DNA from: Trichobilharzia szidati
Lineage: Eukaryota > Platyhelminthes > Trematoda > Strigeidida > Schistosomatidae
Length of the DNA stretch: 64,000 bases
Assembly: GCA_944472155.2 (NCBI GenBank)
Contig: OX235271.1
Location: forward strand, 97,291,256 to 97,355,255
Direction of reading: 5' to 3'
Numbering within the stretch: position 1 is the stretch's first letter; the number at the start of each line of letters is the position of its first letter. Both the position numbers and the translations under genes were made by a program. Positions 1 through 64,000 of the stretch are shown here, piece by piece. The notes below the pieces were generated by a model. The model did not search any database. It saw only the letters and a program-made list of their open reading frames with translations, and was not told where the DNA came from.

Positions 1-390
1 AGATACTATTTTAAAATCTGGTAATTGGAGACAACCAAACAACACAACAAACCTTGTAAACCTTTGAATCGGATATTTAGTCACAGTTTAGGAATTATAG
101 TTTCTAGTATTGTTGATAGCATTTCATGTGGAATGGAATAATTATCGGATTGTCATCAGGATAATATTTGTATGAATTCATCAAATAAGTAAAAGTATGA
201 TGTGCAAGTTATGTGAAGTAACTAACTCAGCAAACAAACATAAGACAGAGTCAGTATTTACTCAATTCCATGCAGCTGTGGATACACTCAAACAACGTGT
301 ACAGTTTAATTTCATGCCTACTATCAAATATCCTTAAGGCGTAGCTTTAAACTACAGAGTTGTCTGTTTTATTATTCAAATAAACTTCAC
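1..390. other. AT-rich sequence, nothing recognised
   Basis: No reading frame, repeat family or RNA signal seen before the target-site duplication of the LINE that follows. Confidence 0.5.
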
Positions 391-403
391 ATCGTACAGA
401 ACG

Positions 404-1108
404 CGGAGATTATGAAAATAACTAATCAACAACAACAACAGCAACATCCAGCGCCAATCACCATCAACAGGAGGGATTTGAAAGAGGTTACTTCATTCAC
501 TTATCTAGGGAGCATTGTCTCAACTACAGGAGGAACGGACGAGGATGTCAAATCGAGAATCGGGAAGGCGAGAAACACATTCATCAACCTGAAACCAATC
601 TGGAAATCTTCGTCACTCAGCCTACATCAACAACAAAATTCGGATTTTCAATGCAAACGTCAGGTCAGTCAGTTCTTCTATACGGATGGATCAGAAACTT
701 GGCGGGTCACCAAGAATATTTTCAACAGCCTGTTGCAGACCTTTATCAACAGCTGTCTTCGCTCTATACTGAAGATCAGATGGCCGGAAAGAATCACCAA
801 CATGAAACTATGGGAACAAACAAAACAAGAACCAATCACCCAACAAATATGCAGGAGAAAGTGGAGATGGATTGGACACTCTCTGAGGAGGCTGCTGGGT
901 GACATCGCGCGTCAGGCCATCGCTCGAGTGGAACCCGAAAGGGAAGCGGCGAGTGGGACGTCCAAGGGTGACATGGAGGAGATCGTGTGAAGAGGAGTTG
1001 AAACAGTATGGACTAACATGGATGCAAGTGAAAAGTACGGCAGAAGACAGAGAGCAAGTGGAGACGTGCAGCTGAAGCCCTATGTTCCACTAGGAACCCA
1101 AGGGAACA
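404..1108 (+). mobile_element. RTE-like LINE, 5'-truncated 3' end, with 13-bp TSD
   Basis: A frame at 412-990 encodes the C-terminal region of a non-LTR retrotransposon polyprotein: a YLGSIVS block, RIGKARNTF, then LKIRWPERI and RKWRWIGHSLRR. The frame then slips, and the usual 3' end follows (tail reading GAAGCCCTATGTTCC). A perfect 13-bp duplication, ATCGTACAGAACG, is at 391-403 and 1109-1121, so both ends are exact and the insertion was 5'-truncated, as target-primed reverse transcription predicts. The reverse transcriptase core is absent, so the copy is dead. Assignment to the RTE lineage rests on the longer copy at 23.1 kb and is an inference. Confidence 0.85.
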
Positions 1109-1269
1109 ATCGTACAGAACGATTGTTAAGCAGTAAGTTATTATGGTGTTAATTAACTACAGTGTCATTCTGTGACCAGATTACTTATTTGATTTTTGGC
1201 TCACAATCAATATGACTTCAGACAAATGATGTTCGAATGTGTAGGCGCTCCAGGAGATTAATAACTTAA

Positions 1270-1745
1270 TTTCTGAGGTACCTGAAGAATGCGCAAGTGT
1301 ATAGAGATGACCTGTTTGTGTAGAGTGAAAAAGAAAATTGGGACAGTTCTTGGGAAGAGCAGTATTTTACAGCTGATTCATCGAAAACTTCAACAAGATA
1401 ACGAAACCTCTCGATAAGTTGCCAAGTAATACAAGGTTTATTTGGGCTAAACAGACAGAGAAGACGTCTCATTGAATTAAAGAATTCCTAGATGGTCACC
1501 AGATGTCGCTGAAACTGTCGGTACCTGGGAAGCGGTTCATGATTTCCGCTGATACACAGGTGATTAGGGTATAGGAGTTTTGGAGTATACTAGCCAAGTT
1601 TTACAAAACACAAGCATTTTACGGTAGAAAACAGTGTTTGGCGATTGTTTATGTGCTTGAGAAGTGGAGACCATACCTGCCTGGTCATCGATTCCAGACT
1701 GACGCTTTCACCATCTCAGCCAGTCTCTTCAAAGTTCTGCAATAA
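1270..1745 (+). mobile_element. Ty3/gypsy LTR retrotransposon fragment (RT end and RNase H), decayed
   Basis: Translated in shifting plus-strand frames, the stretch shows the end of a gypsy-type reverse transcriptase (FLGRAVFYSQFIENFNKITK-like, with a stop) and then RNase H (CLAIVYVLEKWRPYLPGHRF, near 1640-1690). This order is typical of Ty3/gypsy pol. There are several stops and frameshifts and no LTR beside it, so it is a relic. Confidence 0.65.
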
Positions 1746-2439
1746 CTTAAATCCAATGCTCATAGCTTATTAAAAAGATCAATTCTTATGCAGTTTAAGT
1801 TAACTTATATAATATGAAACTATCAGCAGAAAAGTAACTTAAACTTATGTTTATTTACTTATTTGCCTAACCATCTGTTCGATTTACAGAAACTCACATA
1901 TAAGTATACTGGTATATTTTTGACTGTATAAGTATCCCACCTGTATTTCTCTAGAAAAATGAAAAGACACTAGCAACAGTATTTTAACATTGACTGATTT
2001 CATTGGTTTTATCTTACCAGTTTTAGAATACTGAAAAAAAATGTTGGGCATGTCTTTTTTAAACTGCTTATCTATGGTATTAATGAATCGAATAATTTAA
2101 CAATAGTACAGACAGCTAAATGTGTTGTTAATTAAATGTTGATGTGGAGCAATACAGAAAGCACTATGACAGTCACAGTGCTCCACAATTTCTTTCTTCA
2201 TGATGAACCAAATCAAAAACGTCTATTGACCTAATTGCTTTAACTAGATAGCAATCAAGAATATCACAGAATTATTAATATAGAATGAATGGCTTTTTCA
2301 AATTATTCAAACGATGTAAAGTGGATGGTATTAAGTATTTTCCATAGAAGTTCAGTCAATGTCAGTATTATATTTAATACTTTTAGCCGGTTATGGTTCT
2401 GCGAATGCCTTATAAGGGGCATTCACGTTTAAAGTCAGA
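1746..2439. other. AT-rich spacer, nothing recognised
   Basis: No open frame or recognised repeat. Confidence 0.4.
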
Positions 2440-3180
2440 TAAACTCTAAGATCCATCGACGAAAACCGGAAAGCAGCGAAGATAGGACTTCAAGTGAGCA
2501 TAGAGGAGATATATGTGGTGGAGACGCGCAGCAGTCAACATCGACAAGCACCAATCACTATCACTAGGAGATATCTAGAGGAATTTGTCTCTTCCACTTA
2601 CCCGACCTAGGCCATGTCCTTTCATCTACAGGCAGCACGGATGAAGATGTCAAAGCCAGGATCGGTATAGGAAGGCAAGCCTTTATTAGTCTGAAATCAC
2701 TCTGGAAATCAGCTGCACTCAGCATAAGGAAAAAGGTTTGGATTTTCAAGCCTAATGTCAAGTTGGTTCTTCTTTATGCTTCAGTGATTTGATGAGGAAT
2801 GCAAACTTTTATCAACAGATTCCCTCGCTCCATAGTGAAGATCAGATAGCCATCAAGGGAAGATAACAACGCGGAACCCCAACACGACAACGAATCAATG
2901 AAGAATTTACTACCTAGAAAATGTGCCGAAGTAAATGGAGATGGGTGAGATAAATGTTAGGGAGATCATTAAATGACACCAAACTTCTGGCCTTCGAGTG
3001 GAATCTTAATGGGAGAAAACCAGTTGGGCGTTCGATAGTGATGTGGAGAAAATCGGGTGGGAAGGAGATGGGAGTTTATGGGCAATGGTAAGGCCAGCTA
3101 AAGAGGACTGCAAAGAACTGGGCAAGATGGAGACATCCTGTTGGAGCCGTATGTTCTTCTTGTAACTGAAGGGAGTAATA
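2440..3180 (+). mobile_element. RTE-like LINE 3' fragment, heavily decayed
   Basis: Matches the same 3' region as the copy at 404-1108: ACAGGCAGCACGGATGAAG near 2629, a counterpart of the RIGKA block, and the LINE tail near 3150 (TATGTTCTTCTTG then GGGAGTAATA). Many stops. A Penelope-like element begins directly after its tail. Confidence 0.6.
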
Positions 3181-3193
3181 CTAAAACCAATGA

Positions 3194-4075
3194 ATGCTTG
3201 TAAAAATTGTGACAAACATTTATAGATTAACCTTAAGGAAAATTGAAGAAAGATATCTCATGGACGTCTTCCAAAAGAATGGATATCCACGGAATTTCAT
3301 CAAAAGACATATACCTCCAAGCCAACCTATCAAACCGAAAGCCCCCAAGGAAAGCACAAAGAAAGTCCCTCTGCCATATATAAAAGATATATCAGAAATC
3401 ACTGCAAGACTCTTCAAACCTTTAGGAATTGACGTCGCACACAAACCAACAAAATCACTTCACTCAGTTCGATGTCAACCAAAAGACTCAACAGCGAAAG
3501 AAAATAAAACCAACATCATCTACAAAATAAATTGTATCAACTGCGAAAAACACTACATTGGCCAAAGTGGACGTCCCCTTCGTCTTCGTATCCACGAACA
3601 TAAGCTAGCCGTCAAAAGACATGACATCTACTCCCTCATATCACTACATACAGACAACCACGGACATCAATTCGACTGGGACAACGTTCAAATATTAGAC
3701 AGAGGAAACAACAAAAATGCTAGAGAATTTTTAGAAGCCCGGTATTTCAGTGAATCATCAATCAGTAGACACATCCAGATTGACAAAATTTATCAACCGA
3801 TAAGAAAGAAAGCCCACACACAAAGGGTCAAAGTTCAAGTCAAAGAAACAATCAGTTCCAATACAAGTAGCCTAGAAGGTGTGAAAACACACAAAAGCAA
3901 CCAATCACGTCCCAGGTCACTGGGAGAGATGATCAATAAACTCATGCAGAAATCTGAAAGCTCACTTCAAATTGAAGTATGCGCTGAAGATGTCACCTAG
4001 TAGGATGATGAAAGCTTCACAAATTAACTATCCAGCTCAGAGAACACAACCACATCAAAATAGATTAACTTTGAA
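3194..4075 (+). mobile_element. Penelope-like element, 3' part with GIY-YIG endonuclease ORF
   Basis: An uninterrupted frame at 3194-4000 (268 aa) carries a PLE-type GIY-YIG endonuclease. Residues 109-123 hold the IY…YIG pair separated by a CxxC (114, 117), followed by R-rich RLRIHEHK and the later REFLEARYF block near 177-185. The preceding FQKNGYPRNFIKRH block is the usual link from the RT thumb. The RT itself is missing, so the copy is 5'-truncated although this domain is still open. Downstream (about 3980-4025) lies a decayed hammerhead-like end, and then the terminal motif CCAGCTCAGAGAACAC, shared with the PLE copies at 8.0, 9.1 and 21.5 kb. Confidence 0.8.
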
Positions 4076-4079
4076 CTAC

Positions 4080-5380
4080 AACTGCTGTTTAAGGGATTTT
4101 TAAATTTACTCCAACATGTTATCAACTTTTTGCCCATCTTCACTTTCATTTTTATGTTTTTTATGGTGTCTGTCAAATTTCACGCTAGCCATTTAGTCTA
4201 GTTTTAGTTTAGTTTCGCTTTATCAGCAGTTCCCTGGGAAACACAAACATGTAAATTTATCCTATTAGTTTTTGAGCGAGACAACACACTGAGTTCACTG
4301 TACTTCATTGTACCAGTTTTTATACATATACATTCTCTAATAGCTGTTAAGAGTGAGCGTTATCAGCTAAAATGAAAAAAAGATGGCTAGAATAATAATC
4401 TATTTCATATTTGCTAAAATTGTTTCGCCAGGAACAGTAATTGAATACTATGAAAATCTGTTTAAGCACGTTTTCCTCAAAAAGTATGCCATCAAGTCCC
4501 ATAATTTCGAATATCTGTTTTAATCATTAGGAGTGAAAACATTTTTAGGCATATGGTAATAAATATATCAAGTTTTTATACCTTTACTATTGTGTCTTCA
4601 CTAACATATATAATAACAAGGATCTTCTTGCTAATCACAAGAGTAACAGATACATTGTATATTTATTGCTATTCTCTTCATTTCACACTGCTTATCACAG
4701 TGTTAAGTGAGTTTGTCTGTGTGTACACTTTCATAACAATACAGACAGATGGAGTTATGTTCATGCAGTGCATAAAACAACTTCACTTCAAATGAAATCT
4801 GTGAACTTAATTACCGTTTAACATTGAATCGGATGTTACAATGAAGAATGTGTCCGTATCTTATCAATTTGCTTTTTTTTTGCATTAGTTTCTATTGTCA
4901 TCATTATGATGCATGAACGTCAATCATAAGCGAATACACTTGTTCGTGTAGTTTTATCAAAATAACAGTTGTTGTAAAAGGGAAGTCTACAAGTAATGTA
5001 TCCTTTAAATCAAACGTAAAGTATATTTTATAGTGGTTTGATGGGTTATATAGATTTGTTTGATGCTAAGGCAAACTTCGTGAAGAACAGAAATCAGTCG
5101 TTTGTGAATGGCTGAATAACAGGGATTAACCAGCATTCTTCTCATCAATCTAGTTTTCAACCACTGGACGGTATGAAACTACGACTTGTAAACTTAATGT
5201 CTGGATATCTGTTGAGTTCTATCTGCCAGTGTTGTTGTGCTATTACTAAATTACGTCATCCACAGTCAACGGTTCTCAACTTTGTTTTTTTTTCTGACAT
5301 AACTTTTGTTCATATAACATCAACAGAGAAATGGAAATATTTACCCATCGATTAACAACTATCTAAATAATAGTACAAGC
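4080..5380. other. AT-rich spacer, nothing recognised
   Basis: Short accidental frames only. No repeat family recognised. Confidence 0.4.
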
Positions 5381-5605
5381 TTCAGTGGTTCAGAGGTAGA
5401 ATGCTTGCCAGCCACGCATGTGGTCCTGGGGTTCAATTCCAGGCCGACGCACCGCTTTATCTGGCTTAGCTAGTAGTAAGCCCAGTAAACAGGGAAGGTT
5501 AGGCGTGAGACTAGCAACCACAACCTGTGAAAGTAAAACCACTGCTACCGAAACTTCAAAGCTCCAGCTTGAAGCCCTATGTTCCACTCGGAGAGTAAAG
5601 AAATC
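5381..5605 (+). mobile_element. SINE family C copy (tRNA-derived head, LINE-like tail)
   Basis: The head has a degenerate A box (TTCAGAGGTAGAATGC) and a B box (GGTTCAATTCC), as in tRNA-derived SINEs. A family-specific body (AGGGAAGGTTAGGCGTGAG) follows. The 3' end, GAAGCCCTATGTTCCACTCG, matches the tail of the RTE-like LINEs of this window. Confidence 0.75.
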
Positions 5606-5779
5606 AAGTAATTAGTAAAAACAGATAACAGTACAGTTCTAACGGGAGGTTGAGATACGCTGCGGAAATCGACCAATCGGAATCTACTTTGTTACCTCAT
5701 ATGGCATAATAACATAACAAAACAACTATGTTTACTAAAGGTGCCTTAATAATATTCACGTATCAAGGAATTTTGTTTC

Positions 5780-5962
5780 GATATCTTAGTGGTGGAATAC
5801 TCACCAGCCACCGCCGTGGTCCGGGATTCGACTGCCGACTGACGTACTCCTGAACCTATCAACTAGCAACCTCATGCTGTAGAAAATACAAAGCAGTATC
5901 GCTACCAAAACTTCATAGCTCAAGCTTGAAGCCTTATGTTCCACTCGAAACTCAAAGAAATG
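5780..5962 (+). mobile_element. SINE family C copy, internally deleted
   Basis: Head GGTGGAATACTCACC with B box GGATTCGACTGCC, then a jump to the body end and the LINE-like tail TTATGTTCCACTCGAAACTC. About 50 bases of the body are missing compared with the copy at 58457. Confidence 0.65.
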
Positions 5963-5965
5963 CAA

Positions 5966-6448
5966 AAAGAAAGTCTCTGAAGTTCAAGTTTCATTTCATT
6001 TAAGAAGTACACGCAAAGGATATTGTTAGAGACTGTTGAACTGATAAGATTAAAAAAACTATTCAGATTACTTATTTGGTCAAGTCTAGTACACTGAATG
6101 ATCAGTGCCTTTTTAAGCTGCACAAAATGGGGGCGAATTGAAAATTTAAATTTAGTTAACAAGATTAAATTTTGCTTCGACTTTTAGTTTAGTGATGAAT
6201 GCATTTTAAGATGCCGACAGTTCTACTGAGTTCGATAACTAGGCCTTCATTTACGTAGAAGAACAAAGAATAATAGAAACTGCATGTCTATAACCAAAAA
6301 TTGTTGTAAAAATCATCACTGGTATACAATGTTTGTCTTTTAATACTATGCAGTGTAAGATTTTCTAAATTAAAATAATTTCCACAATGAAATAATCTTT
6401 CAACTTTGCAGATAAACTAACTATTTCAGCTAGTTGTATATATATATA
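5966..6448. other. AT-rich spacer with a short TA run
   Basis: Only a TA microsatellite near 6437-6448 stands out. Confidence 0.4.
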
Positions 6449-6980
6449 TTCAAGAATTGGTTTATAGGGATTTTGTTTGATTGGATAGAGAATTTCAACA
6501 TGAGCTGACATCGGTTAGAGAACCATTAGAAAACCTGGAAGTACATGACAGCTGTTTCTTCCTAGTGCGGGACTCTCCAGAAGTACTCACCCATCGGGGT
6601 TCGAACCCAGGACCTTCTGGTTACAAGGCGAGCTCGTAGATCATTGAGCCGCTGAGACCCGACCCAATGACCAGTCCATGAATCCCAACTTCTACCAATT
6701 CACGACATACCGCGAACACTAGCCAATATCATCGGTGATGAGTATTTGTCTTCACGCCTGACCTGCTGTACTCTGGTGGTTACAGCTTCCCTCTAGAACC
6801 CCATTGGCTTAATGGTCTACGAGCTCGCCTTGTAACCAGGAGGTGCTGGGTTCAAACCCCGGTGGGTGAGTGATGATGAAGAGTCCCAGACTAGGACGAA
6901 ACAGCTGTCCAGTACTCCCAGGTGGTTTTCCACTGGTTCTCTAACCGATGTCAGCTCATGATGAAATCCTCCAACCAATA
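6449..6980. mobile_element. SINE family A inverted dimer with two hammerhead relics
   Basis: A minus-strand monomer (about 6449-6735) and a plus-strand monomer (about 6790-6980) lie head to head. Each has a tRNA-like head with B box (GGGTTCGAACC or GGGTTCAAACC) followed by a hammerhead-like segment. Both cores are mutated: CUGGAGA on the left, AUGAAGA on the right. Stem II and the GAAA box are recognisable, and stem III is the palindrome ACAGCTGT in both. The outer arms are inverted copies of TGAGCTGACATCGG. Confidence 0.8.
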
Positions 6981-8029
6981 TACATATTTATTGTAGCTGA
7001 TGAAACTAAACTTAAAAAAGAACTTACCTGAATTATTTTCAACTTTCTTCAATATATCCAGGCAGAAAATGTCCGTCAGACATATAAATAACAGTATATG
7101 TGATAATCTCAAGAAAATATACAACAATGTAGGCATTAGAGATGAATTAATCAATTATGCAATAATTATCCAAATGACTTTTACATTTTAAGCTGAACAC
7201 AACTGTGTACAATATGTTAGCGCTGTACTCAAAGCGCTAAATCTATCTTACTTAAATACAGTACAATGAGAAACATATTGTAACATGAAATGGGTTGTAT
7301 TTATTTTATCTAGTTATATGATTGGTTATTTTTTTTTCGGTGGAAATCTCCACATATGAAAAGCCAATTATGTATGAAAGAGGTGATTTACATTTTTTTG
7401 TTTTGTTTAGTGAATTGGTTTTTAGCCACTTTGGAGAGTTACATTAAAAAAAAAAATTCTGCATGAAGGAACTTTTGTGATTGGTTAATTCTTTCTACTA
7501 CCACCAAAATATGCATTTAGAAGAAAACAGAAAATAAGTGCAAAAAGAAACATATGTTCACAAATTTGGAATGTGAATTAAACAATTATTGCCATTATAA
7601 TTAGTAAGAGGCGACTGATATAAATGGAAATAATCATACAAAGAAGAAGAAATTAGACCTATAGAACCGGCAGTAATCATATTGATTTTAACTCTAAAAG
7701 GAATTTTAATATTTCGTATATAGTGTGGACAAGATGTTGACGGTTTGTTTTCGTATCTTTAATTATCAGAAAAAGTGACAGAATGTCATTGAAAACTCTT
7801 GATTTCTGAATTGGAAATACTCTTACCATCTATATTCATCTTTGTTAATCATAACTTGATGGTTCCAGGCTCGATTCCTGGTGGGCTTGGATATACGCAA
7901 TGCTGACGAGTCCAAAACTTGGACGAAATAGCCGTCAAATGTTTCCCGGTTTTCAGAGATTCTCTTATTGATGTTGGTTTGTGACGAAACCTATACATAG
8001 AAACTTGATGGAGGTTGAAGAAGATTTAT
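6981..8029. other. AT-rich spacer with a SINE A relic near 7855-7985
   Basis: Mostly featureless. At 7857-7985 a decayed plus-strand family A copy is visible: B box GGCTCGATTCC, then CTGACGA, GTCC…GGAC, GAAA and a downstream arm resembling GGTTCTCTAACCGATG. Confidence 0.5.
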
Positions 8030-8066
8030 CTGCAATTAATAGTATTCTCTGAGCTGGTTGGTTTGG

Positions 8067-8110
8067 TTGCGGAGCTTTCGTCGTCCTTCTGGACAACATT
8101 TTCAGCGCAA
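8067..8110 (-). ncRNA. Hammerhead-like ribozyme motif at PLE end
   Basis: Read on the minus strand: stem I UUGCG pairs with CGCAA. The core reads CUGAAAA (consensus CUGANGA, so G8 is A here) plus one extra U. Stem II is GUUGUCC with GGACGAC closed by an AGAA tetraloop, then GAAA, then AGCU and C at the cleavage position. The core change makes activity doubtful. PLEs of other animals are known to carry hammerheads in their terminal repeats. Confidence 0.5.
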
Positions 8111-8254
8111 TATTTAGCATAAAGTGAAATGATTTAAATTTCTTCATGAGTGTATCGACCATTTTCTATTGACCTGGATTTTAAACTTTCTGGTCACCTG
8201 ATTTACTTTTTATTAGTTGATATATTTCGTCTATATTAACATGTCTTTTTTATT

Positions 8255-8408
8255 TTATTTTTTTATTTTCGGTTACAGCTTGATTCCACACCGTATTTTC
8301 AGTACAAGTATGGTATTTTCAGCATGGATATCGGTAGCCCAAATTTCGCAGGCCGACCATAGATATCGGGTGTGCGTCGGCGACAGTCCTAACCACTGTG
8401 CCACCTGT
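8255..8408 (-). mobile_element. SINE family B copy inserted in a PLE
   Basis: Minus-strand order: a shortened tRNA-like head (GTGGCACAGTGGTTAGGAC), the body with ATATCTATGGTCGGCC, then the 3' hairpin and CAAGCTGTAA tail. Part of the head, including the B box, is deleted. It lies inside the PLE endonuclease region, so it is younger than that PLE. Confidence 0.7.
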
Positions 8409-9097
8409 TTGTTAATTGCATTTTCGTTTGAGTACCAGGCTTCTAGGAATTCCCTGGCACTTTTGGTGTTTCCTCTGTCTAAGATTTCGACATTGTCCCA
8501 ATCAAATTGATGACCATAATTGTCTATATGCACTGATACTTAAGAATACCTATCTTGTCTTTTCACGGCTGATTTGTGTTCTTGGATTCTGATTCGAAGG
8601 GGACGCCCAATTTGGCCGATGTAATGTTTGTTGCAGTTCATACAATTTATTTTGTAAATGGTATTAATTTTATCCCCTTTTTCTGTTGGATCTTTTGGTT
8701 TGCATAGTATCGAATTAAGCGATTTTACTGGTTTGTGTGCTACATCTATATCTAACGGTTTCAGTATTCTGGCTGTTATTTCAGAGATATTCCTCATGTA
8801 TGGTAGAATGAATTTTCTTGTGGTCTTTGATGATGATTTCTTGTTGGTGTTATTATTCGACTTTAAACACTTTTTGATGAAATTTTGTGGATAACCATTC
8901 TTTTTGAAGACCGTTTGTAGGTACTTTTCTTCCATTCTTTTCAACTCTGGAGTGCTACAATGTGTTTGAACTCCTTTAAACAATGTCTGCACACAGTTTC
9001 GTTTGTGAGTAATTGGATTATCGCTAGTATAGTTGAGTATTTGATCTGTGTGCGTTGATTTTCTATATACTTGTGCTTCTAAATTTCCTGTGTTGGT

Positions 9098-9142
9098 TCT
9101 CCTGAAGATGTTGTCCAGAAGGACGTCGAAAGCTCCGCAACC
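9098..9142 (+). ncRNA. Hammerhead-like ribozyme motif at the other PLE end
   Basis: The core CUGAAGA is intact but followed by one extra U. Stem II is GUUGUCC with GGACGUC and an AGAA loop, then GAAA, AGCU and C. Distal stem I GGUU/AACC is present, but proximal pairs are lost. It is inverted relative to the element's ORF. Confidence 0.5.
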
Positions 9143-9180
9143 AAACCAACCAGCTCAGAGAACACTATTAACTGCAAATC

Positions 9181-10837
9181 ATCCACCTGAGCTACAAATC
9201 TTCTATATTATTTCAGAAGATTTATCTGTCAGAAACTGTTCCATAGTCACAGCGATCAACTAGTTCTCAAAAATTCCACCTAATCTAATGCCGGTGATGT
9301 TGTTTCAGTAATTGATAGTCTAGTCATGAATGTATTCCAGTCTACATTTAACTAAGATATGTTCACTACCTAGTCACTCTAGAAAAAGAAGCTTGGTAGA
9401 TGGGAACTGTTTCAGTTTCATTAGCAAGTTGACTGATTCGTTTGACAATGTTCAAAGCAGGTACACATAGATTACTCATATAAGTATAAAACTTGGACAC
9501 TGTGGTAGAGTATAACTCCATTATAGATAAGATTTCATTTTGATAAATCACAGAGTGCTGTACAGTAATATTAACTGATGACGTTTCGAGCACAAACTAT
9601 TGCTCAGAATCATATCAAGTTACTCATACAACTTTCTTGCTTCATTTGTATACTTAAGTGAAACTGACTAGACATTTGAATAAAAATCAGTATAAGATAA
9701 TGTACATTCAGAAATAATAATATGAGTGTTATTGATCAAATACAATCAAATGGGAAATGAGATGATTTCATAGTCATAATAAGTAACTTCCTAGAATGTT
9801 ATAATGTATGTGAATTGAAATAGAATTTTAAGATTATTTATTATCCTCCTCTGACTTAACTGGCGGTAATAATATCTTCCATATTTCTGGTATTTGTATT
9901 GAGTCATACTTACATATAAACAAGTGTCCAGTTTACTATTATTTCATTTCACACTCATAAACCTTCGTTACCTTTGGGAATTTTCGGCATCATTGATTTC
10001 ATGAGAACATCAAGATAAAGTAGAATTTCATAAGGAAAGACGAGATATCTAAGTATAATTCTTTTAGTAAATGATTAGGTCTAACGCATGAACAGCAAAA
10101 TTACTGGAAGACAGTGTGTTGAAATAAACCATACCGATAACTCAAACGGTATTTCATTTTATTACATACATATTCTGCATTCTGGTTGACTTTAATAGGT
10201 TTATTAAAGTTGACGAATGTACGAGTGTACATCGACTGAAAAGTTAGTAAGTAGGACAGGTAGTCCTTATTGCTAAGCAATGTGAGATTCAAGCTATGAC
10301 AGTAAAAATGATCTTCAGGGAAGAAATTACTGAAAACAGTATAAAGGGAGAATTTCTGGAAACGAATACATATGATATTCTGATCATGTTATATGCACAT
10401 GTGCATCTTTTAATTTGGAGCATATTCACAAGAAAGTAATTTTGAAAAGGACACCGTGAATGACATGCAAACTGATTTCGGTTACTTTGCCAACAAAAAT
10501 TTTGATCTTGATTTAAAATAAAACTCTCAAAACATGCATGAGTAAGGATAAGAACCACCCAGTGACTGAAACCATACCGATAGACTGGTTTCGTGGGCCT
10601 TTCAATACAGAACGGAGTGATTTACATAGACAATATTGATTGTAATCTTACGGCAGATGATTTTCTTGCACCAACATTGATCATTGCCACAATGAGTACA
10701 GTTGATCTGCTCCACTTTAGCTATCTCTTTAAGTTAGAACAATAAAAACTGTGTTGTACAGCTTTACATTTACGGATGTAGGCTTTCACTCCTTTCATTA
10801 GGAACCGTTGGCGTCTGGAATTTCCGTTGATTACATG
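9181..10837. other. Mostly unassigned; contains a short repeat shared with 19.4 kb
   Basis: About 9490-9625 (minus) is related to 19404-19530 (plus). Both contain GAAACGTC preceded by a GAGCA…TGCTC-like hairpin, resembling a decayed PLE terminal hammerhead. The rest is AT-rich and featureless. Confidence 0.4.
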
Positions 10838-11905
10838 TCACTGATGTAGCCACTTTTGTTAAGTATGCTGATGACCTCTCTGTTTCTATGCCTGTCAACT
10901 CTCAGTCAGATTGTTCCAAATAAAATAACTTTCTGTCGGAAATTAGTCAGTGGTCCTCTTCAAACGGTCTTAAGCTAAATCCGTCTAAATGTCAGGTAGT
11001 CAGTTTCACTTTCAGACGGAAACGTGACCTACAACGACTAGCTAGCTCACATGGCCCCACTATCATTGACGGCATAGAGGTTGAAACTACATCTAATGTC
11101 AAGTACCTTGTACTGAGTATTTCCTCCGACCTTTCCTGGTCCTCTCACATCTTGCTAGTTACTAGAAAGATGTTTCGCTTAACGTTCTACCTTAGGAAGT
11201 TAAGGCAGTCTGGTATAAAGCAGTCTTTGCTTTCTCAGTTTGTCAACTCTTGTATTCTAACAATCCCTCTTTACTGCTCCCCATTAATCTTTCCTGGACT
11301 ACTTAAGAAAGACTTTGCTTCGCTGCATAGGGCACTAAAAGCCGTTATTAGGGCAAGTGGAATATCGTTAAACCCACTGGTTAATACTGCTGTGGATAGA
11401 CATATAATGTCATGTAAGAAACTGGCGAATACTATATTTTCAGACCCTGAGCATCCTCTCTTTACGCAGCTCTCTCCTTGCATTTCATCTGGTAGAACTA
11501 GAAGCAACTATAGGAAGCCATATGCGAGGACTACCAAGTACAAATACTCCACAATATCTTATCTGGTACAGCTGTTATGTGATGAGAAATCCTTTAGGTA
11601 TGACACGATCAACTTACTGCGGCACTCTAACAAATAGTTCCCATTAGCTTTTGTTCTCTTTTCTTTGTTACTAGTATATTGTTGCTCACATATTCTATTA
11701 CACACTAATTTTATATTTCATATCCTGTGGTGCATTGTTTAAATATGTGAATGCACTGCTGTTCTTATTTTTGGTTGTTGCTTTTTGATTTTAAAATCTT
11801 AAAAAATTTATGAGGTAATTAGATGCAATATTGTAATGCACGCTGAAAATTGTATACCTGTACCACAAATACTGTTTGGAATAAAGCTGTTATTATTATT
11901 ATTAA
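10838..11905 (+). mobile_element. CR1-like LINE, 5'-truncated
   Basis: The plus frame shows the reverse transcriptase catalytic box KYADDLSV near 10862 and the block GLKLNPSKCQVV near 10975. It continues as an open frame to 11637 with YLRKLRQSGIKQSLL and a C-terminal region. A stop at about 10929 breaks it. The 3' end, TTTGGAATAAAGCTG followed by a (TTA)n run at 11884-11903, is typical of microsatellite-ended LINEs. Similarity to schistosome CR1-type elements is my inference; RTE-like features are absent. Confidence 0.7.
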
Positions 11906-12224
11906 ATCTTCCACTACAGGAATGAAATTACCTTGTCTTAAGCGGAAGTCATCAAGAAGACGATCTAATTATTCAGGCTTGAGAACAACAGAAAACACTG
12001 AGTAACTTGTAGTTCGATTAGTTTGAAACAGATAAACATCACCTTCTGAGTGCATTAATCTCTCAATATCAAACACAAATAATTCATAATCAACACCAGG
12101 AAACAACTTTCAGTATGCACTTACTGATTATTTCTAATTTTTCAAACGTCTATTGTCTTTTTTGTTACTAACGAATTAAATTCTTTCCGTTTGCTTCAGA
12201 AGTTTAATTTATTCACGACTTAAC
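11906..12224. other. Spacer, nothing recognised
   Basis: No frame or repeat recognised. Confidence 0.4.
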
Positions 12225-12236
12225 TTTCATTTATTT

Positions 12237-12579
12237 TTACGAGTTTGACCACCGATTGCTATCAGTTAGAGAACCATTGAAAACCAGGGAGTAGTGGACA
12301 GCTGTTTCATCCAAGTGTGGGAATCATCGGCAGTACACACCCACCACCGGGGTTCGAACCCAGGACCTTCCACTTACAAGGCAAGCTCGTATACCATTCA
12401 GCCCCTGTGACCCGATTCAATGGCCCATAAATTCTAACTTCCTCCATTTCGTGATTTAGCCCGATCACCAAACAAATGTCATCGGTGGGATATCCATCCT
12501 CAATGGTTCTCTAACTGATATCAATCCGTGGTCAAACTTGTAAAAACAAATTTAGTCCTTACAAACCGACTCTTGAAAA
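12237..12579. mobile_element. SINE family A (older subfamily) inverted element with 12-bp TSD
   Basis: TTTCATTTATTT occurs at 12225-12236 and 12580-12591. The insert holds a minus-strand monomer with B box GGGTTCGAACCC and a hammerhead relic (core CCGAUGA, stem III ACAGCTGT), the spacer, and an outer arm in opposite orientation (TAACTGATATCAATCCGTGG). The right monomer is reduced to this arm. U4 of the ribozyme core is replaced by C, which should abolish cleavage. Confidence 0.8.
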
Positions 12580-12591
12580 TTTCATTTATTT

Positions 12592-13004
12592 AGCAATGAA
12601 TGGTTTGTTTATTTCTTAGAATTATCTGAACTGACAATACCCTTCATAATGTATACTTCATGTTAAAAAAGCTTTGTAGTACTATTTGTAGTGAACAGCA
12701 GTCATATTATCTTCAAGCTGTTGAAGGCAATGATTTGAAACACAGCCTAATCTAATATTGAAAGATACGTATGAACATCTTTCGTGCAATGACTGGTAAT
12801 TTTATTCATATTTAACTATTATTTATTGTATAATAAATATGAATAGATTAAGGCATTTTGTAAAAAATCCCAACAAGTAAAATCATTCGCAGTATATTGT
12901 GCGTCTTCAGTAATCCTGTTCCAATACTGCAGAGATTTATACAAATATAACTGTCATAAATATTAGTTAGTTTGCGGTAAAAGATGTTATATGAATCTTC
13001 GATA
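12592..13004. other. AT-rich spacer
   Basis: Nothing recognised. Confidence 0.4.
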
Positions 13005-13235
13005 GTTATAAATGTTAGAGAGCCATTGGAAAGCATGGGAGTACTGAACATATGTTTCGTCCGACTTTTGGACTCCTCATCAGTAAACACCCGTGGGGCT
13101 CGAGCTCTGGACCTTTCGGCCACAAGGCGAGCTCATTCACTGAGACCAGATCTAATGGCCCATGAATTCCATTTTCTGCCAACTCGTGATATTAAGCGCA
13201 ACCGCCAGTCAATGTTACGGTGGGAGTAACTATTA
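13005..13235 (-). mobile_element. SINE family A monomer with altered palindromic stem III
   Basis: Minus-strand head with box GAGCTCGAGCC, then a hammerhead relic: GTCC…GGAC stem II, GAAA, and stem III ACATATGT instead of ACAGCTGT. Both changed bases keep the palindrome. The core is mutated (AUGAGGA). Remnants of the dimer centre and a further arm (AGTATTGGTTTGAAGGGA) follow to about 13345. Confidence 0.65.
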
Positions 13236-13239
13236 CTAA

Positions 13240-14040
13240 CGTCTTCTTACTAGAACTTCAGGTGCCTTCCTGTATAGAGGCTGTCACTAGAAAGCACCAG
13301 ATTAATTATCAAGTATTGGTTTGAAGGGATTTGACTGGCTACAAATTTGATCAAACCTGTAAGTGATCAAATCTCTGGCATCCAACATCCGATAATGATA
13401 AATGTACCATTTAGTATTGAATAAGCTCAAAAATTAGTACAGTATGTTTACAACTGAATGAAGCATTTTCGGGTGATGAGATGATGGGGCATAGATTCTA
13501 TAATTAACCTCTGTCTGCCCAGTTGTATTACTTTTTAATACTTTTGATCTATCACACCCCATTGGGTGCAAATATTTGAGTGCTTGCAGACCAGTGGCAC
13601 AGAGACGTCTATCTTTCTAGAGCTAGATATATGCCTATGTTGTGATAACCTCATTTGCTCACATCTATTGGTATTAAATATTAACTTGCCAGCGCGATGA
13701 CGTCACTTGACAACTTTAATTTATGTCTAAATGGTTCAGTGAAATCTTTAAGCCGACAAAGATTATCTCCGAGCATGTTTATACGTTTAAATCTTACTTA
13801 TATTTGAAGATTTTAGGAGTTTCTCTCTTCATATAATAGTATCATCAAAGTTTTATATTAATAACAGAAGTAAGTTTCAACTAATATTGTTTATTTAATT
13901 AATAACTGCAATTTTTATACTTTTAAATTATTATAGTTTTACTACAATCAGACTATCGCATTTAAAAACAGTGTTCAGTAAGTTGGTAGAATACTTTTAT
14001 ACGGTGACATGGTCTCACTTAAACCCCAAGTGAATGTTTT
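13240..14040. other. AT-rich spacer with a SINE A arm remnant
   Basis: Apart from the arm remnant near 13300-13345, nothing is recognised. Confidence 0.4.
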
Positions 14041-14049
14041 CTTTATTAT

Positions 14050-14353
14050 TACAATTATTGTTCCCTTGGGTTCCTAGTGGAACATAGGGCTTCAACTGCA
14101 CGTCTTCACTTCCTTCTGTCTTCTGCTGTACTTTTCACCTGCATCCATGTTAATCCATACTGTTTCAACTCCTCTTCACACGATCTCCTCCACGTCACCC
14201 TTGGACGTCCCACTCGCCACTTCCCTTTCGGGTTCCACTCGAGCTATGGCCTGACACGCGATGTCACCCAGTGGCCTCCTCAGTGAGTGTCCAATCCATC
14301 TCCACTTTCTCCTGCATATTTGTTGGGTGATTGGTTCTTGTTTTGTTTGTTCC
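14050..14353 (-). mobile_element. RTE-like LINE, short 3' fragment
   Basis: Minus-strand copy of the LINE 3' end, from the tail (GGAACCCAAGGGAACAAT on the minus strand) up to the QICRRKWRW-encoding region. GAATGTT flanks both sides (about 14032 and 14350) as a possible short TSD. Confidence 0.75.
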
Positions 14354-14436
14354 GAGAATGTTATGTTTACTTTTTACAATTTAGTAACATGTCGGATCCT
14401 TTCAGTTAACACTACCTCTAATTGATCTTATTATTA

Positions 14437-15008
14437 TTCCCTTGGGTTCCGAGTGGAACAAAGGGCTTCAACAATACATCTCCACTTTCTTCTATTTCCT
14501 TCTGTCCTCTTCAGCTGGGTCCACAATTGCCCATAATCTCTTATCTCTTCTTCGCCACACGATCTCCTCCATGTCACCCTAGGACGACCCACTGGTCGCT
14601 TCCCATTTGGATTCCACTCCAGCGATGGCCTAGCTGGTGCACGATATCATTCGACGGTCTCTTCAATGTATGCCCAATCCACCTCCACTTTCTCCCACAT
14701 ATTTGTTGAGCGATTGGCTCTTGGTTGGCTTGTTCATTGCCAGAGTTTCTTGTTACTTATTCTTTCTGGCCATTTGATCTTCAGTATGGAGCCAGACTGC
14801 GAAGTGGGCAGCTGTTGATAAAAGTCTGCAACCTGTTAGAAATGCTTTTCGTGATACGCTTCTGATCCGTATAGAAGGTCCGACTTGACATTTGTGTTGA
14901 AAATCCGAATCTTGTTCTTTATGCTGCGTAGAAGATTTCCAAATTGGTTTCAGGTTGAAGAAGGCGTATCCTGTCTTTTGATTCGTTGACTCCCTAGAAC
15001 ACAATATA
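14437..15008 (-). mobile_element. RTE-like LINE, 3' fragment of a second subfamily
   Basis: A longer minus-strand copy starting at the same 3' tail and reaching the YAFFNLKPIWKSS block. Its downstream body differs from the neighbour (an extra CATAATCTCTTATCTCTTC stretch) and matches the copies at 25.4 and 52.2 kb, so two LINE subfamilies lie side by side. Confidence 0.75.
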
Positions 15009-15389
15009 AGATATTATCAACTTAGTTACAAGTGGTCGGCTTATGGAAATTTAGAAGTCATGTGTATATAGGCGGATAACTAGACTATGGCATATAGAAG
15101 ATTATGAATCCACAAAAATCACCACTGAGGCTATAAAACGGGTAACATGAATAACAGTTAAATGACAGAAACTTTTGAGTTATAGGATAAGAATTAATAT
15201 TTTATAGGTTAAAAGAGGATTTATAAAGCAAGCTATGGAGCAATACTACAAAATAAATCTTCTTGTAAAACGCTTTTCGTTACATAAGAACAATTAAGTC
15301 CACTGTCTTTGTTTTGTTAAATCTCTTAATGAAACAGTTCAGTAGGCGAAGATTTTTGCATCGATAAGTTGTTTTTCCATTTGCATCAG
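15009..15389. other. Spacer upstream of a candidate exon
   Basis: Ends in a pyrimidine-rich stretch and CATCAG, which fits a splice acceptor. Confidence 0.35.
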
Positions 15390-15598
15390 TATCGAAAAAG
15401 AAGCCTCAAGAGAAGAAGCAGAATGATGTACAGAGTCTACTATTGGCTGAATTTTGTCATCTAATTTCAAATTCAAGTGAACTTGTCAAATGCATTGTGG
15501 ATTTGATGATATATTCTGATGAAAGTCAAATACGAATTTGTGAAAGACAACCAATTTTAGTGGAAATATTCATGAAAAACCTGTTATCGCCATTTTAA
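15390..15598 (+). CDS. Candidate terminal coding exon of an unidentified gene
   Basis: After TTTTTCCATTTGCATCAG, a good acceptor, the frame beginning at 15392 is open for 68 codons and ends at TAA 15596-15598. The peptide is not repeat-like: it starts SKKKPQEKKQNDVQSLL and continues EFCHLISNSSELVKCIVDL, then ends MKNLLSPF, a lysine/glutamine-rich start followed by amphipathic helices. I do not recognise the family. The exon would enter in phase 1 (two bases, TA, completing a codon). No ATG near its start and no matching upstream exon were found, so it may be a terminal exon with distant partners, or a chance frame. It differs in composition from the retroelements around it. Confidence 0.35.
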
Positions 15599-16485
15599 GG
15601 CAAAACCTTGCTCATTTTTTTATCAAGAAGCTTTATGTAATTTCAATATAATACGTCTTAGGGTACCCAACACTTTTTTTTAGACTACTTAATACGTACG
15701 ACAGTGAATGAACTTGGACTTATGTGATTTTGAACATCGTGATGGCAGGCTGGATACCATCTGGGTTAAATTCTGGACTATCTTTTCACAGTACTGTTTC
15801 TCAACATTTCTCACCAGCTGCTCTTTAGTTTTGAACAAGTTACCTGATAATAGTATTCTGTAATATAGAAAAGTCCAGGACAATTTGCAAAGTAGTATAA
15901 TATAAGTCAACCATAAAACTGTATAGATTTTTAATTACCTCATCCTTTCGTTTATTGGATGCAAATTGTTGCTTTGAGAAAGCAATAACCCTTGCACTAA
16001 TTTATCTATATTACCATGAAAACACTAATTGCAACTGTAATGAAATTATCTCTGACTAATCACTCAAAAAATGCCATAAAACAAGAACTGATAGTCTCAT
16101 TGCTGTTTATTAGAAGGTAATAAGTGTTGATAACAGAGACTAAATTTCCTACATATTTTATTGCATTTGTTTGCAAAACAACATCCTTACTATCAGTAAT
16201 ATTTACCTGTTCAAGGAGTCACTTGCATTCTACTCCCATACTTGCTTCATGACATATTGCAGTGATTAGAAATATGAGCTTTCATATTTTATCATGAATG
16301 TTTGATACCACGCTGATGGACTTCGTTATGACTTATCTTATGGAAAGTATTTCAGCCCATATTTGTAAGAATTCTGTTTCGGATATTAACTGACAATGAA
16401 GGTGATAGATTGAAGATGAAACATGGATTCTACAACCATATGCTTAAGTTACTTTTGTCATTATAAGAAGGTTGAAATATGTAAT
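15599..16485. other. AT-rich spacer
   Basis: Nothing recognised. Confidence 0.4.
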
Positions 16486-16660
16486 GATAATAATAATTTA
16501 CTTTATTCCAAAAACAGTAGTTATAATACAGAATGGAATTCTCAGTATTTGTCACAATATTGCATCTGATTTACTCAAAATATATATAAAATTAAAAATT
16601 AAAACAAAATTAAGCAGAGGAATTTGTCCACTTTTACGACATAATTATTAGATATAATAA
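16486..16660 (-). mobile_element. CR1-like LINE, 3' tail only
   Basis: On the minus strand it reads CAGATGCAATATTGTGAC, then ACTACTGTTTTTGGAATAAA and an ATT-rich end. This matches the 3' end of the copy at 10838-11905 in order. It is a strongly 5'-truncated insertion. Confidence 0.65.
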
Positions 16661-17274
16661 TAATAACAGTGAGTTTGTTTCAAACGGTATTGTCGATTCA
16701 GTTTGGAAACTTTAGCATGTTATAGATTATTCGGCCTAATGTTCTGTTGATATGGTATAGTGAGGGGAAATACAAAGTTAACAGTCATAATACAGCTTAA
16801 AATTATGTCCACACTTATGAAAAATAAAATAAACAAAACGAAAAAATTGAGAGGATTATAAATATAAGAAATACAAAAACAATAAAGTATGATGCTTTAA
16901 GGGTGAAAGAAGTGGTTTATTTAGTGGTGCTAAGATGGTTAGTTAGTTCATTTCTGACGCTATTTTCTTCACATAAAGTACGTGTAGACCTAAATACATG
17001 AAGGCATAGGATTTCTTAAAGGAATTTATTTTTGAAATTAATAGACAGTTTTTGACTTACAGAAACCATAATGTTTGTCTGAAACACATAAATCAGGAGA
17101 AGTGTGAAGACGATCAATTGACATGCGAAACTGTGCAAAGCCTAGTTTGATGAAATGACTAGTCATCATTTTGAAACTTCTGCTCAAGCACTTCAGTAAA
17201 ATGTCAGTTATGCATTTGAATTTTATAGCCACGATCAAAAATTACTTGGTTTGTTAATATTCAACATAAAATTA
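16661..17274. other. AT-rich spacer
   Basis: Nothing recognised. Confidence 0.4.
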
Positions 17275-17545
17275 TGACATTTAATTTGTGGATGGTGACT
17301 AGCAGTGCAATCCAGGATGCGCATTTCGTTCCATTTGGGACTCGTCTTCCAGCTGGATGTACCTGCATCCCCCAGTGAGTGATGATTTCCCCACCGAGGC
17401 TTGAACACTGTGCCCATAATTTCAAACGCCAAAGCGTTATCCAACAAACCACTTGGGACACGGCAGCCACCTCTTGTGCAACGGGTCATATTAAATTAAT
17501 TGAATTTTAGATTTTCCCATCGAGATGTCAACCTGAGACCGAGCA
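17275..17545 (-). mobile_element. SINE family E (Smα-like) with hammerhead relic
   Basis: Minus-strand order: a tRNA-like head (B box GTGTTCAAGCC), then ATGCAGGTACATCCAG, and a hammerhead-like segment with GACGAGTCCCAAATGG, GAAA and the palindromic stem III ATGCGCAT before CTGGAT. Three extra bases split the CUGA core. Arrangement and stem III agree with the hammerhead described for the S. mansoni Smα family, from established knowledge; the identity is an inference. Confidence 0.75.
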
Positions 17546-17589
17546 CTTTGGTCCAATTAATCGACGGGAAAACCAACCAGCTCAGACGT

Positions 17590-17720
17590 TGATACATGTT
17601 TGGGGAATTCCATTGTTTCGAAGCAGTATCCAAAATATTGTATGATCGACGCTATCGAGGGAGTTTTCGAAGTCAACGAAGTTTAGTTGAACAGCTTACC
17701 TTTTAGGACACTGTATAAAT
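17590..17720 (-). mobile_element. Non-LTR reverse transcriptase fragment (motif A)
   Basis: The minus strand translates to QLNFVDFENSLDSVDHTIFW followed by LLRNNGIPQ. This is the F-x-D-x(4)-F/L-D-S-V block of LINE reverse transcriptases, with the usual LLRxxGIP continuation. It is an isolated fragment beside the SINE E copy and a scrap of PLE end (AAACCAACCAGCTCAG, 17563-17590). Confidence 0.6.
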
Positions 17721-18744
17721 ATACAGCTTTGATATGAAGTTATGAAAAAGATATTGTTTGTTGACGCATGCCTTCTTAATTTATATCAGATGGATACTTT
17801 TCACTTGGATGCCTCCCTTTTCCAGATTTTAGAGTCTTAAGTGAAACAGATGTCTTCAGTCGTGATGCGAATTCTTCAGAGAGGTTCAATAACACTTTCA
17901 CCCATTATGTGAAACAAGACAAACGACTAAAACACTTCAAAGTAAACTTAGTCGAACCTTAACCACTATTTCTCATTATAACAAATGTCAGAAAATCTAT
18001 GTTGTAGCGGAAAGAATTTAAGCAGATTATGTTCACTGACTTCATACGAAATCTTTGGTAGTTTGTCTTCTCCTGTCGGTCACGACAAATCCTTTTTCTC
18101 TGGAATGTGTGGATGTAGCAGTTTACTTGATAACTTTCCATCAAAGTCTTGTGTTATATTCAGCTACTACAGAGAAATACGGCCTATCTACATATAGAGT
18201 CGGTCACCAAACATGTAAAGTCTCCATTTATCTAGAGGCTAAGTAACGGCCATAGGTTCCTCACCTATTGAGAAATACCTCTTTTCTGCATATGTTGATT
18301 CGCGGTTAGATTACCCCAGATTTTCGCTTGTTGGCTGTTGAACCTCATACGTACCATGATCGCTTGTATTTGTGAAAAGTACAAACTGTTTTTGAGGTAC
18401 TTAGAGTTTTAGCGTCATCTATTGACCACTCGAAAAACCTTTATTAGGCATAGATTTTGTTGTACGTTCTATATTCAATACAAATCTGGCTAACTCTTTA
18501 CTACATACTACACTTATGGCAATTTTGAGGGATGGATTGTAGAACACTAATTAGTTATAATTATATTTCAGTAGTTTACACAGAAATGCGTGTAAACTAT
18601 GATCTATTCCACAGTGCACAAATATTTTACTGACATTAATTGTAGAACACTATTCTCATCAAAATTCTTATGAGTGCTCTTTTTAAAATAGGTTTTATAA
18701 TAATTTTGATTGCTGAAAGCTCCTTATGTGATGGATTTGCTCTT
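17721..18744. other. Spacer, nothing recognised
   Basis: Accidental short frames only. Confidence 0.4.
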
Positions 18745-18978
18745 ACGTTGTGTCGGTGGCACAGCGGTAGGATGCTCGCCGACCATGCATATGGTCCGGG
18801 GTTCGATTCCCGGCCAACGCACCACTTTACCTCGACAAGCGAGTGATAAGAGTGGTAAAGTGGGAAGGTTGAGCATGAGGCTAGCAACCCTACCTGTAAA
18901 AAAATAAACAGCACTGCAACAGAAACTTAAAGCCTTTAGCTTGAAGACATATGTTCCACTGGAAACGTGAATGAATAA
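18745..18978 (+). mobile_element. SINE family C, well preserved
   Basis: Head with A box TGGCACAGCGGTAGGATGC and B box GGGGTTCGATTCCC, ending in a tRNA-like AACGCACC. The body contains TGGGAAGGTTGAGCATGAGG. The tail TATGTTCCACTGGAAACG and ATGAATAAAAAA matches the LINE-like end. The head could be mistaken for a tRNA gene, but it recurs with the same body at 58457 and 61000. Confidence 0.8.
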
Positions 18979-19403
18979 AAAAACTACATAGACCACAATG
19001 TTGGCATTAGTTTTTTGTATCCCTGACATATTCTTCTTACTATTCATTTCCCTTTATGACGTAGCCAACAAGTTCTGCATGACAACTTTTTATTTCATCG
19101 TACGCAACCGAGTTGCATTCACATGTCGCCATTTCCCTCTAATTTCTGATTAATAACTTCAATAAGCATATAAACTTGAGGAAAACATCTATTTTAACTG
19201 AAATTCGTCACAACTGAAGTTTTTGTGATTGTTTTGTTTTGGCGAATTTCCTCTACTGATAATTTTCGAAAGCCCTTCTGTAGGCTCGAAAGTGTAAACA
19301 ATTTGTCATTTTCACCTAGCGAGCTATTGTTTGTATCACACTTGATTCAGAACATGGTTCATTTAAGCTGTTTATTTGTTTGAATTCACCGCACAATATA
19401 TGT
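18979..19403. other. Spacer with a small hairpin
   Basis: CGAAAGCC…GGCTCGAAAG near 19269-19293 is an imperfect inverted repeat. Nothing else is recognised. Confidence 0.35.
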
Positions 19404-19530
19404 TTCAAGCTAAACTTGATATGATTATGAGCAATAGTTTGTGGCTGAAACGTCACCAGTTAATATTACTGCATAAAATTGTATGATTTTATCAAAATAA
19501 AATCTTATCCATAATGGAACTAAACTGTTT
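19404..19530 (+). repeat. Short repeat related to 9490-9625, PLE-end-like
   Basis: Shares CTTGATATGATTATGAGCAA, GAAACGTCACCAGTTAATAT and AAAATCTTATCCATAATGGA with the minus strand of 9490-9625, allowing a few differences. The GAAACGTC after a hairpin resembles the PLE-type hammerhead relics elsewhere in the window. Confidence 0.5.
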
Positions 19531-20155
19531 TTCTAAAATGGAGGATGAACTGTAAGGAATGTCAACTTCTTTGGTCATCTCCTCCAATAAAATCATTCCA
19601 ACATATCCGTCTGCACGTGTTCCTGGATGTTGCATCGCTAGTTTCACTACTATGTGACTTTTTATTGGAACATGTATTAATCATCATCTCAATACCTGTG
19701 TGATACATAACGTCTGGCAAATTACCTTATTTTCCGACTGACTCGTTGATACTCATTGCTTCGTCTTACATTTCCGATGTCGTTAAATTCAGTTCTACTC
19801 CTTCACTGCTGCCAATTACTGTGATTATACCAGACTTTCTATCCTTCCTTACGCCTCCATAATCAATTACTGAACGTAAATCATCCAGTAAATCCACTGT
19901 GGATATTATTCACTGTGTGTGAGTTTTGGTTTTTAGCGCACGTGGTATGTTCTGTTATTGACTTTCATTTATCAGAAGGTCACTAACTGCTCATTTACTG
20001 ATGCTGTTTGTAAAGTTCACTTCAGCATATTGTTATCACAAACTCAAGTCTGCTCTGAAAATAAGCGAAGGCAGTGGTTGCAAACCACTGATATCAGTTT
20101 AGAAGTCTTTCTTGGCTGCCCATCCTAGCCTAAACACCATAAACTGTGAACGACA
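19531..20155. other. Spacer, nothing recognised
   Basis: No convincing frame or repeat. Confidence 0.35.
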
Positions 20156-20166
20156 GTATCTAAGTT

Positions 20167-20661
20167 TTCTATAGTTTGGTTTGTAAGGGTTAGTTATGTT
20201 TCACGAATTGATCACGGACTGATATCAATTAGAGAACCATTGAAAACGACAGAATACTGGACAGCTGCTTCATCCTAGTTGGGGAATCATCGGAAGTAAG
20301 CACCCACTGGGATTCGAACCCAGGACCTTCCGGTTACAAGACAAGCGCGTATACCATTCAGCCACTGGGACCCGATTCAGTGGCTCATGAATTCTAATTC
20401 TACCAATTCGTGATTTAGCGCGACCTCAACCATTGTCGTTGGTGGGACATCCAGAAGTAGAAGTTAAAATTCATGAGCCATTGAATTGAGTCCCAGTGAC
20501 TGAATGGTATACGAGCTGCCTTGTAACCGGAAGGTCCTGGGTTCGAATTCCAGTGGGTGCGTACTTCCAGTGATTCCCAAACTAGGATGAAACAGCTGTC
20601 CAGTACTCCCTGGTTTTCAATGGTTCTCTAATTGATATCAGTCCGTGATCAACTCGTAAAA
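20167..20661. mobile_element. SINE family A (older subfamily) full inverted dimer, 11-bp TSD
   Basis: GTATCTAAGTT occurs at 20156-20166 and 20662-20672. Between them a minus-strand and a plus-strand monomer lie head to head, joined by a centre (CAACCATTGTCGTTGGTGG) and by inverted copies of AATTCTAA and its surroundings. Each monomer has a tRNA-like head (GGATTCGAACCC or GGGTTCGAATTCC on its own strand) and a hammerhead relic, cores CCGAUGA and CCAGUGA. Stem III ACAGCTGT is intact on the right; on the left the flanking GAAA is GAAG. The flanking duplication encloses both monomers, so they inserted together. Confidence 0.88.
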
Positions 20662-20917
20662 GTATCTAAGTTATTTGTTATCAGACTAATGGAGATATTA
20701 AGAGACCATTTCATGCAGCCTTTAGGACAAAAAGAATTGAAGCAAATTAGAGTAAGTTTTGGTGTTTAAATGAAAACAGTGTTTTTCGCAGCTGTTTCAA
20801 TGACTGTTTCATGGAACTTCCTTTTTCTTTATCTGATCCTACAATCTTTATTGTTTGGAGTGAAACTTACTCGCTGGTTCTTTTAAATTTCTAATTGTTC
20901 TTTGCAATCAAATCACA

Positions 20918-21115
20918 GTGGTTAGGACTCTCGCCGACCATGCACATGGTCCGGGGTTCGATCCCCTGTCGGCGCACACCCGATATCTATGGTCGGCGTG
21001 TAAAATTTGGGCTACCGATATCCATGCTGAAAATGTCATACTTGTACTGAAAATACGGTGTGGCATCAAGCTGCTATCGAAAATATAAAAAATATCGAAA
21101 ATAAAAATAAAGAAA
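20918..21115 (+). mobile_element. SINE family B copy
   Basis: The head CACAGTGGTTAGGACTCTCG and B box GGGGTTCGATCCCC lead to GTCGGCGCACACCCGATATC. The 3' hairpin is TGTCATAC…GTGTGGCA, and an A-rich tail follows. The hairpin differs from the family form by one compensated pair. Confidence 0.8.
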
Positions 21116-21484
21116 AATTTATTTCTTAAGAACTCTGAGCTTTCAAAACTGAAACGCTTTAAAAGTTTAGTGTTTTCCTTTCACAATTTCAGCTTTGTTT
21201 TATATCAACTAGTAATAAAAGTGTGAATATATTACACATGAAACAATGAAACGTGTTTAGACAACTTCGTACTGTATGTCACTGCAACAGTAAAATTACC
21301 ACACAAGTTAAGCAGAAGGAGAATATCTATAGATTACAGTCCCATCTTTTCCTGAAAATGTTACCTCATGTGTCTTGAGGATTGGATTAAGTTTTATGCG
21401 TTTCTCGCAGTTAGCATGATGGAGTTTGAAAATAATCATAAGTGTATGATGCTCTCAGTTTTCAAGCAGTAGTTTTTGCATTTT
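21116..21484. other. AT-rich spacer
   Basis: Nothing recognised. Confidence 0.4.
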
Positions 21485-21901
21485 GATTTGGTTGTGTTCT
21501 CTGAGCTGGTTGATTTCATTGCGAAGCTTTCATTGTCCTTCTAGACAACATCTTCAGCGTAGGCTTTAATATAAAGTGAACTTGTTTGAATTCTCCATGA
21601 ATGATATAAGTGTATCTCCTGACAACCATTGTTGTGACTGGTTGTTAATTTACGTGTCTGTTGGTCATTTCTATTGACTTGGAATTCGAACTTTCTTGTC
21701 ATGTGATTTATTTTCTGTTAGTTGGTAAATTCGATTTGTAGTAACGTGTTTGTTATTTCCTGATTTATCTGAGTACCAGGCGTTTAGAAAGTCCCTGGCA
21801 TTTTCGGTGTTTCCTCTGTTTAAAACTTCCACATTCTCTCAACCAAATTGGTGTCGGAGATTGTCTACATGCATTGATGTGAAAGAATACGTATCTTGTC
21901 T

Positions 21902-22443
21902 GGTTACAGGATTTCACCATGAACTGACATCGGTTAGAGAACGATTGGAAAACCTGGGAGTACTGGACAGCTGTTTCGTCCCAGTTCGGGACTCTTCATC
22001 GGTACTCACCCAACTCCAATGTTCGAACTCAAGACCTTCTGGTTATAAGGCGAGCTCGTAGACCATTAAGCCACTGGGCCCCGATGCAATGGTCCATGAA
22101 TTCTAACTTCTGCCAATTCATGACATAGCGCGACCACTAGCCAGTGTCATCGGTGGCGAGTATTTGTCTTCACGCCCGACCTGATTTACCTTATTGCTCA
22201 CGATTTCCCATTAGAACCCCAGCTAGAAGTTGGAATTTGTGGGCCACTGGATCGGGCCCCAGTGGTTTAAAGGTCTACGAGTTCGCCTTGTAACCAGAAG
22301 GTCTTCGGTTCGAACCCCTGTGGATGCGTAGTGCTGAAGAGTCCCAAACTAGGACGAGACAGCTGTCCTGTACTCCCAGGATTTCCAGTGGTTCTCTAAC
22401 CGATGTCAGTTCATGATGAAATCCTGTAACCAATACTTTAGCA
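21902..22443. mobile_element. SINE family A inverted dimer nested in a PLE, 10-bp TSD
   Basis: TATCTTGTCT (21892-21901) and TATCTTATCT (22444-22453) flank the insert. The related PLE at 8.5 kb shows the unbroken site, so the insertion of the whole dimer is demonstrated by an empty-site comparison. Left hammerhead core AUGAAGA; right core CUGAAGA but with GAGA in place of GAAA. The outer arms, GGTTACAGGATTTCA and its complement, are at both ends. Confidence 0.88.
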
Positions 22444-22627
22444 TATCTTATCTTTTCACGGATAATTTATGTTCTTGGATTAGGATTCGAAGGGGACGCC
22501 TACTTTGACCAATGTAATGTTTGTCGCAGTTTATGCAATTTATTTTTTAAATGGTATTGAGCTTATCTTCTTTTACTGTTGAGTCCTTTGGTCTGCACAA
22601 TAATGAATGAAGTGATTGTGTCATCTT

Positions 22628-22808
22628 GTGTACGTCGGTGGCACAGTGGTTAGGACTCTCGCCGACCATACACATGGTCCGGGGTTCGATCCCCTGTCGG
22701 CGCACACCCGATATCTATGGTCGGCCTGAATTTGGGCTACCGATATCCATGCTGTAAATTCCACACTTGTACTGAAAATACGGTGTGGAATCAAGCTGTA
22801 AATCAAAA
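22628..22808 (+). mobile_element. SINE family B copy nested in a PLE
   Basis: Complete head (GTCGGTGGCACAGTGGTTAG, B box GGTTCGATCCCC), body, and 3' hairpin TTCCACAC…GTGTGGAA followed by CAAGCTGTAA and a TCAAA-rich tail. It splits PLE sequence on either side. Confidence 0.8.
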
Positions 22809-23108
22809 TCAAATCAAACTCAATGTCTGTTTCAAATGGTCTTAATATTCTAGCCTTTTTTCAGGGATATTTTTTATATATAACCTCTTTTCTTGTGGTC
22901 TTTAATCATGGTTTCTTGTTGGTATTCCGATTTGATTTATGAAAATATATAAAGTCAGTCTGTTTCTACTCTTTGAGCTTCTTGATTTATACATATCGAG
23001 TAGCAATGAAAGATTAGGCATAACAATATAGACTTTAGCACAATTTAGGTTAGACAAAGATTTAAAATATCAGTAGTAACATTTGAGTGAAGTACTACTC
23101 TTAGTTTT

Positions 23109-25574
23109 GCCTGATGGATTCACCACAAACCAGACAGACTTCATCTCAATGTTGCTCAAGGAACTGGAACGCAGTTTGCTGGACACAAAGTCGAGAAAAG
23201 GAGCAGATGTGGGCTCACACCATCATCCAGTTCAAGCAACCTACCTACGAGCTGAAGCTAAAATCCTTCAGAACAACTTGAGACAGGCCACTGTAATTCA
23301 AGTTCAACATTCAGAAACTGGAGGACGAAACTACAAAGGACGCCTTCACTACATATCAGATCACAGCGAAGTCGGAGACACTACGTGGTATCACTGAAGA
23401 AGAACATTGGAAGTGACTGTCTGAAGGTGATGTTCAAGGAAACATGTACAAATGTTCTAGGGAGAAAGAAGAGACACAACAAAGAATGGCTCTCAACGGA
23501 TACCTGCCTGGAAGCTAATCGAGGACAGGAGGGTGATGGAAGAGAAGATGGCTCAATGCAATAATAGACAAGAGAAGGAGAAGCTTAGTTGAGTGTATAT
23601 TGCATTGAATAAGGAGGTAAAGAAGAGTGCTATGAAAGACAAAAGATAGTTCTAAGACACATTGGCAACTGAAGCAGAACAAGCCACGGGCAAAAGAGAT
23701 CTCAGGACATTATATCAAATAACCAGGTCTCTATCCAGGAAAAGATCAACCCAGATGATGAAACCACTAAAAGATGATCAAGACAACCTGGTTATGAAGG
23801 AGGAGAAACAAATAAAACAATGTGCTGATCACTTCAAAGGAATCTTGAAACTCTCCCACAAATACCGCCACCACCAACAGCACGCACACAACTGCCTGCC
23901 AGTGGACACCAATCCTCTAAAGAAAGCAGAAATCTTGAATGCGATCAAGCTACTGAAGTCCCGAAAGATAGCAGAACCGGACGGAATTCCCCTCGAAGCA
24001 CTGAAAAACGGACCCAGAAATTGCGGCAGATGTTCTCACGCCATTATTACAAAAGATTTGGTAGGAAGAGGAGGTGCCTACTGACTGGAAGATAGGCTGC
24101 CTCGTCAAAGCTGCCAAAGAAAGGTGACCTAGGCCAGTGCGAAAACTGGCGTGGAATCATACTCTTGTCCACGCCAAGTGAAATACTATGTCGCGTCATC
24201 CTCGAGAGAATACAAGATGTACTGGGTGCAGAACTCCACCCCACCAACCAAAACAAGCTGGATTCAGGAATGGCAAATCATGTGGTGATCAAATTGCAAC
24301 TCTAAACATGATCATCAGTAAACAAAGCATGGAAAGGCAGTCAAACCTCACTCTACCTCAACTTCATCGATAGCGCAGTGTTGACTGAGAAGTAATTCGG
24401 GAACTACTTCAGCACTATGGAGTGTAATGCCCAAGTCTTTGTCAACATCATTTAACAGATGGCTATATGACAATGCCACATGCTAAGTGATCAACGAAGT
24501 CTTCTGTGGAAGTGAATACAGGAGTGAGACAAGATGACTGACTATTATCATCGATGATATTCTTAATTGTGGTGGACTGGATTATGCGTCAGGCCGTGGG
24601 GAGTGAGAAGATAAGAATACGCTGCACTGACCGATAATGGAATTAAGACTCTAGGAGATCTGGATTTCGCGTGTGGATGATTTATGTCTCATTCCACACA
24701 CAAAATCGGAGACTTGCAGGCAGGCGGAAGCCAACAAACTGACTGAAGAGGCGAAATAGGCAGTGAAGACAGGACTCGTGGTGAACACAGAGAAGTTGGA
24801 GACGGAGGTGATGAAGATAACTAACCAACCAAGCAGCCAACAGCAACAAAAACAACAACCAGCACCGATCACCATCGACGGGAGAGATTTGACAGAGGTT
24901 ACTTCCTGACTTCCCTTTTCTGGTCAGGAAGCCCGGTTTCAACCACAGACAGTTTGAACAGATGAAGATGTCAAAGCTCGCCAGCATGGATCGGAAAGGC
25001 GAGATACGCCTTCGCCAACCTGAAACCAGTTTGGAAATCTTCTGCACTGCACTCAGCCAGCCAGCATAGAGAACAAGATTCGGATTTTCAACACAATTGT
25101 TACGTCACTTCTTCTATACGATTCAGAAACTTGCACTGCGTGTTACCAAAAGGATTTCCAACAGGTTACACACTTTAATCAAAAGCTGCCTTCGCTGGCT
25201 ATATCCTGAAGATCAAATGGCCAGCCGGTAGGCCAGAAAGAATTAGTAACAAGAAACTCCGGCTGGGAACAAACCAACCAAGAGCCGATTGCTCAACAAA
25301 TATGTAGGACAAAATGGAGATGGATTGGGCATACATTGAGGAAGCCGTCGAATGAAATCGAGCGCAATGCAGACCATGGCTTGAGTGGAATCCCAGTGGG
25401 AAGCGACGAGTAGGTCGTCGTAGGGTGACATGTTGGAGACTGTGTGACGTGGAGGAGGTGAGAGATTATGGGCAACCGTGGTCGAAGCTGAAGAGGACGG
25501 CAGAAGATAGGACAAAGTGGAGATGTGCTTTTGAAGCCCTATATTTCACTCGGAACTCAAGGGAATACTAATAA
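23109..25574 (+). mobile_element. RTE-like LINE, largest copy, 13-bp TSD, decayed
   Basis: TACTCTTAGTTTT occurs at 23096-23108 and 25575-25587 and fixes both ends (2466 bp, 5'-truncated). In order: a pre-RT linker (TDFISMLLKELERSLLDTK near 23130); another linker frame at 23662-24084 with KSRKIAEPDGIPLEALKNGP; the RT region near 24130-24330 (NWRGIILLS, then RVILERIQDVLGAEL); FRNGKSCGDQIATLN in a second frame near 24260; and the C-terminal region with the RKWRW-like and GHTLRK-like blocks to 25510. Many frameshifts and stops make it non-coding. The NWRGI and GFR-x-N-x-SC-x-DQIATL blocks are why I call it RTE-like. The endonuclease domain is missing. Confidence 0.85.
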
Positions 25575-25892
25575 TACTCTTAGTTTTACTCAGCTACAAA
25601 TTGCATTTCTTATTGACCTTAATGAGGGTTTTAAGGTGACCAGTAACGTACAATAAAAATCACAGATATCCAAAACCCGATCGCTGGCTCATAATTCTTT
25701 TACAAATGTAATACTACAAAGTTATGAATAGGGATGGTTTAATACCCAAATATTTAACACCAAATGTAGCATTCATAATATTCTTACCACCTTGCACTAA
25801 TGCACACAAACTCCACGCATCAACTGTGACCCTCCGGTCTAGTGGTATGCCTTACATTTCTTGATTAAAAAAGTCACTGTTGATTATAAGTT

Positions 25893-26175
25893 AATTGGTG
25901 GATGGTGACTAGCAGTGGAATCAAGGATGCGCATTTCGTCCTATTTGGGGCTCGTCACTGGATGTACCTGCATTTCCCAGTGAGTGATGATGTCCCCACC
26001 GAGGCTCGAACACAGTGCCCATAGTTTCAAACGCCAAAGCGTTATCCAATAGACCAATTGGGCCACGACAACCACCTCTTGTGCAACGGGTCTTATTAAT
26101 TATTTAATTCAATTTTAGATTTTCCCGTCGATTGACTGGACCGAAGTGCTTGGTCTCAGGTTGACATGTCGGCTT
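25893..26175 (-). mobile_element. SINE family E (Smα-like) with hammerhead relic
   Basis: Minus strand: head with GTGTTCGAGCCTCGG, then GTACATCCAG and a hammerhead-like segment with the C of CUGACGA deleted (CAGTGACGAG), GCCC…GGAC, GAAA and stem III ATGCGCAT. The 3' end reads GACTAGCAGTGG on the opposite strand. A scrap of the same family is at 26222-26263. Confidence 0.75.
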
Positions 26176-26263
26176 CTTGTGCAGATGTTTCGATGATGTC
26201 TGGGGATGTAATTAGAAGTTAATTTGTTGGATGGTGACTAACAGCGGAATCGAGGTGGCTGTT

Positions 26264-27869
26264 AATTAACCAGAAAAAGTTGCTTAATTACAATTTCATT
26301 CAAAAAGAGATTAAACAAAAGTTTCTGCATATATTTATCCTTTTTTCTTTTACATAATCCAAAGAAATTCCAATTCACACTAATACGAATAAGTTTTCTT
26401 AATACTTTCTTTTTTTGTGGTTGAATTTTTACCTTATGAGTTGTTCTTTTTTTGATGTGGATTAATTGCTAATTAACTGTAACTGTGGAAATTGAAGCAT
26501 TTCGTTAATTTGGTTCCTTACATTACTAGAATGATCTATTTTATAACTTATATACGGATTATGCTTAAAAATTCTCACTGAAAGTACACTGACGCACTAA
26601 ATACATTGTTCAATTCATTTTATTCTTTCCTGCTTTCTGCCTATTCTTTTAAACTTTTGAAATTTCTGTTACTCTTTTCCGTACGAAATATAAAAGTTAT
26701 GTATAAGCCTTCTTTTAAATGGAAATAAAGCCTTTCCTTGGCTAATAAGATTTAGAATGTTGTAGAGATGTTGAGATCTTGTCTCGAACTTAAATGACAC
26801 TATGATGTGAGTTGTTGTGTATACGTCTTATGTATATGGAAATATTCACAAATTGTTATATTTATTCTTCCTTCTGATCTATTCACCACCGAGGATAAGT
26901 AATGAAATCCGCGCGTATCACTTTGTGTGTGTATGTGTATGTGGCGAGGGGTGGTTGAATACAAGCCTACAAGTGAGTATTTGCTCATCCTTTCTCTAGT
27001 GGTTATAATTGTCTAAAAGTTAAAACTCTTTCACAAATAGGATAAAGAGATAAATGAGATTTTTCTTTCACCACGTTATATGGGGGGCAGGGTGGGTACT
27101 GTCTTTCATCTTTTAGAAAGAGGATAAAAACATGATGACAATCTTAACTTTTCACATTATATTCCGATTTATTTATGGAACAGAAATTAACATATGTCTC
27201 CCTGTTGTTATATATATTTGTTGTCTTCTGGTATGCCAGTGTGTGGCTGTGTGTGTGTATGTATGCGGGTAAGTTTCAAAATCCTCTTTTAATTTTATCA
27301 GTTAGGTCATACAAAGTATGAAATGAAACGAGATGAGATGATTTGTATCTGAATGTGTATGAAATTATGCAAAAGCCCAGTGATAAATATATTTTTTGTT
27401 ACTATAAACGTCCCTCAACAGAGAAAACGTGTTAGGGGAAAACATTTCAAGTCTCCACAACTGAAGTTTACCATAATCTTCTGATAATTCTTTTGTTTAA
27501 TACAAAATTTATTCAGGATTTAAAAGTTTCATTTGTCTTAGAATACAAAAAATAAAAACGAACTTTTTTTTCATTCTATAACAAATTTATTCTAGCTTTA
27601 TATTTTTATCATTTATTTTTGAAAGGGAAGCAGCGGAAAGATATGGAACATAGAAACCAGTCATTAGATTGTGGATTATTTGTAAGAAAGCAGTAAGAAA
27701 ACAAGTGGTTTGATATGCTTTTTTTGTCTCTTGCAGATAACACTCACACCAAATCCATACATGATAATGTTCACAAGTGAACAGTATAAGATTTGCGCAT
27801 TTCCTCTCCACTTTATGTCATGCTGTTCAGTGTGTTTTCTATGCAGTACTGAATTGGGAGAAGTTAGAA
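26264..27869. other. AT-rich spacer with GT-rich simple repeats
   Basis: GT/TG-rich runs at about 26923-26945 and 27238-27262. No gene or element recognised. Confidence 0.4.
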
Positions 27870-28075
27870 TTCAAGGACCATTGGATCGGGTCCCAGTGGC
27901 TCAATGGTCTACGAGCACGCCTTGTAACCAGATGGTCCTGGGTTCAAACTCCGGTGGGTGCGTACTGGTGAAGAGTCCCAAACTGGGGAGAAACAACTGT
28001 ACGTTACTCCCTGCAGGTCTTCCCATGGTTCTCTAACTGATGTCAGCTCATGATGAAATCCTCCGTGCAATCAAT
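27870..28075 (+). mobile_element. SINE family A plus-strand monomer
   Basis: Head CCCAGTGGCTCAATGG with box GGGTTCAAACTCC, then a mutated hammerhead (GGUGAAGA core, GTCC…GGGG, GAAA→GAAAC retained, stem III ACAACTGT) and the arm GGTTCTCTAACTGATGTC. A LINE/SINE C tail scrap follows at about 28178-28215. Confidence 0.7.
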
Positions 28076-28204
28076 ACTGAATTGTTTGGACAAAGAATGC
28101 TCAAGGTAAAGAAATTTTCCTGTTTACATTACTTTTTCGGGATTTGATCAGTTTCAAGTAGGATGATGGATGATGATGAAGCCCTATGGTCAACTGGGAA
28201 CGTG

Positions 28205-28425
28205 AAGGAATCAACAAATCGATGATGGATTGATATCAGTTTGAGAACTATTGAAAACTATGGAGAACTGGACATTTGTTTCGTCCTTATTTGGAATTCT
28301 TGAGTAGTACACGCTAATGACCTCACTGGAGGTTGAACCAAGGACATACAGGCTGCAGAGTGAGCTGGGACGGAATCCAGTAGCTCATGAAGCCTAATTT
28401 CTACCAATTCGCGATTTGCAGTGCT
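28205..28425 (-). mobile_element. SINE family A minus-strand monomer, split by an LTR element
   Basis: Decayed arm (GATTGATATCAGTTTGAG), hammerhead relic and head, ending at CAATTCGCGATTTGCA. The dimer-centre sequence (AAGTATATGTTCTTACACCC) resumes at about 29536, so a Ty3/gypsy fragment separates the two parts. A further arm scrap is at 29655-29735. Confidence 0.65.
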
Positions 28426-29535
28426 ACTGTAACAGTAGAAGACGATGGGTAGACGCAGTCGCGATCCCTGATCAACACGCGAAAACCGTGACTGACGCAC
28501 TAGTTCGACACATCGTTGTAGATCATGGTGTACCAAAGACTATATTGGTTAATCAAGGTCGTTGTTTGCTACAGTTGGGTATCAAGAGGATCAGAACAAC
28601 ACCATATCACCCGCAAACGAATGGTCTGACGGAGAGAAATAACCGTACACTGAAGGAGTGGCTAGCTTTGAAGGGAGGTAGCTGGGAAACAGAGCTTCTA
28701 TTGATTCTACTAGCACATCGTTTGTCCACCCAGGAAACAACAAAGAAGTCACCATTCCAGATGATGTATGAGAGGAAACCACGGCTACTAATACACAGTA
28801 AAATCTGGCCCCTCCATCAGGAATGGAACAAGACGAGGCTGCTAAATAAGCGGAAGGACTCCGTCAGGAATGTGAAGCGCAAACAGAAGAAAGACGCCTT
28901 GAAATCAGAACAGGGAGAGAAGATGTGATGCAGAACCTTTGAGGTCGGCGGTCAAGTAAAGTATAGAGATAGGAAGGATGTGGGCCAGGTTCACGGAAAC
29001 TCCTGTCAAAGTGGGATGGACCATATACTGTCACCGAGAGACATGGTCTCGTTTTTACCGTCAAAAGAGGAAATCAGCAGAAATGGAATTACATCAAACA
29101 ACTGCAGAAATGGATTCAGTGAGATAGGGAAGCTGGGACCAAGATACAAAAGGAAGGGGTAGAACCAAGAAGGTCGGAACGGCTCCGTCAGAAACCATTT
29201 GATGGGAGGGTCGAGTGTGGTATGTGATACTGATGAGATTTATCAGTAGTATATAAAGAGACATTCATTGGCATAAAACATAAAATAGCAGGAGGATACA
29301 TTTGATGTCAGAGAAAGCCAATGATGCAGTGTTGCTGAGATACGCGGTAGATGTGAAAGGAACACAAAGAAACACAAAATGAAGGACATAAGTAGCACAA
29401 CATAGAAGATCTGTGCAAATGATGTGCTGAATATGAGGCGTATATAATTTCGCTATATAGAGATAACAAATTCCAAATAAACATTCCTTTATTAAGTCAC
29501 TCATGTTCTGCCGTTACATTACTGCCATCCAGCGC
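28426..29535 (+). mobile_element. Ty3/gypsy retrotransposon fragment: integrase end plus 3' LTR
   Basis: The frame 28416-28925 contains integrase core sequence: RRRWVDAVAIPDQHAKTV, HGVPKTILVNQG, then RIRTTPYHPQTNGLTERNNR and ILLAHRLSTQETTKKSPFQM. A deletion fuses NQGR directly to LLQLGIKR, removing part of the core. A further frame-shifted stretch follows to about 29210. From about 29217 (TGTGGTATGTGATACTG) an LTR-like segment shows a TATA-like TATATAAAG (29249) and AATAAA (about 29476). It probably ends before 29536. No 5' LTR is in the window, so the copy is truncated and immobile. Confidence 0.75.
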
Positions 29536-29735
29536 TGTCGGCAAGTATATGTTCTTACACCCGACCTAGTGGACTCCACTGGTTACGGCTTCTCACAAAG
29601 GACTCCAGGCGACTTCTTCCTCTATCCAGTCAATGGTGAGCATTACATTAATATTCAAGTGTTACTTTATAGGGATTTGAATAGTTGCAAGTTTGATAGT
29701 GGATTAATATCACTTAGAGGACCATTAAATATCTG

Positions 29736-32561
29736 AATTGTCAATGGGCTCACTTCTCGTTTATAGTTTTTGAAAAAACTTAGGTATTTGAGACGTTTGG
29801 TAGTAAGTGAAAATATCTTGTGTCATTCAGATACGGTTAAGTTTGCCTGACTTTTCCAAATACGGTACGGAATTTTTGCAATCAACCATTGTTTCTGTAA
29901 CAATTACGCTTCATATCTTATTGTATTACAACTTGACATTATTACTATTATATTTCTGCTAAATTCACTCTCCATTCTTCTGAGAATACTCGTACCACTT
30001 GTAAGTTATGTTAGGAATAGTTAAATTAACAGGCAAGGTGAGTCTTATTCATCCGATTCTCTGACTAAAAAATTCACTTACTAAATTAAGACAAATGAAA
30101 GCCTAACATTCAGGTTTTGCAGATCAATTTGCAGGTATTCAACTTACAGGCCACTTTTACAGATTCACTTTATTTGTTTTGTCATTGTCGACAACTATTT
30201 AGTTTTGTTTTATCAAACATATCCTTATGAAACTCTACTATAATTCCTTTGGTTTTCACCATATACATTACAGTAAACAGCAAATTGTGATGCAGATGAG
30301 TGATTGAGGATCGTCTATATTATGATCTGAGTCTTAAGAGAAAATATCTGCAGGAGAATTTTTCAGCCTCGGTGGAACAAACTTTTATAATTGAAAGTTT
30401 TGATTGTTTTGAAAGTCATACCCTGAATGATGACTTGAATGGTACTGAAGTCTTTTGCAAAAATATACAGGAATGAAGACTAATTTAACAGAAAACTTCA
30501 CATCGTTGTGGTCTGAGCGCAGGAAACCGATCTCTGTGTCCTACTATACAGCTGACAAAACTTCCATGAGGTACGCACAGTTAGGAAACGCTACAAAGAC
30601 GGGAAAAAGACGATTATTCTTCGATAAATCTGAGGTTCTACTAAGCGATAATACCACCAAATACTCAAAATTACCTCAACAGTGCCGTTAGGCAGCTATA
30701 CAGTCCAGTCTAAATACAAAACGAGTACTTAGAATCTAGTAGAATTTTCCCAAAAAGGTGGAGGGGGGGGGTCAAAAACTCTCTCCATATGAATCACACA
30801 CTAACACTTCATGCGAATAGTCCAAAGTCAGAATAACACATCATCAATCCTCACGAAACCGCAAAGAGAAGCATTAAAATTAAAGATTAAACCGGGTCGA
30901 AGACAAATAAAAGGATCAGATCAATAAATGATGTGCAAACGTCTAAAAATAATGACATAGAGTCTTGGAGAAAAACAGGTAATAATTACAAAGTTAGTTG
31001 AAACATCCAGGAGGGATTTTCCAGACAGTTTTTCCGTTAAAATTAGCATTTAAGTTATTACTTTTTGGATCTAGTCTTTTGCTGATATTGCAGAAGGTCA
31101 GTCAACATATTTTCACTGTACAATTCGTCTATCACTATCTGTAATAACAACATTTGTATCAGATGTATAATAATAATTTACGATGAACACATTTTTGATT
31201 TGAAAAGTGTGACAACAAACATCAGACTAGGATTACAATTGATTTTATTTTGTCTGGTTTTCTTCACCTGTAACATATGGTAAATATATATCATAATGAA
31301 TTTTTAACATAATTTAGTTTATTTAATAGGAGTCAATTCATCACTAATGATTTATGTGAATAATTTGTAGCGAAGTGAACAAATTTTTCGAAGTAAGTTT
31401 AGGTTGAGAAGTTAAATCAGAGTGCCACAAGTATGTGCTTTTATTACAACAAAAGTTCTTTCGAAAAACTGTCGAAAGTAGTTGCATGGAAAAATGAAGA
31501 TGTTGCTTAAGTTAATAATTGAGTATAGATAGCGTAATATTTTCATTTCTGAAATAAAATATACTGCAAGTTATGTATTTACGTAGAGTATCGTGAAACT
31601 TACTGGAATGCAAAATGATCCGAAATAATAAAGTTGAATCTATATGGGTATAAGGATACTGAAACACGATAGATAACTCAAATGAATACCGAATACAGCC
31701 CTCCTCCTTTGAGTAAATTCTGCTTCACTGAGCCAATGAAATATCAGAAGACAAGAGTGGCCAGTGCAGAGAGAGCAAGCTCGACTTGACAACTATACAT
31801 GATATATATATATATACTACGCTGCTAAATAAACTAATCTGATCGGTTATATAAGGTTGGACATCTAGTTGTATGAGGTTCAAGATTTTCTATGAGGTCA
31901 AATGTCATCCAATCAAATTATCATAATATCTTCTGCCTCAGTAACTGATGACTTAAACTGTTGATTCTGGTCTTAGCAAAATGATCAGCTGACTGATTAA
32001 TGAAGCCAACTACTCAAGTGATGCGTAGAACCGAAACCGCTGGCTTTTGTACAGGTTACCCTTCTGTATTAATAAATAAAACCAAAAATGAATAGAAAGA
32101 TGGCAAAACTTAAATTGTTAGGTATCTACGGCTTATTGACTTCGAGGCACTTTCCATGAGATGTGTCAACGAATAAAACTGATAGCAGGGTTTCACCCAA
32201 AGTATATCATTAGCAAACAGTCAAAATAGTGCAGAACAGAACACAGTGAGAGCTGGGAATATATAAAGCTCAAAAAAGGCACAAAACTATTAAGAATTAT
32301 CCATGATTCACAGCAAAACCAGTGGTTAGGAGGAAATACAAATATTTCCACAGGTAAAACTATAATTTAAAATTAATAATCCCCATTGAGACACAAAACA
32401 AAGAACTCAGAGAGGAAAATTCCCTTTTCATAGCTGTACAATCACATACATCGTATATATATGAATTAAAATAGACAATAACAATCAGCTTGACTAAACA
32501 AAGGAGAGTCAAAAGGTATTAATTCAACGATATTGCAATATATTTTTTAAATTTTTTATTA
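29736..32561. other. Long AT-rich stretch without a recognised gene
   Basis: Only a G run near 30762-30771 and a TA run near 31802-31816 stand out. A 78-codon frame at 30455-30691 has no recognisable family and no supporting splice or promoter signal. Confidence 0.4.
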
Positions 32562-32735
32562 TAGCTTGATTCCACACAGTATTATGGTACAAGTATGAAA
32601 TTTTCAGCGTGTGATATCGGTAGCCCACATTTTGCAGGCCGACCATAGATATCAGGTGTGCGTCGGCGGGGGAACGAACCTTGGACCATGTACATGGTCG
32701 GTGAGAATCCTAACCTCTGTGCCACTGACTACACA
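32562..32735 (-). mobile_element. SINE family B copy
   Basis: Minus strand: GTCAGTGGCACAGAGGTTAGG head, a decayed B box, body ATATCGGTAGCCC on the complementary strand, and the 3' hairpin TTTCATAC…GTGTGGAA, then CAAGCTATAATAAAA. Confidence 0.7.
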
Positions 32736-33197
32736 GGATCTAAAACATTGTTTAATATTGTCTTCAAAGTCTAACAAAGTTTGCCGAAAGGGATACAAGT
32801 GCATTTGCTTTGTATAACAGAGGATTTAGCAATACGTAACATAAAGGCAGGACTTCGTGTACAAAAACAACTTGTATGGTCTCTTTCTTCACCATGGTCT
32901 TGATTTTACTATGTGACTGGCAAAAGCTTTGTTATCCTTCTTTATTCCATGCTCTATTTTTGTTTTATTTTATCATTTTATTTATCATATTCTAATAATT
33001 TATTTTGATAATTTTGTTTTGATAACATTTCACTCATCTTATTATATGCACATATCCACATTTCCAAATGTACTTTATTATCCTGTCATCTATTTCACAC
33101 ATGTCTATTGAGCTTTAGGTTGACCTTTATTTATTTATTTATTTGTTCACTTTCCGCTCGCTGTCAAATTTCAATAGATGTATACAAAAAACTGATT
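32736..33197. other. AT-rich spacer
   Basis: Nothing recognised. Confidence 0.4.
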
Positions 33198-33412
33198 TCA
33201 ATTGGTGGATGGTGACTAGCAGTGGAATCCAGGATGCGCATTTCGTCCCTTTTTGGGGCCCGTCAACTGGATGTACCTGCATTTCACAGTGAGTGATGGT
33301 GTTCCCACCGAGGCTCAGTGCCCATAGTTTCAAACGCCAAAGCGTTATTCACTAGACCACTTGGGCAGGTCGAGACCGAACACTTCGGTCCAGTCAATCG
33401 ACGGGGAAATCT
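33198..33412 (-). mobile_element. SINE family E (Smα-like), internally deleted
   Basis: Minus strand: head GTGGTCTAGTGAATAACGC, a shortened B-box region, GTACATCCAG, hammerhead relic with core UUGACGG, GCCC…GGGAC, GAAA, stem III ATGCGCAT, and the end GACTAGCAGTGG on the plus strand. Confidence 0.7.
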
Positions 33413-33929
33413 AGAATAGAATTAAGAAAATTACTGATTGTTATCGTATACATATAAGTACGATTTAGCAGCTATGTAAATTAGATAATTGAAAAGAGAA
33501 TTTCGTTCTCCGAATTCTTTGTTTTAAAATTTAAAAAGAAATGAACATTTAATGGTGCATATGACAGACTACAATTTATTGAGTATTGTCATACTACTTA
33601 TCAAGATTTAGTAGTATAAATCTAAAAGCTAAGCCAGAATAAAGCTTGGCTGACGAAAAGCATATGGAAGTGTGTATAACAGAAAAACAAAATATAGATA
33701 TGAAAAGTACTAACACTTTGTATTATATTGGCTTATGATAGCAAGCTTTCCTGGTTATTTATCACAGAAACCAATAACAAATTTAATTATGCTGAGAAGA
33801 TTATACAGTCACTTATGTGTTGATATTTTTACAGTTAGATATTAGGAGTTGGGAGGATTTAGCTTTTAAATTAAAGTTGTCACTGTGTTCAGTGTTGAAT
33901 AATCTTTCCTTCATCCAGATTTTGTACGA
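33413..33929. other. AT-rich spacer
   Basis: Nothing recognised. Confidence 0.4.
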
Positions 33930-34790
33930 AAGGAATTTCATCGCTTGAAGATTTCTCCCGGAACATGCTGGATTCAAGAAAAACAGGTCATATGCTGGTT
34001 AAATTGCACCACTACGCATCATCATAGAAAGGAGATTAATATGCCTGTCATCTCTCTACTTGAAATTTATCAAATTTGAAAATACCTCCAATAGTTTCGG
34101 TAGTGAAGTAATTTGGAAACTGCTTCAGCAGTACGGAGTTAAGTTCCACGCAAATTTTCGAACAGCTGTATGATATCCAGCAGGTGAAGTAATTCGCAAC
34201 GGTTAGCTATGTGAACCTTTAGAATAGAAACATGATTGAATAATGAGAAGTGAGAATATAGGAATATGTTGGACTTGAAAAAACCCTAGAAGATCTGAAT
34301 TTCTCTGGATATGTGTGTCACGTCTCAAAAACTCGAAGATTTACAAACTAGAACCAACAAGTTGCTGGAAGACTTAGTGAAGACGGGACTTTAAGTGAAC
34401 ATAGAGAAGGGGGAGAGGAAGAAGAACCAGGCATTAACCACAAACGCTAGTCACCATCCATGGAAGAAATCTAAAGGAAGTCATCTCTCTCACTTACCAG
34501 AAATGAGTAGCATCTGGTCAGGTACAGTCGCGTCAGCAACAGGCGGCACAAATAAGGATGTCGAAGACAGGATCGGGAAGACAAGATAGGTATGCATTAT
34601 TCTGAAATCCGCATTAGGAACAGGATTTAAATTTTAAACAGGAATGGCAAGTCAGTGCTTCTGTATGGTCCAGAGACTTGATTTGTCACCCAAACCATTT
34701 CCAACAGAATTCAGAGTTCTGTCAGCAGCTGCCTTCGCTCCATACTGAAAATGAGATGGCTAAACAGAAATAGTAAGCCAAAATGAACAT
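33930..34790 (+). mobile_element. RTE-like LINE relic, RT to C-terminal region
   Basis: Translated across frames it gives EHAGFKKNRSYAG near 33961 (the GFRKNRSC RT block), WKLLQQYG near 34118, an ADD-region counterpart near 34300, and the YLGS and RIGKTR blocks near 34500-34590. The final part near 34730 reads LRSILKMRW. Its 3' tail is missing; a PLE fragment follows. Confidence 0.65.
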
Positions 34791-34869
34791 GGAGTGAAAT
34801 ATATGGGTCGTTCGATGCGTGTTTTATTCGACAGTCAAGGAACATTATCCCGATTAGTTACATAAATAT

Positions 34870-35375
34870 CACAATGGATCAATAAGAAGTGCTTTGATTT
34901 AGTGTATAATGAACACTGGAAAATCAGTATGTGAGGAAAATTCATCCAAAGTTATCTACAAAGTGAAAAGAAGCCTCCCGGATGCTGTATACTTCCGTAT
35001 ACTTTGCATTACTGAGGCCTTAAAGATTCAGATGGAAAACCCTGATTTGTGTGCACAGAAGAAACTTCCCCATCCCCTGCTCCTACCTTGGGTATAATTC
35101 CAAGATCAACTTTTATCCATATTCTGTTACTAATACTATTTTCTGTCTTTTTGCGTATGACATTTATTAACGTCATTGTAACTAATCTTTTGTTAACTCT
35201 CTTCACCCATTACATAGGTTATTTCGATAATTATCTCCATGCTCTATCATTAAAATTCAATTTCTTCGGAGAGTTTTTCAGATTACGTGACCTAAGTTTA
35301 AACTTACTAATCTTCATCCCATAGTTGGAATTTGATTATTCATTAATGTTTTAAAGTATCCTGATGATGTAGACA
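34870..35375 (+). mobile_element. Penelope-like element, C-terminal scrap and end
   Basis: The plus frame contains EALKIQMENPDLCAQKK, the usual C-terminal block of PLE endonucleases (compare ILNPELCIQKK in the 50-kb copy). Near 35352 a terminal relic CTGATGATGTAG follows, where the GAAA box is lost. Confidence 0.55.
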
Positions 35376-37430
35376 ATACTCCAAACTAATTTTTATTCTT
35401 GTTTGACAAAGTGAATGTACACATGCATGCAAAAGTAATGTTATATAATTGCGATTGTACAGCCAGATGAATGAATTCACCGAAAAGAGATTCTTCACTC
35501 AGCTGTTTATGCTTACTTCCATGTCTAAATGGGTATTTTTTAATAAATATATGGGATGTTTGCTGCTGTGGATTTCAGTCAACAAGAGGTGGCTATGTAT
35601 GTAGTTAAATTTCGGGTGTAATGTACCCAATGATGCAATAACTTATGATAAACAGCAAGGTAGATTAGCCACCTGTTCCTGTGGCTACCGGTTCAATCGC
35701 TCTAATTGAGCCAGTTACATTGGTTATTGTTCTAGGGACTTAAATTTTCAGTTTTGAGGATATCCGCCAATATGGCTAAATAAAGGTGTGATAAGAAATA
35801 CTAACAGTTATTGTTGTTGCATTCTCTTATTCAGATGGTTTTATTGTGAAGCTCTCATTAACCTTCTGACTATCATCTTCAGCGCTAACTTTAATGTGAA
35901 GTTTGGTATTAGCACACCCTGTAGAAACACACCATAAAGCCAGTGTTATATAGTACTTTCCTGTCTAGTATCAGAAAAAATGGCCAAAATCCTCCAGGTG
36001 CCAAAATTACCAGCAGTAGAAACTATAGCAATTCGCTCAGAACAGCCAAACTCTGTAAACAAAAGAAACAGGTCCAGCCACTATTGTTTCCTTAGCCTGC
36101 TGTAGAATCTACAAATTAATAAATACTGTATTACCTTTTGAACATATTCCCTCATCTCATATGTATACATCTTCTTCCCAACCCTTGTTTCTTGTTAATA
36201 ATATTCGTCCAAATTATTTGGGATTTGTATCTTCACAAATGTGTGAAAAGACCTACTTTCTTAGTTTATCTTTGACTATTCATTTACACAACGACACACA
36301 CGCACATACAACCTTATGCTCCATATTTTCTTTGTGTTTTCTATGTTATTCTTCATTCATATGAAGTTTGTAATCAAACCGAATAAAATTCAATTTGAAC
36401 ATTAGTCATACTCATTCATTCATTAATGATCATTTCCTTTGTTATCTGACTTCAGTTTTGAGCTATACTTATGCATATTATGATTGCCTATAAACGGCAT
36501 CTTGTCACATCAGTTAATTGCAACAAAGTAGGGTTTTCTGTAGTTAAGATTTCACCTGTAAAATATCTGAACAGAAGTAGTTTTAAATAAAATTGTCTAG
36601 AGTGTGGGGAACTGAGGAGTGCCTAGAGGATGTGTCAGGGTAGTGTGACTGTCCCATTTTTGCGAATAATATCAGTTATTCTTAACTAGAGAGGCTTCGT
36701 TCTTCATCGTATCATTATTAGGGTACCTCTAGCACTGTATCCTTTTGTCTGCGCTATCGAAACTTCAGTACTGTATTTTGGAGCCCTGTGTTTCACTTTG
36801 GACATAAAGGAATAAAGTAAGTAAATAATAATAATGATGGTGCTTTATCAAATAAACAGACAATTAATGGACTAATTTGAATCAGAGTAACATATTTGTC
36901 CGATTCATGTTGCTAATAAAAGGCATCACGATAAGGCTAAAAGGCATTTTAATAAGCACATTAACTTATTCTCAAACTTTGTCGGTCAATGAAGGCTCAT
37001 TGAACTATTTTGAAGAAATAAATCACACTACTTGTAGTTTAAAAGTAGCTAGAAAATAAAAAGAAATTAGACGTGATTATTCAGTATCATTAAGAAACTT
37101 GAATAAAGCAAGAACAAATATTGCGAGATAATATCGGAGTATTCTTTTTAGCTACTTACAGCTTAAGCATTACCACGTTATATAAATAACAATATGGAGT
37201 TGTACAACTATATCACCTTATTTCTCATTCTGTTTCAAATGCTATTTGTATCTGAGCATCGCTATCATTACTCTTCACGCTTACGTAAAGTATTTTTACT
37301 GGTTACGCAACTTGTCATATTAACATAATATTTCCAGTTAACTTTTGTTTATAACCATAGTCTGAACTCTCCTGGTAGTTCAAGAGTATTCGTCTAACTG
37401 TCGTATAAGTATTCAATCCCCTTAACATTT
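35376..37430. other. Spacer with a PLE end relic and a LINE/SINE C tail scrap
   Basis: About 35844-35925 (minus) is a PLE end with CUGAAGA plus U, GAUAGUC…GGUUAAU and GAGA for GAAA. About 36755-36818 resembles the shared LINE/SINE C tail (GAGCCCTGTGTTTCACTTTG, then AATAATAATAATG). The rest is featureless. Confidence 0.45.
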
Positions 37431-37613
37431 AATAGTGAATGATATTTTTGATTGCACACTAGTCAGTAATTAGTGTAATGTGTCCAGTCCTATCTTCGGT
37501 GCAGACTGAATTCTATCAGTCATGTTTGCAATGTGGCCACCATGCTAGGTAGCTCGCCATTACGGTGCACTGTGAATTGTTTGTGTTAGATGGTTGGAGG
37601 CAATCGGCAGGAA

Positions 37614-37658
37614 GCCTTGGACCTAGGTTTCGTGCTAGTTGGCACTCATCAGCAAGGC
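37614..37658 (-). ncRNA. Type I hammerhead ribozyme, family D left arm, core intact
   Basis: Minus strand: stem I GCCUUG with CAAGGC; core CUGAUGA; stem II GUGC, loop CAACUA, GCAC; GAAA; stem III ACCUAGGU, a full palindrome; C at the cleavage position. All invariant core bases of a type I hammerhead are present. With no loop in stem III, a stable fold may need two molecules. Cleavage is predicted after GGUC. Confidence 0.85.
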
Positions 37659-37979
37659 GTATCTGCAACCTTGAAGGAACTGATGTCCCTTGTGAGATTC
37701 GAACCCGCGTCACCCAGTGCTGCAGTCAGAGACGTTACCACTGAGCTATTCAGGCTCGCGACTGACCTCCTGTAGGACTGTATTGGATATTTTTGATTGC
37801 ACACTAGTCAGTAACTAGTGTAATGTGTCTGGTCCTATCTTCGGTACAGACTGAATTCTATCAGTCAGGAGGTCAGTCGCGAGCATGAATAGCTCAGTTG
37901 TAACTTCTCTGACTGCGTCACTGGGTGACGCGGGTTCGAATCTCAGAAGGGACATGAGTTCCTTCAAGGTTGCAGATAT

Positions 37980-38024
37980 GCCTTGCTGATGAGTGCCAAC
38001 TAGCACGAAACCTAGGTCCAAGGC
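37980..38024 (+). ncRNA. Type I hammerhead ribozyme, family D right arm, core intact
   Basis: The same elements as the left arm, on the plus strand: GCCUUG/CAAGGC, CUGAUGA, GUGC…GCAC, GAAA, ACCUAGGU, C. It lies about 45 bases after the B box of the tRNA-like head, so a Pol III transcript of the head would be cut by it. Confidence 0.85.
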
Positions 38025-38068
38025 TTCCTGCCGATTGCCTCCAACCATCTAATACCAATGGTGAGTGA

Positions 38069-38464
38069 CTGTGAACTGATGTTACTTGTAAGTCCTTTCA
38101 GTAACTTGTTATCAGTGTGATGAAATAATGTTAAGACCCACTCTAGTAAGTGATATATTTTGGTATTTTCAAGTCATAAGCAGCTGAAAAGACTGCGAGA
38201 AATATTTAAGACAAACTCACATTGTGGCGCTTTGTTAAAGTTTCTCAATGGAAAACGTATCATCACTACTTATAATTCTGAGTCATAACAAGGAGAACTT
38301 TGTCACTCAAATTGACAAGATTTTGTTATATGGGTCTAGTTTTTCTAAAATGGAGCATTTATCTTTACAGCTGTGAGTGAATATTCTCACACTTATGACC
38401 TTGGAACCCTATTGGTTGCTGACTGTTTTAACTTACCAATGTAATTAATATCTCTCAAGGCAAT
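38069..38464. other. Spacer
   Basis: Nothing recognised. Confidence 0.4.
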
Positions 38465-38473
38465 TCAAAGTAT

Positions 38474-39074
38474 ATATTCAAGTGTTGGTTTGTAGGGATT
38501 TGATTGGTTACAGGATTTTCATTATGAGCTGACATTAGTTAGAGAACCATTGGAAAACCTGGGAGTACCGGACAGCTGTTTCGTCCTAGTTTCGGACTCT
38601 TCAGCAATACGCACCCACCGGGATTCGAACCCAGGACCTTCTGGTTATAAGGCGAGCTCGTATACCATCACGCCCATGGGACCCGATCCAATGGCCCATG
38701 AATTCTAACTTCTGCCAATTCACGACATAGCGCGACCCCTAGCAAACGTAGTTACCTGGGGTTCCAGTGAGAAGTCGTGACCAGTAGGGTGCAGCAGGTC
38801 GGGCGTGAGGACAAATACTCGTCGAAGACATTGGCTAGGGTTCGCGCCATGTCGTGAATTGGCAGAAGTTAGAATTCATGGGCCATTGAATCGGGTCCCA
38901 TTGGCTTAATGGTATACGAGCTCGCCTTGTAAGCAGAAGGTTCTGGGTTCGAACCCTGGCGGTGGGTGCGTACTGTGAAGAGTCCGAAACTAGGACGAAA
39001 CAGTTGTCCATTACTCCCAGCAGGTCTTCCATTGGTTCTCTAACTAATGTCAGCTCATGATGAAAATCCTGTAA
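38474..39074. mobile_element. SINE family A inverted dimer, 9-bp TSD
   Basis: TCAAAGTAT occurs at 38465-38473 and 39075-39083. The left monomer is on the minus strand and keeps the full terminus (TTCAAGTGTTGGTTTGTAGG) and an intact hammerhead core. The right monomer, on the plus strand, has lost one base of the core (ACTG-TGAAGA). Centre with AAATACTCGTCGAAGACATT. tRNA-like heads carry GGGTTCGAACCC. Confidence 0.88.
38565..38610 (-). ncRNA. Type I hammerhead ribozyme, family A, core intact
   Basis: Minus strand: stem I GUAUUG with CGGUAC (two G-U pairs in place of the family's A-U and C-G); core CUGAAGA; stem II GUCC, loop GAAACUA, GGAC; GAAA; stem III ACAGCUGU palindrome; C at the cleavage position. 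Stem I stays pairable despite changes on both strands. Confidence 0.8.
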
Positions 39075-39083
39075 TCAAAGTAT

Positions 39084-39839
39084 TTGTATACGCGATTTCT
39101 GTCAACCCTTTTCGCTGTTAATTCGAGACAGTAACAACTCTCTAAGTCAACGGTCTGTTTTCGTGGGTCTTAGGGGTGGGTGCTATCGTGCTGTGTCACT
39201 GTTGATGTTGTTGTTGCTAATAGTGATTAGAAGAGTAGGCTTTCAAATCGACTTGATAGGAAATTTGTTAGCGCGAAATATCAAGTGTATTAACGGTCAT
39301 AACACATATTATCCAAATCCTTAACCTATTAGTGGTGTTTCTATTTACGTCATACATTTGGAAATCCAAACAACATGCTTATTACCTACAGACAGTAATT
39401 GCTTTTTCTTCCTTACTTAGAATATTTAATAAGTACCCTGAAGTAGAGTATGATCAAAAATGGTACTGTACAGCAATGTGAATGAACTGCACGGAATGAA
39501 AGTCTTCGCTGGAATATGAGCTCTTCTCTTTTAGATGCAAATTTTTTCTCACACTATTCGAAGTGGTTAGGCAAGATAAAAAAAATAAGCAGAAAAGTAG
39601 ATAGGGGATGAAAAAGTGTATGAATCCTAACATGTACATACTTATTTGATACGTCTCTCAATGGAACTCTAGTCATAAAGTTCACTAAGGTAAGAAGTTA
39701 GTTGAAATAACCTATACATATATATATATCCATATGAACTGTGATCAAGATTTGACCGAATAGTTCGAAAATAATTGGGTGCCGAGTGAGAAGTAAACAT
39801 ATGTAAAACATAATATTTGTAAAATCTCAGCGAAATTTA
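39084..39839. other. AT-rich spacer
   Basis: Contains GAACTGTGATCAAGATTTGA near 39738, which recurs near 40018 and may bound the PLE end between them. Confidence 0.4.
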
Positions 39840-39846
39840 AATGAGT

Positions 39847-39896
39847 AATTCCAACGTTTCGTTCGGCAATCTGGTCCGAACTTCTTCAGGGGAATT
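39847..39896 (-). ncRNA. Hammerhead-like ribozyme motif at PLE end
   Basis: Minus strand: stem I AAUUCC with GGAAUU; core CUGAAGA plus one extra A; stem II GUUCGG with CCGAAC; GAAA; stem III reduced to ACGU; U at the cleavage position. All three helices and the core are recognisable. The extra base between core and stem II recurs in other PLE ends here. It belongs to the minus-strand PLE at 40380-40705. Confidence 0.6.
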
Positions 39897-40379
39897 AGTC
39901 GAAATTAACATAACAAAGGTTTATATATAAAAAGGACATCCTTTGGTTTTTATAACTTTGTCCAATCATATGACTCATGAAACAGGTATCAACATGTACA
40001 ATAAAAAAAATTGTATGAGCTGTGATCAAAATTTGACCTCAGACTTCTTACAAATATTAGTCTACTTTTGTAAAACACTTTAAACAGAGTGTACTTCTCA
40101 TGAGAATTTTAGTGATTACGTTCGACTAAACGTTCATGGTCGTAGATAACTGAATATGAAAATATATGTGTATATGCGGCATACAATTGTGTGTGCATGT
40201 GTGGGTGTGGGTGAACACCTGTAAAACATTTGTTAGCCTCTCCATAACAGGATATAGGCAATCAGGAATTTAGACCAAGTATGATTAATTAGTGATACAT
40301 ATCCATTTTTTATTTATTAATCAGGATTTGCCATGCATCAGCTAACATCACACCTTCACGTCAGTTCAAACTGTTCGGA

Positions 40380-40705
40380 TTCACCCATATATGTAGGACT
40401 TATGAAGTCAGTCTTTCTTTATACAAACCAAAACCCCTCTGTAAAACCTTAGTCCAATCAAAGTCGATTTTGTGTCCCGTTTCTATCTAATTCAATGCAA
40501 TCACTGATCTGTTTTCTAGCTTCTTTAAGTCTGTAGAGGTCTTTGGAACCACCTTTAGATATTGTTTATGCTCCTTCACTCTTATATTTATCTCTCTGGA
40601 AGTTTCTCCTACATATATGGCCTCACAGTCCCCACAGTTGATCTGGCACACACAATCCGTTTAGTGCTGTCTTCCTAGAATTATCCAACTTTTCCAACGT
40701 AGTAT
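40380..40705 (-). mobile_element. Penelope-like element, GIY-YIG fragment of another lineage
   Basis: The minus strand gives NCGDCEAIYVGETSREINIR and VKEHKQYLK, the GIY-YIG core with a YVG variant, then LNxIETGHKIDF and W. One stop interrupts it. The 3' end with the hammerhead-like motif lies at 39847-39896. Only the endonuclease remains. Confidence 0.7.
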
Positions 40706-41389
40706 TATATTTGAGTAAATAAAATTATGATTAAATTTATTACAAGGAACTCAGCATAAATGAACGAGATAATAAATAGTCAGAGTCGTATATATTAAGA
40801 AACTAGAAAGTGCTTCAATAATGAAAGCAGCCTAGGAGAAGCCATAAACCAGTTCAACCAGAAAATCAATTATTGTTATTATGAAATTATGAAATGAAAA
40901 CGGAATAAACTTCTGAAAAAGACAGCTAATGAAGCCCGATAAGTAGGAAGCTGAGCTGGTTTCATTCTATCTTGTCTTAGTATTTGTTAGAAAAATTACA
41001 AATTAGGTATACCAGTAAAACCGATTGTTTAGCTTTCATGAATACATACTTTCTGTCTACCCAAACACATGAGCAATACGATTACTAGAGAAGAATAACT
41101 ATGTCATGTTAAGTGTGGATGAAATGATGTTTTCAATATGTTATTAAGTTAATCTAGACATCAGGAGACCAAGATTCAGCCTAAGAAACAAATCTTCCTT
41201 TGTTTGTTTATTATGGATAACCGTCAACCTTTAGAGAGACACCGATTCAAGAATTGAGCAAATTCATTTACATTTTTAGACCAAGATTCATGAATAGTTT
41301 CAAGAAGGAGTAACACAATATTATTGACTTCGGGGGTAGTAGTTGAGGCGATTACAACAAAACTGATTAAAAATGACTGTTAAAATATT
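40706..41389. other. Spacer
   Basis: Nothing recognised. Confidence 0.4.
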
Positions 41390-42170
41390 CAAAAGAATGG
41401 TTACTGAACAAAGAATACTCTTTTCGATAACTTCATCCTCAGGTTCTACAGTTATATAAACATTATAGTTATTGAATTAATGTAATTAACAACATTATTG
41501 TTTAAATAACACCGAATCAGTAATAATATCAGTAGATTACAGTTCAATAGCATCAACATAACAATAAGCTGAATGTCAGAAAAATTAGGAAAGATAATAA
41601 TACAAATTCATGAATTCATAGTCTCTACTGAAGGCCAGGGTAGTAGAAGTGGCTGAACTTGCTTCTTTTGCACACAAAGCACTGGTTGTTTCACGCGAAT
41701 TGAGATAGCCTCTGCTGTTTGGAGAATGTAATACCTGGATGTTTTTGGTAGTTTGTTTCGTACCCGATAGATGACAGAGAAGGACTCTTCAATATTGGCT
41801 TAGTGGCCGATTTGGACCAGGTGGTCTAATATCGAACTGTTAATGGTTTTTACTACACCTTTACTTAGCCATACTGGGAGATATTCTCGAGCACGAAAAA
41901 TCAAGTTCCTGGAACAACGGCCAATATAAGTCGCTCCACAAGCGTAGTTGAAATAGATTGGAATTGGCTAGTATAGGTACTTCATCTTTCAATTTAGGAA
42001 TCACCACCAGTCGTGTAGAAAATAAGACTTGTAGTTTGCCAGCATTAGAAGTTCTCAGAACTGATTTTCCTAACTTCTCCGTAATTATTTCGTTAGGTAT
42101 AATACCCTTGAATTGCAATCGTATGCTTTTTTTAAAAATTTCATTCCTTTGTATTCCGAGTAGAATATTG
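41390..42170 (-). mobile_element. Penelope-like element, GIY-YIG fragment of a further lineage
   Basis: Minus strand, in two frames: QFKGIIPNEI with LRTSNAGKLQVLFSTRLVV, then ATYIGRCSRNLIFRAREYLP and SSILDHLVQIGH. ATYIG and SILxHLxxxGH match the 50-kb PLE. At the 3' side (about 41405-41450) a hammerhead-like CUGAGGA plus U and GAAA are seen, with a very short stem II. Confidence 0.7.
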
Positions 42171-42919
42171 GGCTTCAGTAAATCACTGCGTGGTTGAGCT
42201 GGGTTTACTAGCCTTATGAACCTACTATAAGCGAAACTATGTGGTTTAGCAGCGCGTCAGCAGGGAATCGAACCCTGACTATTTTCATGGTTGACAAGAA
42301 TTCTAACATTAACCCCCCACAGTGTGTTTTGGTATCCCTAAAACGACACGAATATAAAATACTCACACTATGAAAAATAATATCCATACAAAAATAAAGC
42401 AAATTACAGATGAATAAAATAACAATTAGCATAAATATTAGAATATTCCGTTTACTAGAGTCAGTAGTAGATACTTCCAAAATATAAGACAATCGCTTAC
42501 TGAACTACAACAGTAACTATCCAGTTGCACATCAGAAAGCGTTTCTAAAAACCTTATTTTGAAATGGTGGAGGAAATGTGTTTTGAAAAATGTTCTCTCA
42601 GTTCTAACCAACTATCTATTCCAAAACTTTAACTGTTTTCATGGGTTAACATTAAATACGGAAGCATAAAATACTAAAAATATCTAATTAACAATGTGGT
42701 TTTACTTTATGACACTTAACTAGTGGCTGATGTAGTAAGAATTTTATCTTTCATCCAATGGTTCATATTTTTTAGTATTTAATAGTTCAGGAAACAACAT
42801 AACTTTCACCTCGTTAGACTGATGAATAACAACGTATATCATGACCCACTTGACTTCCATAAGGCAATATAAATTATCTCCAATAAAAAGTTCTGGATTC
42901 GAGTTTAGAAGTGATTAGC
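42171..42919. other. Spacer
   Basis: Nothing recognised beyond TTGAGCTGGGTTTACTAGCC, possibly the last trace of SINE C near 42194. Confidence 0.35.
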
Positions 42920-42931
42920 TATTTACAGTTT

Positions 42932-43334
42932 GTTTTTCGAGTTTGACTACGGATTGATATCAGTTAGAGAACCATTGGAAACCAGGGAGTACTTGACAGC
43001 TGTTTCACCCTAGTTTGGGAATCATCGGTGGTACACACCCACCGCCAGGGTTCGAACCCAGGACCTTCCGGTTACAAGAAAAGTTCGTATACCATTCAGC
43101 GACCGGCACCTTACTCAATGGTCAGCCCATGAATTCTAACTTTCACCAATTAGTGATTTTAACGCGACCACCAATCAGTATAATCTGCTGGAAATCTATC
43201 CTCACTCCCAACTGGATGGATGGGATGAAACAGCTGTCCAGTACTTCCTGCTTGTTTTCAATGGCTCTCTAACTAATATCAGTCCGTGGGCAAACTCGAA
43301 AAACAAATTTAATCCTTTCAAACCAACTCTTGAA
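42932..43334. mobile_element. SINE family A (older subfamily) inverted element, 12-bp TSD
   Basis: TATTTACAGTTT occurs at 42920-42931 and 43335-43346. The left minus monomer has head GGGTTCGAACCC and hammerhead relic CCGAUGA with ACAGCTGT. The right monomer keeps only the hammerhead end (GATGAAACAGCTGTCC) and the outer arm. The right terminus AACCAACTCTTGAATA is complete. Confidence 0.85.
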
Positions 43335-43346
43335 TATTTACAGTTT

Positions 43347-44729
43347 CTTTTTTAATTTAAGAGGTAAGAGAATTGCCGGTGTTCTTGATTACAAGCGCCA
43401 ACATTGTCATCTACTTTATCATAAGTGAATATTGAATATGATAAACTTTCTGAGGAGAGGATTTCAAGGTTGCACTGGCTTGAATCTCTTTACTTTCTTA
43501 TTCTCATCCTTATCATATTAATAGTAAAAATCTTACAACACTCGTTCAAACTCGATTGCTTCTTCACCCGTCTTCTGTATTCCTCATCGATACTTTTTAT
43601 TTTTATCTACAGAAACTCTACTGGTAGAATGTTGACTTCCATTATTTCTATGGCCATCACAGAATTAAGTAACACGCATCAAATTAATATAATTATTCGC
43701 GGTAAGCAAATCACTGGTAACCTATTGACTGACTAATTTATTACATCTTGATTTACATTTCATGTTGCTTTACAGTAATTACGGTGGCCTATTTAAAGAG
43801 TATCCCATGTTATTTATGATTTGTATAAGTGAATCTTAAAATCAGTATTCCCTATCATGGACTGTTAGAAAAGACACGAAAAGTCAGTCAGTATGAGGCT
43901 GTTGGTCAAGATTTCATACCTGATGGTATTCACCAGGAAAACTCATTGCCAGTTTTAAGGAGATTCTTATTTTTCCTGAGATGTGAACTGTAAGAATGAT
44001 TGTCGAAATTGAAAGTTTGAGTTACTAGGTCCACAAATAACTACCAAGAATGTCCGATCATTCATGCGAATACGTCATTAGACTTTAGTCAATAAATTAG
44101 TCTAGTCCACAGTATGTTAGTTAGAATCTCACGAAAACTTATGCTAGAGATAGCGACCTTCCAATGCATTACAAATAAAAACGGGATAATTCAGTATCAG
44201 CAAACAAAATCGCGCTAAATTATACTATTTTAAATGCATAAAATACTTTAGAATGCAAGATAAAGTTCACAAGATCACAAGTTTCACTTTAAAATAAATT
44301 CCTTGAAAGATAACACATCTAAATAAATTAAACTGTTTAGCTGAATAAAAGTTAAAGTCAAAGAATCTTAATAGTAGGATGAAGGTATTGGAGTATGACT
44401 TTTCAGACTGACACGATCTCATTGTAATAAATATATTATGAGAGTATATTCCCTGTATTTTCAGCAGTTTGATTATGACGCTGAGACTCTAGAAATGACA
44501 CAGTGATTTCCATGCCTCTTTTATTCAATGTTGCGTGATTTTTATCCCATCTGAAATAATTTGACGGGAAGTTAGATTCAGGAATTAGTTTCTAATTTGA
44601 CTACAATGCATTTAATCTACATATATAATTATGTATGCTTGTAATAATATATTGTTCATGGAAGGTGTTGTAACTGAAGAGTATCTGTTTAGGAGTAAAG
44701 TGTGTAATTTTCTCTACTGATAGGACAGA
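43347..44729. other. 3' flank of the LIM-homeobox gene
   Basis: AT-rich. The part next to 44729 should be 3' UTR of the minus-strand gene. No other element recognised. Confidence 0.45.
44520..44525 (-). promoter_or_regulatory. Possible polyadenylation signal of the LIM-homeobox gene
   Basis: AATAAA on the minus strand about 205 bases downstream of the stop codon. Other candidates occur further on, so the choice is tentative. Confidence 0.3.
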
Positions 44730-45091
44730 TTAATTAGTTGGTAGGGCTATAGCTGGAATGTAAAAGTTATTCGATGAACGATGATTTGACGGGATAGAAT
44801 TAAATATATTTTGGTCTGTGCTGTATACATTTTGTTTAGGACCACAACGGTTGGCTGAAATGGAATTTTGGGAATACACAGACATATTTATATCTTCGAC
44901 AATTCCGATCTCTCCACTGTTGATAGATATAGGAGTAATATTGGCACTGTTGTTGCTTTCGCTGTTGTAGTTACTAGCGCCAATCGACGTGACTACACTT
45001 TTGATGACGTTTGAATTTCTTTCATTGTTATTTCTTTCAGGATGATCACATTGATGTGGGATTGTGTCTGTTAACGGCATACAGTGTCCAT
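44730..45091 (-). CDS. LIM-homeobox gene, terminal exon
   Basis: Acceptor CGGTTGTTCACAG|ATGGAC; phase 1 fits the previous donor (T|AT gives Tyr). 119 residues, Asn/Ser-rich, ending in YIPAIALPTN and TAA. No known domain; Asn and Ser runs as in the linkers support membership in the same protein. Confidence 0.82.
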
Positions 45092-48000
45092 CTGTGAACA
45101 ACCGAAGAAAACAGAAGAGAGAAGAAGGATACCATGTAAATTTCCTCTAATAAATATTATGAAATATATAGATTCAGAGTGAAAAATCCAATAACCGTTC
45201 ACGTCTTACATTTAATTACCTTATTAATGAGTTATTAATTAACAGATAAAAATATCCACCATTTTATCAATTTGGTTTTTAAAATTGATGGTGTATAAGT
45301 GTCCAGCTTTTAACAGATATGGTATTTTGGCGCAAGCTAGAATACAACTGTCCGTCTGCACATTGAATTAAACTGTAATACAAAATTTTCATAAAAGGAA
45401 ATTAACTCAAACTGACTCTATTAAACTTATAAATAAGTTCATTATGTGCATAGCACTGTCATAGTGCGTCGGCTGTTCAATGTTAGGATGCTTGTCAATG
45501 ACGTAGGCGGCCTGGGGTTCGAGTAATGATCGATGCACCCCTAAGCCTCGCCTAGTTTACTATTCGGCAGTAAGTTTGGTAAAGAGAAAAGTTTGAGTGT
45601 GAGGCTAGCGACCGCACTCCGTACAAACAACACCAACACTACTGAAACTTCAAGGTCTCACACTTGAAACCCGATGTTCCCTTTGGGATGCAAAGGAATA
45701 GCAAAAGGCAGTGTCATAATTAACTGGTGACGAAAAATGCTTATGCAAAAAGTGGATTCTGTTTAGGCACAAAATAATCAATATACACACTACTCCTAGG
45801 ATATTTTGATCAAGAGCAGCGCTTTAGTCATTAGCCATATTAGGTGTGAGTTATTCTTAGGTGCCATGAAATAACTACTTAATTAATAATTGACAAGTTA
45901 AATTATGTTTAGAGTAAGTAAGCTTTCAACGAAGTCAACGAAACATTCGGCAAAGTATATCTTCAATGGAGCACCTGATTAGAAGGTGAAAAAAATATAT
46001 AATATAGGGGCTTGAATAGATGTGCTTTTTTTCTAAAAGGTATTTATAATTTATTAGATATTCAAATGAAAATTATTGAAAGCTGGAATTATGCATACTG
46101 AAATCGAGCTGAATATTTTATGCTACTTAGTTGTCAGATTTAACTTAGTTTAGAGCAATAGTTGTATGATACCCAAACCAAGTGTGTTATCTTTTACCAG
46201 TTCCATTTCTAACTCTTTTGTAACTTGCTTGTACCTATAATTTTCCGCTGGTAGTTCTATTCTGCCGAATAAATTTATCTTCATTGGCATATTAACTGGT
46301 TCGATCAATGTGTCGATACTGATCTGAATTCCAGCATGATGTCTTCAGTCTGACAGTGATTAGAAATGAACTAGTCAGTCAAATGTACTTGTCAAAATGA
46401 ATGATATTGCAAATGAAAGTAAACAAGTCGAAACAAACGGCTTGGAACTCAGAGAAGTATTAAGGCACGGATTCATGAAGTTCATTTGTCATTATGAACT
46501 AACTGATTTGGTAGAGTGAGACGAACAACGACAATTATACTTTTGAATTAGAGATAAGCATCTGAAATATTCCCATATAAATTAGAAGTTTAAGTAAATT
46601 AAGTAAATTCTTTTCAGTAAGTTATCATCAGTGTTTTATAACTACAAAATAAAATATTTGTTGCGATTACAATAATAGTGGCAGATATATTTTAACGTAA
46701 AGCATGATTATCAATCTGAAGTCTGATTAATTCCAAGTTGTAGGGTGACGAGATGAATAGTATTCGCGTAACAAACATGGTGAGTTGAACGCGGTTTTAG
46801 AACAGTGTGAACTGAATAAACATAATGTGACTTTTAGATAAAAGCGTAGTCCTTGTGGATCAATCGTCTGCTGAGTAACATTTCTGTGTAAATGATGGTG
46901 AACAGTAGTTCTGAGTACCAGTGATAATATTATCACTCCCTGGAATGCAAAGATATCCAGTAAATAAATTTTAAACAGAACGAGGTACCTGTCCATGTTT
47001 CCATTGTCAGTTACCGCTGAACACGTAACGTCCTTATTCTTTTGTTTCCGCATTTCTGTTTAAATTTATTATTACCAAACAGAGGGTGCGTATGAATTAT
47101 AACTTATCAGAATCCTTTAACCTTCTGTAAACTCCTCTTCCAAGTCCTCCATATCAATTTTTATTTAAACCAGTTTAATGAAATTCTAGTAGCCTTCCTC
47201 GCCATAACCTGAGTTTTTATGGTTCTGTTATCTGAACCAGAGAGGAAGCTTACATTTTGACAAAACCTACTATTCAAGTGTTGGTTTGTAGGGATTTGAT
47301 TGGTTACAGGATTTTCTCCATGAGCTGACATTAGTTAGAGAACCGTTGGAAAACCTGGGAGTAATGGATAGGACAAAAACCAGGAGAGAAGGTCCTGGGT
47401 TCGTATCCCGGTGGGCGCGTACTGCTGAAGAGTCCCAAACTAGGGCGAAACAGCTGTCCAGTACTCCCAGGTTTTCCAGTGGTTCTCTAATAATGTCAGC
47501 TCATGATGACACCTACTATATTTAAGTAGATAGACAGTTAAAAGACACCGCATTTCACTTCATTTTATTTTTTCGTAAGAAGTTGTAGAATGTCTTCTCC
47601 TGATCATAAATTATCAGTCAGCTGTTTAGTGTTAATAGAATAATTTCAATATCACAAGAAATATTTAATGGTAAGCTGTTCTAGCTGGTCTTCCGTTTTT
47701 GATGGCTGCTTGTAGCAGAATTCAGGATGTGATTTTTGTCTTGATTTTGACTTGTCAGCTGGATATTCTCGCTAGAACTTGAAGCCAGCACCTGTCCATT
47801 CAAATATCATATGAGTAAAAATTGTCTTGATTGCTTTAAACATGATTGGTCATCATTGTGTAAATTTCGTATCTCAGGTTCCACAAAGCAAACGATACAT
47901 TGCAAAAAGTAACGTCTTCGCTGGAATTGAAAACCAAGATAAATCTCGAACTGTTGGTTGAAACTTAGTTTACAAGACTGACACCTGTGGTAGAAGTTTT

Positions 48001-51000
48001 ATATCCGGAGAGGATAACAATGTTGGAGGCTTAATTTCACTCGTCCAGTGCACCGTAAATCAGAAACTGCAATAAGACGTTGAATTAAAAACCCTTCATA
48101 ATTTTCACTTAGTTCACTTGGATGCTGAGAATGCAAATAGCATATATTACATCGAATAACTGACATGATTCTCCCACATAATGAGGCCTTCTATGAATCA
48201 CTGCCATCACTCATATAAATGAGTCAGTACTACCATGTTACCGACTATGAGTGTTTCCAGTACTTAACGCATGCTGTCAGTATTCGATGTTTGACTGTTG
48301 CAAAATCATGATTATTTTGTACTTCTGGTTTAGATATTTAAACACTGCCAAACGGTCATCTCGGTTAGCAGATCTCGCCGTCAAAAAGCTCGCCCTGTAA
48401 CCAGAAGGTCCTGGGTTCGAACCCCTGTGGGTGCGTACTGATGAAGAGTCCCAAACTAGGACGAAACAGCTGTCCAGTACTCCCAGGTTTTCCAATGGTT
48501 CTCTAACCAATGTCAGCTCATGATGAAAATCTTGTAACCAATCAACCAAATCTCTACAAACCAATACTTGAAAAAGCCTTTAGTCAGAAGGTATGTAAGA
48601 AGCTGTATAAGACCGAAGCAATAATGAATTCTTTTAACATAATATCTGGACAAATTACTACAAAGTACAACTTACACGGTGCAGGAAAAGGAAATTTTCC
48701 AAACGGGTTTGTATTTGCCAGTAATTTGTTGACAATCATATCATTCTCCATAAAACTGTTCATATTTGAAAAGTGTAGCTCATTGCCATTCGTTATTAGG
48801 CTACTGTGATCAATGCAACTATTGGAATACAACCCATCTAACCTACAGCATTGGTTATCTGCAAAATGCTTTCCATTATTATTACCATCACAAATATTAT
48901 TATTTTTAGTAATAGAATTGATTTCATTGAAAAAGTCAACTTTGTCTTTAGACTGTCTTTCATATAATTGGTCTGAATTTGTTGTATCACTATTATTAGT
49001 TAACAGATGTCTTTCTTTCATATTTACTGAAGGTATATTCTCCTTTGAATTGTCATAAAACTCTTCTGCACCAATGGGATCAGATAAACAACAAGCTAAA
49101 CTACTTAGACTGATTGGATCATGTTGTCCGCCTAGATGACCACGACATTCTATCTTCTTTTTACGTGCTCTTGCATTTTGAAACCATACCTAAAATGGGA
49201 TAAAATAACAAACGAAAAAATCTGATAAGATAGAAGAGACAGAAAATTTTCTCCAAATATTTACGGATGGCAAGAAAGTTTGTTACTAGCAAATTGAATT
49301 ATTTAAGAAAGTAGACAAATTGATGTTTTTCAGCCGAAGAATAAAATAAAAGACAACGTAAAATATTCGCATTCATAAAATCTTAGCAGTTAAACGTATT
49401 TTTGTGTACTCAGCACAGAAATATATTTGTTGTATGGGGATTATGAGTATGTAGTAGATGCCTGAATTACATAACCTGTTGGCTGGGAAATAAAGTGCTC
49501 AACATTAAACTGGGCTGTGACAGATTGCCAGTGATGAATAATCCATATTTTATCAGGTCATTTGATGGGGGAGTGTTTTTATAGAAACTTCTAGCTTTGC
49601 AGCTTGGTGTCACTTGCTGTAGCGTCTCTTGTTTACTAACTATTCAGCAAATCATTTTTATAAATCAGTTTTTGTGGATTTTAAACAATAATTTGAAAAT
49701 TCCCATTCAGTCATAGAAAAGAAAAGGCGTTCAGCAAAGAGTTACTCTTTTCGGCGATATCATTCTCAAGCTGTACAAACCGCAAATTTATAGTAATTTT
49801 TCTTGGCAACAAAAGGAATATTTCCAAAGATGTGTTAATGCAATTGTTAATTTTTGACAACAAATTACGTAATTTAGAAGGCGTTAATCGGTTAGAAACT
49901 AAAATAAAGTTACAAAAGTAGGTTGGGTGACGTAATCTAATTGCTAGGGTTCAATGAAAAATGAATGAGAGTCAAGTTAATAATCTGAGTAGAATTCACT
50001 TGAAAATAAACGAAAATGGAGTTAGCAACAGTCGTCATGAGGGTAGAGATTTAATAGAGGGTGGGGGTAGAAAATAATGCAATTAAGAAACAGACAAACA
50101 AAGAAGAAAGAGGTAAGACAAAATTACGTATTTGGTGTTGAGATAGATCAGGACCATTGTAGATTTAGTGACTGAAAAAACTTCTTTTGTATGCAGAGTT
50201 CAGGATTCAATATGTGAATTGCCATTGCTTCTGCAGTTTGAAGAAGTTTAATTCGTACTCTTTTGGCAAGATTCCCACGTATTGTGTAGATAACTGAGAA
50301 GTTGTTTTGTGGGTTTGCTTGGTGTCCGGATTCGATCAAGTGTTCTAGGATAGAGTTGTGGCGGGGGGATCTTCTTTCTCCTTTATAAAACCATGAAGGT
50401 AAGTGTTCGCTGATTCGTTTGGATAGCAAACGCTGGGTACGGCCGACATACCTAGCTCCACATGAGCAGGTGAATTGGTAGATGCACATTGATGAGGCCC
50501 CCAGTGGAAGCTTATCCTTCACGTTCGTGCGAATCATTGGTTTCGTAGAGAAAGTTAGTCTGAGTTCAGCTGCGAAGAAGGTTTTCTTCAGTGAACGGCA
50601 CAGGCGGTTTCTCAGTATTTCTGCTGAAGAATCTCCGTTGAATTGTAGATTCAAATAGAGAAGTTTCCTGGGAGCAGTAAGCATAGACGGTTTTTGTGTT
50701 TTGGGCTTCATGGCTTTTGTGATGAAACGTTCCGGGTAACCGTTTTCAAGGAGGATTCTTTTCAGGGTCTTCAGCTCCTCTTCTATAGTTTCCGGACTGC
50801 AAATGTTGTGGATTCTGTGAGTCAGTGAGCGGATTAGATTTCGTTTTGTATATAGAGGCACCCAACTGTGAAAGCTGATGAGTTGTCCATTCCATGTCGG
50901 TTTTCTGTGAATGGATCTTTTGAGTGTCCCATCTTGTTCGCGTCTTGTTAGTTGCACATCCAGAACAACTTAGAATAAAATGATATGGAATATATATATA

Positions 51001-54000
51001 TATATCAGACAAGACTACCTACTACCACCAGTGATATTTCTGATTGGGATGGACTTTAGAAGACCTTGACTTCGCTGGCAATTCTTTAAATGTCGGATAA
51101 ACTCAACGATCTACAGGAAAAAAACAACAGGTTGGCAGAGGAGGCTGTAAGTGAAGACAGGACTTCAAATGAACATAGAGAAGATGGAGTTGATGAAGAA
51201 ACCTAACCAGTAACAAGAAGTACTAATTACTACCAACGGAAGAAATTTTCTGGGGATCACCACTTCCACGTATCTAGGCAGCATCGTTTCAACTACAGGC
51301 GGCACGGATAAGGATTCCAATACTAGGACCCAAAAGATAATACAAACCTTAGCAATCTGAAATCATTATGGAGATTTGCTGCACTTAGAATAAGGGACAA
51401 GATTCAGTTCTCCAGCACTAATATCAAGTCATTTGGTGCTTATGAGTGGTTCAGAGATTTGGAGAGCCGAGAAAAGCATTTCCAACAGACAGTTTTAGGC
51501 TTTTATCAGCAGCTGCCTCCTCCCCATATTGAAGATCAAATGGCCTGAAAGGGTTAATAATAAGCATATCTGGTAACGAAGCAATTAACAACCTACTGCA
51601 CAACATATATACAGAACGAAATAAGGATGGGTTGAACACACCCTGGGAGACTGCTGACTGACATAACACAACATGCCGTAGAGTGAAGCCCGAAAGGATA
51701 ATGACGATATTTATATATATAAGTCAGAATCGGAAAAGCAAGATACGCCTTCATCAACCTGAAACCAGTTGGGAAATCTTCTGCACCGCACTCAGCCAGC
51801 ATAAACAACAAGATTCGGATTTTAAATACAAATGTCAAGTCGGTCAGTTCTTCTATATGGGTAAGAAACTTGGCTAACGTGTCACGAAAAGGATTTCCAA
51901 AAGATTGCAGACTTTTATCAACAGCCACTTACTTCGCTGGCTGGCTGGCTGCTTACTGAAGGTCAAATGACAGGTGGAAGGAACTAGCTGCAATAAACTC
52001 TGGCAATGAACAAACCAACCAAGAGTCCATTGCTCAACAACTATGTAGGAGAGAATGGAGATCGATTGAGCACACGTTGAGGAGGCCATCGGATGGCATC
52101 GTGCGCAATGCAGGCCATTGCTCAAGTGAAATCTAAATGGGAAGCGACGAGTGGGTCATCCTAGGGAGTTGGAGGAGATAAGAGATTAGGTCAGTCCTGT
52201 GTTCAGCTGAAGAGGATGGCAGAGAATAGAAGAAAGTGGAGATGTGTTTTTGAAGCCCTATGTTGTTATACTCGGAACCCAAGGGAATAATAATTATACA
52301 TATATATGCGTAATGATAGTTTTGTCACTTTAGTGTGTTATTTAAGTAATAAGCATACTTGCTCAAAAAGAATCACATTATTCTAAAGTGATGAACTTCC
52401 GTTTGATTTTTAGTTAGAATATGATCATATCTACTATGTAGTTTTAAACCTTTATGAAAAAAAACGGTGAAGCTTGATTTAATTTATATGAGACACAGCA
52501 ATGTGAAAGTGACTGAAAGTACTTATTCATCACTCACTTGAGTAACACGTTTATTCAACTTTGCCATACTAGCAATACGTTCCAATTCTTGACCATCTGG
52601 ATTAGCTTCAACATCAAAATTAGCCTGAAGTATGGCCAATTGGTCTGGTGTAAAACTTGTTCTTATACGTTTAGACTTTGAATGAACACTACAGTTGCTA
52701 CTTGTACTACTGTCGACTGAATGTCCATTTTCTGCCAGTGCCAGTGATATGTCATTATTATTCAACAGGGCTTCTTCACTTATCATAGATCCATCAAGGG
52801 AATACCAGTTATCTGAAGATGAACAATTTTCAATTGGATTTAAATTTGTTGAATTCGCTGACGGGTTTGAAACACCTTGTAGATGATTAGAAGCTGAATA
52901 ATTTGGTGCAATTAAAAAATTATCATTTTGTTTATTTGAAGTTGTAGATTGGTTGAATTGTAGCGAACCAGGCAATGTGTTACAGTTTGTATTTGATGAT
53001 GTCATTCTGTCTGACTTCGGCTTGCTGTTAGACAGATACATTTGATTTTGATCTGTTATATAAGAAGAAGAGAAAAAGATGTTAAAGAACTCAGTCTTAC
53101 GACTTTTTCACATGAACGGAGTGGTAAATATCTGAAATTCAAATGAGTAAATTACCAAGTTTGTCCGCTTTTGAGTTATCAGATTGATAATGAACACGAA
53201 CCAGAAACAAGGTGAGCCATCAGTCTAATACTCATGTTTTTAAGATTAGCATGGTTTCATACTATTAAAAGTTATCAGTAACTGGACTGACTTTTTATTA
53301 AAAATAACTTTAAGGTAGGTATCATCACAGACGGACCCTGTCTAAAGAACCGTAGTAAACTTCAGAGCACTGGACGGCTGTTTCGTTATAGTTTGAATAC
53401 CAGTATACCAGTTTTTTGTTTCAATAAAGTAGGGAAGACAACAGTTTAGATATTAGCAAACATGAAATGACCTTCCGGTAAAAATATCTGACTGTTGCCT
53501 TTAACTTTATTTTGATATTTTGACAAATTTACATTCAAAAACAAATAAGGAAGGCATGAGTGATTTATAAAGTGTATGATGTTTATTAACCTCTTCATCT
53601 TACCCATTACTAGTAAGATGAATTATAAATGAGTAGAAAGACTGCCTCACTTTGAGACAATCGTCTATCCAAATAATTTGTATCAACTGAAATTATTTTT
53701 GGTAACAGAACAACGACTGCCTCGGAAACTATAAGCATACATTTCTGTACCTTATGATGAATTTTCATCCAGCCTCTTAATGTATTATTATCATTGTTCC
53801 CTTGGGTTCCTAGTAGAACATAGGGCTTCAACTACACGTCTCCACTTGCTTCTGTCTTCTGCTGTATTTTTCACTTGCATCCATGTTAATCCATACTGTT
53901 TCAACTCGCCTTCACACGATCTCCTCCATGTTACCCTTGGACGTCCCACTCGCCGCCTCCCTTTCGAATTCCACTCGAGCACTGGCCTGACACGCGATGT

Positions 54001-57000
54001 CACTCAACGGCCTCCTCAGCGGGTGTTCAATCCATCTCCACTTTCTCCTGCATATTTGTTGGGTGATTGGTTCTTGTTGTGTTTGTCCCCATAGTTTCCT
54101 GTTGGTGATTCTTTCCGGCCATCTGATCTTCAGTATGGAGCCAGCGAAGACAGCTGTTGATAAATGTCTGCAACAGGCTGTTGGAAATATTCTTTGTGAC
54201 CCGCTGCCAAGTTTCTGATCCGTATAGAAGAACTGACTGACTTGACGTTTGTATTGAAAATCCGAATTTTGTTGTTGATGCTGAGTGACGAAGATTTCCA
54301 GATTGGTTTCAGGTTGATGAATGTGTTTCTCGCCTTCCCGATTCTCGATTTGACATCCTCGTCCGTTCCACCTGCCTGTAGTTGAGACAATGCTCCCTAG
54401 ATAAGTGAAAGAAGTAACCTCTTTCAAATCCCTCCCGTTGATGGTGATTGGCGCTGGATGTTGCTGTTGTTGTTGGTTGGTCATTTTCATAACCTCAGTC
54501 TTGTCTATGTTCACGTGGAGTCCTGTCTTTGCTGCTTCTTCGACCAGTTTGTCGGTTTTCGCTTGTAAGTCTTCGATTTTGTGTGACATCAAACATAAAT
54601 CATCCACGCGCGAAATCCAGGTCTTCTAGGTTCTTCACGTTGGTCCAGGATATCCCTATCTTCTCGTTTCCCACTGTCTGACGCATAATCCAGTCCATAA
54701 TCCATCACCACCTCTTAATGTAATGATTATGTAATAGAGTTAGAATTCTGATTAATGATTTAAATGTTAAACTATTCATGGCTTTTGACTGTTTTTATTT
54801 TATATCGATAAGCTTAAAATATTCCTTTTTAATTTTACTAATTTGTAAACTTTCCTGAAATATCAAAAAGAATTAAGGGCTGTATAGCCGAATCAGACTC
54901 ACAATTCTCAAATTGTGCAGTTCGAAGTATTAATTTACCACTCTTTCCCTTAGAAACCAAAAATTTTCAAAACAAAATATTTGAACCAGTTCAAATACTA
55001 TAAATGTCAGTGATGAACACAAGCATCATACACAAGACAACATATACCACTGATTGATATAAACATCCAGAAACTGTCATGTCAACCAGACTGGAGTGAT
55101 CTAAACATAGGATTGCCGTTTTACAAATAGTCTGAACTGATTCAAATCTCACAGCTGGATCATTCGAGTAAAACCGCTGATCACCTCTGCTCCAAACGAG
55201 AGAAGTGGCGATCGTATTTAGAGCACTTCAACCTGGTCGGTAAGCACTGCTGTTTAAGATGTGTGACTTCTAACTATTCATGCTAATCATTAACATATAC
55301 CATCAAGGGATGCATACAATGTTTTAGTCAAACAGTAAGTTTCAAGCCCGATAAAGGGGGAGATTAAGTGAAATAACACAATAATTTACTAAAATGCTCC
55401 TAAAGACATCTTTCTCAGTCTTCTTCACAGATAACTCTTAGTGGATATGCGGCTGCGACAAATGAGATAAGATAGCTTCTGGTGGACTGTACAAAGACTA
55501 CTCAGAATCCTGAGTTCATCATTGTCAAATTTTAAAGTTAGTTTACATAATTCCACAAAACTGAATCCCCACAGTTACCGAAAATACTTCTGATTAATTC
55601 CTGAGATAACATATTAAATTCTATGTATATTCGGAATATTGCGGATGACTGGTTGTTACTATACACTTGTTTTACAAGACACTGAGTTTTGACTTTCAGT
55701 TTTAAGTATCTACCTGTTTGTCTTAGTCAAGAGGGTTCACAGTAAGTGTGCAAGCATCTTAACTCTGGATCTCAAATGTGAAGGAACTAATGTTATAGGT
55801 TCTGTTGCCTATTACCACTAAGCTATAAAACATAAATATGGTCCAATATCGTGCAGGTAGTAAGTTATTTAATTTGAGAAATATATATCAAGCCGACCAT
55901 GCACATGGTCCGAGGTTCGACCCCCTGCCGACGCACCCCTAATATCTATGGTTGGCCTACAAAATTTGGGCTACCGATATCACATGCTGAAAATTCCACA
56001 CTTGTACCAAAAATACGGTGTGGAATCAAGCTGTAATAAAAAAATAAATAAAATAAATTTAATTTCTTAAGTGTAAGAATATGATTGAGTGTTTGTCTTG
56101 TGAGTGCCGTCAAGATATGCTGCTTTCGAAACCCTCAGTAGATAAGTACAAATTAAGAAAATGTAAAAAGTTAGGTGGGAATGCGATAGGTATTTAGATT
56201 TTTTGCCGTCTATACTCCTTACGTATTCATTTTTATCTACATATTTTGAAACATTTGATTCTGAATGATACTTTACCCTCTAAACTGGTTGTTTTAATTT
56301 ATTAGTTTAGTCAACTGAATCTGTAATGCAAATAGTCAGTGATGTGGTATACTAGATACGTTCAAATTCTTCTGTGTTTTGGGGAAGTGTGTGTGTGTGG
56401 GGGGGGCGGGGAATTCGACTAATTTCAATGCAGATTTCATCACTGACCTACATGATTTAGAGAATCATTGGATGCCAAGGAACAATAGGCATCTGTTTCG
56501 TTCTAGTTTGTAACAGGTCGGCTGAATGATCAGTAGGTTGGCTTCGCATTCTGAAGTCCTTGGGTTCAACCTCTGATGCAGTACTGGGTACGCAATGCTA
56601 AAGAGTATCGAACTATGACAAAACATCTGTCCAGGGAGCTCTAGTTTTCATTGGCTCTTTAACATCATTCGGCTCAAGAAAAAATATATACTGACATAAG
56701 TTTTGCATTCACATAGATACAACTTAAGTAAGTACGCTCCGTAAACTACGGAATTTCTTCCATCAGCGTATATCTAAATGATACTTAAAGCGAGATATTC
56801 ACAATAATTTTTTTCCTTCGAAAACTTAAACAATTTATTTGGCAACAATAATGTCATCGAGAATAAAAGCAGAAATTCCGATGGGAATCTACTGCTGATC
56901 AACATGCTTCTTAAAATCCAGCTTTCGTTATTCGTTTTCTTCACTTTATAAAAGTAAGGACCAAACTCTTGAAAATTAATCTGCTGCTCGCTAGTGACTT

Positions 57001-60000
57001 GCTACAGGACACAGTTTCCTGGAGTTCCAGTGAGAAGTCGTGACCAGTGAGGTCCATCCAGATGTCACGTGTGAGGATGGATGTCCCACCGATGACATTG
57101 GTTGGTGGTCGTGCTAAATCACGAATTGGAGGAAGTTGGAATTCACGGATTGGCCACTGAATCGGGTCTCAATGGCTGAATGGTATACGAGCTTGACTTG
57201 TATCTGACGGTCCCGGGTTTAAACCCAAGTAGGTGTGTACTGCCAAGGACTGCCAAACTAGGATGAAACAATTGTCCAGTACTCCCTGGTTTTCAGTGGT
57301 TCTTTAACTGATATCAATCCATGGTCAAACTCGTATAAACAAAACTCTTTTAACGACTCATATTCTTGATTTGAATCTGCACATTCGTAAATTTGATGGT
57401 CTCACAACCAAAAGCAAATGTACAACACTGCGGTTAGCAATTTATTTAAGTTGTTCACTTTCCCCTTTTGTATCTTTCTGGTGACTATGACATCATGTGA
57501 ACCAGATATTCTAATCGTCTAGTACTTCTCTTACATTGAACAGTAGCTTTTGCGAACACCTAGTTCTGTTTTCTTAGAGTAGTGCTTTATTTTTGGGAAC
57601 TTCTTCTAGAAAGCACTGAATTGTGTATAATTATGTTTCCTGTCAGCAAGTTGAAGGGATGCTGAACCTCATATACTTATACTTTGCAATTAATAAGTCG
57701 ATATAATACAACGACGAGATCAAGGGACTGTAATCCAGCTATAAAGCACTACACACCAGGCAGAAAATGTCTAAAAGAAGAATGGAGCAGTATTTGTGCA
57801 ATATTTAAAAACAAAAGGAACTCACTAAAATTTTGGTTATCTCTGTCTTCATTCATACCAACTGTAAAATTATCTTGATCCATTAAAAATGGTTGCAGTT
57901 TATCTGCCTGACAAGATACCACTGCATTCATATTAGAAGTTGTATCTGCATCAAAATGCAGCAGCTTGAGTGATAAACACTTTGTAACATAATGTTCATA
58001 GCAGAATACATCATTATTAAAAATGCCGCATTTATCACCTTGATATAATTGACGACCACACTGAAAACATGTAAAACACGATACATGAAAGGGTATCTGG
58101 TTTAATTTATGTACTTTAACATCTTCTGGGACTTGAAGTTGACATCTTCCACATTGTTTAAACCTATGAAACAGAAACAGTAAGCACTGTAACACTGATA
58201 TGTGCATTACATTGACAGTCATTATTAAATGTAAAACAGAAACTTTTTGAGTGCTTGTTGAGTGCTTTCACCAACTGAGTTGCGAGACCTAGATACTAAT
58301 CTGTTACTAACTAATTTCAGTAGTCAAGGGTCTTAGGAATAAATGATACACATGTGCTAATATTTACACTATGATAAAAGACGGATTCTTTACTGAATAA
58401 AATTGCCATTGCAATTCTGATAGTAAGCAGCTCAAGAAATTTAGTGGTATATCAGTGCGCCGGTGGCACAGCTGTAGAATGCTCTCCAAGCACGCATGTG
58501 GTCCGGGGTTCGATCCCCGGCCACCTACTCACTCCCTTACCTCGCTAAGGCAGTAATAAAACTAGTAAAGAGGGAAGGTTGGGCAAGAGGCCAGCAACCC
58601 CGTCCCGTAGAAATAAACATCAATGCTACCGTAACTTCGGGCCTGTAGCTTGAAGCCATATGTTCCACTGGTAACGCAAATGAATAAAAAAAGAAGTGGT
58701 AAATAAGCTTTTATTGAGGCTGGTGTTTAAGTATAATCATTATTAAAAGGAGTCCTGAGAAATGCTTTACTTTCCGTACGGATGACTTTGAAGTAAAGCT
58801 TCTGATGTCAGAAGTGAGTGGTTCATTAGTCTTAACAGGCTAAAGTTTCTTCATAATCACATATAAGTTGTATTGCATAACAAGCACAAAATTCCAACCA
58901 TCTTCTTGTCACTAGCCTTCCCTCCATAGCTAGAAACACATTTCATCTTGTCTTTGATTGTAGTCTTCATGAGAATACCTGGTATTTACAGAAATTAGTT
59001 ACTAGAGAATACCCACAGCACTGTGCAAGTTCTTTGGGATCTGTGATATGACCATTAGGAAGGATGATATGAAACTCAAGATCCCTGTTACTCAATGATG
59101 GATATGAGAGGTTAATTCATAGAAAGTCTTCCACCGAGGTTTTGATGGCTTCTGATCACTGTCAGTAAACTGTGAGTTGAGTCTGTCGCTATGTGGGGAT
59201 CAATTCGTATACACTACCTATTTCAATGAGTGGCCAATAAAGCCTATAGAGTTTCGGGTCAGAGTTCCTTATTTTAGCAGCAAGTGACACAAATTCAGGT
59301 TTCAGAAGACAAATAAGTCTCTTTAAGCTATCAGACATGTCTTGCTGTTAATAACCAACCAGAACAACATCCAAATATAGTCATCTCAAAAATCCTGTCA
59401 TTGCGGCTAACCATGTGCCTGAGTCCTTAAAAATCAGGTGTGCTACTTCATATTTAGGTCTTAATTTTCGTCGCCGATTATACTTGGCTATAACAACTAA
59501 TTTCAGTTAAATAACCTAATGGTAAGTAAATCTGAGAGGTTAGATTATAAACCAAGTGCAATAAAAACTAATGACTTCCATTTTTGATGTTATGCATTGG
59601 ATACATAAGAGAAATTGTGTGTTTGAGCTCCTTTATAAATCATATGCCATTAAAATACACGTGTTTCTGATACAGTTAATATGTGCTTGACTTGTACTCA
59701 TGAAATTCGCCACCTCCTAGTGATTAATCAGTGTATCCATCACAGTCAGACACGAGGTCGGTCCAGCCCAAATGGTTCAGTGGCACGATCTCTGAGTACT
59801 GCACTTGATGACAAAGATTCAAGTCATCAAGGGGATATCGGTTCCTTCAAGGTTACAGATGCTCCTTGCTGACTAGTTCCAATAAGAAAGGAACTTAGAT
59901 ACAAGGCTTCCTGTTAGTTGTCATTAACCACACAAGGTTGTACTTTGTTAAACAATTTGTATACCAGTTTAGTTTTTTGGTTTGATATTGTGGCATGAAA

Positions 60001-61792
60001 TACAATGACAGGCATTTTGCTTTGTGACTATTACCTTTAAGAAATGTAGACATATATCTCAGTGTTTTCATGTGTTCTCCAGAAACGAATTAGTTGGTAA
60101 TCTACGGTATATCCACTTTGTTTCAAAGTCTTAAAACTTTTTCGAAAGCAATGGTAGGCTTATTGGTCAGTGACTCACACCTTTAATGTATCGTATTGCT
60201 TTAATTTGTAATTTTCGCTCAGTATGGGTACAAGTACATGTATATTATCTTTCAAAGTTAAAATAAGTGTAATCTGTTTTGAATATTAACTAGGCAGTGG
60301 CCTGTTAGGTACTTATCGCTATTCAATCCCAACAACTAAATAACAAAGTCTTGAGCAGATGAAATATTCTCAAATGTAAGTCATTTAAGGACTATATTTT
60401 AACCATAGCCCATCAAATTTTCAAATTCTGCTACCTGTCACAATAGAAAGGAGACAAAGACAAAATATGCTGAAATTACAACGTAGTTGCTTCACCCAAA
60501 AGTCACATAGTACCAAACAATTCACTAGTTTTGAACCCTAGGAACAGGAAATAATTGTTATGAATATAACCTAATAAATGCATCAAATGGTATGGTTTGT
60601 ATGTCTTGACATCTGGTAAGAGTATAGGCTTTTTTGATTTTACTGAAGATAAGCTGAGTCAAACGTTATTAAATACAGTAGAAAGTGGAAAAAGGTTTAA
60701 ATATTTTCACACTGGTTTGTAAGCTTTCAGATGTAAAACATTAGTAGGATCCTTGAATGATAACACCATTTCTACGCTTCGTGAATATACATTACAGTTC
60801 AACCTTTGAGTTATAATTTAATGGCAAGAATTTTCCAACTGTGTTTGTCCAACTTTACAACTTAGATGTCCGTCATCTTTAGCAAACTTTTACTTTACAT
60901 CGTTGCCCAACTTTGTATTGAAGTATTAGGGAGATCTGTAGAATGGAATAATCTATTTACACTAGATATACTGAAAACGTTTGTGAAAAAATTAATCTTC
61001 CAGAGCGTCGGTGGCATAGCGGTAGAATGATCGCCGACCACACGTGTGGTCCGGGTTTCGATCCCCGGTGGACGCATTCCTTGACCTCGCTAAGCCAGTA
61101 ATAAAAGTAGTAAAGACAGAAGGTTGGGCATGAGGCCAGCAACACCAAGCCGTAAAAAATAAATACCACTGCTTCAGAAACTTCTAAACTCTAGCTTGAA
61201 GCCGTATGTTCCCCTGGGAAGGTAAAGGAATAAAGTAAGAGGTAATTTTAAACCAGTCACTAAGGGCTTTCTTCCAAGCAGTATTACCTTAGTATTAATA
61301 ATGCGAAGTGTAGAAATTTTATATTCTATTATGATACTTCATTGTTATTCTGAAACATAATATGAAGATTTCCGTTGTTGATTTTCACGACTAAAATGGT
61401 CAGAAAGTACTTAAAACATAAACCTCTTACTGTTAAAATTGGACATGAATAAACATTGAGTTATCTTACCTTGTTCTACAATTTACACAGATAACTTTAT
61501 TTTCATGATGGATCCAGCACTTCTCATCTCCAAATGCCAATCGATCACCACATTCAAAACAATTCAAACAGTGAACATGATAAATTTCTGGTTGATTATT
61601 AAGTTGTACTTCATTGGACAATATATTCATGGGTTTGTCTAATTTACACTGTCCCCCTTTCAATTTCACATTATCGTAATTCATTGTTTTGTCTTTCTTT
61701 ACTAAAAGTATTAAGATACGATCTCGTATTTGATGTTTGCATCCTTTACATTGTAATTCGTTAGAGTATGTCATGTCTTTGGAGTATCTTTT
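44730..61792 (-). CDS. LIM-homeobox transcription factor, Arrowhead/Lhx6/Lhx8 class (5 exons, 5' end outside window)
   Basis: Joined exons: 61792-61470, 58163-57826, 53052-52538, 49189-48676, 45091-44730, all GT-AG with phases 2, 1, 0, 1. The frame stays open for 683 residues to a TAA. Numbering from the first visible residue: LIM1 has C15, C18, H72, C75, C78, C81, C102, C105; LIM2 has C112, C115, H134, C137, C140, C143, C162, H165; the homeodomain is 347-406 with F354, W394, F395, Q396, N397 and R399. Its ANPDGQELERIA and RKKK surroundings resemble Drosophila Arrowhead and vertebrate Lhx6/8 rather than Lhx1/5, Lhx2/9, Lhx3/4, Lmx or Islet. A nuclear DNA-binding regulator, in flies and vertebrates used in neural and tissue patterning. 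It is much longer than Lhx6/8 (roughly 350-400 residues) because of Ser/Asn-rich linkers and a long tail. A start codon may be the Met at residue 7 or lie in an upstream exon. The 5' exon edge may be off by one base. Confidence 0.9.
45463..45700 (+). mobile_element. SINE family C copy in intron 4
   Basis: Head GCGTCGGCTGTTCAATGTTA, B box GGGGTTCGAGTAATG, body TTTGAGTGTGAGGCTAGCG and LINE-like tail GATGTTCCCTTTGGGATGC. More diverged than the copies at 58 and 61 kb. Confidence 0.7.
45701..47264. other. Intron sequence, nothing recognised
   Basis: AT-rich, without a repeat I can assign. Confidence 0.4.
47274..47510. mobile_element. SINE family A collapsed dimer, 9-bp TSD
   Basis: ACCTACTAT occurs at 47265-47273 and 47511-47519. 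The left outer arm (TTCAAGTGTTGGTTTGTAGG onward) joins almost directly to the right monomer's B box (GGGTTCGTATCCC) and hammerhead. Both heads, the left ribozyme and the centre are deleted. The intact TSD shows the shortened form either inserted as such or lost its centre later. Confidence 0.82.
47419..47464 (+). ncRNA. Type I hammerhead ribozyme, family A, core intact
   Basis: Stem I GUACUG with CAGUAC (perfect); core CUGAAGA; stem II GUCC, loop CAAACUA, GGGC (one U-G pair); GAAA; stem III ACAGCUGU; C at the cleavage site. Within intron 4 on the strand opposite to the host gene. Confidence 0.8.
47690..47800 (-). mobile_element. SINE family E relic
   Basis: Minus strand: CAGCTGACAAGTC, AAGAC, and CACATCCTGAATTC in the order of the Smα-like hammerhead, all mutated. 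No head survives. Confidence 0.5.
47811..48364. other. Intron sequence, nothing recognised
   Basis: No element assigned. Confidence 0.4.
48365..48570 (+). mobile_element. SINE family A single plus-strand monomer
   Basis: Head from AAGCTCGCCCTGTAACC, B box GGGTTCGAACCCC, then hammerhead with C3 replaced (AUGAAGA), GTCC…GGAC, GAAA, ACAGCTGT and stem I GUACUG/CAGUAC. The right terminus ATCTCTACAAACCAATACTT is complete. It ends about 100 bases from an exon of the LIM gene. Confidence 0.78.
48676..49189 (-). CDS. LIM-homeobox gene, exon with homeodomain residues 47-60 and tail
   Basis: Acceptor ATCCCATTTTAG|GTATGG; donor CCGT|GTAAGTTG. Begins VWFQNARARKKKIE, the recognition helix, then about 155 Asn/Ser-rich residues without a recognised domain. 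Confidence 0.92.
49190..50129. other. Intron sequence with a PLE end relic
   Basis: Near 49715-49790 on the minus strand TTGAGAATGATATCG then GAAAAGAGTAAC resembles the end of the PLE at 41.4 kb. Probably belongs to the PLE beginning at 50130. Confidence 0.45.
50130..50990 (-). mobile_element. Penelope-like element with long open ORF (RT thumb and GIY-YIG)
   Basis: The minus-strand frame 50148-50957 (269 aa) is unbroken. Residues 10-85 hold the end of the PLE reverse transcriptase (RKPTWNGQLISFHSWVP, then ENGYPERFIT). The endonuclease follows: IYQFTC at 159-164, ARYVGRTQ at 168-175, KRISEHLPSW at 180-189, SILEHLIESGH at 202-212, and the C-terminal ILNPELCIQKK. The N-terminal RT palm is lacking. 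Absence of stops over 810 bases suggests a younger insertion than the other PLE fragments. Lies in intron 3. Confidence 0.82.
51040..51720 (+). mobile_element. RTE-like LINE 3' fragment, decayed
   Basis: Counterparts of the KLDDLQEKTNRLAEEA helix near 51100, the YLGSIVSTTGGT block near 51275, and WRAEKS…LLPPPY-like sequence to 51700. Frameshifted. A second LINE fragment follows directly. Confidence 0.65.
51721..52292 (+). mobile_element. RTE-like LINE 3' fragment with tail
   Basis: Begins within RIGKARYAF, continues through the IRWP and RPRR regions, and ends with the LINE tail: GAAGCCCTATG, then CTCGGAACCCAAGGGAATAA and TAATTA. Same subfamily as the copy at 23.1 kb. Confidence 0.7.
52538..53052 (-). 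CDS. LIM-homeobox gene, exon with linker and homeodomain residues 1-46
   Basis: Acceptor TATATAACAG|ATC; donor CAA|GTGAGTGA. About 125 Ser/Asn-rich residues precede SKRIRTSFTPDQLAILQANF and the rest of helices 1-2. The intron falls between homeodomain codons 46 and 47, a position used in many LIM-homeobox genes. Confidence 0.92.
53335..53410 (-). mobile_element. SINE family A scrap
   Basis: AAGAACCGTAGTAAAC, GGACGGCTGTTTCGT and the bases after it match the arm and hammerhead of family A with many changes. Confidence 0.4.
53785..54710 (-). mobile_element. RTE-like LINE, 5'-truncated, perfect 12-bp TSD
   Basis: CCTCTTAATGTA occurs at 53773-53784 and 54711-54722. On the minus strand the insert runs from the end of RT (SWTNVKNLEDLDFARVDDL-like, frameshifted), through MSHKIEDLQAKTDKLVEEAA, the Gln run, YLGSIVST, the IRWPERI block and GxxxRPxxTWRR, to the tail and an ATA-rich end. 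Frameshifts inactivate it. The perfect duplication suggests a fairly recent event in intron 2. Confidence 0.87.
54725..55885. other. Intron sequence, nothing clear
   Basis: A faint family D head relic may lie near 55765-55825 (GGATCTCAAATGTGAAGGAAC). Confidence 0.35.
55890..56058 (+). mobile_element. SINE family B copy, head truncated
   Basis: Starts inside the head at CCGACCATGCACATGGTCCG, B box GAGGTTCGACCCCC, then the body, 3' hairpin TTCCACAC…GTGTGGAA, CAAGCTGTAATAAAA and an A-rich tail. Confidence 0.75.
56059..56500. other. Intron sequence with GT and G runs
   Basis: GTGTGTGTGTGG followed by a G run near 56389-56410. Confidence 0.4.
56510..56690 (+). mobile_element. SINE family A relic
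   Basis: AATGCTAAAGAGTATCG, ACAAAACATCTGTCCAG and TTGGCTCTTTAACATC follow the family A order of hammerhead and arm. All ribozyme boxes are mutated. Confidence 0.45.
57010..57350 (+). mobile_element. SINE family A (older subfamily) monomer
   Basis: Dimer centre (AGTTCCAGTGAGAAGTCGTG), head with A-box CAATGGCTGAATGG, decayed B box GGGTTTAAACCC, hammerhead relic (GCCAAGGACTGCC core region, GGAT, GAAA, stem III ACAATTGT) and arm TTCTTTAACTGATATCAATC. Stem III remains a palindrome although both central positions differ from ACAGCTGT. Confidence 0.72.
57351..57825. other. Intron sequence next to the LIM2 exon
   Basis: Nothing recognised. Confidence 0.4.
57826..58163 (-). CDS. LIM-homeobox gene, exon with LIM2
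   Basis: Acceptor TTTCATAG|G; donor A|GTGAGTTCC. LIM2 has normal spacing: CGRC, 18 residues, HVSCFTCFQC, 18 residues, CYEH. About 55 weakly conserved residues follow. Confidence 0.9.
58457..58694 (+). mobile_element. SINE family C, well preserved
   Basis: Head GGTGGCACAGCTGTAGAATG with B box GGGGTTCGATCCCC; body AGGGAAGGTTGGGCAAGAGG; tail GAAGCCATATGTTCCACTGG and ATGAATAAAAAAA. AGTGGTA on both sides (58443, 58695) may be a short TSD. Confidence 0.8.
58700..59715. other. Intron sequence, nothing recognised
   Basis: No frame or repeat assigned. Confidence 0.4.
59720..59930 (+). mobile_element. SINE family D relic
   Basis: Head AAATGGTTCAGTGGCACG, decayed B box, GTTCCTTCAAGGTTACAGAT, CCTTGCTGACTAGTTCC, GGAAC and CAAGGCTTCCTG in family D order. 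The GAAA box and stem III are mutated. Confidence 0.6.
59931..60995. other. Intron sequence, nothing recognised
   Basis: No frame or repeat assigned. Confidence 0.4.
61000..61236 (+). mobile_element. SINE family C, well preserved
   Basis: Head GCGTCGGTGGCATAGCGGTA, B box GGTTTCGATCCCC, body AGAAGGTTGGGCATGAGGCC, tail GAAGCCGTATGTTCCCCTGG and AAGGAATAAAG. About 230 bases from the LIM1 exon. Confidence 0.8.
61470..61792 (-). CDS. LIM-homeobox gene, exon with LIM1
   Basis: Acceptor CACTTTGCAG after a pyrimidine-rich tract; donor AG|GTAAGATA. Encodes CKGC, then a long insert, then HVHCLNCFEC and CVNC. The first zinc finger has 53 residues between its second Cys and the His, against roughly 16-23 in most LIM domains. 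No in-frame intron restores the usual spacing. Confidence 0.88.
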
Positions 61793-61892
61793 CTGCAAAG
61801 TGAAGCGAAGGAAAATGTAGAAGAGATAAATTAAACTATAAAGTAACCACTAATTCTGTTACCCTGAAAAATGTAGTTTTCATATCTTTATT

Positions 61893-62088
61893 TATTTTAT
61901 TTTTATTTCGATTATAGCTTGAAACCACACTGTATTTTTGGTACAAGTATGGAATTTTCAGCATGTGATATCGGTAGCCCGAATTTCGCAGTTCGAACAT
62001 TGATATCAGGTGTGCGTCGGCAGGGGATCAAACCCCGGACTATGTGCATGGTCGGCGAGAGTCCTAACCGCTGTGCTACTGGCGCAGG
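61893..62088 (-). mobile_element. SINE family B copy
   Basis: Minus strand: head CCAGTAGCACAGCGGTTAGG, B box GGGGTTTGATCCCC, body, and 3' hairpin with CAAGCTATAAT and an A/T-rich tail. Lies just upstream of the first visible LIM exon. Confidence 0.75.
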
Positions 62089-62340
62089 CAGAAATTTACA
62101 TTTCCACATAATTGGTATAAAACCTCCTCATTATTGATGATTAGTAGAAACTCATACACGCAGTGTGAAATACCAACTGATGCGTCTTTCACATTAGGGA
62201 AATACGTTGATTTTGTCTGCTGCTGAAACTGAAAGCCCCCCAAGTTATTCTAGTTGTAACAAGGTATTATCTTGCGCCAATATTTATACTCGTAGCCATA
62301 CTAATAAAAATTTAGCGCTGAAAAATACAATTGAAGTTCT

Positions 62341-62863
62341 TTTTTTGATTGCGCACTAGTCAGAAACTAGTGTAATGTGTCTAGTCCTATCTTCGGTGCA
62401 GACTGAATTCTATCAGTCATGTTTGCAATGTGGCCACCATGCTGGGTGGCACACCATCACGGTGCACTGTGAATTGTTGGTATTAGATGGTTGGAGGCGA
62501 TCGGCAGGAAGCCTTGGACCTAGGTTTCGTGCTGGTTGGCACTCATCAACAAGGCGTATCTGCAACCTTGAAGGAACTGATGTCCCTTCTGAGATTCGGA
62601 CCCACGTCACCCAGTGCTGCAGTCAGAGATGTTGCTACTGAGCTATTCATGCTCGCGACTGACCTCCTGTAGGACTGCATGTGGCCACCATGCTAGCTCA
62701 GTGGTTACGTCTCTGACTGCAGCACTGGGTGACGCGGGTTCGAATCTCAGAAGGGACATCAGTTCCTTCAAGGTTGCAGATACGCCTTGCTGACGAGTGC
62801 TAAGCAGCACGAAACCTAGGTGCAAGGCTTCCTGCCGACTGCCTCCAACCATCTAATACCAAA
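62341..62863. mobile_element. SINE family D inverted dimer, perfect 12-bp TSD
   Basis: AATTGAAGTTCT occurs at 62329-62340 and 62864-62875. From the left: the block starting TTTTTGATTGCGCACTAGTC, a minus monomer (about 62485-62665), a short join, and a plus monomer (about 62685-62863). Outer ends TTAGATGGTTGGAGGC are inverted. Left hammerhead core UUGAUGA (C3 changed); right core CUGACGA but G instead of C at the cleavage position. So neither should cut, although all helices, including ACCTAGGT, are kept. Confidence 0.9.
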
Positions 62864-62875
62864 AATTGAAGTTCT

Positions 62876-64000
62876 GAAGATTTATTTTTATCTGTTATCA
62901 TTTGTCAGCCCTGTTATTTCCCAGAAGGGTATGGATACTAAACAGGATTTCCAGTCTGTGTTGAGGCTGTGATATGATCTCTTGTGAAAGTAGGATGGTA
63001 AAACTATGCGTTTCAGTGTACTGCGTACCATAAATAGCATCACTTCAAACAATTCAGAGAACAGTAATACATTTGTTATTCAGACTGATGAATAATTAAT
63101 TACCTGTATTATTTATTAAAACTGAAAAAATGACCTAAACAGTGGAGGATCATTTAGTTGGCATGTAGTCAACACCATCAGTGATATCCATAAGGACGCG
63201 TTGTCCAAATCACCTAAGTGAGACACTTTCATTTGGCCTTTTTTACGGAACTTTAATATTTTATTGCCCAATAATGTTTTCAAGAGAAACAATAAATAGT
63301 CTCGCGAGGGATTTTCCTCCACTCTGAGGACCGCCATTCCCCTAAAGTTTTTATAATGTAGATATTGTTAGGAATTCGATTCTCTGAGCTAAGCTGATCG
63401 AATGATAACACTGTTAGTTTTGGTAGCAAACAGGTGAGACTTCTGTCTAGTCTGTAAATCTCTATGGCATGGTTCGTCAGTGTGAGTTTCTATTATCTAT
63501 TAATACCACTACTCAACATATATCCTGATGTTTTTTATCCATTGTTTCAACGGAAAATTAAGTGACACATTTCTCACGTGTTATCTATAAAAGACATTTC
63601 TATATTTTCCTAGCCCTTGAAACAATACTCCTGATACATTTATTGACACACAATTCCGTTTCACAATTAAAAATTACAGCTTTTTATTAATTGACTTCTA
63701 AAGGTATACTGTATTAATTTATAGACTTGTGCTTCGTATTAATATTCCCTTCTGTTATTCTAAGTTTACTACTCGACTAAAGAATCAAGGGTATACATTT
63801 GATTCTACCACAGCTGTCTGACAGATGTGTAATAAGACTGATATAAGATGATAAAAGTTTTTCGGCAGAAAGCTGAAAACGGGATCTTCATGTTTGTGAT
63901 GCACGTCGCTAAAGTATGTTCACCGATTTGGGGCAACGTCGTTCTATAAGGAATCTGAAGGGACGTTTAGCAATAGCATTTTAACATCACTTAATAGTAT
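62876..64000. other. AT-rich sequence; upstream region of the LIM-homeobox gene
   Basis: No exon or repeat recognised. Upstream exons or the promoter may lie here or beyond the window. Confidence 0.35.

Follow-up and report, generated by a model that had tools for sequence, protein, structure and literature searches.

The SMalpha element of Schistosoma mansoni, reportedly described by Ferbeyre et al. in 1998, occurs in tandem as well as dispersed copies. It is SINE-like and carries a type I hammerhead (PMC8490949). Metazoan non-LTR retrozymes accumulate circular RNA. Like SMalpha, they have a type I hammerhead, which lies in a non-coding unit that is short (~170-400 bp) and arranged in tandem, and they are flanked by duplications of more than 4 bp (PMC7229834, PMC7761336). 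Their mobilization by Penelope-like elements has already been proposed, on the grounds that the two co-exist and that hammerheads and tandem copies are common to both (PMC7229834).

The Penelope elements Pen2a and Pen3a of Adineta vaga show head-to-head inverted pLTRs, one of which bears a 31-bp tail, and a host gene has been moved in trans by Penelope (PMC3846280). Penelope-type insertions prefer AT-rich targets. Duplications are 8-10 bp in the copies having them, some Adineta copies having none, and self-priming on an antisense template has been proposed for the inverted ends (PMC3846280). The Poseidon protein of Anolis cuts and extends both target strands, initiating at two internal positions of an A+C-rich stem loop, and mutation of the hammerhead does not abolish insertion; the later steps of Penelope insertion are described there as yet to be validated (PMC11167929).

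We analyzed a window of 64,000 nt from Trichobilharzia szidati (GCA_944472155.2, OX235271.1, 97,291,256-97,355,255), on which all counts given here are based. Two families, A and D, would be non-coding retroelements of small size that combine a tRNA-like head with a type I hammerhead, either SINE-like or metazoan non-LTR retrozymes. A blastn search with family consensuses, in which segments no more than 150 bp apart were taken as a pair, gave 24 segments of family A and five of family D, forming ten head-to-head pairs (eight A and two D) and zero tail-to-tail pairs. This agrees with a preliminary description of this DNA, according to which both families sit mostly as head-to-head pairs, and it includes three dimers absent from that description (6443-6979, 37445-38058, and a decayed one at 56434-56663). 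The single direct pair of A or D within the limit (13014/13309) consists of two pieces of one tandem-derived copy, and one tail-to-tail arrangement, 27850 (+) and 28227 (-), lies just beyond it with a gap of 164 bp, 27850 having its own duplication. The non-ribozyme SINE families B (12 segments) and C (10 segments), some of whose segments are cross-hits between the tRNA-like heads of both families, form zero pairs within 150 bp in the same window. A further family, which we take to be SMalpha-like, has four segments and gives one direct pair and no inverted pair, though a hammerhead is present. The sequences of A and D differ from the three copies in the window that presumably represent this family, which are not inverted dimers.

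Duplications flank the whole dimers and not their single arms, and the dimers thus behave as single insertions. Scores were compared with 3000 random placements, in which a score of at least 9 is reached in 0.43%; the boundaries were set from the alignment after viewing the sequence, hence not blind, with a 14-base slack that was equal for observed and random placements. The mean score over the ten dimers is 9.4 for the whole dimer versus 4.2 for the left arm, 4.2 for the right arm, and 4.6 for the null, which supports the earlier view that the whole dimer results from one insertion event. The independent arrival of a second copy beside a first, which was looked for, was not seen, and we reject it because there is no duplication excess around the single arms of dimers. 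Scores of at least 9 are found in 6/10 dimers, named here by the first position of the left arm: of seven duplications listed previously, those of 12237, 20167, 38474, 42932, 47274, and 62341 reach this value, while that of 21902 is weaker (9/10 bp, score 7, random P 0.06). Among the added dimers, 6443 scores 8 with an AT-rich duplication, 37445 scores 6 (10/12 bp), and 56434 scores 4, with no duplication; neither 37445 nor 21902 is individually significant. By eye, the targets look A+T-rich.

Four family A dimers have the tail-bearing arm on the left (-) and the tailless arm on the right (+). Dimer 20167 (20155..20672) comprises a tail arm at 20167-20452 and a tailless arm at 20455-20660 between exact 12-bp duplications (20155-20166 / 20661-20672). 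Dimer 38474 (38465..39083), whose arms differ in indel alleles, has an exact 9-bp duplication (38465-38473 / 39075-39083), as has dimer 47274 (47265..47519; 47265-47273 / 47511-47519), in which both arms are shortened and the inner end of the tail arm lies no more than 4 nt from the predicted hammerhead cut. The fourth, 6443, spans 6437..6992. The opposite arrangement, a tailless arm (-) followed by a tail arm (+), occurs in two dimers with a shortened right arm and exact 12-bp duplications, 12237 (12225..12591; 12225-12236 / 12580-12591) and 42932 (42920..43346; 42920-42931 / 43335-43346, 17/18 if extended). In dimer 21902 (21892..22453; duplication 21892-21901 / 22444-22453), the left arm (21902-22220, -) is tailless and the right arm (~22218-22443, +) aligns to the first stop only, with 10 bases after it, which may be a slippage-shortened tail. 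Both family D dimers have a full-tail arm (-): in 62341 (62329..62875; exact 12-bp duplication 62329-62340 / 62864-62875), the arm (+) ends at CTAATACCAAA, and in 37445 (37431..38068; weak duplication), it ends at CTAATACC, the next bases being common to the target. The decayed family A pair at 56434..56663 has no recognizable tail.

Single-arm copies of family A coexist with the dimers. The 5' truncated copy 27850 (27844..28083, +) ends near the first stop and has a duplication of 11/12 bp (27844-27855 / 28072-28083), whereas the evidence is weaker for the 5' truncated copy 48387 (48383..48577, +), which has a full tail and a 7-bp duplication (random P 0.06). Other copies record junctions between tandem units, at 13014, 29538, and 57013 in family A and at 37786-37867 in family D. 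The copy at 13010..13350 (-) runs through the upstream unit's tail, a linker, the leader, the head, and the hammerhead; the fragment at 29530..29735 (-) covers a tail, the linker, and the next unit's leader; and the single-arm copy at 56960..57343 (+) starts in the upstream unit's tail and has no duplication (score 6). The family D junction lies in dimer 37445, where the upstream unit's tail precedes the full-tail arm in the sense direction. The family A unit is short (~390 nt by hand count), tandem, and non-coding. The tandem junctions indicate that the 3' ends that were copied lay within a longer RNA, and that the units of the template formed a multimer running in one direction.

The outer ends of the dimers are fixed and the inner ends are variable. 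Exactly one arm has a clear 3' extension in 8/10 dimers, its partner stopping internally, just past the hammerhead; 21902 would be a ninth by inference only, and 56434 is unreadable. With a probability of one half for each, one tail in 8/8 dimers has a probability of 0.004. Because the untrimmed alignments ran into the duplication in several copies, outer ends were taken from arms trimmed at the duplication. After this trimming, 7/7 scored A dimers have their tailless outer end 52-66 nt beyond the predicted hammerhead cut (sd 4.1; untrimmed 52-76, sd 7.1), while the 14 inner ends of A dimers, in the untrimmed alignments, spread from -244 to +17 (sd 88). The two tailless D arms end no more than 3 bases from one site. 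The two stops are 28-42 nt apart in family A, with arms cut at the duplication, and ~135 nt apart in family D by hand count. The A+C content of the last 60 nt is 0.60-0.68 in family A and 0.57-0.58 in family D, compared with a window mean of 0.50 (sd 0.08), such that the richness is clear in A only, D being within about one sd of the mean.

A fixed terminus shared by both ends, a trait of Mutator-like and foldback elements, was not found, the ends being clearly unequal in 8/10 dimers. Mutator-like elements exist in schistosomes, and a non-autonomous DNA transposon of this kind, with long terminal inverted repeats and ~9-bp duplications, which had acquired the tRNA-ribozyme sequence, would agree with the duplication length and the inverted arms. 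The tail that distinguishes the two ends disfavors such a transposon, as do the single-arm copies inserted with duplications and the varying inner ends, and we consider it highly improbable.

Twin priming of the LINE type, in which an ordinary LINE carries out the SINE insertion and the primer of the second strand pairs with an internal part of the RNA to give a 5' inversion, would yield one tail, arms facing head-to-head, and a duplication enclosing the entire insertion. Such inversions are known for L1, where the second target strand primes internally and the inversion lies inside one duplication. Twin priming on one RNA produces inverted and direct parts that hardly overlap, whereas the two arms of the present dimers cover a common region (54-264 aligned columns in 7/7 dimers, the arms being cut with some flank), which requires two templates or units. 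The internal ends are also clustered and not scattered, and the non-ribozyme SINE families of the window lack inverted pairs. Taken together, these observations make twin priming an unlikely origin of the dimers.

The central junctions provide information on whether the dimer itself is mobile. A propagating dimer would keep its junction, so the finding that all nine readable junctions (seven scored A and two D dimers) are different counts against the dimer as the mobile unit. Spacers shared between dimers suggested a conserved central loop, which we rejected: they are the 5' leader of the unit, into which the arms reach to varying extents. Tail-bearing and tailless arms do not form separate lineages either, the mean distance between different dimers being 0.164 within a class and 0.161 across classes (label-swap P 0.77). 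The preliminary description had proposed that the mobile unit is a foldback molecule, of RNA or DNA, carrying two heads and two ribozymes. A stable inverted dimer moving in this form would account for the dimers being single insertions, and its junctions could differ through later central deletions of an unstable palindrome, a known fate of long palindromes. Nevertheless, it should give two lineages of tail and tailless arms; monomers with duplications exist; the template was a one-directional multimer; and partner arms can differ in their alleles, the right arm of 38474 having an indel and a neighboring substitution in common with monomer 27850, both absent from the left arm. Together with the junction diversity, these observations render a propagating dimer very unlikely, and we find the proposal unsupported.

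The arm alleles also bear on snap-back copying, in which one cDNA folds at its head end and copies itself, giving an inverted arm from the same template. Head-to-head arms would be expected here as well, and self-priming has been proposed for the palindromes of Penelope (PMC3846280). Distances within dimers (means 0.139 and 0.158) fall slightly below the between-copy means (0.159 and 0.188), in favor of snap-back, and some templates may have been shared between the arms of one dimer. Arms produced in this way would be identical at birth and should have alleles in common, whereas partner arms differ in 3/6 dimers readable at an indel site in both arms, two of these three differences being ones that could be later mutations. 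In at least one dimer, 38474, the arms carry different alleles, given that the difference is an allele in common with another copy. Moreover, one arm extends further than its partner at the dimer center. We therefore regard snap-back copying as a doubtful explanation with little probability.

In the window, 14 sites match the type I hammerhead model of Rfam above the gathering score, and 11 of these belong to families A and D. The earlier picture of a hammerhead on each outward side holds for 4/10 dimers (21902, 37445, 62341, and 38474, in the last with one arm below the gathering score); a hammerhead occurs in only one arm of 6443 and 47274, and Rfam searches at E up to 0.5 recognized it in neither arm of 12237, 20167, 42932, and 56434. 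The idea that hammerhead cleavage gives rise to the dimer form was considered and found unsupported, because 12237, 20167, and 42932, all three A1 and without a recognizable hammerhead, account for three of the four strongest duplications, and because 12/14 A arms, in the untrimmed alignments, reach at least 15 nt past the predicted cut (of the others, one lies no more than 4 nt from the cut and the other stops short of it by 17 nt, on the 3' side). A 28-base hammerhead pattern had zero matches in viral contigs, and a 30-base pattern zero in genome contigs. The Pol III A and B boxes of the tRNA-like heads were recognized by eye; the Rfam tRNA model matched one A head (20299-20371) with 26.4 bits, below the gathering cut-off of 29, and gave no match for family D at E 0.5.

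We propose that tandem hammerhead SINEs, similar to retrozymes, are moved in trans by a Penelope-like enzyme that primes on both strands, a reading to which we assign a probability of roughly two in three. Families A and D would be transcribed as tandem multimers. An endonuclease would cut the target with a stagger of ~9-12 bp, and a separate RNA unit would be reverse-transcribed from the 3' end of each target strand, with synthesis beginning at either of two internal sites located 3' of the hammerhead. Both cDNAs would then extend toward the heads, meet, and be joined wherever each had stopped. Priming on two strands from two sites would leave fixed outer ends, one with a 3' extension and one without, and variable inner ends. 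The head-to-head dimer would accordingly be the product of one insertion and not the mobile unit. We infer both the two-strand priming and the role of Penelope as helper.

No ORF of at least 120 aa overlaps the ten dimers, so they are not autonomous Penelope elements. The likely enzyme would be a Penelope-like element. The ORF at 3194..4000 (+) has a Pfam GIY-YIG match (E 0.024, 15.4 bits) below the cut-off of 22.6, and it is likely the C-terminal part of a Penelope-like protein, from a candidate helper lineage. An ORF fragment at 8540..9154 (-) is 61% identical to it over 134 residues and belongs to the same protein family, and a distant relative lies at 50148..50969 (-), with 27% identity over 176 columns (E 1e-6 in a single comparison). 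Neither of these two had a Pfam match at E 0.1. PDB sequence searches with two ORFs gave CyaY for the first (E 0.061, chance-like) and nothing for the second. No helper was identified among the ORFs of the window, which are partial, only one having a sub-threshold GIY-YIG match.

The preliminary description knew of no described element with this plan, but the dimers correspond to the plan of Penelope, whose inverted terminal copies lie head-to-head within a single short duplication and may carry a 3' tail on one copy (PMC3846280). Further traits that Penelope shares with A and D are the partial tandems and the position of a type I hammerhead close to two internal start sites of reverse transcription. 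The Penelope tail of 30-40 bp is close to the spacing of the two stops in family A and different from that in family D. Unlike Penelope, the A and D units are short and non-coding, have a tRNA-like head, and encode neither a reverse transcriptase nor an endonuclease. The paper on the Anolis protein reports no start-site difference between strands (PMC11167929), whereas here the two arms differ. Families A and D resemble the metazoan non-LTR retrozymes in hammerhead type, unit structure, duplications, and the proposed dependence on Penelope-like elements, and differ from them in the tRNA-like head and in having inverted dimers as a common insertion form. The word "inverted" occurs zero times in PMC7229834 and once in PMC7761336, within a reference title. 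In the limited collection of literature searched, no paper was found to describe hammerhead SINEs or retrozymes as inverted dimers.

We lean toward the view that the dimers are a genomic fingerprint of two-strand priming by Penelope enzymes that mobilize a hammerhead SINE in trans. This bears on the way in which Penelope-like elements complete an insertion and on the origin of the inverted ends of their copies, as well as on which enzyme moves the hammerhead retrozymes of animals. Because no ORF or pLTR complicates its ends, the short SINE provides a clean read-out: the two start sites, the two stop points, and the target cut can all be read from any one copy. Should the same pattern appear across the genome, the many copies would allow a direct test of the two-strand model. 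If the model is true, hammerhead SINEs of the A and D kind would be Penelope-driven, uncleaved tandem (or circular) RNA would be their usual template, and the inverted terminal copies of Penelope elements themselves would come from two separate RNAs and not from self-priming.

Blastn with the family consensuses places 24 segments of family A and five of family D in the window. These families, short non-coding units with a tRNA-like head and a type I hammerhead, contain 11 of the 14 type I hammerheads scoring above the Rfam gathering score. Hammerhead and SINE features together suggest schistosome-type flatworm DNA. Sixteen A and four D segments form ten head-to-head pairs in 64 kb, with no gap above 75 bp, which confirms the pairing reported in the preliminary description and adds 6443-6979, 37445-38058, and the decayed 56434-56663 to it. 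No tail-to-tail pair occurs among the A and D segments at gaps up to 150 bp, and the only direct pair within that distance is a single copy split into two pieces. At 27850-28312, a plus-strand A monomer (27850), with its own duplication, lies tail-to-tail with a degenerate minus-strand copy (28227) 164 bp away. Blastn finds no pairs in the window for the hammerhead-free SINE families B and C (12 and 10 segments, some of them cross-hits), and no inverted pairs among the four segments of a hammerhead-bearing SMalpha-like family. One SMalpha-like copy (25891-26255), which has another partial tail 328 bp beyond it, resembles a tandem-array remnant in one direction only.

We scored target duplications as the best direct match of the two outer flanks, with +1 for a match, -2 for a mismatch, and at most 14 bases of slack, and compared the scores with 132 flank cross-pairs plus 1500 random placements and, separately, with 3000 random placements. 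With dimers named by their start coordinates, the A dimers score 15 (42932), 12 (12237 and 20167), 9 (38474 and 47274), 8 (6443), 7 (21902), and 4 (56434), and the D dimers score 12 (62341) and 6 (37445). The mean of 9.4 compares with a null mean of 4.6 and is reached in none of 50,000 resamples. Under the same scoring, single arms of the ten dimers, outer flank against central junction, show no excess (means 4.2 and 4.2). This excess around whole dimers and not around their arms upholds the earlier proposal that each dimer is a single insertion. Lone arms insert too, as the single-arm A copies 27850 (score 9, 11 of 12 bp) and 48387 (score 7, 7 bp exact, P = 0.06) have duplications of their own; none was found for a third, 57013 (score 6).

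In alignment, a family A unit comprises, in sense order, a leader of about 130 nt, the tRNA-like head, the hammerhead, a first stop 52-66 nt past the hammerhead, located at CCTGTAACCA or immediately before it in three of the four dimers of subfamily A2, and a second stop (CTTGAA) 28-42 nt beyond the first. In family D, hand counts put the first stop, CTAATACC followed by as many as three As, roughly 40 nt past the cut, and another 135 nt or so separate it from the second, CAATCAAAAA. On inspection of A and D units, neither stop falls at a T-run or at the hammerhead cut. The A copies 13014, 29538, and 57013 start in the tail (the extension past the first stop) of an upstream unit and cross a common linker (CTTGA..ATTAAT..) into the leader, and D copy 37445 has the same upstream-tail start, indicating that the template is a head-to-tail multimer to which both stops are internal. 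In three arms the leader ends at or close to a GGGGTTC motif (6796-6802, left arm of 6443; 22214-22220, left arm of 21902; 38757-38763, right arm of 38474), which could be the RNA 5' end or a strong reverse-transcriptase stop.

In eight of the ten dimers (six A, two D), only one arm extends to the second stop, its partner ending at or near the first. Both arms of 21902 align only as far as the first stop, and the 10 further bases preceding the duplication may be a remnant tail that slippage between two AACCA repeats has shortened; the tail state of 56434 is unreadable. Relative to the predicted cut, seven A dimers have their tailless outer ends at +66, +62, +57, +52, +60, +61, and +62 once the arms are trimmed at the duplication (sd 4.1; untrimmed alignment ends, +52 to +76, sd 7.1). 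If seven ends were placed uniformly within the 94 nt that follow the cut, they would all fall inside even the wider, untrimmed range with P = 0.0015. The 14 inner ends spread from -244 to +17 (sd 88), no two of the nine readable central junctions are alike, and by eye the two arms seem to share a few bases at the joint in each of 6443, 12237, 42932, and 62341. Both arms copy the same region, over 54-264 aligned columns, in seven of seven dimers. At the joint of 47274 (47369-47386), extra bases resemble a short plus-orientation hammerhead piece, as might result from brief copying of a third template.

The preliminary description took the mobile unit to be a foldback with two heads and two ribozymes. 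The nine differing junctions, the single-arm insertions, and the failure of tail-bearing and tailless arms to form two lineages (mean distance 0.164 over 24 same-class pairs versus 0.161 over 25 cross-class pairs; P = 0.77) do not support this. Divergence within dimers averages 0.139 in A2 (4 dimers) and 0.158 in subfamily A1 (2 dimers, 12237 being left out for its small overlap), which is inside the between-copy range yet slightly lower than the values between copies (0.159, 41 A2 pairs; 0.188, 13 A1 pairs). At an indel site 3' of the hammerhead, the arms differ in 6443, 38474, and 42932 and agree in 20167, 21902, and 47274, 12237 being unreadable there. The case for differing arm alleles is strong in 38474 only, where the right arm has an insertion and an adjoining substitution in common with monomer 27850 and the left arm lacks them; the differences in 6443 and 42932 could be later mutations. 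In the right arm of 42932, though, the insertion is of three bases (TGC) and identical to that of 27850. Dimers are thus formed anew at each insertion, with templates that at least in part were separate RNAs or separate units of a multimer.

As a mechanism, two-ended target-primed reverse transcription is the simplest: a staggered target cut would leave two primers, from each of which one cDNA would start at either of two internal sites of the RNA unit, and both cDNAs would extend headward and be joined wherever they stop. If priming works this way, pairs should be exclusively head-to-head, a duplication should enclose the entire dimer, outer ends should cluster and inner ends vary, the two arms should overlap, and dimers should form no lineage. 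Alone, it leaves the differing start sites of the two arms (8 of 8 clear cases) unexplained, and a preference of first and second strands for different start sites is an assumption.

This insertion plan is already described for Penelope elements. In PMC3846280, an Adineta Penelope combines an ORF and direct pLTRs with a shorter pLTR in inverted orientation, has a duplication of 9 bp, and optionally carries a 31-bp tail on one of the inverted pLTRs, a plan like that of the A and D dimers; other copies have duplications of 8 or 10 bp or none, and a host gene has moved in trans between pLTRs. For Anolis, PMC11167929 reports that purified Penelope protein cuts and extends both strands, and that two internal start sites in an A+C-rich stem loop define the tail. 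In that study the choice of start site was not seen to differ between strands, whereas the two arms here use different ones in the clear cases. The A+C content of the last 60 nt is 0.60-0.68 in family A, likewise A+C-rich, and 0.57-0.58 in family D, hardly so (window mean 0.50, sd 0.08). Hammerhead cleavage is not required for insertion in Anolis, according to the same paper.

The hammerhead core is changed in A1 (12237-12579, 20167-20661, 42932-43334, and copy 57013 at 56960-57343), with CCGATGA for CTGATGA in three of five arms and other changes in the remaining two; in the alignment, the base of stem II seems to carry a matching A-U change. Rfam finds no hammerhead in the three A1 dimers with the threshold relaxed to E 0.5; its match to 57013 has E 0.12. 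Since these dimers nevertheless have strong duplications, a canonical ribozyme seems not to be needed for dimer insertion.

Three mutually related ORFs (3194-4000, with a weak GIY-YIG match, 8540-9154, and 50148-50969) are taken for probable Penelope C-terminal fragments and may represent a candidate helper lineage. On reading the downstream sequence, we noticed no A or D tail at their ends. A minus-strand family C SINE (8261-8405) lies just beyond the 8540-9154 fragment and seems to interrupt the ORF. The window also seems to hold host gene exons, as a homeodomain ORF lies at 52523-53107 on the minus strand (Pfam E 1e-8).

The case rests on ten dimers in 64 kb, and the literature searched yielded no published description of the same plan in a tRNA-headed hammerhead SINE. 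For metazoan retrozymes, PMC7229834, PMC7761336, and PMC8969392 propose dependence on Penelope from hammerheads in common, tandem copies, and co-existence; the A and D dimers add to this an argument from insertion structure.
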